From: Undaria pinnatifida
Lineage: Eukaryota > Sar > Phaeophyceae > Laminariales > Alariaceae
Assembly: GCA_012845835.1 (NCBI GenBank)
Contig: JABAKD010000005.1
Span: 6,762,655-6,826,654 of the forward strand
Length of the DNA stretch: 64,000 nt
Direction: 5' to 3'
This document shows positions 1 through 64,000 of this stretch, piece by piece. Below the pieces are notes generated by a model, which did not search any database, was not told the DNA's origin, and saw nothing but the letters and a program-made list of their open reading frames with translations. Made by a program: the position numbers and the translations under genes. Each line of letters begins with the position of its first letter. Positions within the stretch are counted from its first letter, which is position 1.

Positions 1-41
1 GGAACATGTAGTAGCTTGTTTTTTGTGTGTTCCTTACACAG

Positions 42-101
42 GAAAACCGTGCCGGTACGGCGTGAGAGGTGTCCCAAGACGTTGTCGTCGACGACAACAA
101 T
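42..101 (+). CDS. possible internal exon of a gene entering from the left edge
   Basis: A pyrimidine-containing acceptor ends at 40-41 (CCTTACACAG) and a strong donor GTGAGT starts at 102, enclosing 60 bases. Two of the three plus frames are open; one reads KTVPVRRERCPKTLSSTTT. No domain is recognised. The reading phases do not join directly to the candidate terminal exon at 2130, so at least one more exon would lie between. It could be a chance pair of splice signals. Confidence 0.2.
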
Positions 102-2129
102 GTGAGTTACCCATATGCTTTGATGTATATGTTACGCTGATTTGTTTGTGGGCAACATTGGGAACTTATTGCTTTGTATATTAAAAAGTAGCGTAATTTG
201 GGCCTTCTTCCTTCAACATAGCGAGCGACTCTGTGGGGGGACGTGGAAATGACCCGTTTGTGATTTCAGTGTGTCTGCAGTGGTACAGGTGCAGATGGGG
301 ATACTTGGTGTATACAGGCGGTTTGGAGAGCCGGTATATTTATGCGTGTGCTTGTGTGAGGTGTGTGAGGTGTGAGAGGTATAGAGCTCCTCAGGCGGCG
401 GGGTCAGAAATGTGGGCGTATTCTTACCGAGGCGTGCGTTCTACGTCAGTAGCCCTGTAGCCCGATCGTTGCGATGTTCGATCGGTAAATGCCGGCACGA
501 GAGACGTTGATAGACCACATCATGTGATAAAACCGACCATGTGAGATGCTGGGTATGATATGCGATAACGGTTCGCGTCAACGGTACGAAATTCGTGAGT
601 CTCGCCGTGCTGTCCGCTCTATTTTGTGTTTTAGTAGGCGGTGGAGTGAGAATGAGCAGAAGAGGAAACTTGAACAAGGATATGCTTAGGCTTTGCTGCA
701 GGAACGCGCCACCGTTTTTTTTCGATAGATTCCTGTCAAATCGAACTCTTAATGTCAGTATGACATAACATCATGTGCGGCTGCAGTTTTTTGCCCTCTT
801 CCTTCCCATCTAATATCTTGGCAGTTTTTCTCCGGCTCGTTTCTTTATTCGTGACTCAGAACCGGGGTCACAGAGCAAGTACTCCTCAGGTCTCTCCACT
901 GCGGTGCATGCCTTCATTTTTTTGGCGAAAAGGGTGCAGCATGTTCTTGTCGCGTGGAATAGTGCATACAAACGACACAAAACTAGGTTATCTCTTCATG
1001 TCTTCTTTTGCACAAGAAGTAATTTGGAGGGATCAAACTCGTGAGATCGGCCTTAGTGTTATGGCTGCGAGGTTTACCACTAGACTACAAGGTATTTCAT
1101 GGGTGTTTTGACACTACGCGCCCTCAGTGAACGCGCGTGCGGTGTTTGCTAGAGGCTGGCTGTGCCGCACGATTTCTTTCGGTAGCCTGATAGACCGAAT
1201 CGTACGGTAGTAGCTGCCAGCGTCCCGCCTGCGTCATAGATCCTTTTAATGCCAAACCCGCTGTTGTTGTCGTCGTTTTTCTCTCACACATTAAGTGATG
1301 GCCATGATCTGGTGCTAGACGGGCTCCATTCAGGTTTTTGTTGTCGTTGTTTTCGCTGTTGTGCTCTCAATAACTCATTCCGTCATGGTCAAAATCTCGT
1401 CCGTGGTCTCAATACAGGCTCCTTTAACTCGTTTTCACCACTGTTGCGCAGGTCGGGCAGATCATCGATCCCCCCTTGATCTGTATATTTCAGGGAAGAT
1501 CTGTATAGCCTAGCTCGAGTCGCCGGGAAGGAGGCGTACGATCTGTAGAATCTAGCACACGATTCCTGAGTTGGATATGTGGTATCTAAGTACATGTCCC
1601 GCACAGCATCCCATAACGGCAGCTATAGTATCTACTGTAGATGATCTAAATTGTCATATGTTGGAGGTGTGAACAACAGTTGTTGTTACTGTTGTAATTC
1701 GTCGCCATGACCTAGGCCGTGGTCACAGCACTGGCCCCCTCCGCACGGTGCCTTTAGCTGTTCCCGTAAGCAGGGTTGCTTTCAAGCAGCTTGCTGAATG
1801 ATTCATGTTCCGACAATGTGCTGTACGTAAATCCATGCCGCTATTGAACGAATATGCTCGTGTCCGTTTTCGATGGTGCGTAACGCGAAAGGTGAGAAAA
1901 CTATGTACATAATACCATCTTGCTGTCGATAGGAAAGGACGAAAACGACGATTAATACTGTATTAATACATACATCACAGCTACAAAAAAGCGAAAAAAA
2001 AGGACTGGTAGATTTTTCTCGTTTTGACGTGAATCTCGTAAATCGAGCTGTTAACAAGGCTCCTGTGTAACACCCCCCCCCGACCAACTGCGTGTATTAA
2101 ACGAATAATTCGGACCAAACCCTTGGCAG
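102..2129. other. gene-poor stretch, probably intron or intergenic
   Basis: Only short, unconvincing open frames are seen on both strands. A diverged SINE-like copy lies at 820-1105. Short GTTGTT-rich tracts occur near 1260-1360 and 1675-1700. Nothing else could be assigned. Confidence 0.4.
820..1105 (-). repeat. diverged tRNA-derived SINE copy
   Basis: The segment carries, in reverse, the order of blocks seen in the clear SINE copies (10825, 21391, 42400). These are a TTTCTCCGGCTC-like tail, a GCATGCCTTCATTTTT block, the GTGCAGCATG block, a GCACAAGAAG block, and a tRNA-like head near 1030-1100. Divergence is high and the ends are approximate. Confidence 0.4.
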
Positions 2130-2219
2130 GTGGCGATGTTCTCCGGCGAGAAGCTCCCCGCCGTGTTCATGACCTCCAAGGGGCCGGTCACTTCTCCGCT
2201 GCCGGGCAGCATTTCTTAG
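2130..2219 (+). CDS. candidate terminal exon, unknown protein
   Basis: After an acceptor CCCTTGGCAG (ending 2129) an in-phase frame of 29 codons plus TAG runs to 2219. It begins VAMFSGEKLPAVF, continues MTSKGPVTSP and ends LPGSIS. Local GC content and codon use rise sharply compared with the AT-richer flanks, as in the certain exons of this window. No family is recognised. It could be the 3' end of a plus-strand gene whose upstream exons lie left of, or near, the window start. The exon at 42-101 is a possible partner but needs an intermediate exon. Confidence 0.38.
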   Translation: MAMFSGEKLPAVFMTSKGPVTSPLPGSIS

Positions 2220-3227
2220 CTCGCTTTACTCGTGCGGGTGGCGAGAATGAGTGCATTTAATACCTATTTTTGCGGGGGCGGGTAGCATTTCTTGGCTCTC
2301 TTTTGGAGGGGTTCCCGGCGTTCTCACGCTTTTGGTGGAAGTACGTAGATGGACAGCGCTCGTGGGCATAAAAAGTGGGAGGAAGCGCCCTTTTCTGTGG
2401 AAGAGGGTATGGTAGGCGCAAGGCGCTCGTGGACAGAAACGGCGGGGGGAGGTGCTTTTATTCGTAGAAGGGTGCTTTGTCCGGAGTCCGCGCCAGGTAA
2501 AGATTGCCCCCTGTGCGCGGTTTTACACAAAGTTTTGGGTGGTACTTATGGCGCGAGAATTTGGCACCGTAAGATGCTGTTTTGGCAGTATTACTTCGAA
2601 ATATGTTGTTAATGTGCGCTATGTTTTAGGTTGTTGTTGCTTGACTGACACCCAGTCTCGTCTTCTATTTATCGCCTCCCTTTTTGTGGCTTGTTCTGTT
2701 TTTTTGTTTAGAACATGTTCCTTGCGTCGTTTTCGGTTGAGGATGCTGATGGGTGCCTCCGCCCGCCCGGCCCGTAAACGCGATTGTCACCGCCAAGCCG
2801 AGTCCAACCAACCACACGACCGAAACACCAAAGTACGAAACAACTCTAGGTAGCATCGCATGTGATGATCTGATGATCTGATGATCTGATGATCTGATGA
2901 TCTGATCTGATGTACAGCTCACGCTTGCTACGGTAGGGGTGTACCTGATTTTTTTTAGGTTCCTCATTTGAGTTAACTCTGAACCCCTTAGTAGCTTAGT
3001 AACACAAGAACTCGCTTAGAGAAACATGGTACGCTTACTCCCATTGACGATACACTGTGGCAACGGAGGTTTTCATCTACAATAGAAACACGGTAAAACT
3101 CTAACGGGATTCCAACGACATTTCGGTGATTCCTTGATTGAGGATTCCCGTCAGTCGGAGAGCCCCTCTCCTGCCCTAACTAGCTACGCTCATTGCTACC
3201 CATTGACCGGAGTGTACGTACTGAATG
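2220..3227. other. no gene recognised; short satellite inside
   Basis: Overlapping short frames on both strands have no coding character. A 10-base tandem repeat lies at 2862-2911. The rest shows no structure I can name. Confidence 0.35.
2862..2911. repeat. tandem repeat, unit TGATGATC
   Basis: About five head-to-tail copies of a TGATGATC/TGATCTGATG unit. It is a simple microsatellite-like array. Confidence 0.85.
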
Positions 3228-3560
3228 AACGCTTCAGCTACCGGTATGCAAACTTCGATGAATACCAACGAGCGGCGGGAATGCTGAACCGTCTGCTCGG
3301 TAAAGCCCATGGCAAAGCCAAGTAGAGGAGGGAAGAAGGGAAAGAGACCTGTGACCACGGCTTTTTGTCCAGAAGGTCGCTACGCCGGCGGTAAAAAATC
3401 CTGCGAGATGAGGTGGAAAAGTTCAAAGAGTGACGATAGTAATGGAAACAAAGCGAAACGCTGCCAGTTCGTGCGTTTGCACGTACATTTTTTTTTTGTA
3501 TCGTCATCGCTTTTACTTTCCGGGCTCAAATCGTGGAAACTTTTACCCTTGACAACCTCT
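3228..3560 (+). repeat. diverged SINE copy, tail part
   Basis: It shares GCGGGAATGCTGAACC and CCTGTGACCACGGCTT, followed by TGTCCAGAAG, with the intact SINE copies at 10825 and 21391, in the same order. The tRNA-like head is not recognisable. Short open frames here are by-products of the repeat. Confidence 0.6.
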
Positions 3561-3599
3561 TGAACAAGCGGTAGGCGCAAGCGTCTTCACCCCCCCCCA

Positions 3600-4585
3600 C
3601 GTACGACTCATAGTAAGGATGCGAGAAGGTCTATGGTCATACGACTACGGCCATGCACAAATTGAGTACACCCCCGTACGACTTGCCTTCGTTGTTGTCG
3701 CGCACACGTAGGGTTTAACGTTCCGAATGCTCGTCGATTTTCTTCGATTTTCGTCTATTGATTCTGGCGTTTTTTCTCCACTTTCAGGCTATACTGGGAA
3801 AAACGATTAAAGTGCGAAGTGAAGCAAGCTTGTCCGTAAACGTTGGGGCTGCCGCTGTAATGGGGTTGAATCGCGCGCTCAACGCGTCGTTGCCGTCGAT
3901 GCTGGTCATTGTCTTGGCGAGACGAAGCAAAAACGAATAAGGCTGGCTAGGGTATTACCAGTATATCATTGTGTCCTAGAATACCCCCCGTTTGACCACC
4001 GCACTTACTTAGGTCATTCAAAATCAGACTTGCATACGTTTTGTTGGCGTACGCGTAGCGGAATAAAGCATTATCATTTCATGGCGGTGCATATCGCGAA
4101 ATCGAAAAATGCAACAACAAAAAAAAACGGTAGCCACTCCCCTCACGCGAATGACTCTGAGCCGCCGAAAAAACAGACCATAAAAGAGAGCTCCCGGCCG
4201 CAAAACCACCGCAGTAGTTTCACTCAAAAGATGCACGTTAGGTCTATAAATAGACACGAAAACAGTGCAGCACACCTATTAGCAGTAAGAAGCAAGGCAG
4301 TGAGAAAGGCAGGCTGATATTGACAGGGATGTAATTAGTCTGGGACCGCTGTACAGAGGTGCATAGAAAATGCGCCCTGTCCCAAATAAGAAGCCCAGTC
4401 CCGGCGTGAGTATTGCTGTTTCTTACTGGCATATGAGTGCTATCTACTATACAGAGAGAGGCTCCGGACGATGATAACGCATCCCACTGAACCACGCGGG
4501 GGGCGACCGGCTTCTTGTTTTTTCTTCGGTTGGTTACGAATAATGAAACTTTCCAACTTTTATTACTATCAATAAACTATCAATA
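3600..4585. other. no gene recognised
   Basis: Short frames only, without splice-supported coding stretches. I see nothing further in it. Confidence 0.3.
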
Positions 4586-4655
4586 CTGGCCAAGGCTACG
4601 TTGGGGAGGTCACTGCAGTCTGTTTTTTTGTTTGTTTTTTTTGCAGTGGCTCCGT

Positions 4656-4673
4656 GTCACTCGCGCGAGTGAC
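4656..4673. repeat. perfect 18-base palindrome
   Basis: GTCACTCGCGCGAGTGAC reads the same on both strands. Near-identical versions occur at the matching place in family A copies 2 and 3 (near 62309 and 62697), each differing by about one base. It is followed by a C run. Confidence 0.9.
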
Positions 4674-4878
4674 CCCCCCCGTTCCTTGTGATCTTACGAA
4701 GTAGGCTTTCGTGCCGTTTCATTGTGTTGCGAGATACAAAATCGCAGTGGAAGTATCACAGCTACGTTGCGCCAATCAAACCGCCAAGACTATTTTTGTC
4801 AGAGAGAGAGAGCAGTACAGTCACTGGAGCGAGTGCTGAACACCCGGTATAGTTAAAACGGTGGTACGCCCCCTACTA

Positions 4879-4957
4879 CCGTAGCCTACCGTAGCCCACC
4901 GTAGCCTACCGTAGCCCACCGTAGCCCACCGTAGCCCACCGTAGCCTACCGTAGCCG
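4879..4957. repeat. minisatellite, 10-base unit CCGTAGCCYA
   Basis: Eight or so tandem units alternate CCGTAGCCTA and CCGTAGCCCA. The unit equals the terminal inverted repeat of MITE family A, so the array probably arose by expansion of that end. Confidence 0.9.
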
Positions 4958-4960
4958 ATG

Positions 4961-5240
4961 CGTGCTGCGATAGAGGTGTACACCACTTTTTTTCTTGGAG
5001 GTTCCTCAGTTTGGAAGATTTAGACCTGTCTCGGAAAAAATGATTTGGAGGAGCTTTGCAACAAATAAAACTGATACCGGATGATGAAACATCCGATTGC
5101 CTAGCTATAGGTACACAACGAGAATCGTGCAAAAAAAGATGGCCTATTCTTTTTTTTTTTTCCGACCATTTGGGGTTAAGGAGCGCCGTCATTCACAAAA
5201 CGTTTCAGACGAAAACTGCTACCTCTATTATCGTAGCACG
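4961..5240 (+). mobile_element. MITE-like family B, copy 1
   Basis: The ends are inverted repeats: left CGTGCTGCGATAGAGGTG, right ACCTCTATTATCGTAGCACG. The interior shares the GGAGGTTCCTCAGTTTGG region and a GTTAAGGAGCGCCGTCATTC block with copies at 30629-30885 (reverse) and 63634-63885. It is about 280 bases long with no coding capacity. Confidence 0.7.
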
Positions 5241-5247
5241 CGTCTTT

Positions 5248-5292
5248 ACTAGTACTAGTAGTAGTAGTGCTAGTAGTAGTAGTTCTTTGTAG
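5248..5292. repeat. AGT-type microsatellite
   Basis: Runs of AGT/TAGTAG with interruptions (ACTAGTACTAGTAGTAGTAG). It directly follows MITE family B copy 1. Confidence 0.8.
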
Positions 5293-6552
5293 TTACTGCA
5301 GGAAACTTCAACCCCAATTCCAAGTAGGTCGCAGTCACCAATGTTCATTAGAAAGAACTGCATGCAGTATGACACCCGTTGCTATTTCAGTCACCTTACA
5401 CGGCTGAACTAGCTCAGACTGAAAAAAAAGTGGTTCCTTCCCACGAACATAATACGTTGGGGGGGGGTGTAACGCAGATAGATGTAGTCGCAGACTAGGG
5501 GGTGAGGGGGAGTGCCCCGGAGATACATATGATACTGCTGACGACACTTGGTGCTACGAACTCTGGAGTAACTTTTTTGTTTCGTTAAATAGAAGGTACT
5601 ATGCAACAGTGACTGACGTAGCTCAACAGGTAGACGCGTACCAGGTAGTAGGGGTACGTAGCGCGTTTTGGAACAATGTATACAATTCCTCAAATCTGAG
5701 GGCTACTCATTGTCGTTGGGATGCGTTGTGTGATTACAATGCTACCTAGTAGACTAGGTTGTTGCGATGGAATTGTTCATCGGGTTGCACTACCGTTCTT
5801 AAATTGAAAAGACTGCTTAAATTTTTTTTAATCGGGGTGGCAAAGAAAGGGCAGCGTATTTTAGCAGATACGGCCGTGGTCTGGTTCCAAAACCAGCAAT
5901 TTCGTTCAAGAAAAGTTGAGGGGGCTATCGTAGAACGACTCTCTACTACTGTAGTAGTGGCCCCTCTATAGCGCCGCTATTTGCTATTAATAGTCGGAAA
6001 CGCCGGCACTGTAGCGGCAACCGGTACCACTCCGCATACACACTGCCACCACTTACTACTGGCTGTTCTGCGCCGAGAAATTTGCGCTAGAGCGAGCAAC
6101 CGGCACAACTCAACCGGCGCTACAGAGAGGGACCGGCACTAGTATCCGTATATCAGCCACATGGCTGAAATAAACCATCATCAGGTAATCAACAGATAAG
6201 TAAGGGAGATTTTTACGAACACCGTGTGGTACAGAGGACTTTTCACGGATCCGATCCACTGGATCCACCCGTGTGTCGTCGACGTACAGCATCGATCGGC
6301 CCTCTGACAAGAAACCGAGATATTATTGTGTTGGTACCACATATTTCCTATTAGAGAGAATATGTATCTAACGCTAACTTCATTCAGTATGACGGCTGTC
6401 GAATTTCTTATTTTTGTAAGGGTATTGGGCGGGGACACAGAGTGCCCCCTGCAGGTCTGCCATTTGAGCAGGTCCTCGGAGAGTACTCACTTTCTCAGCC
6501 TTAGGAGAGACGTAGCTTTATTAGATTCCACCAGAGCGGAGGATGACTTCTG
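5293..6552. other. no gene recognised; dispersed repeat pieces
   Basis: At 5617-5636 a tRNA A-box-like stretch (TAGCTCAACAGGTAGACG) precedes a TACCAGGTA site; no matching B box was found. A segment at 5866-5950 is repeated in reverse at 61962-62045. A GC-rich CCGGCAC/CCGGCG-containing stretch lies at 6000-6140. Open frames are short and lack splice support. Confidence 0.4.
5866..5950 (+). repeat. dispersed repeat F, copy 1
   Basis: It matches the reverse strand of 61962-62045. Shared blocks include GGCCG(T/G)G..CTGGTT, AATTTCGTT, AAGAAAAGTTG and CTATCGTAGAACGACTCT. Confidence 0.6.
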
Positions 6553-6578
6553 AGAACGGAGGCGCGCGCCTCCGTTCT
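6553..6578. repeat. perfect 26-base palindrome
   Basis: The bases AGAACGGAGGCGC at 6553-6565 are followed directly by their exact reverse complement, GC-rich at the centre. In RNA this would be a stable hairpin. It lies at the edge of an unassigned region and marks no gene end that I can support. Confidence 0.9.
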
Positions 6579-6689
6579 ATTTCCTAGCTATCTCGAATAT
6601 AAAACGCCAACCTTATCATACGAAAACCGGCCAAATTATCTCAATTCAATTATTACAGGCCTTTTGAGGCCGTATCTTAACACTAGCCC

Positions 6690-7010
6690 ATCCTGATGAG
6701 CCGCATATGCAGAAATATGGGAGATTCGGGGAAACTCCGGTTCTACGAACTAGACCATGAGTCGAAGATGCGGCTCCTCAAAACCCACTCCCACACCTCT
6801 AACGGCCTGGCTACGGAGCCAGGAACACGCGAAGGAAAGCAGTTAAAGGAAACGCAGACCCTACAACAAGGCAAACCACCCATCAAACACCTGCCGCGTA
6901 CCGCCGGTGTGGCGGGGAGGGGGCAGGAAAGGCTCTACGGCAAACCAACCACAGCAAAGGTACTATGGCGAGGCGAGCCTCGTCGATATGGAGGGGAACA
7001 CAGGCGCTAA
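6690..7010. other. hairpin-rich segment of unknown kind
   Basis: A stem of TGATGAGCCGCAT (6694-6706) pairs with ATGCGGCTCCTCA (6768-6780) with one mismatch. A second hairpin CCTGGCT-ACGG-AGCCAGG lies at 6806-6823. A third, CGAGGC..GCCTCG, lies near 6969-6982. A plus frame covers the segment without a recognisable domain. It may be part of a mobile element leader or a structured RNA, and I cannot name it. Confidence 0.4.
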
Positions 7011-7439
7011 TACAAGGGGGAAGTCATACTACAAACCTCCCGCGGGCCATCGGCAAGGCGGGGGGTTAGACGAGGAAATGACAAAATACCCGGGATGGAA
7101 GGTGGCATCACTTACAGCCACGCGAGGGGGGGAAGTGTTTAGCCGGAGAAAAAAAGTAGAACAATTACAACACACACACAAAAAAAAAAATGACACACAG
7201 TCCCGTACATAGCCCTGTACCACGTTACGCGCGAACAGGGTACCCTGGTCGCCCCCCGGCTCTGGGCTGAGGAGGGCGTCGGCAGGGCAAAATTGAACAA
7301 CGACGAAAAAGCGACAGTCCTGCGCCTTAGATAGCGGCGTTTTTCCCCGGTACAACGCCGTGAGAATCGTCAGCATACGGCTTAGGAGCCCGTGGGCTCT
7401 TGACAGAGGCAAGTTTTGCTGCGTTATTGGGCAGGCTAG

Positions 7440-9760
7440 CTACAGGTACACAAGTATCTTCTGAAACCAAAACAGGTGTCCCCGACAGTACTGTCGACGG
7501 TGCCGTAACGCCGTCGAGCTGTCAATTGCCGGTACGGTGAATGTGCCAGGCTGGCGCGCGTTAAGATTTCCGCCCGTTATGCCGGCTCCAAAGCGCATTC
7601 CAGGATCAGGAGCGGGGGCAGAAGAAGCGGGCGAGGGCGGGACACCTCCATGGTGATCCGACGTGTATGTATTGTCCTTGTGACAGTTTACCTGACCCTG
7701 ATCCTGGTGGTACTCTCGCGATTGACTGAATGATGGCGACCATTCTTCTTGTGGATGTTCGGGTGAGGAGATTTGCCGTCTCGGCGATAGCAAACCATGC
7801 ATGCTTGCCAACGTTGGTATGCGTCATCGTCGCCAAGTTGACCAAGTTCAGGGTTCAAACAGCCGCTCGCATTAATGAAAGGATGCCTACAATGCTTGAA
7901 GGAGTGGTTGCCTTCGTGGCAGTTGAGGCAAAGCCCCAGGTTTTCTCGGAGGGCATCAGCGCGAGTGGAGGGTGAAAGGAGGCCGCTCCAAAGGGGTCTG
8001 TCTTAAACGAGACACTAACGGTGAAAACTTCTGCATAATGATGCTCTTCTAGTGGCCAGCAGTGCGATGTGTGGTCAAGCCAAGGGTCGGATGAATAATC
8101 GATGCGCATGACAGTTGGATGACGCCTCGATCCCGTCTGTCATGAAAGCGACTTCGATGGCACTCGGCCCTGGCCGCGCCCATGATCGGCGGGCCGGGGC
8201 CCGCGACGGGGCGGACGACCGCGCTCCCGTCGAAGAAACAGGCAGATAAAAATATGTTTCACCGTTGACGGCAGGTGTCTTATTATGCGCTTAGTCACTA
8301 AAAGCCCCACACATAGCATCCAACGAGGCGTATGGCCGCGGGCCCGTTGCCTTCGAACCAGGGTACAACGCAGGCATGAGAGTCGTAAATTGCTCATTCA
8401 CCGCCACCCGAACCACCTCCAACACCACATCCGTCCCCGGAGACAAAAGACGCTCACTCCCCGCAGCGGTCGACACAAGCACGCGAAACTCCCGACTAAA
8501 CTCAGAAAAAGGCGTGCCGACATATTCCAAAGGTATACAACTAATGTAGCCCTCCTCCGTGCCAACCCGGTCGAAGTGCGTGGTCAGCAGACGCACCAGG
8601 AGAGTGAAAGTCTTAGGCCCAGATGCTCCTCCTGCCATAGCTTTTGACCCCTCTTGCCCGCTACCACGGCCACCTCGCCGTGGTCCGTGCTCGAGGCCGA
8701 AGACGAACGGAAGTAGGTTGACGAGCCGTCCCACGCTGAACGTCCTCTCGCGCCGTTCCTCCGCCCTCCGCTGCCTCCGCCAGAGCTGCGGCCACTGCCC
8801 CGGTTGTTGGGACCAAAGCTGCCCCATCGGCGGTGCCCTGAGCCACCACCAGCACCCGAACCGCCTCCCCCCGCCTCCACCACCGCTGTCACCCCCCCGG
8901 CGGTGGCGGTGGTCGCCACCCCCACCATTTTGTTTCCGCCACCCCCGAAGCCACCACCCCCACGGGTGCGGTCCCCACGGTCGCGACTACTGTCGCTGCG
9001 TCGTTCTTTCCACCGGTTGCGTTCCGCCAACTCTTTCTCCGGGGTTCGGCCCTTAGACGGGGTCGGGTGCCTCGTCGTTGGCCATCAGCAGGGCCTTGAC
9101 GAGGGCAAGGGTCGGGGCGACTCTCGTCTGTCCGGCATAGGGCGTGCAAGCCATGCGAGTCTAGGCCGCCTCCACTGAAAGGGCGTCCGCTTGCCGCGAC
9201 GCCGGCCTCTCTGCTGTGAGGAGGGCGGGGGCCGTTTCCGCCACCGCGGTCGCCAACGCTGGGGAAAACTCTACCCTCGGTGCAGAAGCCATGCACGCAA
9301 CGCTGTCCTCAAGAAAGGCGTCGTCCCCGGACGGTGGTCGCTGGGATGCGACACTCCGCGGGCGCGTCGAAGGTGAGGGGGCCGTGGTAGAGCTCCCGCC
9401 GCAGCCGACGCAACTGATTGGGCGAGGGCTTGTTGCGCCCTTTTCACTGCCAGGGACGCCTCCCGCTCAGCGGCCTCCGCCTGCTCGATATCTTCGTCAA
9501 ACCGACGTCGGCGTGCTTCACGCCAGATAATCGTTTGGTTGGCGTCGTCGAGCGTCCGCTGGGCCCGCGCCGCCGCATATGCCAAGTCCAAGGCCCCGGC
9601 ATGGATTGGAAATCCATCGTAATTCCACGCGCATGTTGGAGTCCTGCCAACGACGCCGTTTGTTCAGGTATTGGCGGGGGCATTAGTCCGTTTGACCACT
9701 TGCAAAGATCAACCAATAGCTTACCCAAACTAAGCCTTGTAACATTTTCAAGCAATGTTT
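7440..9760 (-). mobile_element. LTR-retrotransposon gag-like fossil
   Basis: Minus-strand peptides in the order expected of a gag polyprotein cover the segment. First comes a coiled-coil-like stretch near 9400-9590 (DLAYAAARAQRTLDDANQ). A glycine-rich low-complexity region follows near 8600-9030. A globular stretch lies near 8290-8650 (THFDRVGTEEGYISCIPLEY). A Cys/His-containing and proline/serine-rich end lies at 7440-7850. They resemble gag-like proteins I recall as abundant in brown algal genomes. It is broken, with about four breaks. No terminal repeats or pol domain were found, so the family is open and the age looks considerable. Confidence 0.5.
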
Positions 9761-10690
9761 AAGCTAACTTCCGTATGAGGCTCTTTCTTCTAGTATATAT
9801 ATAACAAGTGGGCCTGTTGTGCATTCGCGTTCCTACATTAAATAAATAAAGTAGTACAAAGTGGGCAAAATGCCGACCTTCTAATGAGCACCCCTAAGGC
9901 TGCAACGCCAAAAATCGCGCAACGTAAGGAGGATGTTGTCTATAATAACACATGCTATGGACTTACGCGTGACACTTGGCGTTCGAAAAAGGTGGTTAGA
10001 AGTAAGCCCATCGTTTGGGTCGCCTGACGTACCGTGTGAGATCTGAGCGAGTTTTGACGTCCCAAGAGGTGCTTTATTAGGAGGTTTCTGTGTGGTCGAT
10101 GCACCCTCGCCGTTCTACTTTGTGGACGAAATCGGAAATCGGGGGGTCCCAGGTGCCAAGGGTTTTTATGCGTATAACGGCATAGATCGCCGTGCTTTCG
10201 GCTGTTCTGGGTAAGTTGTGTCTGTATGTACGCCCAGAAAGTAGATCGTATCTCGCGGAGGCACCCAGAGACGAAAGTACCTGGTAGTAACGAAATGGAA
10301 ACACGTCTGTCTCTGCCTGCCTGCTGCTGGCAACACAGGATTCAATTAATTTGTTGTACTCGTAGTAATATAATATTTCTGTGGACAAATAAGCCAAGTA
10401 CTTTTTTTCAGTTCGCACTCCTACTGCAACGCTGCAGTGCACGTATTATTGTTATTTAATAATATATACTGTTGTACATACCTGGTGCATAAAACGGAAT
10501 AGATGTTGCGGTGGCGTTGGTGATGTTGTCGTCGTTATTGTTGATGATGGTGACTGTCGCCCTCTCGATTTCCTTCAATTGGTTATATTGTGGTCTCGCG
10601 GATGCAGGGTTCTCGGACGTTCGGCCCCGCGTTTTGCCGTGAGTCGGAGGGGTGTGGGGTTGATGCGAGAAGGAAGCACCAACCAACAAC
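9761..10690. other. no gene recognised
   Basis: Short frames only. A TACCTGGTA site lies at 10278-10286. A GTTGTTGATGATGG-type low-complexity stretch lies near 10500-10560. Confidence 0.35.
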
Positions 10691-10790
10691 TACGATACGG
10701 CTTGTCCAGAAAGCCGCTGAGGGCAAAGCTTATCTGACGAGTTGAGCTTCCTGTGTGGAACGTAAAAATGTGATGACAAAAACAAGGCAA
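10690..10790 (+). repeat. SINE tail fragment
   Basis: ACGGCTTGTCCAGAAAGCC followed by a GAGCTTCCTGTGTGGAACG stretch matches the tail of the SINE family (compare 11085-11125). Confidence 0.45.
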
Positions 10791-10824
10791 GTGGGTCACA
10801 ATGGCTGCTGTACGGTGGTATATA

Positions 10825-11129
10825 CCGGTCGCCCCGGTGGCGTATCAGGTTACCCTCGAGCCTGGTATAGGTCAGTTAGGTGAATTCGAATCCCCCCGAG
10901 TGCACACTCGTATAAATTCGTGGGGACTTTTTCTTGTGCACAAATTAACTTGCGGAAAGCGCGAGAGCGTGAGTTAGCAACACTCGATGAAAAATCGACG
11001 AGCAATGGGATTGCTGAACCCAATGTGCGTTAAAAATTGAAGGAAAAGCCGGGGGGGGAGAAGAGAAGACACCTGTGACCACGGCTTGTCCAGAAAGCTG
11101 GAAAGTGAACGTGTGTGGAAAAAAAAAAG
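10825..11129 (+). mobile_element. tRNA-derived SINE, near full length
   Basis: The head GGTCGCCCCGGTGGCGTATC carries an A-box-like region. A B-box-like ATTCGAATCC lies near 10885. Both together indicate a pol III promoter of tRNA origin. The body follows (GCGGAAAGCGCGAGAGCGTG), then ACCACGGCTTGTCCAG and an A-rich tail ending near 11129. It is highly similar to 21391-21700 and, in reverse, 42400-42714. Confidence 0.8.
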
Positions 11130-11282
11130 GCTGATTATTTCAGCGCGGTAGGACAAACAAATACGGTGGCGCGACCGGTGACGTTGGGGTCGCGCACCAG
11201 AAAAGGAAAGCATAGAAGAGCTGTTTTCATTATAGGAAAACAAGAAAAAGTTTTTTTCCATGCCGCACCTTGGTACGTACAC

Positions 11283-13191
11283 GTATATTGTAAAAATTAA
11301 AATACACTCCAGCTGTGAGATCGAAGATTTTGTCGAAACTCATCTTTGCGAGCTGCGGGTGATACTCCGATCGCGCGTATTACGGGTTGTGTGTCCTCAT
11401 TAAGGATATAGGTCGGCGACTCCCCTTGCAACTACAGTGTAGCTATCAGGGTCAACAGGGTGATGTTAGTCAGTCTGTGCACGGAAACTATAAAACCCGT
11501 TTTTGAGGGGGACAAAATCTGACGGCTGTGGAAGGAAATGCATCAGTTTATCAAGTGTATCCTGTAAGTCGTAAAACCGGTGAGGGGAGGGCGGAGTTAG
11601 ACGTGGGGGGGGGGGGGGGGGATCATGTCGCATAGATGTAGGGGTTTGCTATACGCGTCGTGCTAGGTCTAGGCGATATTTCGGGTGGTGGGGAAGGAGG
11701 GGGCGTTGGGGGCGGGGGGGGGGGGGGGGATTGCAGCAGCGGCATGGATGGCGCTAGAAAGATAATGAGGTGATATAAAGCGTGTGGAAGTGTTTATTAC
11801 TCTGGCAGATTTCGATGTTAGGTGGGACGTTTGAGCAAGAGGGAGCGCGGAAAAAAAAAAAAAGGGAGGGGGGGGGGGGGGGTGGGGGGGCGGGGGGGGG
11901 GGGGGGGGGGGGGAAGGTTTGCAAGAGGTTTAGGTCACATATAATATAATATATATCTTTGATCTCACAGCCGAAGTGTATTTGAATATTATTTGTGACC
12001 TAAACCTCCTAAAAATCCCCCCCCCCCCTCTTGCTCTCCCTTACTCAAACGCCCCACCAAATATCAAAATCCGCCACATTAATAAACACTTCACGCACAG
12101 GATATCACCTCATTATCTTTCGAGAGCCATCCATGCCGCTGTGTTTCCCCCCCCCCCCCCCCCCCCCTCCAACGCCCCCTCTTTCCCGACCACCTGCACG
12201 ATCGCCTAGACCTAGCACCACGCGTATGACAAGCTGATACATATCTTTGATCTCACAGCCGAAGTGTATTTGAATATTATTTGTGACCTAAACCTCCTAA
12301 AAAATCATCCCCCCCCCCCCCCTCTTGCTCTCCCTTACTCAAACGCCCCACCAAATATCGAAATCCGCCACATTAATAAACACTTCACGCACAGGATATC
12401 ACCTCATTATCTTTCGAGAGCCATCCATGCCGCTGTGTTTCCCCCCCCCCCCCCAGCCTCGAACGCCCCCTTCTTCCCCATCACCCGCACCTTCGCCTAG
12501 ACCTAGCACCACACGTATAACAAACCCCTCACCTAAAGCCCTTCCCCCCCCCCACCCCCCACCCCCGCCCCCACCCCCCACCCTCCCCCCCCAACCCATC
12601 CCAACCCCACCCCCTCGAACACTCCACCCTCTCTTTACTCACTGATCGTACGACTTACCCCAGGATATACACGATAAACTGATGTATTATTTCCAAAAAT
12701 GTCACATTTATCCCCTCGAAATAATGTATAGTTTCCAGGCACATATCGAGCTGCCCCCCCCCCCCCCCCCGCCCCAACCCCCCCCGCCCCCAATAATATA
12801 CTGGTGCCAAAACCGTCAGATTTATCCCCTCGAAAGGATTTATAGCTTACATGCACAAATTGCCCCTTCCCCCCCCCCCCCCCCCCCCCGCCCCCCTCCA
12901 AACCCGCTCGCTTTTGATCAAAACCAGGCCCCCCCTTTCCCTTCACAGCTGTCAGATTTTGTCCCCCTCAGAAACGGGTTTTATAGTTTCCGCGCACAGA
13001 CTGACTAAAATCATCCTGTTGACCCTGATAGCTACACTGTAGCTGTAAGGGGAGTCGCCGACCTATATCCTTAATGAGGACACACAACCCGTAATGCGCG
13101 CGATCGGAGTATCACACACAGCTTGCAAAGATGAGTTTCGACGAAATCTTCGATCTCACAGCTGGAGTGTATTTTAATTTTTATAATATAC
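11283..13191. mobile_element. foldback element with long inverted arms, whole-looking
   Basis: The outer 250 bases are inverted repeats. The left end starts GTATATTGTAAAAATTAAAA and carries CAGCTGTGAGATCGAAGA; the right end at 13191 is the reverse complement with few differences. The inner parts are also inverted about a centre near 11955: the left half is full of poly-G tracts and the right half of poly-C tracts. A block of about 285 bases is tandemly duplicated in the right arm (about 11960-12244 and 12245-12530). No transposase is seen. Proline-rich frames are by-products of the C tracts. The right end abuts a second copy at 13181. Confidence 0.8.
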
Positions 13192-14050
13192 TTCAGCTGT
13201 GAGATCGAAGATTTGGTCAAAACTCATCTTTGCAAGCTTGTGTATGATACTCCGATCGCGCGTATTACGCATGCATGTAGGGGCGTGCCATACGCGTGGT
13301 GTTATGTCTAGGCGATCGTGCGGGTGGTGGGGAAGGAGGGGGCGTTGGGGGGGGGGTGGGGGGGGGGGGTGGATGAAAGCTACGTCATGGATGGCTTGAA
13401 AGAAAATGACGTGATATCAATTGCGTAGAAGTGTTTATTAATCTGGCCGATTTCGATTGTAGGTGGTGCGTTTGAACAGGAAGGTGGGAAAAAAAAGGAG
13501 GAGGGGGGAGGGGGGGGGTGGGGAGATGAATTGGAGCTACGGCATGGATGGCTAGAGAGATCCTGAGGTGATATTAGCTAGCTCTGGCAGATGTTGATTT
13601 TGGGTGGGGCGTTTGAACAAAAGAGATCGGGGGGGGGGGGGAGGGGGGGACACTTCAACACGTGAGCGGAAACTATAAATCCTCAAAGGGGGCAAATCTG
13701 ACGGTTGTAGCAAAAAGACATCCCTTTATATTACCTGCCTGGTATTGTTTAATATTCTAGAAGATTTGATGTTAGATGGCCAGAAAGATAATAACATGAC
13801 ATCAGCTGGCTGGTAGTGTTTACTACTCTGGCAGATTTTGATTTCAGGTGGGGCATTTGAACAAGAGGGATCGGGTTGGGGGGGGGGGGGGGGCGAGCGG
13901 GACACTTCAATATGTGCATGGAAAGTATAACTCCTTGAAGGGGACACATCTGACGGTTGTAGCAAGAAGACATCCCTTTATCTCACCTGCCTGAGATATT
14001 GTTTATTATTCTAGAAGATTTTAGAAGATTTGATGTTATTAGATGTATGT
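13181..14050. mobile_element. foldback family, second copy, left arm only
   Basis: It starts with the same terminal sequence (ATACTTCAGCTGTGAGATCG), sharing its first bases with the right end of the preceding copy. The poly-G-containing arm follows, with an internal duplicated block (13575-13760 and 13800-14040). No matching right end was found. Confidence 0.65.
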
Positions 14051-14204
14051 GGTATGTAACACAACCTTTGGGTGTGGTAAACAACGTGTTAAAGCTTCAT
14101 AATTTGTTGTACATGGATCGCAAGACAAAATATTTCAATCGATAGGTACAACCAGTTACCATTATTTTCTGACATCGCTAATTATATGAAGAAGATATCT
14201 ACAT

Positions 14205-14815
14205 ATTGCAAAATACAACAGGCGAGGTGACGTGGTCATGCAATGTCACCACCATTGAGCACGAGAGGGAGAAGTGCGAATTGTCAGTGTTTAGAAAGGA
14301 ACGCTCGGTGTACCCGCGCCTAATTACGTTACTTCGTTAGTCATACTTCGCTTGGCATAGGTTGGGAGGCGATCATGCAGACGGTTTGTACGAAATACCC
14401 TACGTAATAGGTTGGTAGTGTGGTCTACCGCAATTTTAACATATCTGCCTGTACTCCCTTTTCCCATTATTATTGGCTCAAATTTACGATTTTACGCCCA
14501 TGATTTTTACCGTGCCGATGTGGGGCTCTGAGGTTGCCAATTCTAAGACAGAGATACATCTTACAAATACAACAAGCGAGGTGATGTGGGCATGCAATGT
14601 CACCACTATTGAACACGAGGGTGACTTTACTTCATTAGGCTTATGCTACTGCGTTTGGTAGAGGTTGTCTGGCAATCATGCAGACGGCAGGTAGGTACGA
14701 AATACCCTGCGTAATAGGTTGTTGGTAGTGTGGTCTACCGCAGTGTAACATATCTGTCTGTACTTCCTTTCCACATTGTTATCTAGTTTTGTATAATTAT
14801 ACGCCCTGTTTTCTC
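14205..14815. repeat. direct duplication of about 300 bases
   Basis: About 14205-14510 and 14560-14815 align head to tail. They share AATACAACA.GCGAGGTGA, ATGCAATGTCACCAC, GATCATGCAGACGG, TACGAAATACCCT and GTGTGGTCTACCGCA. The two copies are diverged, with small indels. Confidence 0.75.
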
Positions 14816-16462
14816 CCCGCTGTCGTCAAAGATGTTGTGGTCCTTCCTGTAGATGTCGCGTCCATGTCTGGTGCTCTTGTTAGTGGTGCTCACGAAAACA
14901 TGCCCTAGCGTGTAGTAGATGATCGCTGAGTGGTGTTCCTGTCCTTTAGATCAAGCCAGGTAGTATATATCAACGCGACCGCTTGCTTGAAAACGACAAA
15001 TAAAATTCCTCACAACACGTATATTGTACAGCCTGGTAGGCCTGTGAGAGACTGCAGCATGCTGCTGCAGCACACCTGGTAGCATTGGCTATACCTGGTA
15101 GCTGCTGTGCTGCTGTAGAAGCTCTCACATCATTCACTGTTGGAAGGAGGAACGAGTAAAAGGCGAATGAAATATGTCGTGAAGAAAGGCGTGAAACGGA
15201 TATGTGTGTGTGTTCTTCACATTAAACTATGCTACCCGTTTGTTTGGTACTTTGGTGGGCTATCATATGTTTTAGCGCCCTGGCTTCTGTCGCCGAAACG
15301 CATACAACTCATATAGTCTATACATACATACAAGTACAACAGCCAGTAAACAAACCAGGATGATTACGAAATTATAACTTTCGGCAACGTCGCAGCAGCA
15401 GCAGTGGCAACCACGCTTGGACGACTGTTTGGTGCTGCCGTTCGCTTCATTCCACACCCTGCCCGATGCAGCAATCAAAGTAGACGCATGCCTCTGACCT
15501 GTGCAACATCAACAGGAGCAAGCAGCAGCAGTGATACTATGTTTTCACCTCTCTTTTGTGTGGCGAGACTCGTTCTTTTTGTGTGGATATTACTTTGAGG
15601 CGTTTTGACGTCATCAGGTGTATGTTCGATGGATTGGTCGATGCTCAGCTTTTTACAGGCTTCGTCTCACGGCGGCCACACGTCTTCTATTATACCTTCT
15701 TCCTCGCGAAGGGTTCACCTGTGGGTAGGCCGGTGGTTCTGTGCAGTGCCCTGCAAAGCCAGAAGGCCAAGCTGCAAAAGACGGAAAGGTAAGACACCAG
15801 ATATATATATGCTGTGATGAGAGATCGAGGATTCCGTCGAAACGTCGAAACTCATTTTTGCAAGCTGCGTGTGACGCTTCGATCTCGCGTGATACGGGGT
15901 GTGTATTTCATCAGCAGGTCATACCGGTAGGTCGGTGACAGAGCCCAGAGTGCTACATGTCATCAACAGTACCATGCATGGGCTTTTTTTCGCACGGCGG
16001 CGCTCGTTTTCCCCAGCAGGCAGGGCAACTTTGCGCGAATGCGGCGAAATAATCGGCTAATAATGACGATCGATGATCTCGAATGGCCACAAACATTGAC
16101 CAATTAAGCTTGCCGAATCCTTGACGTGTGCCATATTAGTTGACTGACCGACCGTCTACTTACCATAGCAAAATAGCAACATATTACCGCCAGTATTTGT
16201 ATTGACGGGTGTTAGAGTCCTTGACTGGTCGTTGACAAGAGTAAAACTAGTATAATAAAATAAATGCTATTAATATAATATATACCAGTAATAAGGCGGA
16301 TAAATCATCTTGACGCGTCCGAAGACTTAAACACCAGTCTCCAGTCTCCAGTATCCTTGTCACGAAGCCTACTCAAACTTAATACTATATCTATTCAAAT
16401 ATGAATATGAGGTTTAAACAGTCCTTATATTACCGTCTACATTGGCATATTGGTTCTTTCAG
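14816..16462. other. no gene recognised; repeat fragments
   Basis: CTG/CAG-rich stretch with TACCTGGTA at 15050-15117. A minus frame at 15272-15478 has a hydrophobic stretch (FVIILVCLLAVVLVCMY) followed by basic residues, but no supporting splice signals. A terminus fragment of the foldback family lies at 15812-15905. An upstream exon of the gene at 16463 may lie here but was not fixed. Confidence 0.35.
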
Positions 16463-16561
16463 GACGAATTGAGCCCTGAGAAGAGAAGGATTACGGATTT
16501 TCTGTCCATTCCCATCTCGATTGACCAAATTTCATCAGGTTTACTGCATGGAGCACCAAGC

Positions 16562-16593
<32 letters not shown>

Positions 16594-17690
16594 CTCCTCA
16601 AAACCAGGAAAGAACGTGACCTTCCGACTTGAGTACGAACACAACTGCGTCAGTGCTGCTGCTGCTTTCCTTGCCGGTGCTGTTGGTCCTGTTGGTGCTG
16701 GAGCTGGTGCTGTTGGTATTGGCGCTATGTCGTACAACCTCCCCGGGCAAAACCCGGGGTTCGTTCGAACGGACCCACCTTCCACTCCTTGCACGGGAGA
16801 CTTCGCCGAAAAACTCAACTGCACCGAAAATGGGTAAGAATTCAAATCAGTTCAACGCGGCCCGGGCGCGGAACGGATTTCTGTATCCAGGAGCTGGTAT
16901 CAGCCCAAGCCCCAATACTTGGTTGCCTCGCGGCCTTGCCTGTCTCGATGGTCTAGAGTTCTTGGGTGGGGGCTGGGGCTGGAGTTTAGGATGCTGTTTG
17001 ATGCGGGGATGATGTTTTCTGGAACTGATGTTTGCCCTGTGTTGCCGGTTGTTTTGTTGTTTTCGAGGCTCGCTGGCTCTAAAACCAGTACAACGGATCT
17101 GGTATAAGACTAGAAATGTACCTGGTAGTCGAGTTTGATGGTCGCCACGATATGCTACCAGCAGCACCAGCAGCAGCGGCAGCAGCAGCAGCAGGGCACA
17201 TACAACACCAAGCAGCAGCATGCAGTAGTATCAGAGCAGCAGCAGCGGTGTTTTATGTAGTGTAATGTAGTCCGTGGTCGGCCTCGTAGCCTGTTGGCAC
17301 CCCCTTCCTTTTCGGAACGCATCGGTACAGCAGCAGCAGCACACATGTGTTCTTTGTTTGGGCCTTTTTGTTTTGTTGTGTTTTTGTCGTTTTTTGGCCT
17401 GTTTTGGGCACAAAATAAATCCAATTTTGTCAGATTATTTCAAATACGTCAGCTGTGATTGTGTACAATAGAGTAGTTTGTACCCAACGTCAATTGGTCT
17501 GCGCCGCTCCCTCCCGCCCGCTTTGCGCAGTTTTTTTTTCTGGATCGGAGCTTTTTGCGTCCTGGTGGTGCTCTGCGGGCTGTGCTCCTGCTATGTCGTT
17601 ACGCCTCTGTTCAGATGGTACCGAGAGAGGAAGAATGTCGAAAAGACTCCAGCAAGCGACGCGACAGATAGGAAACGCAACTCGAAAAAG
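16463..17690 (+). CDS. putative single-pass membrane glycoprotein, two internal exons
   Basis: Exon 16463-16833 follows an acceptor GGTTCTTTCAG and ends at donor GTAAGA. Exon 17531-17690 follows TTTGCGCAG and ends at donor GTGGGT. The first ends with two bases of a codon and the second supplies the third base, so the frame continues. The first exon encodes a poly-Gln run, possible N-glycosylation sites (NVTF, NCTE), an Ala/Gly-rich stretch and a Cys pair. The second begins with a membrane segment (FFFWIGAFCVLVVLCGLC) followed by a basic tail rich in Arg and Lys. This suits a type I membrane protein. The phase-0 upstream exon and the downstream exons were not found. No family is recognised. 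The phase match could be chance (one in three). Confidence 0.42.
16562..16592. repeat. CAG trinucleotide repeat
   Basis: About ten uninterrupted CAG units lie inside the candidate exon at 16463, encoding Gln in the open frame. On the other strand they read as Cys or Leu runs, which are shadows. Confidence 0.9.
17155..17345. repeat. CAG/GCA-rich cluster in intron
   Basis: Interrupted CAG arrays occur at 17158-17240 and 17327-17342. They lie between the two candidate exons of the membrane-protein model. Confidence 0.75.
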
Positions 17691-17778
17691 GTGGGTGGTG
17701 GGTGTCATGTAATGATTACTTCATCATGAGACGGCGGTGCTTCATGTTGCATCCCTCATCAACTACTCGTAGGATTGT

Positions 17779-18262
17779 GCTGTGCCGGTGGTTCATTACA
17801 GCCGCCGAGTAACTTATTGCATTGTATTTATTGAGGTCGAGGTCGTAGGTTCGAGCCCCGCAATGTTTTTCCTTTTGCTTTTCCTTCTCTTTTTATTGCA
17901 TTATCCTTTTCTTTTTCCTCCCCCTCCCCCCCTTTTTGTTGCAAATCGTCTGGTGTTCTGGTTTTCATCCTTTTTTCTACCCGTGTTTTGCGGTTCATTG
18001 CGTGGCCAAATCACCTTGTTGCTGTACCAGGTATTATGTTTGCAAATTGTACCTCTGTCTCGTAGTTTGTTACTTGTGACCGCGGAGCTCGTCTCTCTAG
18101 CAGGCATCACCGCAGACACTGGTTGTGCTGTAGTTATGTGGAAATATCCAGTTACTGCTGTGAAGGACATACGCACGGTTTGTCCAGAAGGTCGCTACGT
18201 GAGGGTGAAACATCTCGCGAGTTGGGTGCGCTGGAAAGTAAAAAGTAGAAAGTGCAGTGATG
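17779..18262 (+). repeat. diverged SINE copy
   Basis: A B-box-like GTAGGTTCGAGCCCC lies near 17847. The family tail (ACGGTTTGTCCAGAAGGTCG) lies near 18175. TACCAGGTA sites lie at 18025-18033 and 18269-18277. Open frames across the segment look like by-products. Confidence 0.45.
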
Positions 18263-18289
18263 ATAATATACCAGGTATATTCTTCCCCC

Positions 18290-19407
18290 CCCTTTTTTTT
18301 TCCCCCATTCCCTCATCAAACGACCCACCTAGAATCGAAATCGGCCAGAGTATTAAACACTTCTACGCAATTGGCATCAATCACGTCATTATCTTTCTAG
18401 CCATCCATGACGTAGCTTTAATTCATCCCCCCCCCCCCCCCCCCCCCCCCCCCAAACGCCCCCCCCCTCCAACACCCCCTCCTTCCCCACCACCCGCACG
18501 ACCGCCTAGGCCTTGCGCCACGCGTACAGCAAGCCCCTACATATATGCGGCCTAAACCTGTTAAAAACCCTCCCCCCCGAAAAAAAATCCCCACCCCTCC
18601 CCCCTTCCCCGCCCCCACCTCTTCTTTTTTTTTTTTTTCACCGCTTCCTCTTGCTCAAACGCCCCATCCAACATCGAAATCACCTCATTATCTTTCTAGA
18701 GCCATCCATGCCGCTGCTCCAATTCATCGCCCCCCCCCTCAACGCCCCCTCCTTCCCCACCACCGCATATTCGCCTAGACCTAGCACCACGCGTATAAGT
18801 AAACCCCTACATCTATGCGACTTAAACCTGTTAAAAACTCTTTTGGCCCACACCCCCCCCACCCACCCACCCAACCCACCCCCTTGAACACTCCGCCCTC
18901 TCCTCACTGGTTGTACGACTTACAGGGTATACATAATAAACTGGTGCATTCCTTCCAAAACCGTCAGATTCATCCCCTTAGAGGATCTATAGTGTCCACA
19001 CACAGATGGAGTTGCCCCCTCCCATCCCCCCCCCCCCCCCCCCCCGCTCCCTCTTGTTCAAACCCATGCCCCCGCGCCCTTCAAAACTACGCCCTCCCTC
19101 ACCGATTGTTCGACTTACAGGATGCACTTGATAAACCGATGCATTTCCTTCCACAGGTGTCAAATTTTGTCTCCCTCAAAAACGGGTTTTATCGTTTCCG
19201 CGCACATAAATCGTTTCCGCGCACACAAAAACATCACCTTGTTGACCCTGATAGTTACACTGTAGTCCCAAGGGGAGTCGCCCACCTATATCCTTAATGA
19301 GGACACACAACCCATGATACGCGTGATCGGAGTATCACCCACAGCTTGCAAAGATGAGTTTCGACAAAATCTTCGATCTCACAGCTGGAGTGTATTTTTA
19401 TGTTTAT
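18290..19407. mobile_element. foldback family, right-arm copy
   Basis: It contains the poly-C blocks, the ATTATCTTTCTAGAGCCATC and CGCCTAGACCTAGC segments in two rounds, and the outer terminal sequence ending CTTCGATCTCACAGCTGGAG near 19385-19407. It matches the right half of the element at 11283-13191. The left arm is missing. Confidence 0.7.
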
Positions 19408-19419
19408 AAATGTGAGTCA

Positions 19420-20320
19420 CAGCTCTTCGAATCCACCTACCGACTTGCTGTCTCTATCCATAAAACCCAGAACCTGGGAACGTTCCGTGAGTTCTCGGAA
19501 TTTTGTTCTCGGAGCGATGTCTCCGCCCTCAAGGCACCGAGCCATAAGGAAAGGATACAACGTCCCGAAGGCACCTAGATGAGTCTCCTACGTGTCTTCC
19601 TCGGCACGTTGTCTGTCCCTTTCGTCCGAGGGTGGTGCGAGGGCTCGCCCGCACCTCTCACTCTCCACTTCCGTCTCCGTGTCGCCCTGAGATATCCGAC
19701 TCTTTACCGAGTTTTCCGTCTGTCCGGTGTTTGTACACACTGCCCCATTCTGCGGCCGCTACCTTTTGAGGAACGCTAGTCCCGACCAGCGTTGGAGCTT
19801 CATCTCTCCTTGCGGTGTTTGAGACCCCTTACCCTTATTGGCGTCGACAGCAGGACGATTTCTGACCTGTCTCTCTCGAACACCATGTGTGAAGGTGAAG
19901 TTCAAAAACCCCATGACCACCAAAACCTCGGCAACAACAGCGGATATAACCCCACCAACGACGAGAGCACAGTCCTTTAAACCAACGGCGCCGTCGGAGT
20001 TGAAACCGACGATGCCGCGGGGGACACCCGCATCGAGTCGACAGCAATGGACGTCGACGAAGGAAGCAACATCCCGCATGACGCTGCAGCCTCCGGACTG
20101 CACCTTCCCGACATTCCCCCTGGAGCATCCCAGATGGACGAGACCATCAACGTGCTTCAGAGGCACATCAACAACGAATCTGCAAAAATTGACGTGGGAA
20201 TCATCACCCTGTCTGCACAGACGATGTCTCTCATCGACAAGCTATTTTTCCAAATACAATTTTTATAAATATTGAAAAAGTCAGCTGTGAGTACGACCGA
20301 TTAAATGGTTGAAACTCAAC
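19420..20320 (+). pseudogene. decayed open reading frame of unknown origin
   Basis: A plus frame at 20047-20268 encodes an acidic 73-residue peptide (MDVDEGSNIPHDAAASGLH), ending in a coiled-coil-like stretch with NVLQRHINNESAKIDV. Protein-like stretches upstream in the same region are interrupted. It follows a foldback end directly. It may be the start of a non-LTR or other element ORF, and I do not recognise the family. Confidence 0.3.
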
Positions 20321-21390
20321 AAAAAAAGAAGTGTAGGACATCATTGCACGAGGCTCCGCTCCACGGGCGGCTGACGCCGCCCTCAACGCGCGCAAGAAAG
20401 AACACGACAAAAAAATGCGAAGGGGGCAGAAAGAAGAGGCGCATGATTTGGTGCAACTACGTAGCGATTTGCTAATGCCAAGAGCTACTTGTGCAGAGAG
20501 ATTACCCTGTGCTGTGATGTGTGCTTGTTGGCGGTGTCACGTCCTGATCGGCAGTACGGATGTTGTAGTTTTGTTGGTGGGGGGCACGAAGAGGACCGAA
20601 ACAGGACAATCACATGAAAGCAAAAAGACGAGGACACGTAGTATAGAACCAACTATCGACTCGTTTTTGCTGGTCGGTGTTACTTGCCCGGCTATTTGCA
20701 CCGATTACTTGCTCGATTATTTGTCCCGGTTACTTGCTCGGTTACTTGCCCCGGTTCCTTGCCCGGTGACAAACTCGTTCTTCTGTATGCTTTCAGCTGC
20801 ATTTTTAAGGCATTCGTTCTCTTGCCCGAAGGCTACGAGAAACTTGGTACGAGGAACGAACGCCCTGTGTTATCTCCCTATTGAGCTTGCCACAACCCCC
20901 CCGGGACTTCAAGTAAAAACAAAATCCCTAAGGGGAACCTTGTATTAGACATACACACCTACATACGTCGCATGATACCTGGTACTCTTATGGTCGAAAG
21001 AAAGGGGCAGCGCAGCGCGGCACAGCATAGGCCCGCACCGCACGGCAAGGCGCGGCGTTCCGCTTCTGGGTTATAAAGCTGGGCTGAGCTGAGCTGGGAG
21101 TGCTTTTTTTGTGATTCAACGACGTAGTACGTGCAAACCTGGTGTAGTAGTACCGATATCTGGTATTTGTACAAGTATGACATTTCGAATGACACCTGAC
21201 ATGTACGAACAAGATGTAAGTGCAGCAATGCACGCAGCGCGGCACAGCATCGCACAACACCGCACCGAACGGCAGGGCACGGGACCACACGGCACCTCAC
21301 GGCCCTGCGCGACTGAGCTTGCGCTGCGGTGCGCTATGCTGAGCTGAGTTGATGAGCCAAGCTGAGTTGATTTCAGCTGGGACCTGGTGA
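20321..21390. other. no gene recognised; GC-rich simple sequence
   Basis: At 20680-20770 TTACTTGCC/CGGTTACTTGC units recur. At 21000-21060 and 21230-21355 degenerate GCGCGGCACAGC/CACCGCAC and GAGCTGAG units dominate. A TACCTGGTA site lies at 20976-20984. Confidence 0.4.
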
Positions 21391-21700
21391 TACCGGTCGC
21401 CCCGGTGGCGTATCAGGTTATCCTCGAGCCAGGTATAGGTCAACTTCGTGAGTTCGATTTCCCCCGAGTGCATACTGGTATAAATTCGTGAGGACTTTTC
21501 CTTGTGCACAAATTGACTTGCGGAAAGCGCGAGAGCGTGAGTTAGCAACACTCGGTGAAAAATCGACGAGCAATGGGATTGCTGAACCCTATGCGCGATA
21601 AAAATTGGAAGGCAAGAACCAGGGAGGAGAAGGGACGACACCTGTGACCACGGCTTATCCAGAAGCTGGAAAGTAAATGTGTGAAAAAAAAAATAAAAAA
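21391..21700 (+). mobile_element. tRNA-derived SINE, near full length
   Basis: Head TACCGGTCGCCCCGGTGG, B-box-like GAGTTCGATTTCC near 21445, body GCGGAAAGCGCGAGAGCGTG, tail ACCACGGCTTATCCAGAAGC and an A-rich end. It is close in sequence to 10825-11129, so both are relatively young insertions. Confidence 0.8.
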
Positions 21701-21869
21701 ATGATGAGACGTCGTGCAATTAAAAAACAAGGCGAACGAAGAAGTCGAAGAAAAGCTGGACCGTTCCGCGAATAGTGGAAGGACCTGGTTTTCAAGTGGG
21801 AGGTTTTGAGAGGAGCCCTGCTGATCCTTTTATTTTCTTGGCACTTTTGATTTCTCCTTCTCCCTCCCT

Positions 21870-22176
21870 ATTCATACATGTAACTCGCAGATCCGGGGTC
21901 ACTAAGCGGGCTCTTCTCCCTCCTCCCCACTACGGTACGCGCCTTCGTTTTTATCGCGAGAAGACTTCGGCCCTTTCTTCCCTCGTCGACTCGCATCGAA
22001 TTGCTTCTACCCACGCTACTAAACAGGCTCTATCAGCACTTGATTCCTTTTATGTACCTGGTATTATTTTTCCAAATAAAGCCAAACGTCCGGCCCAAGC
22101 AGGATTCGAACCCCAAAACCAAGATTTCTAGTATCATAGCATTCGAGTGTAGTCACTCGTAGACCACCGGGGCGAC
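21870..22176 (-). repeat. diverged SINE copy
   Basis: Read in reverse it begins with GTCGCCCCGGTGGTCTACG near 22175. A B box GGGGTTCGAATCC follows near 22112, then body blocks and CTCCGG-like tail remnants. A TACCTGGTA site lies inside (22055-22063). Confidence 0.55.
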
Positions 22177-22264
22177 GTGCACAAGCGTAGTAGGTGCGTA
22201 CCAGGTACGCCCTTCACGTGTAGAAATGTATATGCGTCATTGTTAGCTGTTTTTCATTTTATTT

Positions 22265-22685
22265 CTTCTTCTCCGGCGAATGGGGATAAAAAAAATCTCA
22301 AGCTCACCACACTTACACGTATTGTCGTACATGCGTATTAATTTAACTCAACTGCATTCGCAATCCAGCGCTAGCTGGCGTGTCCTTCAGTTCCCGTGGT
22401 ATCGACAGCGCCAGCTGTCCCTATCGGCGGTCCCCGGTACTACTCCAGCAGCGCACGCCGCCGTTCGTCATATACGGATGCGTGAGTATGTCGACCCGAT
22501 CTGACCCAGGGGGTCAGGTGCGGTGGAGATGGCCACCCGGAAGGGCGTCATTCCGGGTAGTGCGGGACTTGCGCAAGGTCACCCACTAACGAAACCCCCG
22601 GCCATGAGAAACCAGCCTGCAGCCGGACTTGGTCCAGTTACGGTCCACCCTACACCCTACCCATTCGGGCGTTGGTCCTCGGTCA
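22265..22685 (+). repeat. dispersed repeat G, first of a direct pair
   Basis: It aligns over about 420 bases with 22983-23405. Shared blocks include CTCACCACACTT, TATTCGCAATCCAGCGCT, CCTTCAGTTCCCGTGG, GGATGCGTGAGTATGTC, GGCCATGAGAAA, CCGGACTTGGTCCAGTTAC and CCCATTCGGGCGTTGGTC. No coding pattern is seen. The function of the repeat is unknown. Confidence 0.75.
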
Positions 22686-22982
22686 TCAGCTGCTGCTGCT
22701 GCTACAACAGATACTGACAGCTGTTGTTGCCGCTATGTTGTATACCAGGCATCACCTGACGATGAGGTCTCGAATTCCATCTCTGTGGCGTAGTCGGAAC
22801 ATTACAATCGTTGCAACAACAGCAACAGATCACCACCATTAATATTAATTTAATCTAAAATAGCGCCACCAATTGTTGTTTCAAGGGTGCTTGTAGAGGT
22901 GGTAGTGCTGCAAAGGTCGTCACAGCAGTACCTTGTTTTAATTTATAAAAATATTTCAAGGACGTCAGCCGTGAGTTCTATT

Positions 22983-23405
22983 ATTTTTCTCCGGCGGATT
23001 GAGAAAATTGAGCTTAAGCTCACCACACTTCCACGTATTTTTATGCATATCGTGTGTCATTTTAACTTGATTGTATTCGCAATCCAGCGCTATCATAGCC
23101 GGCGTATCCTTCAGTTCCCGTGGTACGAGTAGCGACAGCTCGAACTGTCCCTACCGGCGGTCACCGTTTCTGCTCCAGCAGCGCAAGCCACCTTTGTAGA
23201 CGGATGCGTGAGTATGTCAATCCGACTTGATCCCTGAGGATCAGGTGCGGCGGAGAACCCGGAACGTCGTCCTTCCGGATAGTGTGGGACTGGCGCAAGC
23301 TCACCCACTAACACAACCCCCCCCCCCCCGGCCATGAGAAAACAGCCGTCCGCCGGACTTGGTCCAGTTACAGTCCACCCTACACCTTACCCATTCGGGC
23401 GTTGG
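22983..23405 (+). repeat. dispersed repeat G, second of a direct pair
   Basis: A diverged copy of 22265-22685, in the same orientation about 718 bases downstream. It contains a poly-C run near 23318 that the first copy lacks. Confidence 0.75.
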
Positions 23406-23810
23406 TCAGAGTACCAGTACCAGATTGGTACTCGATGACTCGCCAGTACCAGTCATGTTGAATGACTCGGTGCCTGGAGTACTTGAAGCAGAAAATGACT
23501 GAGTGCCTGCCAGCACCTGGATGGAGTACTTGAAGCTGAAAATGACTAAGTACTTGTCAGTGCCTGGAGTGCTTCAAGCTGAAATCACTGAACACCTTGC
23601 AGTACCTGGAGTACTTGAAGCTGAAAATGACTGAATATCTGCCTGTAACTGGAGTACTTGATGTTGGAAATGCCTGAGTACCAGGAGTACTTCTGAATTC
23701 AGCTGAAAATGACGGAATACTTCGAGTACTTGAAGCTGAAAATGACTGAGTATTTGCCAGTACCTGGAGTACTGAGTACCTGCCGGTACCTGGAGAAATG
23801 ACTGGTGGTA
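23406..23810. repeat. minisatellite, unit about 45-50 bases
   Basis: About eight imperfect units each contain AGTACCTGGAGTACTTGAAG and CTGAAAATGACTGAGTAC. Spacers and units vary in length, unlike a CRISPR array. Confidence 0.85.
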
Positions 23811-25184
23811 TTGGTTGGTGCCGGTATTCTGACGACCTTTGTAGTTCTGGTATTAATAGTATGCCGTGTATAGTGCGTACGCTACGGCTTAGCCTGCTGT
23901 GTGTGGCATGTCACGAGCGATGCTGTTGATATATTTAATGTGAAGTAATTTTCGTTCGTTCGTGGTCGGGGCAAAATAGTCGCTCGTTTTGGAAAACACA
24001 AACAAAATCCGAGACTGTTTTTAGTGAGTCACACCCGAGTGACTACTTCGTTGCCCAGAACAAGCTCTTGACTACAGATTGCTTCACATTGCCCGACTTG
24101 ACCCTTCTGGGACCTAGGCATAGAGATATAAGCATAGTCTAGAGATATAGGTACAGAGATTATGTAGCCACCTGAAGAGCGACAAACTCCGATATATTCT
24201 ATTCCAGGTGCTACCTGGTGCTCCCTTTTGGAGCCCGTGTGCGGCCATAGAACGATTGGCAAAAGTGGCAAGTAAGTCCGGTCTCGTCGTATTGTTAACG
24301 CGCCACGTGTGAATATCAGTTGTGGATACCAGGTCCCCTTCCTCTAGACGGAGTGCCGCCTCATTCACACAGAAGTTCGAGGCCATCAGAGGTCACAGAC
24401 TCCGTTCCGTGCTGACCCGAGGTACTGACCCATCTCAGTGTGTCCTCCACACCACAAGCACACATGTTAACTTCCTGCCAGGGGCAGGCCCCACATTGGC
24501 GTCGTCGGCAGGACTTTTTTTTCATCATACGGCATCGGTAAGAACGGGTACTCAGTCCTATGATACCGTCATACACCTTGGTATAGGTTTTGGTTGTCGA
24601 TGCAGACGTTGTGAGGAGATCAAATCACGATCACCACACACACGAAACGGTAGTGATTTATTTGGTTTCTGCCTGCCGGCGGTCGTTGATTTCAGCGCAA
24701 CTTTCCTCTCATCTCTAATGTTGTATATCGGAACGATGATCGATTTCGATCCGATACGGGCCTAAAAATCCGATATATATATGTATATATAGGACAACAA
24801 CCCGGCTTTTATCGGATCGGATCGGATCGGTACTATTTCGGATTCCCACACGAAAAGCGACATGCGAATGCTGAATTACAGGTCATGTTACTGCCAAAGG
24901 TGCACGCATTTTTTCTTCTTCTGACCTCTCGCGCCGAATTATTCGCCTTAGCACCATCCGAACAGGGGGCCAGGGGACAGCAGAGCGACATCCCCTCCCC
25001 GCTAGAAATAAGTCATTCTTATCGGATATCGAGACGATTTTTTTCCGATTGATTACCGATCCGAAGTCCGATGTATCGGAACTTTCGATACAATATGAAA
25101 CACTACTATCACAAAAACGAACGGTTGTGCTCACCGTCACAGCCATGGTATCATATTGTAAGGCTTTCTTTCGGTAGGGTAGTG
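23811..25184. other. no gene recognised; ATCGG-rich stretch
   Basis: CCGAT/ATCGG units recur between 24735 and 25085, including ATCGGATCGGATCGGATCGG near 24812. Open frames around 24100-24760 lack splice-supported coding character. Confidence 0.35.
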
Positions 25185-25510
25185 TTATGGAGTGCCCTCC
25201 GTAGATGGGTAGTCTATAGATTCGACGTGAAATCATGTCATGGTTGGGGTGAAATTAGGTGATAGTAGATATGTCACAGTCACATCAAGGCCATCATACA
25301 TACCGGTAGGCGATGATGTAAATGGCGGTGATGATCCAGGCAGGACTTCTCACCTTGTCACTGCTCTGCTCTGCCTGCCTGCCTGCCTGTACTATACTGT
25401 TCCGTAGAGTATGGATAGCGAGCCAAAGGAGAGATGAATACAGACAGCGGGAGCCATGAAGAGAGCGCTTCCCAACACCGACAACCCTGCACCACCCTCG
25501 GGGACCGCTT
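25185..25510 (+). repeat. dispersed repeat C, copy 1
   Basis: It aligns with 62958-63345. Shared blocks are GGAGTGCCCTCCGTAGA, ATAGATT.GACGTGAAA, CATGTCATGGTTG, TCAAGGCCATCATA and GAGCGCTTCCCAACACCGAC. Confidence 0.65.
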
Positions 25511-26660
25511 GACAGTAGGCAATTGGTTAACTTTGTACCAATGGTCAAATGGACCAATACCACCCTGTATTTCCTTAACAAATGACGTCGTCGACAGACC
25601 ATGGGTTTTTAGGTCATGGATTCGGAACTCAACGTGATTTTATTCGCAGATTCGGGTCCTGCCGATGGTGAAAGGTCAGCCAATTGCCATCGTACCCTAG
25701 CTAAGCCTTGTAACAATGGGTGGTGTGGTGGCTCTTGCGAGGAGTTTGACCAACCCGCCCGTGGCCTCCGGTGTTTTCCGAACGGTTACGAACGGTCTTA
25801 CCTCCCTTTTTTTGTTAGCGTCACAGCCCGTACCGGTATCATAATAGGTATTAACCCCTATTATTTATACTATCGTTTTGTTGGGGACACATCCATGGCA
25901 GGAATTGGTGTGGAGGGTCATTTTGTCGGTGGTGAAAGGGGTTTCAGCCCTCCTACGTTTCCGAAGATTCTTGTCCCTTTTTTTTCAACCAGAATTAGCC
26001 TTAACTCTCGTATGCCTTCTGGCTATTTGCTCTGTGTGTGTGCTTTTTTTTAGTTCCTTCAGCCCTACGTTTCCGAAGAGTCATGTCCCTTCATTTACAA
26101 ACAGGATTAGGCCTAACTCTTATAGACTATACCTTCTGGCTATTTTGCTTTTTTTCTGGCTTCTTCTTTGACTTGTTTTTTGCTGTGTGTGGTGTTATTC
26201 GTACCCGGCACGCTGACATTTCATTTGATTTCCTCTTATATACCAGGTACCGGGCAGGCCTACTGGTGTATGCTAGCACTGCAAAAATTGTGGCGCACTA
26301 ATTCGGCGAACTGCTGTATTAACTTGTTCCGAAAGCTGTCATGGTGGGTGCACTTTGAAGGCGTCAAGCATCGTGGTTCTCAGTTCTGAATCGTTGATGC
26401 CACTATTGAAACCCTCGAGCCACATACATAGATAGCTTCGTTTGACACCCGCCGTATATTATTCCTATTATACGAGTACCTGCCCTCGTTTAGATTTACA
26501 AGAAGGGCAATATGAGACAAAGGTTAATACTGCTGTGCTGCTGCTGTCCCGTAAGCGTCGAGCGCATGAACGCTTTTTTTTTGTTCTTGTCATACCCAGA
26601 ATGAGCCTGCTGCTCTGAAACTTCACTAGCAAAATGCGATACCTGGCATGATATTATATA
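25511..26660. other. no gene recognised; tandem duplication
   Basis: Two diverged copies of about 105 bases lie at 25943-26050 and 26056-26165 (TACGTTTCCGAAGA, CCTTCTGGCTATTT). A fragment of dispersed repeat D lies at 26165-26235. A TACCAGGTA site follows at 26241-26249. Confidence 0.45.
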
Positions 26661-26825
26661 CCTTGTGTGTTTCATCCAAAGTATTTTCAGCCATTTGGTC
26701 GGAGCAGGGCCAAGGTCTGTGCAGCCTCAACTCTGACCACAGCCATCCCTCCTCCCCTATACCCTCCCTCTGCTTCCCCTAACCCCCCTGGCCCGTCATG
26801 CGCACGCCCTTTTTTTTTCCAACAG

Positions 26826-27116
26826 ACTCCTGCCAGCAGCGACCCCCGGAAATCCCAACGCTGGTATCTACACGACGTACATCGAGTCTCGGACGAAGAA
26901 AAAGAGCACGGCCCTCGCTCCTTCCACGCTACCCCGAGGGCACCGCCTCACGGGTCAGCCCGCCAAAACCGCAACAACAGTACGGCGTCCAATCCCCACG
27001 ATGCGGCTAACCCGCTCCATGCCGCGGCTGCTCATTTGAGGGATGACCCGTCGATAGGACCCAAGGCTACCAAGTTGGGGGGGGGGTGGATGGGTGCGCA
27101 AAATGGTGGCTTGTAG
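26826..27116 (+). CDS. candidate terminal exon, unknown protein
   Basis: After a strong acceptor (poly-T then CCAACAG, ending 26825) a frame of 96 codons runs to a TAG at 27116. It starts TPASSDPRKSQRWYLHDV, is hydrophilic with Asn, His and Ala-rich parts, and ends in Gly-rich residues encoded by a G run. GC content is higher than in the flanks. A second open frame overlaps it. No domain is recognised and no upstream exon was found, so it could be a chance frame in a GC-rich patch. Confidence 0.28.
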   Translation, partial: TPASSDPRKSQRWYLHDVHRVSDEEKEHGPRSFHATPRAPPHGSARQNRNNSTASNPHDAANPLHAAAAHLRDDPSIGPKATKLGGGWMGAQNGGL

Positions 27117-27899
27117 AGCAGTTCTTTGGGGGAAAGGGTAGATATGGCGGGGGGTGGGTGGGTGCTCATACCGTGCATGGCCGTCGCCTTATGACATTAG
27201 ACCTTACCATGCCGGGACGGAGAGCGTCGAGTTTTCACCCGATCAGTCAGATGTTGTTTGCAGCAAGCTGCGAAGAGCGGTAAGATAGTCAGCGAGTCGC
27301 ACGAAGGGTGAGCTTCAATGTCTACTGAGAACCGCGTGTGAGGCGGAGTTCGGCACCTCGTGTATGGGGGGAAGGGTGGACGATTACGGAAATAAACGAT
27401 CGCTGGTAGAGATTTTTCTTACAGTGAGAGAAAATTAAATATAAGATGGGCTGAGATCGAGGATGTCATCGAAAAGTCATCTTTGCAAGGTGCGCATGGT
27501 GCTGCGGGAAGTGAGTCGATGCAGTGTCGGTGCGGATCTGTGGTTGATGGTTTTGTTTTTATTGTTGATATGGTCGGTCGGTGTTTGTTGTTGGTGTTTT
27601 TGTTGTTGATGGTGTCGATGGAGGTGTTAGGAACGGGCGCGTGCTACAGGAAGGGGTTGTTTCTATGCCAGATCGATACACCTGGTGTTGGTGGTGTTGG
27701 TGTTGGCGATGTTGAGGGCGGTTGTGCTTGATACGGAGGCATTGCTGAGCGCGAGAAGGCTTCGTAGGTACTTACGCACCCAAACCTCTACGTAGTGCTT
27801 CTGTGTTATGCTCCATGCTGCTGCGGCCGAGATTTGTTATTGTTTTGTTAGCGGCCGTAGCCCACGAAGAAGGAAGGCAGGGGGAGGTTCTTTGTGTTT
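27117..27899. other. no gene recognised
   Basis: A foldback-terminus fragment lies at 27425-27495 (GGCTGAGATCGAGGATGTC). A GTTGTTGGTGTT-type low-complexity stretch follows at 27540-27720. Confidence 0.35.
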
Positions 27900-28260
27900 C
27901 CGCTTCTCCCGTGTAAGCTACGCACACCCCTGTGACGGCAGCAAGGAAAGCGATGATAGGCTCTCTTACTATTTACCAGTATTACTTTTTTAAGGCAGTT
28001 ATAGGCTCTCTTTTTTGCTTACCTGGTATACTTTTTATTTGTCCATTTACGGCACGTGCACCTTATTATTTAGGAAATCAGCGATGGGCTCTGCTGTTTC
28101 GTCTTACTCGTTTCCCCCCGTGTATGCTACGTAAACATAGGATAATAGGCTCTCTTGTTTTGCTTACGTTCCCTGGAAGGCGTTGACGGGCTCCCTTGTT
28201 TTGCTTGTTGCCATTCTTTGTTTTTTACCCGTGCACGCTGCGTACACCCCTGGTGTATGT
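27900..28260. repeat. diverged tandem repeats with GGCTCTCTTGTTTTGCTTAC
   Basis: Two motifs alternate about four times. One is GGCTCTCTT..TTGCTTAC (27957, 28005, 28087, 28148, 28189). The other is CCCGTG(T/C)A.GCT(A/G)CG(C/T)A (27909, 28116, 28228). A TACCTGGTA site lies at 28020-28028. Confidence 0.6.
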
Positions 28261-28424
28261 TTATCGTTCGCTCTTGATTCTGTTTGACTTATTCGCCAAC
28301 AAAGACAGTTTTTGGGGCAATGCGGCTGGACGTATATAGGTTGTGTGCGCTTGTGCACGGATGCTTTTTGAAGGCTTTGCATGGATCATGCCCAGCTCTA
28401 CAGCTTTCCGAAGTCTCGCGGGTC

Positions 28425-28560
28425 GGGTCAAGAGGTGTTCAAACCTCACGAGTCGGTTACGGGTCGGGTCAGGTGGAAGGTGTTCAAATCTCACGGATCG
28501 GGTCGGGCAACCCTGACGGTCACCCTGACGCGGCCCGACCCACGATAAGCGACCCGATCC
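28425..28560. repeat. GGGTC-rich degenerate repeat
   Basis: Units of CGGGTCGGGTCA and, later, their complement (CGGCCCGACCC) alternate with two copies of GGTGTTCAAA.CTCACG. Confidence 0.6.
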
Positions 28561-29844
28561 ATGAAAAATTTGTTTCTTCGTGGTTTGGCCGCGGGTAGCT
28601 AGCTGCCTTTTTAGGGGGGTGTGATTGTGGATGGACGATTTTTGGTGGTTCCATTGGTCACAGTGTCATAGCCGGTCACTAAATTCGTCTATGTACGCGC
28701 TGCACCCGTATGTGCGTGCTTCGAGTCGAGTCTCGACAGGAGATCCGCCAGTCCGTTGCTTGTGGTGTAGGTATTATATATCAGCGGGGAATGGCTTAAG
28801 TTTGTTGACGGGACTTCAGGCATCGCGATTTTACTGGTGTTTTATGTTTTTGGAAAGAAGGATAAAATTTTATTCGGCACCCCTCTTCGTCGGCACCTGG
28901 AGATTCGTCTGATTCGTCTGATTTACGTCGTGATCCTTACAGATGTCACGATCTTACACGAATCGTATATGTTTGTGTTTGTTCGAGAAATAACGCTTGG
29001 TGCATACGTGCGTGCATGTGTGTGTGCAGATCGTGCGAAAGTCGGAAGTCGATGCTTGTAATGGCGTTGTCATACAGGCTGCGGGTTGTGTCATGCTGAC
29101 TGCAGCATGCGAAGACGAGACGTTTCGCGTTGAAAGTAAAAAAATGCAAGGTTCTGGACTGATACATACATGTACTACTTTCATCGCAACGGGTTGTAAG
29201 CAAAAATGCGTGATGACGGTCACATGTCACAACCAGCGGTGTCCCCTATTCCCGATAAGAAAACGCCTTCCGACATTTATGGAAACCTCCAGATTGTGAT
29301 ATGCGTAAAAAGCGGTTGACAATCGTTGCGCCATCATTCGCTTCAAAACTGCCAGCGTATGCTTCGCAAAATAAAAGAAAACGTGTGCTTCGCATTATAA
29401 AAGAAAACAAAACGCAATTATAAATGGGCTTTTGTTTTTCTAGTACGGGGGCGTTGGATTGTTATCCCCTGACTTTTATCGCCGAAAGGGGTTTTGGTCC
29501 GTTTCCGGTACGCCACGAGCCCGAATTGCCGTCATAATAAGGCATCTTTGGCGCTTGAAGTTGTAAACCAATCAAAGCACGTTTCGTTCACACTCACTCG
29601 TCGACATAAAATAAAAAGTTTAATAGAAGCCACGTAAGACTACTAGTCTATATACTGTAGACTACAGTAGGCGGCCCCTTTTAACCCCGTTGGAGCCCAA
29701 AAGCCCGTCCCTATACCAATTTCAAGTAATTTGTTCCCGGAAACGGGTCCCGAAGTTGTGAAGGGGTACCACAGTGCGTCCGTGCCGCACCGTCCCATAT
29801 ATACAGATGTCCTTTGTCAAACGTGGCCCTCATTTTATTGTTTT
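28561..29844. other. no gene recognised
   Basis: Short frames on both strands. A segment near 29700-29770 (TACCAATTTCAAGTAA, GAAGGGGT) is shared with about 61640-61690. Confidence 0.35.
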
Positions 29845-30190
29845 ATTTTATTTTTAAATCACTTTTACTCTCCAGCTCAAGTCATAAGAGGTTTACCCCC
29901 GGCGACCTTCAGGACAAGCCGTGGTCAACGGGTGTTTTCCCTTCTTCCCCCCGGTACATGCCTTCGTTTTTGTCGCGCATAGGGTTCAGCATTCCCACTT
30001 TTCAGCTTTTTATGATCGTCGATTTTTATCGATTTTTTACCAATTCACCCCCTTCCGCTTTCCGCTCATCAATTTCTTTCGCAAGAAAAAGTCCTTGCGA
30101 ACACGAGTATGCACTTGGGAGGATTCGAATCCGTATCATTGGCTTTAGTAGGGACGATATTCGCCTACTATACTGTAACTACTCCACAGG
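29845..30190 (-). repeat. diverged SINE copy
   Basis: In reverse it has a B-box GGATTCGAATCC near 30118, a tail GACAAGCCGTGGTCAACGGG near 29912, and the CGCGCATAGGGTTCAGCATT block near 29974. Several blocks are altered compared with 42400-42714. Confidence 0.6.
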
Positions 30191-30628
30191 GGAGGCCTGC
30201 GCTCCTCTATCTAGCACATCATGACTCGTTCTTCTAGCAGTATACGTACGTGGCGTTTGTCAAGTGGGAGACAGTGCAACTGCCTCTTTTAAGTAAGACC
30301 TGAGGTCCCATGTTGTACCCCTTTTCCTTGTCGCGGGATCCCTTGAAAGGGGACCACCTACCTACTGTATGTACACAGGTATGGCATATCCTCTGAGTTT
30401 TACAGCTCCCTGCCAAATTTCAAATGTCGCCATCCTCAACGCGCGTTAAAAAGTCCCGTGCGCAGGTTCTTTCTGCGGGATTGTGTGTTGGTGTTTAGAG
30501 AGTTTAGAGCGCGGGAGGGGGGGAGGGGGCGGCGGCGGAGATTGAGCGACAACAATCAATGTCATTCATTGTGAGTTCCCCGGAATGATTAAACATTTTC
30601 AGGACACATCATCGACGCATGCTACGAT
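30191..30628. other. no gene recognised
   Basis: A GGGAGGGGG/GGCGGCGG purine tract lies at 30508-30540. Nothing else stands out. Confidence 0.3.
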
Positions 30629-30885
30629 CGAGGTACCAGGTATCACTCTTCGTCTGAAATGGCTTCTGAAGGACGAGGCCCCTTAGACCAAAATCGTCGG
30701 AATTTTGAGGATTTTTTTTTTTTGTATGATTCTCGTTAGGTACCTAGGCCATGGGATTTTTTCGTCCGGTAGTAGTAGCGGTTTTACTTTTCTCCAAATC
30801 AGTTTCGGGGAGAGGTCCCCTTAAGCTCCCAAATTGAGGAATCTCAGAAAAAAGTGGTGCACCCTCTATCGTACCACGCGTCCAT
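30629..30885 (-). mobile_element. MITE-like family B, copy 2, with a TACCAGGTA scar
   Basis: Reverse copy of the family at 4961 and 63634. Ends are CGATCGAGGTACCAGGTATC on the left and GTGCACCCTCTATCGTACC on the right. Compared with the two other copies, the left end carries seven additional bases, CCAGGTA, placed directly after GGTA. Confidence 0.75.
30634..30642. other. TACCAGGTA site interrupting a MITE end
   Basis: The sister ends read GAGGTATCAC (63634 copy, reverse) and GAGGTAGCAG (4961 copy, reverse). This one reads GAGGTACCAGGTATCAC. The difference is a duplicated TA flanking CCAGG. Confidence 0.85.
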
Positions 30886-33035
30886 CAGCTGTTTGTGGAT
30901 ATGATGAAGCATTTTTTTTGTGGTTGAGGGGGGGGGGGGCGGAGGTAGAACGACAACATTGATTTTTTAATTTAGAGTTCCCTTGAAGGCCAGGTCGTGA
31001 CGAAAATGTGGAAACCTGCTGCGTAGTGGTATCTATTTGCGACGGGTCGTCGTGACGCCCATGTGTCAAGTAGGGGGGGGGGGGGGGGGGGGGGGTGGAG
31101 CCTTCACGCTTGAAGCAATGATGCAGCCGACGGTATTTTCAATTGGTATTTTTCGAAGTACCAGGTATCACATGCAGCCTGCAATGACGAGTTTCGACGA
31201 ATGTCCCGATCTCACAGCTGAGATACAAGGTATATAATTTCTTTTTTTAATCATAATACGATTGCTCGCCGCATGTTCTCTAAAAGGAGTAGGGACTAAC
31301 TCCTCAAACAGATAGTAGCTATACACAGGCAAGGCAAGCGATAATGCCTGACAGGCGTGATAATGCGGGTACCTGCTGCAAACCCTGCCGCCGCATCAGG
31401 GGAGAGCGGGATATACCCACAAGATCGCGAATAACCTACCATCGTACCTGGTGGCACTCATTGCCGGATGAATCTTGGAACTCCAAAAAAAGATCGAAAA
31501 CACAAATTTCAAACCCGGAGTTGGCGACTAACAGAGGCAAGGTTTTCGGTAAAAACGACGGCATCGGTGCTCACCGCTGGTGCGACCACCGTGTTGTGGA
31601 AGGATTTGTGTCACAGAAACGACAACGAGGACCTCCGATAACAATAAGATAGAAAGGCTGGGTAAACCGCCACAGAGGCATGAGTCGCCCTGTACAATAT
31701 GAAGGTAGGAAGGGGGCGGTATATCAACACACAAGTCTTGTGTGCAATATGCCCTTTCATCTCATTAGATAATACTGTATCGCATTATTCTTGGTAAGGA
31801 TTTCATTCAACGGTTCATGCGAAAGCTCGACCCCAGAACATAACTGGATGTTTTTATGTATTAAACTTTTCATTTCACCATCGAATCAAAACCTAAAATC
31901 GAAATGTAGACGAGCAGTCAGTACCCACTGCCTGCTGTAATGTACAAACAAGGCAAGAAATGTTTGTTTAATTTCAACACCAATCCATCCAAATCCAACC
32001 CTTATTCCCTACCTGGCTCTGTCTGCATATCAAACACTTTTAAGGGGCCCTTGCTCTCGCTCACGCCACCTTTCCTACAAATGCCCACCAGGGCTCATTG
32101 AAGATCTACAGAGACGGATACGTTGATCCCGCTTGCAGTAGGTCTTACAGCTGACGTCGAGTACGGAGAAGGTTTTACTTCATGACCCAACGACAGGAAC
32201 AGGCGAAAACTGCTCTCTACCAGGTATGTCCTATGCCCTTACAAAGGGAACGTAGCTCTATATATGGTACTATTGCTTGCCTGCGCGGAAACTACCAACA
32301 CCGCTAGCCTGAAGCGGTCAAACTATGTAACTACCAGCACGGCGGTGCATACCGAGCCTAGCACTCTCTTGCAGAGTTTGCTCATCAGACCTGGCTAGGC
32401 AACTATCAACATTATTCCCTCAAATCAGAAATCGAGGATTCCACATCGGGACATGGAACTACTTGAATGCTGGGGTAAAACTGCTGGCAGCACGAAGAAA
32501 TTGGTGGAAAAATTACTCCAAAAACTCACGTTGCATCTACTATGACAGGCGTACACCCTATCCCGAGCGACGAAACGAGACCCCCTAAAAAGGACATCGC
32601 GTACGTGCAGAAAGCTCAACAACGTGTTGAGCGGAGCACCAACACCAAAACCGAACCGCCTGATGATGTATTCCCTTTGGAAAGTCGATTTTGAAGGACT
32701 ACAAGGGACACGTGGCTGGCGACTGGCACCAGACACATTTCGAACTGCACGCCGCTACGCTCCCCTTTTAAGTCACCCCAACCCGGTAAAAAAACTCCTT
32801 CGCTTCATACAACTGCGATCTCGAACAACACGGCCGCCTAAGCTATATGGAAACCCTTGCCTAGCTGAGGTTTCACATGACAAACAGGAAAAACAACGCA
32901 ACGCCAAACCGAAAAATAATTAGAGGGAAAAATAAAAGAGATTACCAGGTACACATACCTGGTGCAACAGATCATGGAAATGCAAACCAACACCACAACC
33001 TCAACCCTCACCCGGTCACACAAAATAACGCCACA
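30886..33035. other. no gene recognised; 3' flank of the nrdB-like gene at right end
   Basis: Poly-G runs lie near 30928 and 31073-31096. TACCAGGTA sites lie at 31159, 32218 and 32943. A foldback-terminus fragment lies at 31175-31240. Plus frames up to 102 residues lack coding character. The right end is the 3' flank of the minus-strand reductase gene. Confidence 0.4.
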
Positions 33036-36000
33036 TTAGAAATCCGCTTCCAGCGTAAACGCTTGGTCTGCAGAGTCGACCCCAACCCCGGACTTGCTGT
33101 ACTCCCCTACACGCTTTTCGAAGAAGTTAGTTTTGCCCTGAAGGGAAATCATCTCCATCCAGTCGAAAGGGTTTGCCGAGTTGTATTGCTTCTCGCACCC
33201 AAGCTCCATGAGCAGTCGGTCGGCGCAGAATTCGATATACTGTCTCATGAGAGCGCTGTTCATGCCTATCAACTCCACTGGCAACGCGGATGTGATGAAT
33301 TCCTGAAAGTCGGAAGGTGGAAAACGTGGGAGCGCATGAGAAAATGGGAGAGGGGTCAGTACTTTGGTCCATGACTGTCACGACCCGTATATCAAAAGAT
33401 CTACGTACAGTCGTATATCCATTCCATAAATATTGAAATGACGTACAAAATCGTCCCAAAGGTTGAAAAATGACGATTAATTACCTTCTCGATCTCCACC
33501 GCATCGCAGATGATGTCGATTACCCGGCCCGGCGGCAGCTTGTTCACCAGTTTTCGGTAGAGCAGGCAAGCGAAGTCAGTGTGCAAGCCCTCGTCGCGGC
33601 TGATGAGCTCGTTGCTGAAGCACAGCCCCGGCATTAGCCCCCTCTTCTTGAGCCAAAAGACGGCGCAGAAGCTTCCCGAAAAAAAGATACCCTAAGGGAA
33701 AAAGAGGGGAGAAAAATTCCAGAGGGACGAGAGGGCAATAGGTGCGATTAGAAAGGACATGATCAGAACGGCGAAGCCAAAGACGGTTGTGTTGGGGATG
33801 TCGACCAAAATCGCGACAAAAATGTGGTGAGGCAACACCACCAATGCCAACAAAACCCCAGTTTTCTCACCATTAGTCTTTCAACAGAAGGGCGGTCAAT
33901 AAATACAAGATCTGCGATTATTATGATAACATCATCAGGAGGGGTGAGTGAAGGCCCTCAAGAAATACGAGCAAAACCAAACCACAGCAGCGGCGACATA
34001 TCTAAAGCATCAATAGCTGTCGCAAGGAGCTCACGTAGCAGGATATTTAAAATGTTTAACATTGCGTTGGTCGTTTGCTGGCAATCCACGCAATTCCAAA
34101 GAGTTCATTTTTCGGGGCTTTCAGAAAATAAAAATCGCATTCGCTCGAGTTTACCCAATAAAAATATTACAAGGAGGTTAACCGTGAGTTTCAACACAAC
34201 GAAATGACATAGCCAAGGTACATGATTTCTTTTGACCTAATGACAGCTTGCTCGCGTTAAAAATTAGGCCTGCTGCCTGTAACCTGTAATGCTGCGCCAA
34301 AAAAGCATTACACACACGCTCGATTCTTTTTCCAATTGCCACGTCATCTTCTCATTGACCTCCCTCCTCGAATTTCTTTCATCTCACCTCAACAGCCGCA
34401 AAGGCGACGATTCGTTCCGCGAAGCTCGATAGCTCGGGGTTGCACCAGCGCAAAGCCCATCGCGCCTTCCGCCGTACGCACGGCACCGTCTCCATTGCGT
34501 TGAACAGGTGGGTCTTCTCCGACGCCTCCTTGACGTAAGTGTCAATCAGAAGGCTGTACACCTCGCTGTGGATGTTCTCGATCGCGATCTGGAAGCCGTA
34601 GAAACACCGGGCCTCGGACAGCTGGATCTCGCTACTGAAGTTGCTCGCCAAGTTCTGAGATTGTTGAGGAGGAGGGGGGCGCGTAGGGGGGCAGGAGGTG
34701 CGGTAAGATCGACTGCTCTCTCGACTGTGATGGCGGAGGAAGGGGCGAGGTAGGGTCGGGTTGACAGGCTCCATCCAGCCCGTCAGGAAAAGCAACATCA
34801 TCCCTACAGCAGCAGTCCCCACACATGACTTACGCACAGCCCACCCAAAAACGGCTCCCACGATTGACTCGCCACAATAATTGTAGGAAGCACGCTCACT
34901 GTTGATACGTCAAGAACAGACGAGCGGCGGCGTGCAGAAAAAAACAGCAAGTACAAGAGCACGAAAATGTACCTCGTTAACGATGCCGTCGCTCGCCGCG
35001 AAGAAAGCCAAGACGTGCTTCACGAAGTGTCGCTCGTCGTCGGTTAGGCTTTCCCAGTCCTTGTAGTCGTGTGCGAGGTCCAGCTCCTCGGCCGTCCAGA
35101 AGCTAGCTTCCGCCTTCTTGTACATTTGCCACACCTAAAATCGGCACAGAAACAAATCGAACACGTGGAAAATAGGCAGGGAAGAAAACAAACGTGTGTG
35201 AGGTGAAAGAGACAACATTGCACCAACATTGGTTTACTAACTGTAGGATTGGTCGGTTGTTGTTCAGGTACGCGTTTGACGTCAACACCCCGTGCGAGTT
35301 CATCAAGACAGAGGACAATCAACCAAATACAGCTGCTGTTTATTCTCATCTCAGATATCGACTACAGCAGCAGTACTTCTTTCTTGTTTTTGTTTAACTG
35401 TTGTCTCGTAGAAAGCGGTGCCCCCACAAAAAAAGGCACGCTGTCTTCAGCGAGCGAGACTGCCGTGCGCCGTACCGAGCTGTACGTGACGCTCCAGTTA
35501 CACCCCTTCAGAGCAAAGAGCACTACGAAGACGGCACGACCTGCATAAAATCTAATTCAAATGTCCAATTTCGAAAATGCGTGCGCTCGTGCTTTTCCGA
35601 ACACGTACATGCGCTCGTGCTTTGTCGAAAACGTACGAAAACAGACAAAAACGAAAGCGCGAGTGCTGGGCCACGCGCCGTCATGGCCGCAATCGACACA
35701 TTGGATTTCGTCAAGATCGATAATCGCCAACCATCAAACAACCAAACGCAATGCCGAGGCATCATTAGACGACCCGCAGATTAAAAATAAAATGAAAATC
35801 GAGCCCGGTTTGTCGGTTATCCTCGATCCTGTTACGTACAACCGTAGGCAGCATCCTGCGTCAGCACCACATCTTACTGAGAATGTGAAGGGCAACAGCA
35901 GCAGTTTACCACTCGGCCAGCGCTGCTGTGGCATTGCGCATTCGACCGCCCACGCCACACAACGCAAGCTACTGTACGAGTACTATTAATAGCAGAAGAG

Positions 36001-36805
36001 ACGCCACGCAAGATCGAAAAACAGGATAACTGCTGGTACTTGTAAGTATTGTACTGTTTTTAATGTGGACTCTCCATAGCTACTATCTCAAGAAATTCAA
36101 AAACCCTCAAAAGAAAATAAAGCGACTACACCAGCACCCTCATCCCGTCCGCGTCATACCTCATCATCCTGGATCGGGAAAAGCACGAAGCGCCCAGGGT
36201 TCTCGATCAGCATCGGCTCGGGCTTGAGGCTCCCGTCGATTTCTCTCCGTCGCATGTCAGAGACCTCTAAACACCCCTTGAACTCGTTCTCCTCGCCCTC
36301 TGCCGTCTGGGGTGGAGAGGATTTTGTATGGAAAGGCAAAATTGAGCAATTCTTTACCAGGTAGTAACTGATGGTAAAAGGGGCAGATTCAAAAAAGAGG
36401 CACACGCTGGAGAGGGAAAGGGGCACACGCTGCCACCAGTGTATAGGGATAAATGAGCGCTGAGGGTAAGTCTATAGATGGGGCGGAGGGACGCGCCACA
36501 TGTGGGGGTCAAAACGCGGAGAGAGAGCTAGCGTCGTTGCCAAAGCTTCGCCGCTGCGGGTGCTGTGGACTGCTGGTGCTACAGCTGCTGTGAGCCGAGC
36601 ATTCAAAAATACAATTTGAAAGGACTCAGAAAACATCTCAGCCGTTGGGGGATGGGATCGAATCGCACAGCCACGTCAGGACGCGCGTACTACTCCAGGC
36701 ACCAGGACTCACCAGCGCCATTTTCTTGAGTCCTTCCAGGCCTTCCTCCGAGAAGGATCCCGTGCGGTTCAGCAAGTCGCTCTCCTTCAGCGCAGACGTA
36801 GGCAT
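33036..36805 (-). CDS. RNR2: ribonucleoside-diphosphate reductase small subunit (class I R2), six exons
   Basis: It makes the R2 subunit of cytosolic class I ribonucleotide reductase, which holds the diiron-tyrosyl radical used by R1 to form deoxyribonucleotides. Exons: 36713-36805, 36160-36306, 34973-35134, 34388-34654, 33485-33691, 33036-33302; all introns are GT-AG and phase 0. The joined frame has 380 codons, normal for eukaryotic R2. Motifs in order: [11 protein letters not shown] (about 66-76), [67 protein letters not shown], and the R1-binding tail FTLEADF. Expected ligands are all present: D129, E160, H163, E223, E257, H260, with radical Tyr167. The start ATG at 36805 opens a short N-terminal extension that ends in KKMAL. 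Intron 1 holds a TACCAGGTA site and intron 4 a foldback-terminus-like remnant. It looks intact. Confidence 0.97.
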
Positions 36806-39800
36806 GCTTGAGCTGGAGGTGTTTGCTTCGAACCGGTGTCCGAGGTTTGAAATATCTGCTCGATTTTTTTAAATGAGGCAACGCAAAGTTCAGTTTTCGT
36901 CAAAACCGACCGACCGCATCAGAGCGACACACCGGCGGGCTCTGTGGACACGCGCGCGTTTCGGACAGACCACTAGACAGCACACTGAGGACACCCTCAT
37001 AACCACGGGTTTAGAAAAACTAGGCGGGACACGGCTTGTAGCATCCCCGAGAGCGAGTGCTACACAACGGCTGACCAAAGAGCATCCCCCTCGTACACGC
37101 GGACAAGTCGACCTACACAAAAGGGGTCACGCAGACACCAAGCACAAGCGTCCCACCTTGCGTCTCTTGGCCGCAAGAGTGCTTGGTAGGTAGATGTAGG
37201 GTTGGATGTCCTGTTGGCTGTGCGGTGGTGGGTGCTGGGTGGGTGTAATGGGGTGGTGGTGAGTTGGGAGCGTGGCGCGTGTTGTGGGAGCTGGGGGGCA
37301 AATTTGCTCGACGATTTTCGAAAGGGGAGTTCAACCACACATTGACGTTTTTCCAGCCGTTTTTATTTTTTTTGAATTTGAAAACATAGTCTAGACTAAT
37401 AAATGAATTACGCCGCATTTTTCCGCACGGTCGTACGACGTACTCGTATCTTTATCCGTATCTTGTTGGCCTTTGGCTACCACTGACACATACATGATGA
37501 TGATGACTTTTTGCTTGCCGCCATATTGCCTGCAGGCTGCAGGTCGGCGGCGGCGGCGCGAAGCATATATTGTAGCAGCAGTGGGGGTATACCTGATCCC
37601 TCTCAAAGCTGTAACACCAGGGCATACACATGCACCAAACAGTAGCTACAGCAGTACCCACAGAACGTCGACGTGAAAAGCATGATGAAGAATCATACCT
37701 CTTTGGGCTAAACTATAAGGATCATTTTGTGAAAACAATAATATCTAAACGATTTCTATATAGCCGTCCAAATTGGTATTCACAGAGAGGCCGACTCATG
37801 AGCGAAGTCCAAACCACAGGGGCAGAACTCATCACCACTTTCTCACCCGGTTTGAATCCGATGGGGACGAAAATTAGCATATATACTGCTCTGGCATATC
37901 TGGAAGGATCGTCTACAAGTACTTTCTTGAAACCGATTAGGGTTCACCGCTTATCCGGGCCGGCGCAGGCGACTTTTACCTTTTTAGGACCTAGCGGTGA
38001 ATGAACAACCGAAACTCACTAATCCCGATATTATGTGGAAGTATCGAGTAACATGCCTACGATCCATCGCAATTGGTAAGGTGTCAGAGATCATTTTTAT
38101 GAAGATGTGTTTGTACCACATATTATACGACGAGTACAAAATTTGTGCGATTTTTCGCTCAAATCGGACTGAAGCCGCATTGGGGAAACGCGCACCAAAG
38201 GAAAGGTGAACTAATTTGGGAATGATTGTGTCATCTTGGACTGATCATTTTAACCATTTGTTACACGAGTACGAGTACGGAAGAGACCGATGGGCAGTTA
38301 GGGGGTGCACCGAGCTACGTCGTATTATTAGACAGACTCACAGCCAATAATGTGGTACTGTAAATAATGTCCAGGATAAGAAAGACGACTTGGGGTTGAG
38401 GCATGTTTTTGCTTTAAATCACCCGAGACTCGACAACATGAATGATATTATGTCCAAAAAACAACCACCAATCAAGCGAACAACAAGCAAGCAAATGAAC
38501 GGGCACCACAGACACAAAGCAACGGTTGGTATCATCGAGCAAGCACTTGGACTAACTTACCATGCAACAGATACAGCAATCCAGCTAATTGCAGTTCGTT
38601 CGTGGGTCGCTCCTGTTTTATATTGCGTGTTGCACTCCGTTGGTGGCAACGGTAAGAATGCTCTCAATGTGCACAAGGTGGTGCTGACCTTCGGCTCAAT
38701 CGGCGGCTCAATCGGCGCTGCTCCCCTCACGTTTGCTGATGCCATGGACCAGGTAACACAGGTAACAACGAACGAGATTGTCGACACTAACCCACTGCCG
38801 TTACCATCGCGTATGACTGTCGACACACCAAGAATACGCCAACAGCCGCGACGAACGATTTCGTCGTCCTTCCTCGATCCTAACAAAGCCAACCCAAACC
38901 GCCACCCTATCATTCATCCAACGACCGCGCCCCTGCCTGTGCTCGTCCGAAAGTGGGGTTGCCTATCCCCGCCGGATACTGCTACCATCGAGGCACAACA
39001 CGGGAAGGAGACGGGAAACAGAGAGACTGCCCCGTCCCAAAACCCGAAAAACATCCGTAAGACGGTAGCGGGGACCCTATAGTAATGGCTAGATACGAAA
39101 TCAAAGAGCAAATCGGATGCGCCACTCACACGGTAGACGGTTGTCCGACCAGTCTTTTGAACGGTCCCGACGCCAGGAAAAATGCCGGTAACGAAATCCG
39201 GGAGTCGCGTGATTTTGGCGCCGTGAATTTGAACATTTCTGGTCTTCTTAAGCTTCATCGTTCTTACAAATTCCAAGACTAAATAAAACACAAAACACGA
39301 CCGGCTCGCTTTGCACGCGAAATCCTCACGTTTGCGGGCGAGTTTGACAGTGAGCGCTCGCGCTCAGTGCGAAGCGACATCGGTTTCAAACGCGAACTAT
39401 CTGGAAGCTACCTATCATACATGGCTCCTGCGACTAGATGCACAGGCTCCGCGTTTCGCCCTAAAACGGACGCGAGCGTGCGAAAAAACGGCGGCCACGA
39501 CAAGTCTTTCTCTACACCGTACGTAGCAAATACGAATAGCAATATACACCTATCCCAACAGCAACCGGTACTCCCATACCAGGTATCAGATGTTACGCAA
39601 GAAAGGGCAGAGCTGCCCTATGGCAGGGATTTCTTCCGCTTACCCCCCCCCCCCCCCCGGCCCCCCCGCCCCCCTTCGCAAGTTGCGGCGATTCAGGTAG
39701 CGTTAGGGCGTTGCCGAAGGCTCGAAGGCTACGTAAAAAAAAACTCACCCCGCAACATGCAAAACGTCGCAGCGGAGGCAGAACGTCTAAACGTGAAAGT

Positions 39801-39893
39801 TCGGATTTTTTGCGTCGAACGTCGGAACGCAACACGCGCCTAACCCGCGCTTCCCCCTCTCCCCCTTCCTCCCTTCCTCTATGACGACACCGT
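36806..39893. other. intergenic; one long unassigned plus frame
   Basis: A plus frame without ATG at its start runs 38390-39082 (230 codons). Its middle (GSIGGSIGAAPLTFADAMD) is also open on the other strand, and no domain is recognised. Low-complexity GGTGG stretches lie at 37200-37280. A TACCAGGTA site lies at 39577-39585. The left edge is the promoter side of the reductase gene. Confidence 0.35.
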
Positions 39894-40031
39894 CTACCCC
39901 TTAGCCCCCGGAAGCTCGAAGACCTTGATGGTCTTGAACCATCGGCAGTACCCGTAGAAGGACTACCCCTTAGCCCCCGGAAGCTCGAAGACCTTGATGG
40001 TCTTGAACCATCGGCAGTACCCGTAGAAGGA
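39894..40031. repeat. 69-base tandem duplication at a gene 3' end
   Basis: The unit 39894-39962 is repeated at 39963-40031 with no visible difference. It spans the last 22 codons and the stop of the minus-strand membrane protein gene. The extra copy therefore lies just downstream of the stop, in frame length (23 codons). Confidence 0.95.
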
Positions 40032-41901
40032 CGCCAGTACCGCAAACGACAGGCACCCCACCGTATTCAGCACGGTGTGACTATCCGGCTCCACCACTTG
40101 CGCCCTGAACAGAGCGATCGCTTGTAAGCCGTAGGCGATGCAGAAGGCCTCGCAGATGGCGCGCCGGATGCGCCCGTCCCCTACTCCCCGCACCTGAAAA
40201 ACGACCCAGCCCTGGTCACAAGGGCAATTTTTTCACCACAAGGGCACAGAAAGCGAAACATTGCACACGGTAAGCGTAAGTAAAACAAAAACATTTACCG
40301 CAAGGCCAAGGGCAAGGGAATGGAAAACAAAACGGCAAGTGCAAGTAAAACGTACCAGGAAAATCTTACCATAATTCCACGCAAAGCGAAAAACGACACG
40401 GAAAAAAGTGCTACAAGGCCACGGAAAGTGAGCAACAAAAACGGCAAGGGTAAGAAAATGAGCGAGAACTCCGAAGGCTGGATGAGGACATCAACCCCGC
40501 TCCGAGCGCAGTAGTTTTGTATATGTGAAGGTGTGCCGCTCGCTGCCTTAACACCGTGCACATGTGTGTGCTGCAACGATGACAGCATACGGCAGTAGCT
40601 CCAACCTAGACTCATATTTTCCACAATCTTTATGTTCATAGAAATGCAAATTTCCTTACGCAACCGTCCTAGGCATGGTGTGTGAGCGGAGCAGCATCAA
40701 ACCAACACACTGTAAATTATACTCATAACACAGCACTGGTTTGATCTTAGGATTCAATTATTATACTCATAACACAGCACTGGTTCGATCTTAGGATTCG
40801 GGGAGTTGCGCATAATGATAGGCGTTCGCCAATAAGCATGCCAGCAGTATCGATATTCGCATCGCATGTCGTGTTCCCGGCGATGCACTCCTCTATAACC
40901 AAATACATATCGACAAGGCGATGCTGCTGTGCGCTAGCTACAGGTACCAGATCGACTGTGTTACGGAACAACAATGGATGGCTGTTGCCTACTGCCTTCC
41001 ATCTGAGGTCCCTCTATCTGGCTATCTGGCCATACCGTGAACCAATGAACACATACATTAGCCACAGATCGGCGTCAACTGCGTTACAAGAAGAACACCG
41101 GCCGAGCGGGTCGGCACATACACGATCATTCCTCGATGCAACTCGGAGGGCCAACACACGCCTCGGCGCCGCAAACAGCACTTGGACCGTTATACGTTCG
41201 GAACCTCCTGCACTACTACTGTTCCCCGGTCTTCCGCTACAAAAAAGAGCCAGCTCTAACTCCTACCAGTAGTGGTTTTACCCTGACACGTGTGTGGGCG
41301 TTGTAGCGGAGTTATCAAATACGAGGCGCCGAAGGAGGGCGCACAACAACGCCGCTACGAGGGGATATCATAAAAAAAATAAGGCAGATCGATTACATAG
41401 GCGAAGCACATCCAGCATTTTCGTCAGGACTCCCCGCAAAAAAAGTGTTGACCGTTTTCTGGCGCAAAAATGATCCAACTCTAATTTTTAGTACTTCTAA
41501 ACTTCGGCTAAAAAACGTGCGTGGGAGTTGCAATGGCGTTAGCATATACGAGGCACCACAGAAGGGATCACAATAACGCCGCTACGAGAGAATATTAATA
41601 CTGTGAAAAAAAATCATGGCAGACTACAAAAAAACAATGTGAGACAATACGTAGGTCGTTCTACCACTGGTCCGTTGCAAGTTGCAACGTCGTGTCATAC
41701 CTAAACAAAATCAAGGCAGATTGAGAGCGCAATGACACTAAAACTAAAATTCACTCGATCGCCGTGCACTGGCGAGTCGCGTCTTGCTTTACCTGAGCCA
41801 GCGTCAGTGCGCCGTACATCCTCACAAGCTCATGTTGGAAGTGGTTGTATGCGGACCCAAAGAGTGTTTGTATCAAGGAGTGCGGCATGACGAACGCTAA
41901 C
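39963..41901 (-). CDS. small multi-pass membrane protein, 3' two exons, 5' end not found
   Basis: Exon 41793-41901 (acceptor TTTTCTAG, donor GTAAAG) and terminal exon 39963-40193 (acceptor TTTTTCAG, stop TAG) join in phase 0. The first reads LAFVMPHSLIQTLFGSAYNH then FQHELVRMYGALTLAQ. The second reads VRGVGDGRIRRAICEAFCIA, followed by two hydrophobic stretches (AYGLQAIALFRA and TVGCLSFAVLASFYGYC) and a C-terminal FELPGAKG. The first exon opens with one base of a split codon, so at least one exon lies upstream. A SINE at 42400-42714 lies in that direction. The membrane arrangement is inferred from hydrophobicity. I recognise no named family. The terminal exon end is tandemly duplicated. Confidence 0.62.
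40194..41792. other. long intron with direct duplications
   Basis: A 40-base block (ACTCATAACACAGCACTGGT) is repeated at 40719-40757 and 40763-40801. A block of about 100 bases is repeated in diverged form at 41290-41390 and 41518-41630 (ATACGAGGC, AACGCCGCTACGAG). A GGCAAG/AAGTGCAAGTAAAAC-type repeat lies near 40260-40350. Confidence 0.55.
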
Positions 41902-42399
41902 CTAGAAAACGGAAAACGGGGGGGTAGGACACGAGGAAAAATAACCGGCACAAGAGATGTTGGATCGAAAGAAAGGGATGAAGGAAGGAATGAAGAAAGG
42001 AAGAAAGCGAGTGAGGGAGGGAGGGAGAGGGGGGAGGGAGGGGAGGGAGCGAATCGAACTTCTACTTTCTAACGGCGCCAAGAAAGGGGCTCATTTCCAA
42101 CCTCGTGCCCCACCTCTAGAGCTGTGAGTCGGCAAGACTTTAGTCACCAATTAGGTTTTAGTCAGATTACGAGTTAGTCGTGTCCGGAAGGTGGAGACCA
42201 TCCGACATATTCGGTTTCCATACTTGTAGGGAGGATTGCCTACAGTGGGATGCATGTTTTCCTTTTTGGGCGGCCTCCCCCCGATCCCCGGCCGGGGGAA
42301 ACGTCACCAGGCGACTTGCCGACTAAAAGTCAGATCGTCGACTAGCGGCAACTACCGATCCGATTCGATCCGATTCTAATTCTATTGTAGTTACTCTAA
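41902..42399. other. no exon recognised
   Basis: A purine-rich GGAGGGAGGG stretch lies at 41975-42045. No convincing upstream exon of the membrane protein gene was found here. Confidence 0.35.
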
Positions 42400-42714
42400 T
42401 TTTTTTTTTTTTTTTTTTTTTTCGCACACTTCTACTTTCCAGCTTCTGGACAAGCCGTGGTCACAGGTGTCGTCCCTTCTCCCCCCCGGTTCTTGCCTTC
42501 AATTTTTATCGCGCATAGGGTTCAGCACTCCCATTGCTCGTCGATTTGTCATCGAGTGTTGCTAACTCACGCTCTCGCGCTTTCCGCAAGTCCATTTGTG
42601 CACAAGAAAAAGTCCCAACGAATTTATACGAGTATGCAATCGGCGGGGCTCGAACTCACAAAACTGACCTATACCAGGCTCGAGGTTAACCTGATACGCC
42701 ACCGGGGCGACCGG
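42400..42714 (-). mobile_element. tRNA-derived SINE, near full length
   Basis: Its A tail appears as poly-T at 42400-42422. The body is in reverse and the head is CGGTCGCCCCGGTGGCGTAT near 42714. The B box, read on the minus strand, is GAGTTCGAGCCCC near 42650. It is very similar to 10825 and 21391. Confidence 0.8.
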
Positions 42715-43098
42715 CTCCATATTAATAGTCGTGGACTCGTGAAATCCTGCCGAACAACAGCTTTACCGATTTTCCATTGTCTCGTGTCACAACCGACGAC
42801 CGGAATCTTCGAGAGGGAAATCCGAGAAGAATAAGTCCAAACATTAGCATATGTATTGAGCATTAATAACAATATAGTTCTTCAAAGACTCTTGAGCTCG
42901 AACTATTTTGGGACGCACAAACAAAGCAAGGCAATTTATTTTTGGGTTGGTTTAGGTTGATTTGGGTCCGGTCGGGTTTATCTGTTATTTAGTCGGGTTG
43001 GTTTGGGGTTGGGGTTGGGTTGACGACAGCTACGATTACAAATATCCAAGCATCCACCAGCGCGACTTCCTAGCGTGAGCACAAAAGCAGTGTCTGTA

Positions 43099-43313
43099 TT
43101 TTTTTTTATTTTTTTTTATTTTTAGCACACTTTCACTTTCCAGCTTCTGGACAAGCCGTGGTCACAGGTGTCATCCCTTCTCCTCCCCGGTTCTTGCCTT
43201 CAATTTTTATCGCGCATAGGGTTCAGCAGTCCCACTGCTCGTCGATTGTTCATCGAATGTTGCTAACTCACGCTCTCGCGCTTTCCGCAAGTCAATTTGT
43301 CCACAAGAAAAAA
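43099..43313 (-). mobile_element. SINE copy lacking its head
   Basis: It matches the tail and body of 42400-42714 almost exactly (ACAAGCCGTGGTCACAGGTG, GCTCTCGCGCTTTCCGCAAG) and stops at CCACAAGAAAAA. The tRNA-like part is absent, as expected of 5' truncation. Confidence 0.75.
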
Positions 43314-43984
43314 TATATAGTGCTGGCCACCTGATAATGATGTGCAGCAAAAAAATGGACGTCGATCAATCAGAAACGGCCACAGAAAGAAGAAAACTCA
43401 GGGACACCAATAAAGAAACTTATAAGATTTTTATTGGGCAAGTCTCATCCTTTAGGGAAAAACATCAAAATAATTACGATTACAGCATTGGCCACTGGAA
43501 GCAGTCCGGGTCGCCCGGGTAGGGGGCGTATGAAAAGTGCAGTGTAACGAGCTACGACATGTATGAGACACGCGTGCAGCCTGACGATGGTCGTCCTGCT
43601 GCTGTTTCATCCTCTTCGTTTGTAGAAAGCACTTCTGTTTTAATTTTTTGGTCGATATTAGGATATGAATGGATATGAAGATATTGATGAACCCCCAAAG
43701 GTTAATAGTGAATACTTGAAATGAATATTTTGAAAAAAATTGTAAGTCGTCGTCGCTCGATTCCGCTCCTTCGACTGCTGTCGCGCAAAACCGCTGGTAT
43801 TCTGACCCGAAAGTTGCGTTGCATCATCGTAACAGCGTAACAGCTGCTAATAACTAATCGAAGAGAATAAAGAATTGTTATTAACAATATAATAGATGAG
43901 ATGAGCAAAAAAAACAAAAATCAAATAAAATGAATGTCGTCCTGGTTACTAGTAGGGTGTGTGTTGCCTTCACATTAAACCGTT
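43314..43984. other. no gene recognised
   Basis: A plus frame at 43337-43522 (61 codons, Lys/Thr-rich) directly follows the SINE. No supporting evidence was seen. Confidence 0.3.
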
Positions 43985-44190
43985 CTTCTATTCGACATAA
44001 TCTGATTCAGTACACCCAGAGTCCGTGCTGATTTTTCATCCTATAATCAATAATAGAGAAATACAAATTCTGTGGTCACACACTGTGAAACCAAACAGTC
44101 GCAATTCATCAAGGTAAAGCAAGTGAAGTGCTAGCGTACCGGGTACGATAACACAACTAAACAAGCCAGTCCATGAAAAAAAGACCACAA
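43985..44190 (-). repeat. dispersed repeat D, copy 2
   Basis: On the minus strand it shares TCGTACCCGGTACGCTAGC, GAATTGCGACTGTTTGGTTT, GTGACCACAGAATTTGTAT and CTCTGGGTGTA with 59340-59530. A shorter match lies at 26165-26235. Confidence 0.7.
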
Positions 44191-44317
44191 AAGGAAGAAT
44201 AAAAGAAAAAAGGGATAGGCCTGATGCTCGGGTTGTTAGTGCTGTCGAGTCATGATGGAACATGCGGTGGACGTCGATCGCTACTGCTCCGAAGTGTCTA
44301 TCTGCTGCATTATACTA

Positions 44318-44650
44318 GGACACACAACCCGTAATACGCGCGATCGGAGTATCACACACAGCATATTTACAAGCTGTGTGTGATACTCCGATCGCGCGTA
44401 TTACTGGGTGTGTGTCCTCATTAAGCATATAGGTCGGCGACTCCCCTTGGATTTACAGTGTAGCTTGTACCAGGGTCAACAGGGTGATGTTAGTCAGTCT
44501 GCGCGCGGAAACTATAAAACCCGTTTTTGAGGGGGACAAAATCTGACAGCAGCTAGCTGTGGAAGGGAATGCATCAGTTTATCAAGCGACAACCAGTGAG
44601 CAGAGGGCGGAGTGTTCGAAGGGGTGGGGGGGGGGGAGGGGATTTCCAAC
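44318..44650. mobile_element. foldback family fragment with a head-to-head junction
   Basis: The bases 44320-44365 are the inverse of about 44376-44424 (GGACACACAACCCGTAATAC against GTATTACTGGGTGTGTGTCC). They form a near-perfect hairpin with a loop of about ten bases. The left arm continues to the poly-G run near 44630. It resembles the junction of two copies seen at 13181-13191. Confidence 0.7.
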
Positions 44651-47600
44651 AGCTTTAGGACGCATAGCTGTAGGACATTGTATGATAATACTGGCAGACG
44701 AGCACTACACTCGGGTATTTGAAAGGCCACACCTCCTTTCATATTCCACATTCAACAGTTCATCTGTGGCGCTCACAGTCGACAGCAGCAGCGCAGCACC
44801 ATCACTATTAATAGGTAACCAGCACCAGCGCCAGTGTCTGCGCGTTGAACAGGACTGACCAAGATGGGAAAAACCTTCGACGTTCGAACAAACCCAATGC
44901 TCCATGCTATGAAATCGCGACCAAAGCCAACCTCGGGACACTGGCCGCACAAGACAGGACTCTACAACTCATCGACGGCGGCAATCTTTCCTATCCGCAG
45001 CATACAAGTAGCACCGAGCATTCATCGTGCGACGCGCGTCTCATCTCTGCTATCACGCCGTCTGCTATTATTCCGGTGTGGTGCCGATACCGTGCAAACC
45101 AGGGCGCAAACACGCAAGATATTGCAACATCCCCCCAGGACGCATTTCCAAGCTGACTTCCTCCACAACGGAGGGATTGCAAACGCCGAGCGATGCGTCT
45201 ATGGAAAGACCTCAGCGATATCTTTCCAAATCCACCATTTTCATGGTGTGTTCCCCCCTCAAATTGGACAAAGTAGTCTCGGAAATTCGTCCCAGGGAGG
45301 GTGTTTGTGTCTTTTCTTACGCGGAATGTACAAAAGAGAGTCCGCGTTGCTGATGCTGATGAGGGCGTGGCACTGCTGCTGCTGTGGCAAATGCCGTCCG
45401 TGATCTTGCTCTCCAATGCAAAACAAGCAGTACATTGGCATGCATGCATGCAACGGCAACACCGAAGAGCTCATAAACAACTCACGATCTTCATTGAGTT
45501 GCACAGCCGTCCCTTTATGCTGCTGCTGTACCCGGCGTTGCTCTATGCTGTGGAGCTCGTACTTTGTAGCGATCACCTACCTTGCGCTGCTGTTGTTGAT
45601 GCTATGCTGCTGACTTTATCTGTGTTGATCGACATTTTTTAACCAAGTGAACTCACCCGCCATATACAACGCAAATTACAGCGTGCAGGAGCAGCACTCG
45701 ATTCACATCTCCCACCACGCGAGCCAAGATATTTCCTAGCTTTGCTCCTAACCCGCGCCCCCCCGAAGAGGAGCGCTGGCCGCGCTGGGGTGATCTGGAA
45801 CGCACAGTGCAGTCGCGGCGCCCGTGTGGAGGAGCGCGTCGGAACTGGAACAGAGAAGTGTCTCACGTTTAAAATTAGGAAAAAATAAAATGGGTTTCCA
45901 TCTTTACAATAAAGCGTTTTCCTTGTCCCCCCCCCTGCCTCATTCATGCCTCATCAGCATCTCGTCCTCCTCTCATCCAGCATCAGCGAAACAACTGCAG
46001 CTAGTACAGACGATATCTCGTTCAGAGGGAGCTATCTCCGACTGGGATACATCAATACGTATTTGACGTCGATCTCCCCCGGCGTGTTCACAGGGAGGAG
46101 TACTACAAAGTTCTGTGAAACAGGAATACTGCAGTGATCTTCGAAGCCAGATCATGCAACTTTCACGCCGCTGGGATGCTCCCGCGGCGATGCTGGTAAC
46201 AGCTGCATTGCTGTTGGAGGGGCCCGCCACGAGCTCGGCATTCATCTTCTCGTAAGTGATTGGCGTGTCGAGTACGCCCTCGAGCTATGTGTGGGCTCAC
46301 AATCGGCACTGATTTACATACTGCGAGTACTTATTGTGTTACTCTGCTGTATGGCAGTTGCGGCGTTGCCGCTTGAACATGTGCAGTTTGAGGAGCTTGT
46401 TGGTGAGCAGTGCACCGTACTCATGTGATATCTCTTGTGCCTGGTGAGCAGCAGCAGTAGCAGCAGCAGAGCATGTTACGCAGGACAACAGCCTTTTATG
46501 GTAGTTGCGCTGTAACGTCGTGTAGTTGCACTAGCAAGTCGTGTGCAGAAGATGTGCAGTCACTACAGTCAGAATGCGAGATGGGCATAAGAGTGATGCA
46601 CGCACTTGCTCGGCAGTCAGTTCAGCTGTTGTCCGCCTTGTGACTTTGAACTTTGAACCGACGATCTACATGACGTCGTGTTGTGTGCTTCAAGATCGTG
46701 TGGTTGCATGCTACCGTCTTGTACATGCCGTGTTCCTGATGTGTCTCTGCGTGTCTTAGTTGTAGTGCTGCTGCAGAACTGCCGTTGTACTGCTGCCGCT
46801 GCTGCTGTACTGCTTCAGCTGCTGATGGTGCCGTGCTGACCACGCATCAGCTGGGAGATGGAGCAATTACTCCAAAGGTTGCTGGTTTATGAACAGCAGT
46901 ATGAACGTAACGATATTGGCGTTGGTTGGACGACTGCTGTTGTGAGTTGTGACTGTATTCGTGGCGTGGGGTTTATTGTTTATTGGCGTTGTGCACTCAA
47001 CCTCGATTGCCCGCTCTCGTCGCTTCTACCTGTTGGACCACAGGGCGTGCTGCCCCAGCCAACTTGACACGAGATGAATAACCTACCAGTTCAAAAATAT
47101 GTGCCCATCCAATCAATCATCAAGCGAGTCCACAACACAATGACCATGTAAGTATGATATAATACGTGGTCTAACAAGGAGTCGTGTTCGATCATCGTTA
47201 CGTGGTCTAGAACTATACACAGTCGCGTTGCTTTTACGAGTAGGTCCATGTAAGGTTTATACCTTTTGCTGCAGTACAGTGTCAGTACGCACGTTATCGT
47301 GCACCGTCTTGTACACAAGGGCACGTGATACCAGGTAGCCCAACACTCTGTCGTAGAGTCACGCTCGCTCCTACGATAGCACGAATCGCGAGGCATCTAC
47401 ACCAGTGAGTAGACCATGCACCGCAACACCGCCTTTGGCGCCTAAACCTCGCCCCGTGTAACCGCGGTTTCCAGCAGATTATACGTTTACCCTTGTCCGT
47501 AGATATTTCCGAAAAGCCACTAATCGAAGACATGCGAGCCCGTCTCCCGTTTCCACAGTAGTTGTCGAGGCCCTGCAAACTGCAGAAGAGCCGCATCTCT

Positions 47601-48359
47601 TTCGCACACCGTGCTCCCCCTGGCGGCTCCGTGTCTCGTGTCTCGTGACTCGTTGCGTTTTGCGTTTTGCGTTGTGCGTGGCCCTCTTCCAGACACCCCA
47701 CGACACGGGGAACAATCGATCTTGTCCTGCCCCCAATCCCCCTCTCCTTCGTTGGGGTTGGCGTCGGTTGGCAACGACTCTGTACGTTACGCCTCTCACT
47801 ACGTAAGCTATTAGACCACTAGGGTACAGTTTTTTTGCTCTCGTTTTTACGTTTTGGCGGTGACCGAGATGGTGGTGGAGTTAAATCGTATTGTGCGCAG
47901 TAGAGAATCTTGACTCCGCGCAAGGGGGATGATATCACGCAGTGTGCATATGGTACAACCCCCAAGAGGCAGTTACGTAGTATCCAAAATGCTATCTCTG
48001 GAAATGGTTGCACCAGGAGACTAATAAATCATTTCGAATTGGTCATTCATATGCAAGAAAAGACACACAAGGTGCGGAAGAATGCCTCGCAAGTGGTCCT
48101 TAGTAGGATGCAGATCGCCCTTCGTGCGACTCACCGAACACCGCGCTGTGCTTCGCGCTTGATGAACCCGATGTCTGCCTGGTTGGTGAAAACCTGACGT
48201 GCTTCGTCTCGGCATTGCAAGGATGCGAGGTTATCTCACTATGGCTATTTATGAAATGCGTTCACCCCCCCACTTCCCCTACTTCCCCCCTCGACCCACC
48301 TACCTACATCAGCACTACTAACCGTCGATCACCCGCACGTTTCGTTTCATTTCCGCCCG
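44651..48359. other. no gene established; several open frames and CAG clusters
   Basis: An ATG-started plus frame of 179 codons lies at 44864-45403, with a competing plus frame at 45027-45353 and a minus frame at 44991-45449. None has a recognisable domain. A plus stretch near 46130-46250 reads RRWDAPAAMLVTAALLLEG before a GTAAGT-type donor. CAG/CTG clusters lie at 46448-46470 and 46768-46830. A TACCAGGTA site lies at 47329-47337. Confidence 0.3.
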
Positions 48360-48495
48360 AGACCCTGCCCTACCCTACCATTACCCTACCCTACCCCACT
48401 CTGCCTTGCCTTATGTTATCCTACCCTGCTCTATCCTAATCTGCCCTACCCTACCCTAACCTACCCTACCCTACCCTACCCTACCCTACCCTAAC
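48360..48495. repeat. CCCTA-type repeat array
   Basis: Imperfect CCCTA/CCTA units with interruptions end in a regular CTACCCTACCCTACCCTAAC run. On the minus strand it is TAGGG-rich and lies downstream of the LINE 3' end, so it may be a tail of that insertion. It could instead be an interstitial telomere-like tract. Confidence 0.8.
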
Positions 48496-48499
48496 CCAA

Positions 48500-48807
48500 G
48501 AACAACTCCAGCGGTACCAAGCCTCGCGCTTCGCCAACGTTACGATCCGGCCGACGTCAGCGTCGGCATCAATAGCCAGCGGAACCGCTTGCATCCCGCC
48601 GCGAACCGCAGGACAAAGGCTCGCCGGGAAGCGTCGACTATGATCCTCGGGGGGGCGGGGGGGCTGGCGCCGGCTATGGAGGCGATCGTGTCGACGGCGA
48701 TGGATCAAGCACAGGCGCACGTGTTTGGGGCTGGGGCGGGTATGTTCCTCCTGGCGGAAGAGATGCCCGCACCTCCCAACATTTATGGCCCCATCGCGCA
48801 AGGGTGA
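48500..48807 (+). CDS. GC-rich open stretch, possible exon
   Basis: A plus frame of about 100 codons ends at a TGA at 48807, with ALRQRYDPADVSVGINSQRN then MDQAQAHVFGAGAGMFLLAE and a final NIYGPIAQG. The minus strand is also open over the same span (GGMQAVPLAIDADADVGRIV). GC content is far above the flanks. I cannot tell which strand, if either, is used. It sits between a LINE fragment and a simple repeat and could be the LINE 3' region. Confidence 0.25.
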
Positions 48808-48885
48808 GAGAAAGTCGTGGGGTGGGTCGGGGGTGAAGGGGACGGAGGGGGCGGCGAGGGCGTACTCATTTGTTGCTTGCCTTAG

Positions 48886-49660
48886 TCATGTGACCATTGA
48901 CCAGGCATCCCTTTCGAGACGGAACACCGTTCCTACTCCTAATAGAGACACCTCCAACGTTTGGGCGCTCATTACGCTTTTTCCATATATTACATAAAAC
49001 TGTTTGCTTATCCTATTCCCGTCCTGTTTCGCCGTCTGTGGCCACCATCTATCTCCTAGGATAGTCATCGTTTTCTCGCTACCCTCTAGTCTATCAAACT
49101 CGTCCATGTCACATTCGTCTAATTTCCTCATCTCCTCTACGGCATCCCGTTCCTCCTTGTATATTTCACATTCTCCTACGATGTGAGTCCTACTCTCTAT
49201 TGTGCCACACGGGCACATATGTGCGTCCATGTCCTCCTCCCGACTACTGGTATATCTCTTGCTTCTTTGGGGCAGGTCAAGGTCCCCTACACGAAATCGC
49301 AGTTTCAGCTTTTCGCGTAGTCCATCGGGCCATGCAAATACGTTTTCATTCCAGTATTTTCCCTCAACTCCCCATATATATCCAAGTGCTTCTCCCCGTT
49401 CACCTTATTTCTTAGCGCTAACCTTTCCCTTCCTTCTATTATTATTATTATTATTATTATTGCCCTCCGACAATATAGCGTAGATGCCGCGTTCCAGTGT
49501 AAATCGAATATCCTTCCATAAAGCAGTAGCATCTACGAAGTCGAATAATCCCTCCATAAAGCAGTGGTATCTTCTGCCAACCATGTCCCCATTTCCTTTC
49601 CCCACATCTTCTCCTTTTATCTTCGTACTGCTTCCTTTCCTCACATATGTTTTCGCTCTT
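48886..49660 (-). mobile_element. LINE (non-LTR retrotransposon) 3' fragment
   Basis: The minus frame 49230-48886 carries the Cys/His motif typical of the C-terminus of LINE reverse transcriptase proteins: MCPCGTIESRTHIVGEC, followed by EIYKEERD and ILGDRWWPQTAKQDGNRISK. Upstream, peptides such as LALRNKVNGEKHL and YLHGPMDYAK continue the same protein in other frames, so it is frameshifted. An ATT microsatellite (49437-49461) lies inside. The reverse transcriptase core is missing, so the copy is 5'-truncated. It resembles LINE peptides I recall from brown algae. Confidence 0.75.
49437..49461. repeat. ATT microsatellite
   Basis: About eight ATT units lie within the LINE fragment. Confidence 0.95.
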
Positions 49661-49914
49661 AGTCTCCCTTAGTCCTCATAACATTACGACCCCACGCCAG
49701 TAACCGTAGTCCTCCCGCTTCTTCCTCCCGTCCCCTCGCGACCTGGTGGTCCCTCAGAGCTAGTCTATATCGATGAACTCTGCGCGAAATTCTATGGTTT
49801 ATTTAAATCTGTCTTGTACCCGCTTAACTTCCCTATAGACAGTTTATCTTCTTGGTCTCCTCCTAACTCCTTCCATATTTCTCGACTACGTTATCACATC
49901 TTATTCCAGCTCGG
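49661..49914. other. unassigned flank of the LINE fragment
   Basis: It may be more of the decayed LINE. No motif could be fixed. Confidence 0.3.
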
Positions 49915-50310
49915 GGGCAGAGGGGGGGGGGCTGTTGGTGGTGTTGGTGATGGTGTTGGGTGGTGGTGTTGGTTGTTGATAAATCTCTAAAGGTATACAC
50001 GCAGCTGACGCGGGAAGGCGTGGTGGTGACTCAAGACGGCGACAGAGAACTCTCCCTTATAATATCCAGCCGTCGAGCCCTGACTCGATCTCATAAAGAG
50101 CTAAACTACGAGTGACAGCTCATGGCGATTCATGCAGAAAATCATACGGCGAAATAATCCCCTTACACCTTGTACATAAATTCCTTACCAATATATGGAA
50201 CGCGCCGATATAAGATGGATCATAACCGTCGTGTTCATGAGGACAACCAACATTCCCCCTCCTCATTATACACGACGAACATACTAATATCCCCCTCGCT
50301 CTGTGCATGA
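49915..50310 (-). repeat. dispersed repeat E, copy 1
   Basis: Block A (49973-50053, GTACACGCAGCTG-like, GCGGGAAGGCGTGGTGGTGA) and block B (50085-50270) are shared with 57340-57418 and 58255-58420. On the minus strand block B encodes NVGCPHEHDGYDPSYIG, then a Cys-x2-Cys and FLHESP. A GGTGTTGG tract precedes block A. Confidence 0.7.
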
Positions 50311-52322
50311 CAAGGCACGATATCGCGGGGTTGATACATCGTCATATCGTAATGAAGTCATATCAAACTCAGAAACCCAAACTCAAAAACAGCAACTAAA
50401 AAAACAATGCTCAATTCAATAAGTCCTCCAAGTCTCAAACAAATTAACAACAGCCACATGCCGGAAACATTCAACTGCTCTCGAAAATCATTGCCTGGTG
50501 GAAACGGCAATTTTATCCTCGATAATGGCCTACTGAAAACGGCACAATTCTCGAAAATTGACTGAAATGAACTCTCTGATTATCCCCGATTTCCTCGAGA
50601 TACCAGCACCCAGTACGGGGCCTAGTTGAACCAGGAAAAACAAACTCCGTATGATACGAAAATGAAAGCAACCACAGAAACTCGATCTACTCGTATTCCG
50701 CACGTTGCACGACGAAGACGAAGCGTGTAACACGCGTAGCGGCGGTTCATTGCATTGCTCAAAAACTCAATCTCGAATAACAAAATAACCCCCCGGAAAA
50801 ACTGACGATTAAAAAATCCTTACTCTGAAGTTAAGATATACCTATCCCCGGTGAGTACGCATGCTACGAGTGCTACACATACTTCAGGTAATGGGGTAAG
50901 TCCGTGCGACCAGACGACGCATAACCAACGCGTCAGCGGGACAATTCTCAGGTCACGAGTACTCAGACTAGACCGGAGGCGCCTCTGCGCAGCTCATGGC
51001 CTGTTCAATCCCGGGCGCTTTGCCGTTGACCCGAGATTTTGTATTACCAAACAATTAAGCCTCACATAAAAAACAAAAGCAATCAAAACAATCAAAACAA
51101 TCAAGCCGCGATCTCAAGCAGGCTCACAATTCAAAGTTCAAACAACAAAATCGATCACCCAGCATCATATACCCATTTCGTTCAATACTATCTCAATCCC
51201 AATGCCCCAATCACTACTGCTGGTGGTCTCTCCGCCACGGCTGCCTCCTTCCGGTCTCATGGCGTCGCCGCAGCTCGGGAACTCCAGCCTATCGCGCCCT
51301 TCAAACTTGGTGAATCAGCCGCCTCTGCCGCAAGATTGACTCCATACAAGCAGGGGATGGGTCGTGCAATCGGGGGAATAGGTCGTCGTAGGTTGTGTTG
51401 CTCAATTCATGCAGTCATTTTCAGCCCGGAAAACCTTCCATCTGCCACTACTTCGTATAATTCCACTTCTCAAATACCACTCCAAACAATCGATTACTTG
51501 TCGGCGTTAATATTGGATGCCACATAACAAGATGTGAGATTGCATCGTATTCATGTACGCCAACCGTTTCCATACGCGTACTTACTGCTGTACTCGCAAT
51601 GCTACGCGGGGGGGTATTCCTTTCTGCAATGATCCGCAACGCAGGTAGTACCTGGGTGTAACATATTTTGGTAGACAAGTCATGGTACAGTAGATCGTGC
51701 TCGTGTTTCATTTGTACTTGAATACTCTTGTATGGATAACACGGGCCTTACGGAAGGAGTTTTGTGGTACTCCTTCTTGTCTCTACTCTACACGCGGCGC
51801 ACGCGTCACACATGAAAGTTACCGGGTATGCCAGTTGACGGTACTCTTGCCCCTTGACGGACAGCTGTCAAGGACTTATACCCATATTAATACTAGTATG
51901 CCAACGCAAGTACAAAAATGATTTGCAGGCAAATAGATTCAAAGATGCGAAATGATACAGCTGCAGGCAAATATATTTAAAGATGCGAAATTATACAGCA
52001 AATAACGGGCACAATTATCGGCAGTCCAACGACGGTTCAATATACTGACAACTTGAAATTTGTTTGTAGCACATCATGCAGCACCATCTCAGCAGCACCA
52101 TACACCAAGCACTCACCCAATTCAAAGGGCATACATTAGCAAGGCAGGCTGATCACTCCTGTACTGCTCATCATACACAAGTCTTCAAGGGGCGTACTTA
52201 CGTAGAACTGCTCGGTCAGTGGCGTTCGTTCACAACTTTGCTCGAACTTCATTAGCAAGCTGTTTCATGGGCACGTAAAACGCTTGCTGTAGACTACGAA
52301 GAACGCACATATCAACCCTACC
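50311..52322. other. no gene established
   Basis: A plus frame at 51039-51527 (Asn/Ser-rich start, then Ala-rich LSATAASFRSHGVAAARELQ) has no recognised domain. CAAAACAAT units lie near 51080-51105. A 36-40 base unit (GCAGGCAAATA..AAAGATGCGAAA) is repeated at 51926-52000. Confidence 0.3.
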
Positions 52323-52590
52323 TGTACCGCTGTGGTCGTATCATTGGGCATTTTACCTTATATAGAATGGTTGGGTACATTTTGTCAGGGAGTTCAATTG
52401 TCATTATTGGCGTTTCTTGTGAGCTCTTGAAATCTCGAGATACGAACGGGAAGGTCCATGGCCGATGGCATGTCACTTCTCCGTGTGATAACGAACGAAC
52501 TATTGCATTGTGGACAAATGCACTCCGAGCCTACGAGGGGAAGTCCTCGGAGCTGATACCACCGGGCCCGCGGTCGCGCGAGTCGGTACA
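52323..52590 (+). repeat. 5' LTR
   Basis: 268 bases, TG...CA ends, aligned along its full length with 55699-55959. Confidence 0.9.
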
Positions 52591-55500
52591 CTTCAATTGA
52601 ATTGGGTAAGTTCTGCTTACTGCCCAAAACGTGACCCATTTGCTTTTCGAAGGCCGGAAAGCACTGTTTTGCGTGCTGGTGTGGGACACCAGCCGAACGC
52701 AATGGAAGACTCTACAGCAGGAAGGGGAGCACGAGCGCAGGGCGCTGACGGAGTCCATTCTGCAAGCTGGGGCAACCTGAGAGGTGGAAGCCGAGCCGTC
52801 GGCCGGCTGAAGCCGGAAATCAAGGTGACGATCGGGGGAGATGGACCGCCTAGGTTGGGTGGTGATGTTGATACCTTCGAAGATATGCGTGAATTTCTTG
52901 TTGCCTACTCGGAGTATGAGCCGCAGATGCATATCACAAATCAAGATGGAGGAGACCGGGTACTCGCGAGGAGGCGAGAGCTGGTAGAATCGGCGACCCA
53001 AATCATGGTGGCTGACGAGTTCTACGATGGCAAACCCTGCGTCGACCTCTCCGAGGAGGATCTAATGCAAGGGCTCAAAAGGTTTGCTGGCGTTGATATA
53101 CAGCTGACGAGTGATGAGGATTTTTGCCGCCAGATATTCCGTGTGCTGAAGATGGATGCGAGCGTGCCGGTAGATAGCAGGGTGGTTCTGCAAAAACTTG
53201 CCTTTGCGGAAATACCTTGCTGACAGCGGGCTCACGGAGGTGATCAGGCCCGACGATCGGCAGTACACGCTAAAGCATGGCAAGGTGCTGGTTGAGACAA
53301 TAGCGGCGGGAATCGAGCCACTCGAGTTCCGCCGCAAGGTGGAAAAAAATATGCGTTTCGATCTCGTAACGCATGACCCTGACGCGTTGTTCAACATTAT
53401 TGCCAAGCAGCAACGGGGCCAAGCTGTAATTGAGGTCAATGATGCTGAATGTCGGCAAACAGCAAAACGGCGTGACTCTAGGTCGATGGCTGCTGCGGAG
53501 AGCAAGCCGCAGGGACGTGCTGTTGACGAGCACGACTCACGCGAGAATGCCAAGGAAGCTGGTGTGAAAGCAGAGCGTAGTCGTCGGTACGACAACAACG
53601 AGTGTTTCGTATGTGGCAAGCAGGGACACAAGCAGTGGGACCGCCCCCAAAGCCAGGGCAAGGCGGGGAAAGGCGTCCATGACCAGACCCACGGCCAGAT
53701 CCCTGTACAGCAGCAGCAGTCCCCAAGCGGTCCCGCTCAGCATACCCGGAGCAAGACAACCGGGATGGCCCCTGCGACTGCCACCCCTCGAGCTAGTGCG
53801 TACAAGACCGCCTCAAAATCGATGGTTGCGGAGACCGAACCTGCTGCGCCTGAACCATCTAGGCAGAATGACGACCCGACTACGTGTACATTCGCGTGCC
53901 GCGGGAAAGGATGGCGCCAGTGGATTATGGGCTCACCGAAACGGTGCAGCACCAGGTGGCTCAGAGCGCTGGGCCACAGAATGCAGCGCCAGTTCTTCAC
54001 TCCGTTCCGGTGCAGCTGCCGGCACCCGCGTCGCGGCAGTCATGTGGTGATACCAGCACCATTTCATACGCGCGTGCCGCGGTCTTACAGCCGGGTGGAA
54101 GTGGTGATACGAGCGGGGTTACGGTGGAGACTGAACCGCACTTGGAGGCCCTGACGCAGCATGTCGCAGGGCGTCTCGCGGTTCCCGGTGCTGCGGCGGC
54201 TGCTGAGATAAAGGTGCTCATGGACTCTGGTTCAAGCATCACAGCAAAGTCGGAAGAGCTGGTACAGGCCCTGCAGGGACAGCCGGGGATGACGCAAACC
54301 GCGTTAACGCAGGCATTTGTTGGGCATGCGCGTGTGGTAACGTCGTTGGGCCAGGAGGGTGATATTGAGACGCACTCGTGTCCGCTCTACTTAACGATCG
54401 ATACACCATGGGGACCAGTCCAATTTACCATGCCGTTTATCGTGCTCCCTGGGAGGGGCGATGTGGTTGTCATCGGGCAGAAGACGCCGAGGGAGAAACT
54501 CGGCATCGACGTCATGGCGCAGCTCAAGGCCTCTGTACTGAAGGCACAAGGGCGTCAAGATGGTGCTGGGATGGAGCTTACAGCTCGTTCTGTGGGCGAG
54601 CCCTACGATGGTGCTGTGCTGCGAGCGGCGATGGCTGTCACAGCGTTCGTGCCGGGCGATGACGCGCCAGGCGACGTGGACGGTGAGGTCGCGCTGACGC
54701 TGCCGTCTCAACGACCCATGATATTGCAGGATTCCGAGTTGGAAATGCGGGATCGTGTGGGCGTGTTGGAGACGGCTGTCGATAACGCTGTTGACCATAG
54801 CTCCCCGCCGGAATGTGCCAAGATGCTGCGATATATCGTTTTTCGCACGCACCTTGACGTGTTATGTCGGGCGTTGCCGGGTGACCCACATGCACGCGAG
54901 AAGCCTGGGGCGGTCCGGCTTCATGCAGGGGCAAGGGTTGTGCGGGCGAAGCCCCCACCTGAACGTAATCGCCTGCGGTGGAGTGCGGCAGAGTCGTGCC
55001 CCGACTGCCGCTTGGTAGTGACGACGAGTTTGTTGTCAAGGTGGCCTGGGAGGGGCAGGAGGAGGCGGAGAGTACCTGGGAGCCGGTGTCGCGCATGTTT
55101 GATGGCGCAACGGCCGTGCTGCGAAAATAACTCAAGGCGCTGCGGCTGAAGATGGATCAGAAGCGGGGACTCGTACAGCAGTATGGGTGCGTTTTCGGTC
55201 ATATTGTAGTTTGGGGGGGATCCCGAATGTTGAATTGCTGATTTTCGGTTTTATCGAAAGTTTGAATTTCAAGTTTTTTTCTGACTTGGAATTTCTGCGC
55301 AGGGCGCTGATAGCACCTGACGCAGCTACAGCTGGCGGTTCATCGCCGAGGCTGTGGGTGGACAGAGCATGTCCGTGGTTGAATCTTCCGTTTTACAGGG
55401 GTGGCTATTGTGCTGGAATACACATTCCTTATGTGGTCTGGGTTTCGGCAAGTTGCACTGCGCAATTGGAGGTGTGACGCGTGGTACGTGGTTTGCTTGA

Positions 55501-55698
55501 AGATGCATTGGTGATGACGCGGCTGCTGAACAACCGTTGCTCACGGCAGTAAACGTGGTAGATCTTAGGTCGTGGTGAAAATGACCGGGATGGGTTGGGC
55601 TTGAGCATTGCCCAACGTACGGACAGCTATGTTTATCAAAGCTACTCGGTCTTAACCAACTTGTGATTGGTGGCCCGAGATGGGCTTTTAAAGGGTGC

Positions 55699-55959
55699 TG
55701 TACCGCTGTGGTCGTATCATTGGGCATTTTACCTTACAGAGAATGGTTGGATACATTTAGTCAGGGAGTTCATTATTGGCGTTTCTTGTGAGCTCTTGAG
55801 ATGTTGAGATACAAACGGAAAGGTCCATGGCCGATGTCATGTCACTTCCCCGTGTGTTAACGAACGAACTATTGCATTGTGGACAAACGCACTCCGAGCC
55901 TACGAGGGGAAGTCCTCGGAGCTGATACTACCGGGCTCGCGGTCGCGCGAGTCGGTACA
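55699..55959 (+). repeat. 3' LTR
   Basis: 261 bases, TG...CA ends. It is preceded by a purine-containing stretch (TTTTAAAGGGTGC) in the polypurine-tract position. Confidence 0.9.
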
Positions 55960-56597
55960 TACCCTATATTTCGCAATTCGTTGATTCACGCAATTTTCGT
56001 ACTGCTAGCATTATTGCTGATCGGATTATATAATACAGCAACACTGATGTGTGTATTCTTTCAGCATTTTCTTTCCGTTGCACATCGCACGGCTTGGGCT
56101 CTACTCAAACTGACGCTTAGCACGAGTGCCCGACATGGTAAACTCCAAAGAGATGTACTTCATAATCTTTTAAGAGTACGCCTACAAAGATATCTTCAGC
56201 GAGTGAAGCTACGAATACGTCAGTTGGATTATACCTTCATTTATCTCCAATCTCAAAACACAATTCAACCTCAATCACTCAATCGTGGGGGGATTCATCG
56301 TTCTCAAATCAATATAAAAACAAACCAAAACGGAAATCATCAGCAAGCAAAATCAACAAAGTCAAACGTGCCTGGTGCGGGCGTAAAGCCCTTGCTGATG
56401 GCGCGTTGGGCGTTTCTCCTTCACTCGCTCTCGTTTCGGGCAGCGCCTTCTCATGCATGCGTACTCTGCCCCCCAATCGATGGTGCAGACCCAGTGCTCA
56501 CCACCACTGTCTTAATCTTGTTCCAGTACGCGTACGCGAGTTGCATCGCTCTCGCAATCTCCACTTCTCTTTGGGCACCTGCCGGCCAAGTCATCTC
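55960..56597. other. no gene recognised
   Basis: Open plus frames continue out of the LTR without coding character. Confidence 0.3.
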
Positions 56598-57172
56598 TTA
56601 TGTCCTTTTATCTTGTCTTGTGCAAAACAAATGAGCCACAGATTCAGATATAGGCCTGGCTTTACGGCGGTGTTGCTGCGGCGGCAGTGACAGCGGCGGC
56701 ATTGGGGACGGCGGGGGCTGCGGCGGTATCGATGACGGCGGCAGCGGCGGCACTGGTGACAGCGGCGGCGGTATCGGTGGCGGCGGCACTTTTTCGTCGC
56801 AGGCGCAGCAATCCTTTGACTGCTGCTCCTCCTGCAGACGGGGCGACTGGGGCAGTTGCTGTTTCTGCAACAACTGCTGCTTTCTAGTGCCTTCGCCACC
56901 AGCACCATGCAGATCTACCAGTTTCGGCTCATCTTTGGCTATACTGGGATCTATACTCTCATATCTCACTCTTTCCTCGCTCTCAAACAAAGCCACTTGT
57001 TTATCCAGTTTTTGCATCATGTTCGCTTGAAGCCCGTGCTCCTCGCGGAGAAGTCGAAGCGCGTCATGCGTCGCCGACACCCGCCAGGACCAAAGAGTAG
57101 TACTGGCAGACGCCTCTTCTGCATACGACGCTCGCAGGGCTGCCTCTACGGGTCCAACCTATCTCTCACTTT
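56598..57172 (-). CDS. unassigned frame: coiled-coil-like part plus proline-rich part
   Basis: A minus frame is open from about 57172 to 56598. It reads ALRASYAEEASASTTLWSWR, then SATHDALRLLREEHGLQANM and QKLDKQVALFESEERVR, a charged heptad-like region. Gln-rich and proline-rich (PPPPIPPPLSPVPPLPPSS) parts follow. A CGTAG acceptor-like site lies at its start, and a related frame upstream ends in a stop. The first 100 residues have normal composition. No domain is recognised. It could be a host exon or part of an element, since Copia debris lies next to it. Confidence 0.3.
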
Positions 57173-57598
57173 TCTTCAACGCTATCTGGATCATGAAGAG
57201 CTTTATTTCTTCTATCATATTATCCACGCTTTCCTCTGCATGCTAGCATTCTTTTGAGCTGACATGATCTGGAATTTCCCACCTCTGTAGGCTGGCCTGG
57301 ACTGCGCTCACCAAAAGAAGTCGAACCGGTCACTAGTGTGTTGATAAGCCCCTGAAGGTGTACACGCAGCTGGCGCGGGAAGGCGTGGTGGTGACTCACG
57401 ACGGTGACACATAACTCTCTTAAGTCTGTGAGTTGCAGCGAGGCTTCGCGGCATTTAACAGTTTTCTAACTCCTGCCATCCGCCACTTGGCGGCTTGGCT
57501 TGTTGCATGCGAAATTCTGCAATGGCATATCGAGTCGTGGAGTCCGTCAACAATCCATATACCACTCGTGCATCCATAGCCTCTTTCTGCGTGTGACA

Positions 57599-58250
57599 CC
57601 ATTGAGGACCAGCTATACCCCCCGGCGCAGCCCCCCCCTTTTCGCTACCGTTTTTCTTTGGCTGACCGTGCAGCTGCTGCTGCCGCTGCTCATGTGCCTC
57701 CCCCCCGTCTTGTTCCCACCTCGACTACCTGAACCGGATTATCGGTTGCCTTGAGGACGTAGAGACAACCAATCGATGGCAGACACGCTTGGAACTTACT
57801 ACGCCACATTCCGATCCCTCCATAAACGACAACCAGCATACCACCGCAACTCGCCCAGATTATCGATCGGGACAAGGTGCTTCAGATATTCACACAACTG
57901 GTCGCATCTAGCCTTAAGCCCTACTGCAAAAATATCATCCACATGAACTACTGTTACTATGGACTCAACATGGCCATTATCAAACTCCTCCTTGAAAATA
58001 TTTTCTCCCAAAAATTGGTGTCGTGTTTCGACGGGTCGGAATGTGGCGTAGTAAGTTCAGGCGTATCTGTTATCGACTGGTTGTCTCTACGTCCTCAAGG
58101 CAACCGATAATCCGGTTCAGGTAGTCGAGGTAGGAACAAGACGGGGGGGAGGCACATGAGCAGCGGCAGCAGCAGCTGCACGGTCAGCCAAAGAAAAACG
58201 GTAGCGAAAAGGGGGGGGCTGCGCCGGGGGGTATAACTGGTCCTCAATGG
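57599..58250. repeat. large inverted repeat, arms about 240 bases
   Basis: The left arm starts CCATTGAGGACCAGCTATAC and the right arm ends with its reverse complement at 58250. The outer 175 bases are nearly identical; similarity continues with more changes to about 57838 and 58010. The spacer is about 170 bases. Both arms carry the CTG/CAG and CCCCCC-containing segment. Confidence 0.85.
57680..58110 (-). mobile_element. Ty1/Copia reverse transcriptase fossil fragment
   Basis: The minus frame shows the catalytic-motif region of Copia reverse transcriptase (VVHVDDIFAVGLKARCDQL) followed by LGELRWYAGC. It is a short, broken fragment with no LTRs seen. Its ends run into the arms of the inverted repeat. 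Confidence 0.7.
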
Positions 58251-58414
58251 CGGGGCTCGATCTCATAAACTACGAGGGACAGCTCATGGCGATTCACGCA
58301 GGAAGTCATGCGGCAAGATAAACCTCTTACATCTTATACATGAATCCCTTACCAATGCATGAAACTCCCCGATATAAGATGGATCATAACCGTCGTGTTC
58401 ATGAGGACAACCAA

Positions 58415-58850
58415 CATTGGTGGTATTGGCGGAGTATTGTTGTGGTCGTGATGGTGTTGGTGGAGATGGTCGGGGGAGGTGAGAGTGGTGGTGGTTGTGG
58501 TGGTGGTGTCGGTGTTGGCGCTGGTGGTGGTGTCGGGTGTGACGGGTGGTGTTGGTGTTGGTGTTGGTGTTGTTGATGGTGTTGTTGATGGTGGTGGGGT
58601 TGATGTTGTTGGGGTTGGGGCTGGTGTTGTTAGTGTTGGTGGCGGGTGTGGTTATCGTGGTGTTGGTGGTAAGGGTTGTCGTAGACATGGTGTTAGTGTT
58701 GGCGTTATTGTTGGTGCTGATGTTGGTGTTGGTGCTGGTAGGGGTGGTCGTGTGGTGGGGTTTCGTGTATGTTGTGGTTGTGTGTATGTAGTGTGTGGTG
58801 TAGTGCAATTTAGTGGAGTGTCCCTGCTGGTGTTTTGGTAGAATAAACGC
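58415..58850. repeat. G/T-rich low-complexity tract
   Basis: About 430 bases are almost only GGT, TGTTGG and GGTGTTG units on the plus strand. The minus strand reads as an Asn/Thr-rich frame fused to block B of repeat E, probably a by-product. Confidence 0.85.
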
Positions 58851-59339
58851 CTCTGCTGCGGTTCTTTTTTTTTTTGCGTGTTTTTTTTCGCGGACGGGGC
58901 GAAACACAAAACGCTGCTCTTCAACAGCCGACGGTGGCCGATCCATTTCAACGGTTGTGCCCGAAGCTCCAGCCCGTCTTCCAGTAGCCCGTCAAAGAAC
59001 GTTGAGCCTGTTGTTGCTGCAATTTTACATTCTGCACTTGTTTCCCTCCCCACTCCCCTGATGCCGGCATCTTCTTCCTCTTCTTCGTGTTGTTTTTTTC
59101 CGTGAAGCAGCAGTTATTGTCTTGATGTTGTTTTTGTCCGTGCAACAGCAGTTTTCTTCTTCGTGTTATTTCGTCTGTGCAACATGTATCTGTTCTTTTT
59201 CAGCACGTATGTTGTTCTTCTTGCAGCCTTTCCTTTCCGATCGTCTTGCGTCACATTCTTCAGAACACCTGTCGTTTGTTTTGCTTTTTTTTTTTTTTTC
59301 TTCATCTTTTTTTTCTTTTTTCTTATTTTCTTATATTTT
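58851..59339. other. no gene recognised; T-rich
   Basis: CTTCTTCGTGTT-type units recur with poly-T runs (59284-59345). Confidence 0.35.
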
Positions 59340-59530
59340 TTTCTCTCTTTTTTTCATGGTCTGGCTTGTTTTGTTGTGTTCTCGTACCCGGTACGCTAGC
59401 GTTTCACATGCTTTATTTTACCTTGACGAATTGCGACTGTTTGGTTTACTCTGTTCCAGAATCTGTGACCACAGAATTTGTATCTCTCTAGGATGAATCA
59501 GCTCGGGCTCTGGGTGTAGTTTGGTAGAAA
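59340..59530 (+). repeat. dispersed repeat D, copy 1
   Basis: It matches the minus strand of 43985-44190 over most of its length, and 26165-26235 in part. Confidence 0.7.
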
Positions 59531-59850
59531 GAACGCTTTGATGTGAAGACAACACACACAACATACACTAACTCCAAGTGTTTTTCTCCCCAAGACGTGG
59601 GTCCAAACCTGAAAGGGTTAACAAAAGAAAGTACACGCTTCCCTTCGCCTCGCTGGACCTGACCCGCTAAATCCAATGAGGCTGGGTGGGTTACTACTAC
59701 TGCTAGCTGTGCGCGCGATGTGCACTTTCCCAGGTGGCTCCGGGTATAGCTGTGGGACGTTGCCTTCTAGCACGGTTCGGTTCCACAACGCCCCCCCCCC
59801 CCCCTTCCCCCACCCCTCCTCACCTCCCTCGCCATTGGCGCGCGCTTATT

Positions 59851-60788
59851 ATGTGCATGATCATGTTACGCCGAAACACCAGGGGCGTCTTGATCGTCTT
59901 GTCCGGTGTATTCGCGGCGTACATGATGGTTGTCATCGTCACCAACATGTCGCCAGAAGATCTCATGGAGGTAAGACATGTCGCCAGAAGATGTGGCCGG
60001 GTTAGGAAGAGGGGATGACGGCGCTTCGCTTGCTAGCTATCGTGGCTTTTCGCAGTCCGCGTACTTACAAATGTTAGCATTTGTAGTCATGTGCGATACG
60101 TTTTCTAGCTGTAAAAAGGTTCAGCGGAGACGAGGATCACCCTAAATGCTTAGTATGAATGGTTTCACCTCCCGCTGATTTTCCAAAAATGTTGAAGCTT
60201 GATCATCTCGCCTTCAGTTGATGGAGTAGAGTCCAAATGCAGTCCGACGCGTGGCTTCTCCCCCCGGTTCAGCCTAACTCCTTCCGAAGGCTTGAATTCA
60301 TGCCTGCCTTTTGAGATCACTGTTGTTGGTGTCATGTTGTGTTCTATCCTGTCCTGTCTGTCCTGTGGTGGCTTTCCGTGCTCGCGCGGGGGGGCGAGGG
60401 GCTGAAGTGCTGCTTGATTTGCTGGGAGCGTGCTGAAAATAGAGCAAAAAACATGAAAAAACACACACGAAGAAGGTGGAAACAAAACATTTGAAGACAA
60501 GGAGAAAAAAACACGGACACAAACATGAAAACTAAAAGTTTTTTGTTTCTTTTCTTACAGGTGAACAAGGGGCTTGCCGGAGGTGACGAAGTGGACGACC
60601 TGGAGGAGCAGAGATTGAGTATACGTAAGAGGCTGAAGGCCATCACCAAGGACATCGAGGAGGGGAACGACCCGACTCTCGGTATGGGCATGACCCCCAC
60701 CGGAGAGCGGGCTGAAAAGATCGAGGAGACTACGGAGCGAGCGCTGCAGACAGACATTGCCTCCATAGAGGACGAATACGATGATTAG
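59851..60788 (+). CDS. small single-pass membrane protein with coiled-coil-like tail
   Basis: Exon 59851-59970 (donor GTAAGA) and exon 60561-60788 (acceptor TTTCTTACAG, stop TAG) join in phase 0 to give 115 codons. The N-terminus is short and basic (LRRNTRG). It is followed by one membrane segment (VLIVLSGVFAAYMMVVIV), then NMSPEDLME and a charged heptad-like region (DDLEEQRLSIRKRLKAITKD). A linker with GMGMTPTGER and an acidic end EDEYDD complete it. It suits a signal-anchored protein with its tail in the lumen or cytosol. In-frame ATGs also occur at 59734 (39 codons further up, through a proline run), 59857 and 59863, so the start is uncertain. No named family is recognised. Confidence 0.65.
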
Positions 60789-61820
60789 TAGGAATGGTTG
60801 CATACTCGCATACGAAGCAGGTGGTATTACAGGTCTCGAGCGCCTGGCCGGCGTTTTTTTTTCCTGCCTTCTTTTTGGGTTTTTGAATGGGGCCAGGGGT
60901 GGGGTTCAAGGAAAGAGGCGGAAGCGGAGGCGGGGACGGGGTTAGGGTTGGGGTCGGAAGTGCTGGCTTCATATTTTGTTTCGTGCCCTCTTTTATTCGC
61001 TTTCGTTTCGTCGTTTCTTTTTGTTTTTCTCTTCTTTCGTGTTTTTTTTTTTTTTAGCATTTCTTTTTTTCTGTTTCTTCGTGAGTTTTTTTTCTTCTTC
61101 CTTTCGGTTTTGTTGGCCTTTGGTAGTGCTTGCTTCTCTGGCTGGTGCCGGCGGGCGCGGGAAAGGAGACGAGACGAGAGGGAGGGGGGGAGAAGAAGCT
61201 TACCGTCGTCTCGGCATTTTGTTTTTTGACGGACGACATTTGGGGACAGAGAAGGAAGTTTTTTGGGGGGAGGGAGGGTCGTCTTGCACGTTGCCCCCTC
61301 CCTGCCATCTAGAGAACGTAATAAAGTCTGGTGAAAATTTTATTTGCTAATGTGCCATTTAGAAAATGTAATAAAGTCTAGTGAAAATGTTAGTTGCTGG
61401 TGTCTAGTGAGCGCTTTTGCGAGCGCCTGAGAACACGCCCCGGGCGCGTCTAGCCTGCTAGGGGTGTAGGGCATAGATCATGGCCTAGCTTGTACCAAAT
61501 TACGCTGGCGCGTTACCCTTTACCCATTATTGCCACAGCTATCTCACACTAAGTCCAAGAATTTGTCTACAAAACGGTTGGATTGCATATATACCTGGAC
61601 ACTTGACTCTTAACCCTTCTACCTTTGCAAAACCGATCCCATACCAATTCCAAGTAAGCGTCCCGAAAAACGCATGTGCCATTCTGAAGGGGTTTAGCCC
61701 TTCTTTTTAACTGTACGTTCGATCTTGAGAAAAAAAAAACTGGGATTTAGCGTAGAAATAATTTTGGAGCAGCAGAGCTATTTGAGGAGGGACATCGTAG
61801 TAATGAGGACCACATATGTT
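60789..61820. other. no gene recognised; T-rich and G-rich tracts
   Basis: TTTTTCTTTTT stretches (61010-61110) and GGGGAGGGAGG stretches dominate. An AGAA.GTAATAAAGTCT block is duplicated at 61313-61334 and 61352-61373. A segment near 61640-61690 is shared with 29700-29770. Confidence 0.4.
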
Positions 61821-61827
61821 TAGGGAA

Positions 61828-61912
61828 AAAAGGGGGATGTATATATTCCCTGGTAGTTTTTCATGTATATCGTGGGCCCTACTCAGTAGTTACTACCAGG
61901 GTATATCCCCCC
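61828..61912. repeat. inverted repeat around CCCTGGTAGT
   Basis: GGGGGATGTATATATTCCCT..GGTAGT at the left is matched by ACTACCAGGGTATATCCCCC at the right, with a loop of about 35 bases. It is a possible tiny foldback element. Confidence 0.7.
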
Positions 61913-61961
61913 GCAATCCCAACCGCCTTGGAAATTTACTTTTGAATTCCTCAGTTTAGAG

Positions 61962-62045
61962 TCGTTCTACGGTAGCCCCCCCCCCAACTTTTCTTTTAAC
62001 GAAATCGCCGGTTTTGAAACCAGCTCCCGGCCGTATCTCCTTAAA
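61962..62045 (-). repeat. dispersed repeat F, copy 2
   Basis: Reverse match of 5866-5950, with a poly-C run at 61977-61983. Confidence 0.6.
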
Positions 62046-62233
62046 TACGTCGCCCCTTGCCGCCCCGACGCCATCGTTCGATAGACCTTTGCAGACATGA
62101 AAATGTGTGAGGATGGTTTTTTTCATAGCATCCTTCCTCGTGTCTAGCAGCCATGAAACGTTCGTTAAAGAAAAAGGCCGGTTCCGGCGGGGGGCTATCG
62201 TAGAATCAGTCTTCACTGAGGTTTTCTTCCAGG

Positions 62234-62530
62234 CCAAGGTAGCGGTAGGGCGGTCACTTTTGGTGCCTTTTTGTTGCAGTGCAAAGTGGCTAGGCTAACC
62301 CTATGGGGTCACTAGCGCGAGTGACCCCCCCCCCCCGCTCCTTTGCGATCTCAAGCCTTCGTGCTGCTTTGACTTTTGCGGCATGAATCTGCAATGAAAA
62401 GGTAAAGCTACGCTGCGACAAAAAGCATGGCATAAAGTTTCGATCTCCGTGAGGTACAGCACAGAGTCACTGGTGCGTGTGAGCTCCATCATAGGGTTGT
62501 GTATCTTGCAATGAGGCATTTAAGCGTCGT
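62234..62530 (+). mobile_element. MITE-like family A, copy 2, right end missing
   Basis: The left end is CCAAGGTAGCGGTAGGG. The near-palindrome GTCACTAGCGCGAGTGAC and the GCGATCTCA block follow as in copies 1 and 3. The right terminal repeat was not found. Confidence 0.5.
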
Positions 62531-62642
62531 ATTCACGAGGTGTGGGGGAATCTATAGCCTCATTTTCGTTTGTTTCGAATAGCCGCATCTTCGATCCCCT
62601 TTCCAATTCTGAATGTTTTGTTGACGTCCTTTGATTTTGGAC

Positions 62643-62905
62643 CCAGGCTACGGTAGGGGGGTCCTCTTTTGGGCCTTTTATTTCAGTGGCTAGGGGTCAC
62701 TCGCGCGAGTAACCCCTTTGTTCCTATGCAATCTTACGTTTTCTTGATGTTTTACATTGACGAAATCAATCCGCAATGCAAAGGTGATCTAATCTGCGGC
62801 AAACCAAGTTCCTAAACCATCTTCATCCGTAGGGTACAGAGCTACTCGTGCGAGTGGCTCAAACACACCAGTGAAAATGGGGGTACCCCCCCTACCGTAG
62901 CCTTG
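62643..62905 (+). mobile_element. MITE-like family A, copy 3, both ends present
   Basis: The left end CCAGGCTACGGTAGGGGGGT is inverted at the right as ACCCCCCCTACCGTAGCCTTGG-like sequence, ending 62905. It is about 263 bases and non-coding, with the CGCGCGAG near-palindrome inside. Confidence 0.7.
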
Positions 62906-62957
62906 GTAATTGGCAGGTGATCAGCACCTATCTACGACTATTCAGGGTGGCCTAATG

Positions 62958-63345
62958 TAATGGAGTGCCCTCCGTAGAAGGATAGTTTATAGATTTGACG
63001 TGAAACCATGTCATGGTTGAGGTAAAACCACGTGAAATTAGATGTCACATTCACGTCAAGGCCATCATAGACGGGCGATAATGTAGGTGACGATGATGAT
63101 GGGACAAGCAGGACGCCCCACATCTCACTACCTGCTCTACCTCCTCATTACCTACGCTACCCTGCCCTACCGTACCTAGGCCTGTTATGTCTGTCTTTTA
63201 GTATCCTCTTTAGGGAGATAATGCAAATAAGCTATTGAGTCTATCCAGCAAGCCATGAGGAGAGACCAAACAAGGGCACCGGAACCCATGAGGAGCACGC
63301 TTCCCAACACCGACCAACCACGCATCCCCCACTCGGAGTGCCACT
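62958..63345 (+). repeat. dispersed repeat C, copy 2
   Basis: It aligns with 25185-25510, with an insertion of CTACC/CTACGCTACC-type sequence in the middle (63125-63180). Confidence 0.65.
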
Positions 63346-63633
63346 ACACCTCAGATCCGGTAATAAAAGTGGTGGTACCCCCCCCGTACCAGAGCCTTGG
63401 TCGTCCGCGAAACCTCCGAGCTGTCTGACCATCTGTCCGATGCTATTTACTAGGACAAAGGTCAACATGCGCTATTCGCTGAATCAGTGGCCAGTCTGAG
63501 TAAATATATCGTAACCCGAATCCCGATCACCCTGGGCAGTCAGTTCCTTGCCCCCCTCGGGAAAAAAAAAAACGTTCATCATGAGGTATTATTGTAGGGT
63601 GAACTACAATTAATTATCTCGCTTTGGTCCAAG
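63346..63633. other. no gene recognised
   Basis: Short frames only. A GGTACCCCCCCCGTACC-like stretch at 63373-63390 resembles the end of MITE family A. Confidence 0.35.
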
Positions 63634-63885
63634 CCGCGTGCTATACGAAAGAGGTGCACCACGTTTTTTTCTGGGGTTTCCGAATTTGGGAGCTTTAGGA
63701 TCTCTCCCAAAAACTGATCTGAAGGAAAAACCAAAACTGCTACCTACCGGAGAAAACAACACCATGGCCTACGAGGTGCACAAGAATCACGCGAACATTT
63801 TTTTTTTTGCCAATTTTCGACGATTTTGGGTTAAGGAGCCCCGTCATTCAGAAATTATTTCAGACGAAAAGTGATACCTCTATCG
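63634..63885 (+). mobile_element. MITE-like family B, copy 3
   Basis: The left end CGTGCTATACGAAAGAGGTG and right end GTGATACCTCTATCGAAGGA are inverted repeats. It provides an uninterrupted reference end for the TACCAGGTA site at 30634. Confidence 0.7.
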
Positions 63886-64000
63886 AAGGATGCTGTTTGC
63901 TTGGAGAGTCTCTTCCCTGTCTCCCGCCATATCGACGAAAAAAAAACGTCTCTTAGGAACCGTGCGCGGTCTCCACCTGTGTCGGGGTGCCGACTGGTCT

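Follow-up and report, generated by a model that had tools for sequence, protein, structure and literature searches.

The word TACCWGGTA occurs in 18 exact copies within a 64-kb window of Undaria pinnatifida DNA (the window being the whole stretch that we analyzed) and is probably a footprint left on excision by one family of cut-and-paste DNA transposons that target TA and behave like Tc1/mariner elements. Dinucleotide shuffles of the window (n = 100) contained 0.28 copies on average and 2 at most, while Markov models of orders 1, 2, 3 and 4 predicted 0.34, 0.46, 0.50 and 0.95 copies, respectively. Compared to the 18 observed, these expectations correspond to an excess of about 20- to 60-fold, in agreement with the roughly 35-fold excess claimed in a preliminary description of this DNA, whose 18 start positions also proved exact. 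Models of orders 5 and 6, which embed most of the word itself, predicted 4.0 and 9.2 copies. In viral control DNA (1.05 Mb, L001-L060), we counted 5 copies, equivalent to 0.3 per 64 kb. When 9-mers were ranked under the order-3 model, TACCAGGTA was the top word once homopolymers and CAG repeats were excluded. For the DD-X-DD ranking and the class counts given below, simple repeats were either masked or left out.

The proposed footprint reads TACCAGGTA at 5639-5647, 18025-18033, 18269-18277, 22199-22207, 26241-26249, 30634-30642, 31159-31167, 32218-32226, 32943-32951, 36355-36363, 39577-39585 and 47329-47337, and TACCTGGTA at 10278-10286, 15092-15100, 17119-17127, 20976-20984, 22055-22063 and 28020-28028. 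Since TACCTGGTA is simply TACCAGGTA read on the opposite strand, the A/T centre is uninformative on mismatch repair; its earlier interpretation as a sign of such repair reflects strand only. Comparison of the flanks revealed no longer repeat common to the 18 sites, as the preliminary description had stated. All 18 have CC and GG between the two TAs, so that the end bases are self-complementary, and the spacing is fixed: TACC and GGTA are separated by a single base 21 times, compared to 0 to 4 times for each of the other spacers from 0 to 11 bases.

The only clear gene of this otherwise gene-poor window encodes the ribonucleotide reductase small subunit (R2) and lies on the minus strand; five exons were found, at 36306-36160, 35134-34973, 34654-34388, 33691-33485 and 33302-33036. 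The relatives of this R2 that were retrieved are on viral contigs, and a search of plasmids yielded a single distant R2; a conserved repeat of the window had no exact match among viral or genome contigs. Since this gene is split by introns, the DNA looks nuclear and eukaryotic. None of the 18 sites lies within the five exons. The site at 36355-36363 lies upstream of the first of these exons, at a distance of 48 bases, and precedes a likely splice acceptor, consistent with its earlier placement in intron 1, and that at 32943-32951 is 84 bases past the R2 stop codon. Both this location of two sites close to a gene and the fixed one-base spacer would suit a second explanation, which we consider unlikely, namely that TACCWGGTA is a palindromic site for a putative homodimeric DNA-binding protein (a transcription or chromatin factor), spread in non-coding DNA and kept by selection. 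Two close pairs of motifs (CACCTGGTA at 15073 with the site at 15092, and TACCTGGTG at 32956 with that at 32943) and a slight shortage of A beside the word (3 of 36 half-sites vs. about 7.7 expected) are also in its favour. Against this, 18 sites are many for a window with a single clear gene.

The pattern of near matches bears on the same question. Copies with 0 or 1 mismatches number 38, against an expected 9.5 for the two classes together; removing the 18 exact copies leaves 20 one-mismatch variants, in keeping with the earlier claim of more than ten. Variants in the six core positions were not in excess (10 vs. 7.7 expected), while those at the outer T/A (7 vs. 2.9) and those with a C/G centre, TACCSGGTA (3 vs. 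0.45, at 44137, 51820 and 59385), were more frequent. Greater tolerance of the outer positions and centre than of the core is what a protein-binding palindrome would show. The copies at 44137 and 59385 belong to the same repeat family, a third member of which has TACCCGGCA at about 26202-26210; judging from these copies, the C/G-centre word looks ancestral in this family, and for its members we dropped the reading of C/G-centre copies as scars. The scarcity of core substitutions fits poorly with old, neutral scars (P = 0.013 under a rough model). One-base-short derivatives numbered 14 vs. 4.5 expected; together with the fixed spacer, the complementary ends and the 7-bp unit seen in repeat copies, they fit TA-targeted excision.

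A footprint left by a transposon should be replaced by a plain TA in related copies that lack the unit. We therefore deleted seven bases at each site, leaving TA, and aligned the original and the shortened version to the remainder of the window. Three of the 18 sites were informative, in that a diverged copy aligned across them, and all three fitted a plain TA better, only that at 30634 doing so cleanly; the other 15 had no usable copy. The 30634 site lies within a dispersed repeat, two copies of which have a plain TA. In the first (63857-63893, minus strand), GAGGTACCAGGTATCAC lies opposite GAGGTATCAC without a gap (as TA, E = 2.6e-19 over 140 bases, and 8.7e-9 ungapped). The two copies thus differ by a clean 7 bp, the unit being absent rather than substituted, which is not how a selected binding site would be expected to be lost. 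The second copy (5193-5244, minus strand) also favours TA (74.0 vs. 68.3 bits). A plain aligner placed a 7-base gap at the site for the 63893 copy and a few bases rightward for the 5244 copy. The 31159 site falls at one edge of a copy of a repeat. A plain TA is present in other copies of it, GAAGTACCAGGTATCAC being opposite GGAGTATCAC (E = 1.7e-4), with a left homology of only 6 bases. The 18025 site scored better as TA against a copy at 14599-14546 on the minus strand (38.3 vs. 28.3 bits), with an extra 5-base gap. Weaker alignments were left uncounted: 22055 (E = 0.79) and 32943 (E = 0.11) as TA, and 18269 with the word (E = 0.11), the last being the only alignment, and not a convincing one, of a W-centre site to a word-keeping copy in the window. 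It should be noted that copies without the unit do not distinguish loss from gain at a single site.

Units of the TA-X-TA type might also arise by mutation without any transposon, for instance when a break at TA undergoes error-prone repair or when slippage occurs between short direct repeats. Indeed, the 30634 site contains AGGTA-CC-AGGTA, which slippage could shorten, and small indels between repeat copies occur at many dinucleotides. A scan for indels of 4-12 bases between repeat copies gave 27 events, of which 4 can be read as TA-X-TA vs. TA. Two of these involve enriched words, both within a single paralog pair: TATCATA at 23091-23097 is TA in the copy at 22353-22397, and TACGAGTA at 23124-23131 is TA in the copy at 22377-22423. 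Empty copies were found for 10 of 1008 TA-X-TA units tested, vs. 5 to 29 events for other dinucleotides, so that TA is not special by the number of events. They were, however, concentrated on the five enriched words, which account for 4 events among 67 copies, compared to 6 among the remaining 941 TA-X-TA (Fisher P = 0.003, or 0.018 with 31159 removed), with the proviso that the 67 copies were counted without low-complexity filtering and the total of 1008 with it. A mutational origin is in our view distinctly improbable: the identical 9-mer recurs at 18 places amid unrelated flanks, which calls for a sequence-specific source, and the excess of such units is strongest with TA flanks and complementary ends.

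This last point comes from a ranking of DD-X-DD words for all dinucleotides, from which look-alike flanks were removed and CAG and C-run words set aside. TA words headed the ranking for X of 3, 4 and 5 bases. The top five were TACCAGGTA (18 vs. 0.5 expected), TATTAATA (9 vs. 0.94), TACGAGTA (10 vs. 2.1), TATCATA (17 vs. 6.5) and TAGACTA (11 vs. 3.0). We take TACGAGTA, enriched here, to be the sequence of the footprint left by the Minos element. The outer bases of X are complementary in all five, and are not in the next TA words, TAAGCTA and TAGTCTATA. Other classes also contained high words (GAGATCGA, 10 vs. 2.2; AGGAGTTAG, 5 vs. 0.2). Compared to 60 local shuffles, near-palindromic TA-X-TA units were in excess for X of 3 (64 vs. 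36), 4 (27 vs. 8.6) and 5 (36 vs. 9.3), but not clearly so for X of 6 or 7. Under the order-3 model, complementary-ended units reached 2.0, 2.6 and 4.3 times expectation for X of 3, 4 and 5, respectively, and remained at 1.6 to 2.6 times without the top five words; this class excess retains some repeat copies, the four of TACACTGTA being one repeat family and two of the three TACCSGGTA another. The same units were at 0.6 to 1.35 times expectation in ten viral control sets, which are imperfect controls because they are AT-rich and come from viral contigs. Under the order-3 model, non-complementary TA-X-TA were mildly raised (up to 1.4 times), and TA with X of 2 was raised too (71 vs. 45). AT, CG and GC flanks gave weaker, scattered excesses that were not flat (z up to 3.4; in the shuffle test, 3.2 for AT with X of 6 and 2.9 to 3.4 for CG with X of 5). 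A DNA-binding palindrome would leave the other enriched words and their empty copies unexplained. If these words are also footprints, TACCWGGTA seems to be the commonest among several scar types in the window.

The earlier proposal of a Tc1/mariner footprint thus stands in part: plain TA in copies (cleanly at 30634 and in part at 31159 and 18025) and the enrichment of other complementary-ended TA-X-TA words speak for it, while the argument from the A/T centre does not hold and the predicted source element was not seen in the window. No element with TACCAGG...CCTGGTA ends was present in the 64 kb, although one with CCAGG ends had been predicted, and this lack of a visible source is a point in favour of a mutational origin. 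TA-bounded inverted arms formed 39 pairs, all from inverted copies of repeat families, and AT, CG and GC bounds gave as many (52, 46 and 40). Nor did any of the 30 ORFs scanned, covering 21 of the 40 ORFs of at least 150 aa, match a DDE/D transposase. The sites themselves are unevenly distributed: none lies past 47337 (P about 0.007 with a weighting by TA count), bearing out the claim that the last 16.6 kb lack them, and just 1 of the 67 copies of the five enriched TA words lies past 52292 (P = 0.0003, for a boundary picked after seeing the positions). The stretch past 52292 is rich in retroelement-like sequence.

Many scars and no elements would be the outcome if this DNA had been systematically cleared of several families of TA-bounded elements, including one whose ends were cut five bases inward, whether through a wave of excision that was nearly complete or through ciliate-like programmed elimination, leaving a scar at every site. 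We regard this as highly improbable. The internal eliminated sequences of ciliates such as Paramecium and Euplotes are TA-bounded, have a proposed Tc1/mariner origin and are removed in huge numbers, according to the portions of PMC3464196 drawn on here. Their excision is precise, however, leaving a single TA, whereas the sites in the window keep extra bases.

For ordinary excision by a TA-targeting transposon, we infer the element itself, its ends, a five-base stagger and a repair step, as follows. The element would insert at a TA and duplicate it. On exit, its ends (predicted to be 5'-CCAGG...) would be cut on one strand five bases inward, leaving CCAGG 3' overhangs on both sides; these would pair as CC/GG around a single A:A mismatch, and end joining would seal TA-CC(A/T)GG-TA. 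The words TACGAGTA, TATTAATA, TAGACTA and TATCATA would then be the scars of other families, with overhangs of 3 to 4 bases. If this is true, enriched TA-X-TA words would give a history of transposon departures from one assembly, without the elements, and would allow one to predict, for each lost family, how its ends read and with what stagger they were cut. A five-base stagger would widen the range reported among elements that target TA. That a single clean form dominates would suggest that end joining is unusually tidy in this organism. Exact-word and topic searches, judged by title, found no report of TACCWGGTA or of a five-base Tc1/mariner footprint, which is not proof of absence; the papers printing the exact strings were, among the matches listed, apparently unrelated work.

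The known systems, as described in the excerpts of the papers cited here, share the overall design. TA-targeting cut-and-paste elements leave TA, a few end bases and TA after end joining (PMC3878927, PMC2874221), and Minos leaves a 6-bp footprint (PMC10992017). The footprint of Sleeping Beauty and Frog Prince is given as C(A/T)GTA, the design of TACCWGGTA with one C/G pair (PMC3878927); a conflicting source gives that of Sleeping Beauty as TAG(T/A)CTA (PMC2874221), which is also enriched in the window. Footprints in the Tc1/mariner superfamily are described as 2 to 4 bp (PMC7913693), in contrast to the five bases between the TAs of TACCWGGTA; the other enriched words, unlike it, have 3 or 4. 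Clean footprints were rare in rice (8 of 94 excisions; PMC4423477), whereas one clean form is dominant in the window. The empty sites of plant mariner/Stowaway elements carry TA-bounded remnants of inverted-repeat ends (PMC1925063), as is proposed for the sites in the window. Like Tc1/mariner footprints, TACCWGGTA has TA on both sides and a few self-complementary bases between them, and copies without the unit carry a plain TA at all three informative sites.

Two copies of a repeat, at 22353-22423 and 23091-23147, differ by two units at which one copy has a short word with TA on either side (TA-X-TA) and the other a plain TA. Both of these units, TATCATA and TACGAGTA, fall in a single stretch that is ungapped apart from them. 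TACCSGGTA, the C/G-centre variant of the over-represented TACCWGGTA, is present in two copies of one repeat family, at 44137 and 59385, with TACCCGGCA in its place in a third copy (about 26202-26210). We set aside its reading as a transposon excision scar there; in this family it looks ancestral, rather than a scar.

An inverted-repeat family with ACACAACCCGTAATACGCGCGATCGGAGTATCACACACAGC occurs in several copies (44332-44418 and 11283-13191). Runs of C or G, the longest about 27, are located between repeat copies at 11864-19050. The single tRNA predicted in the window (Arg, 39918-39994) overlaps a tandem duplication of two identical 69-base copies (39894-40032) and may be spurious. A possible LTR retroelement at 52401-55959 consists of 190-base direct repeats, 94% alike and 3369 apart, around ORFs that are gag-like as judged by eye, with no Pfam match; TA-X-TA words are almost absent from this region.

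The gene for the small subunit of ribonucleotide reductase (R2; 33036-36306, - strand) has at least five exons, and every exon of the five-exon model is divisible by three in length. The model probably lacks an upstream exon that bears the start codon. An R2 intron carries a pair of enriched TA-X-TA words separated by a single base, TACGAGTACTATTAATA (35975-35991). The stretch at 60585-60779 (+ strand) has no Pfam match and its codon usage is R2-like; it is a possible exon of a different gene.
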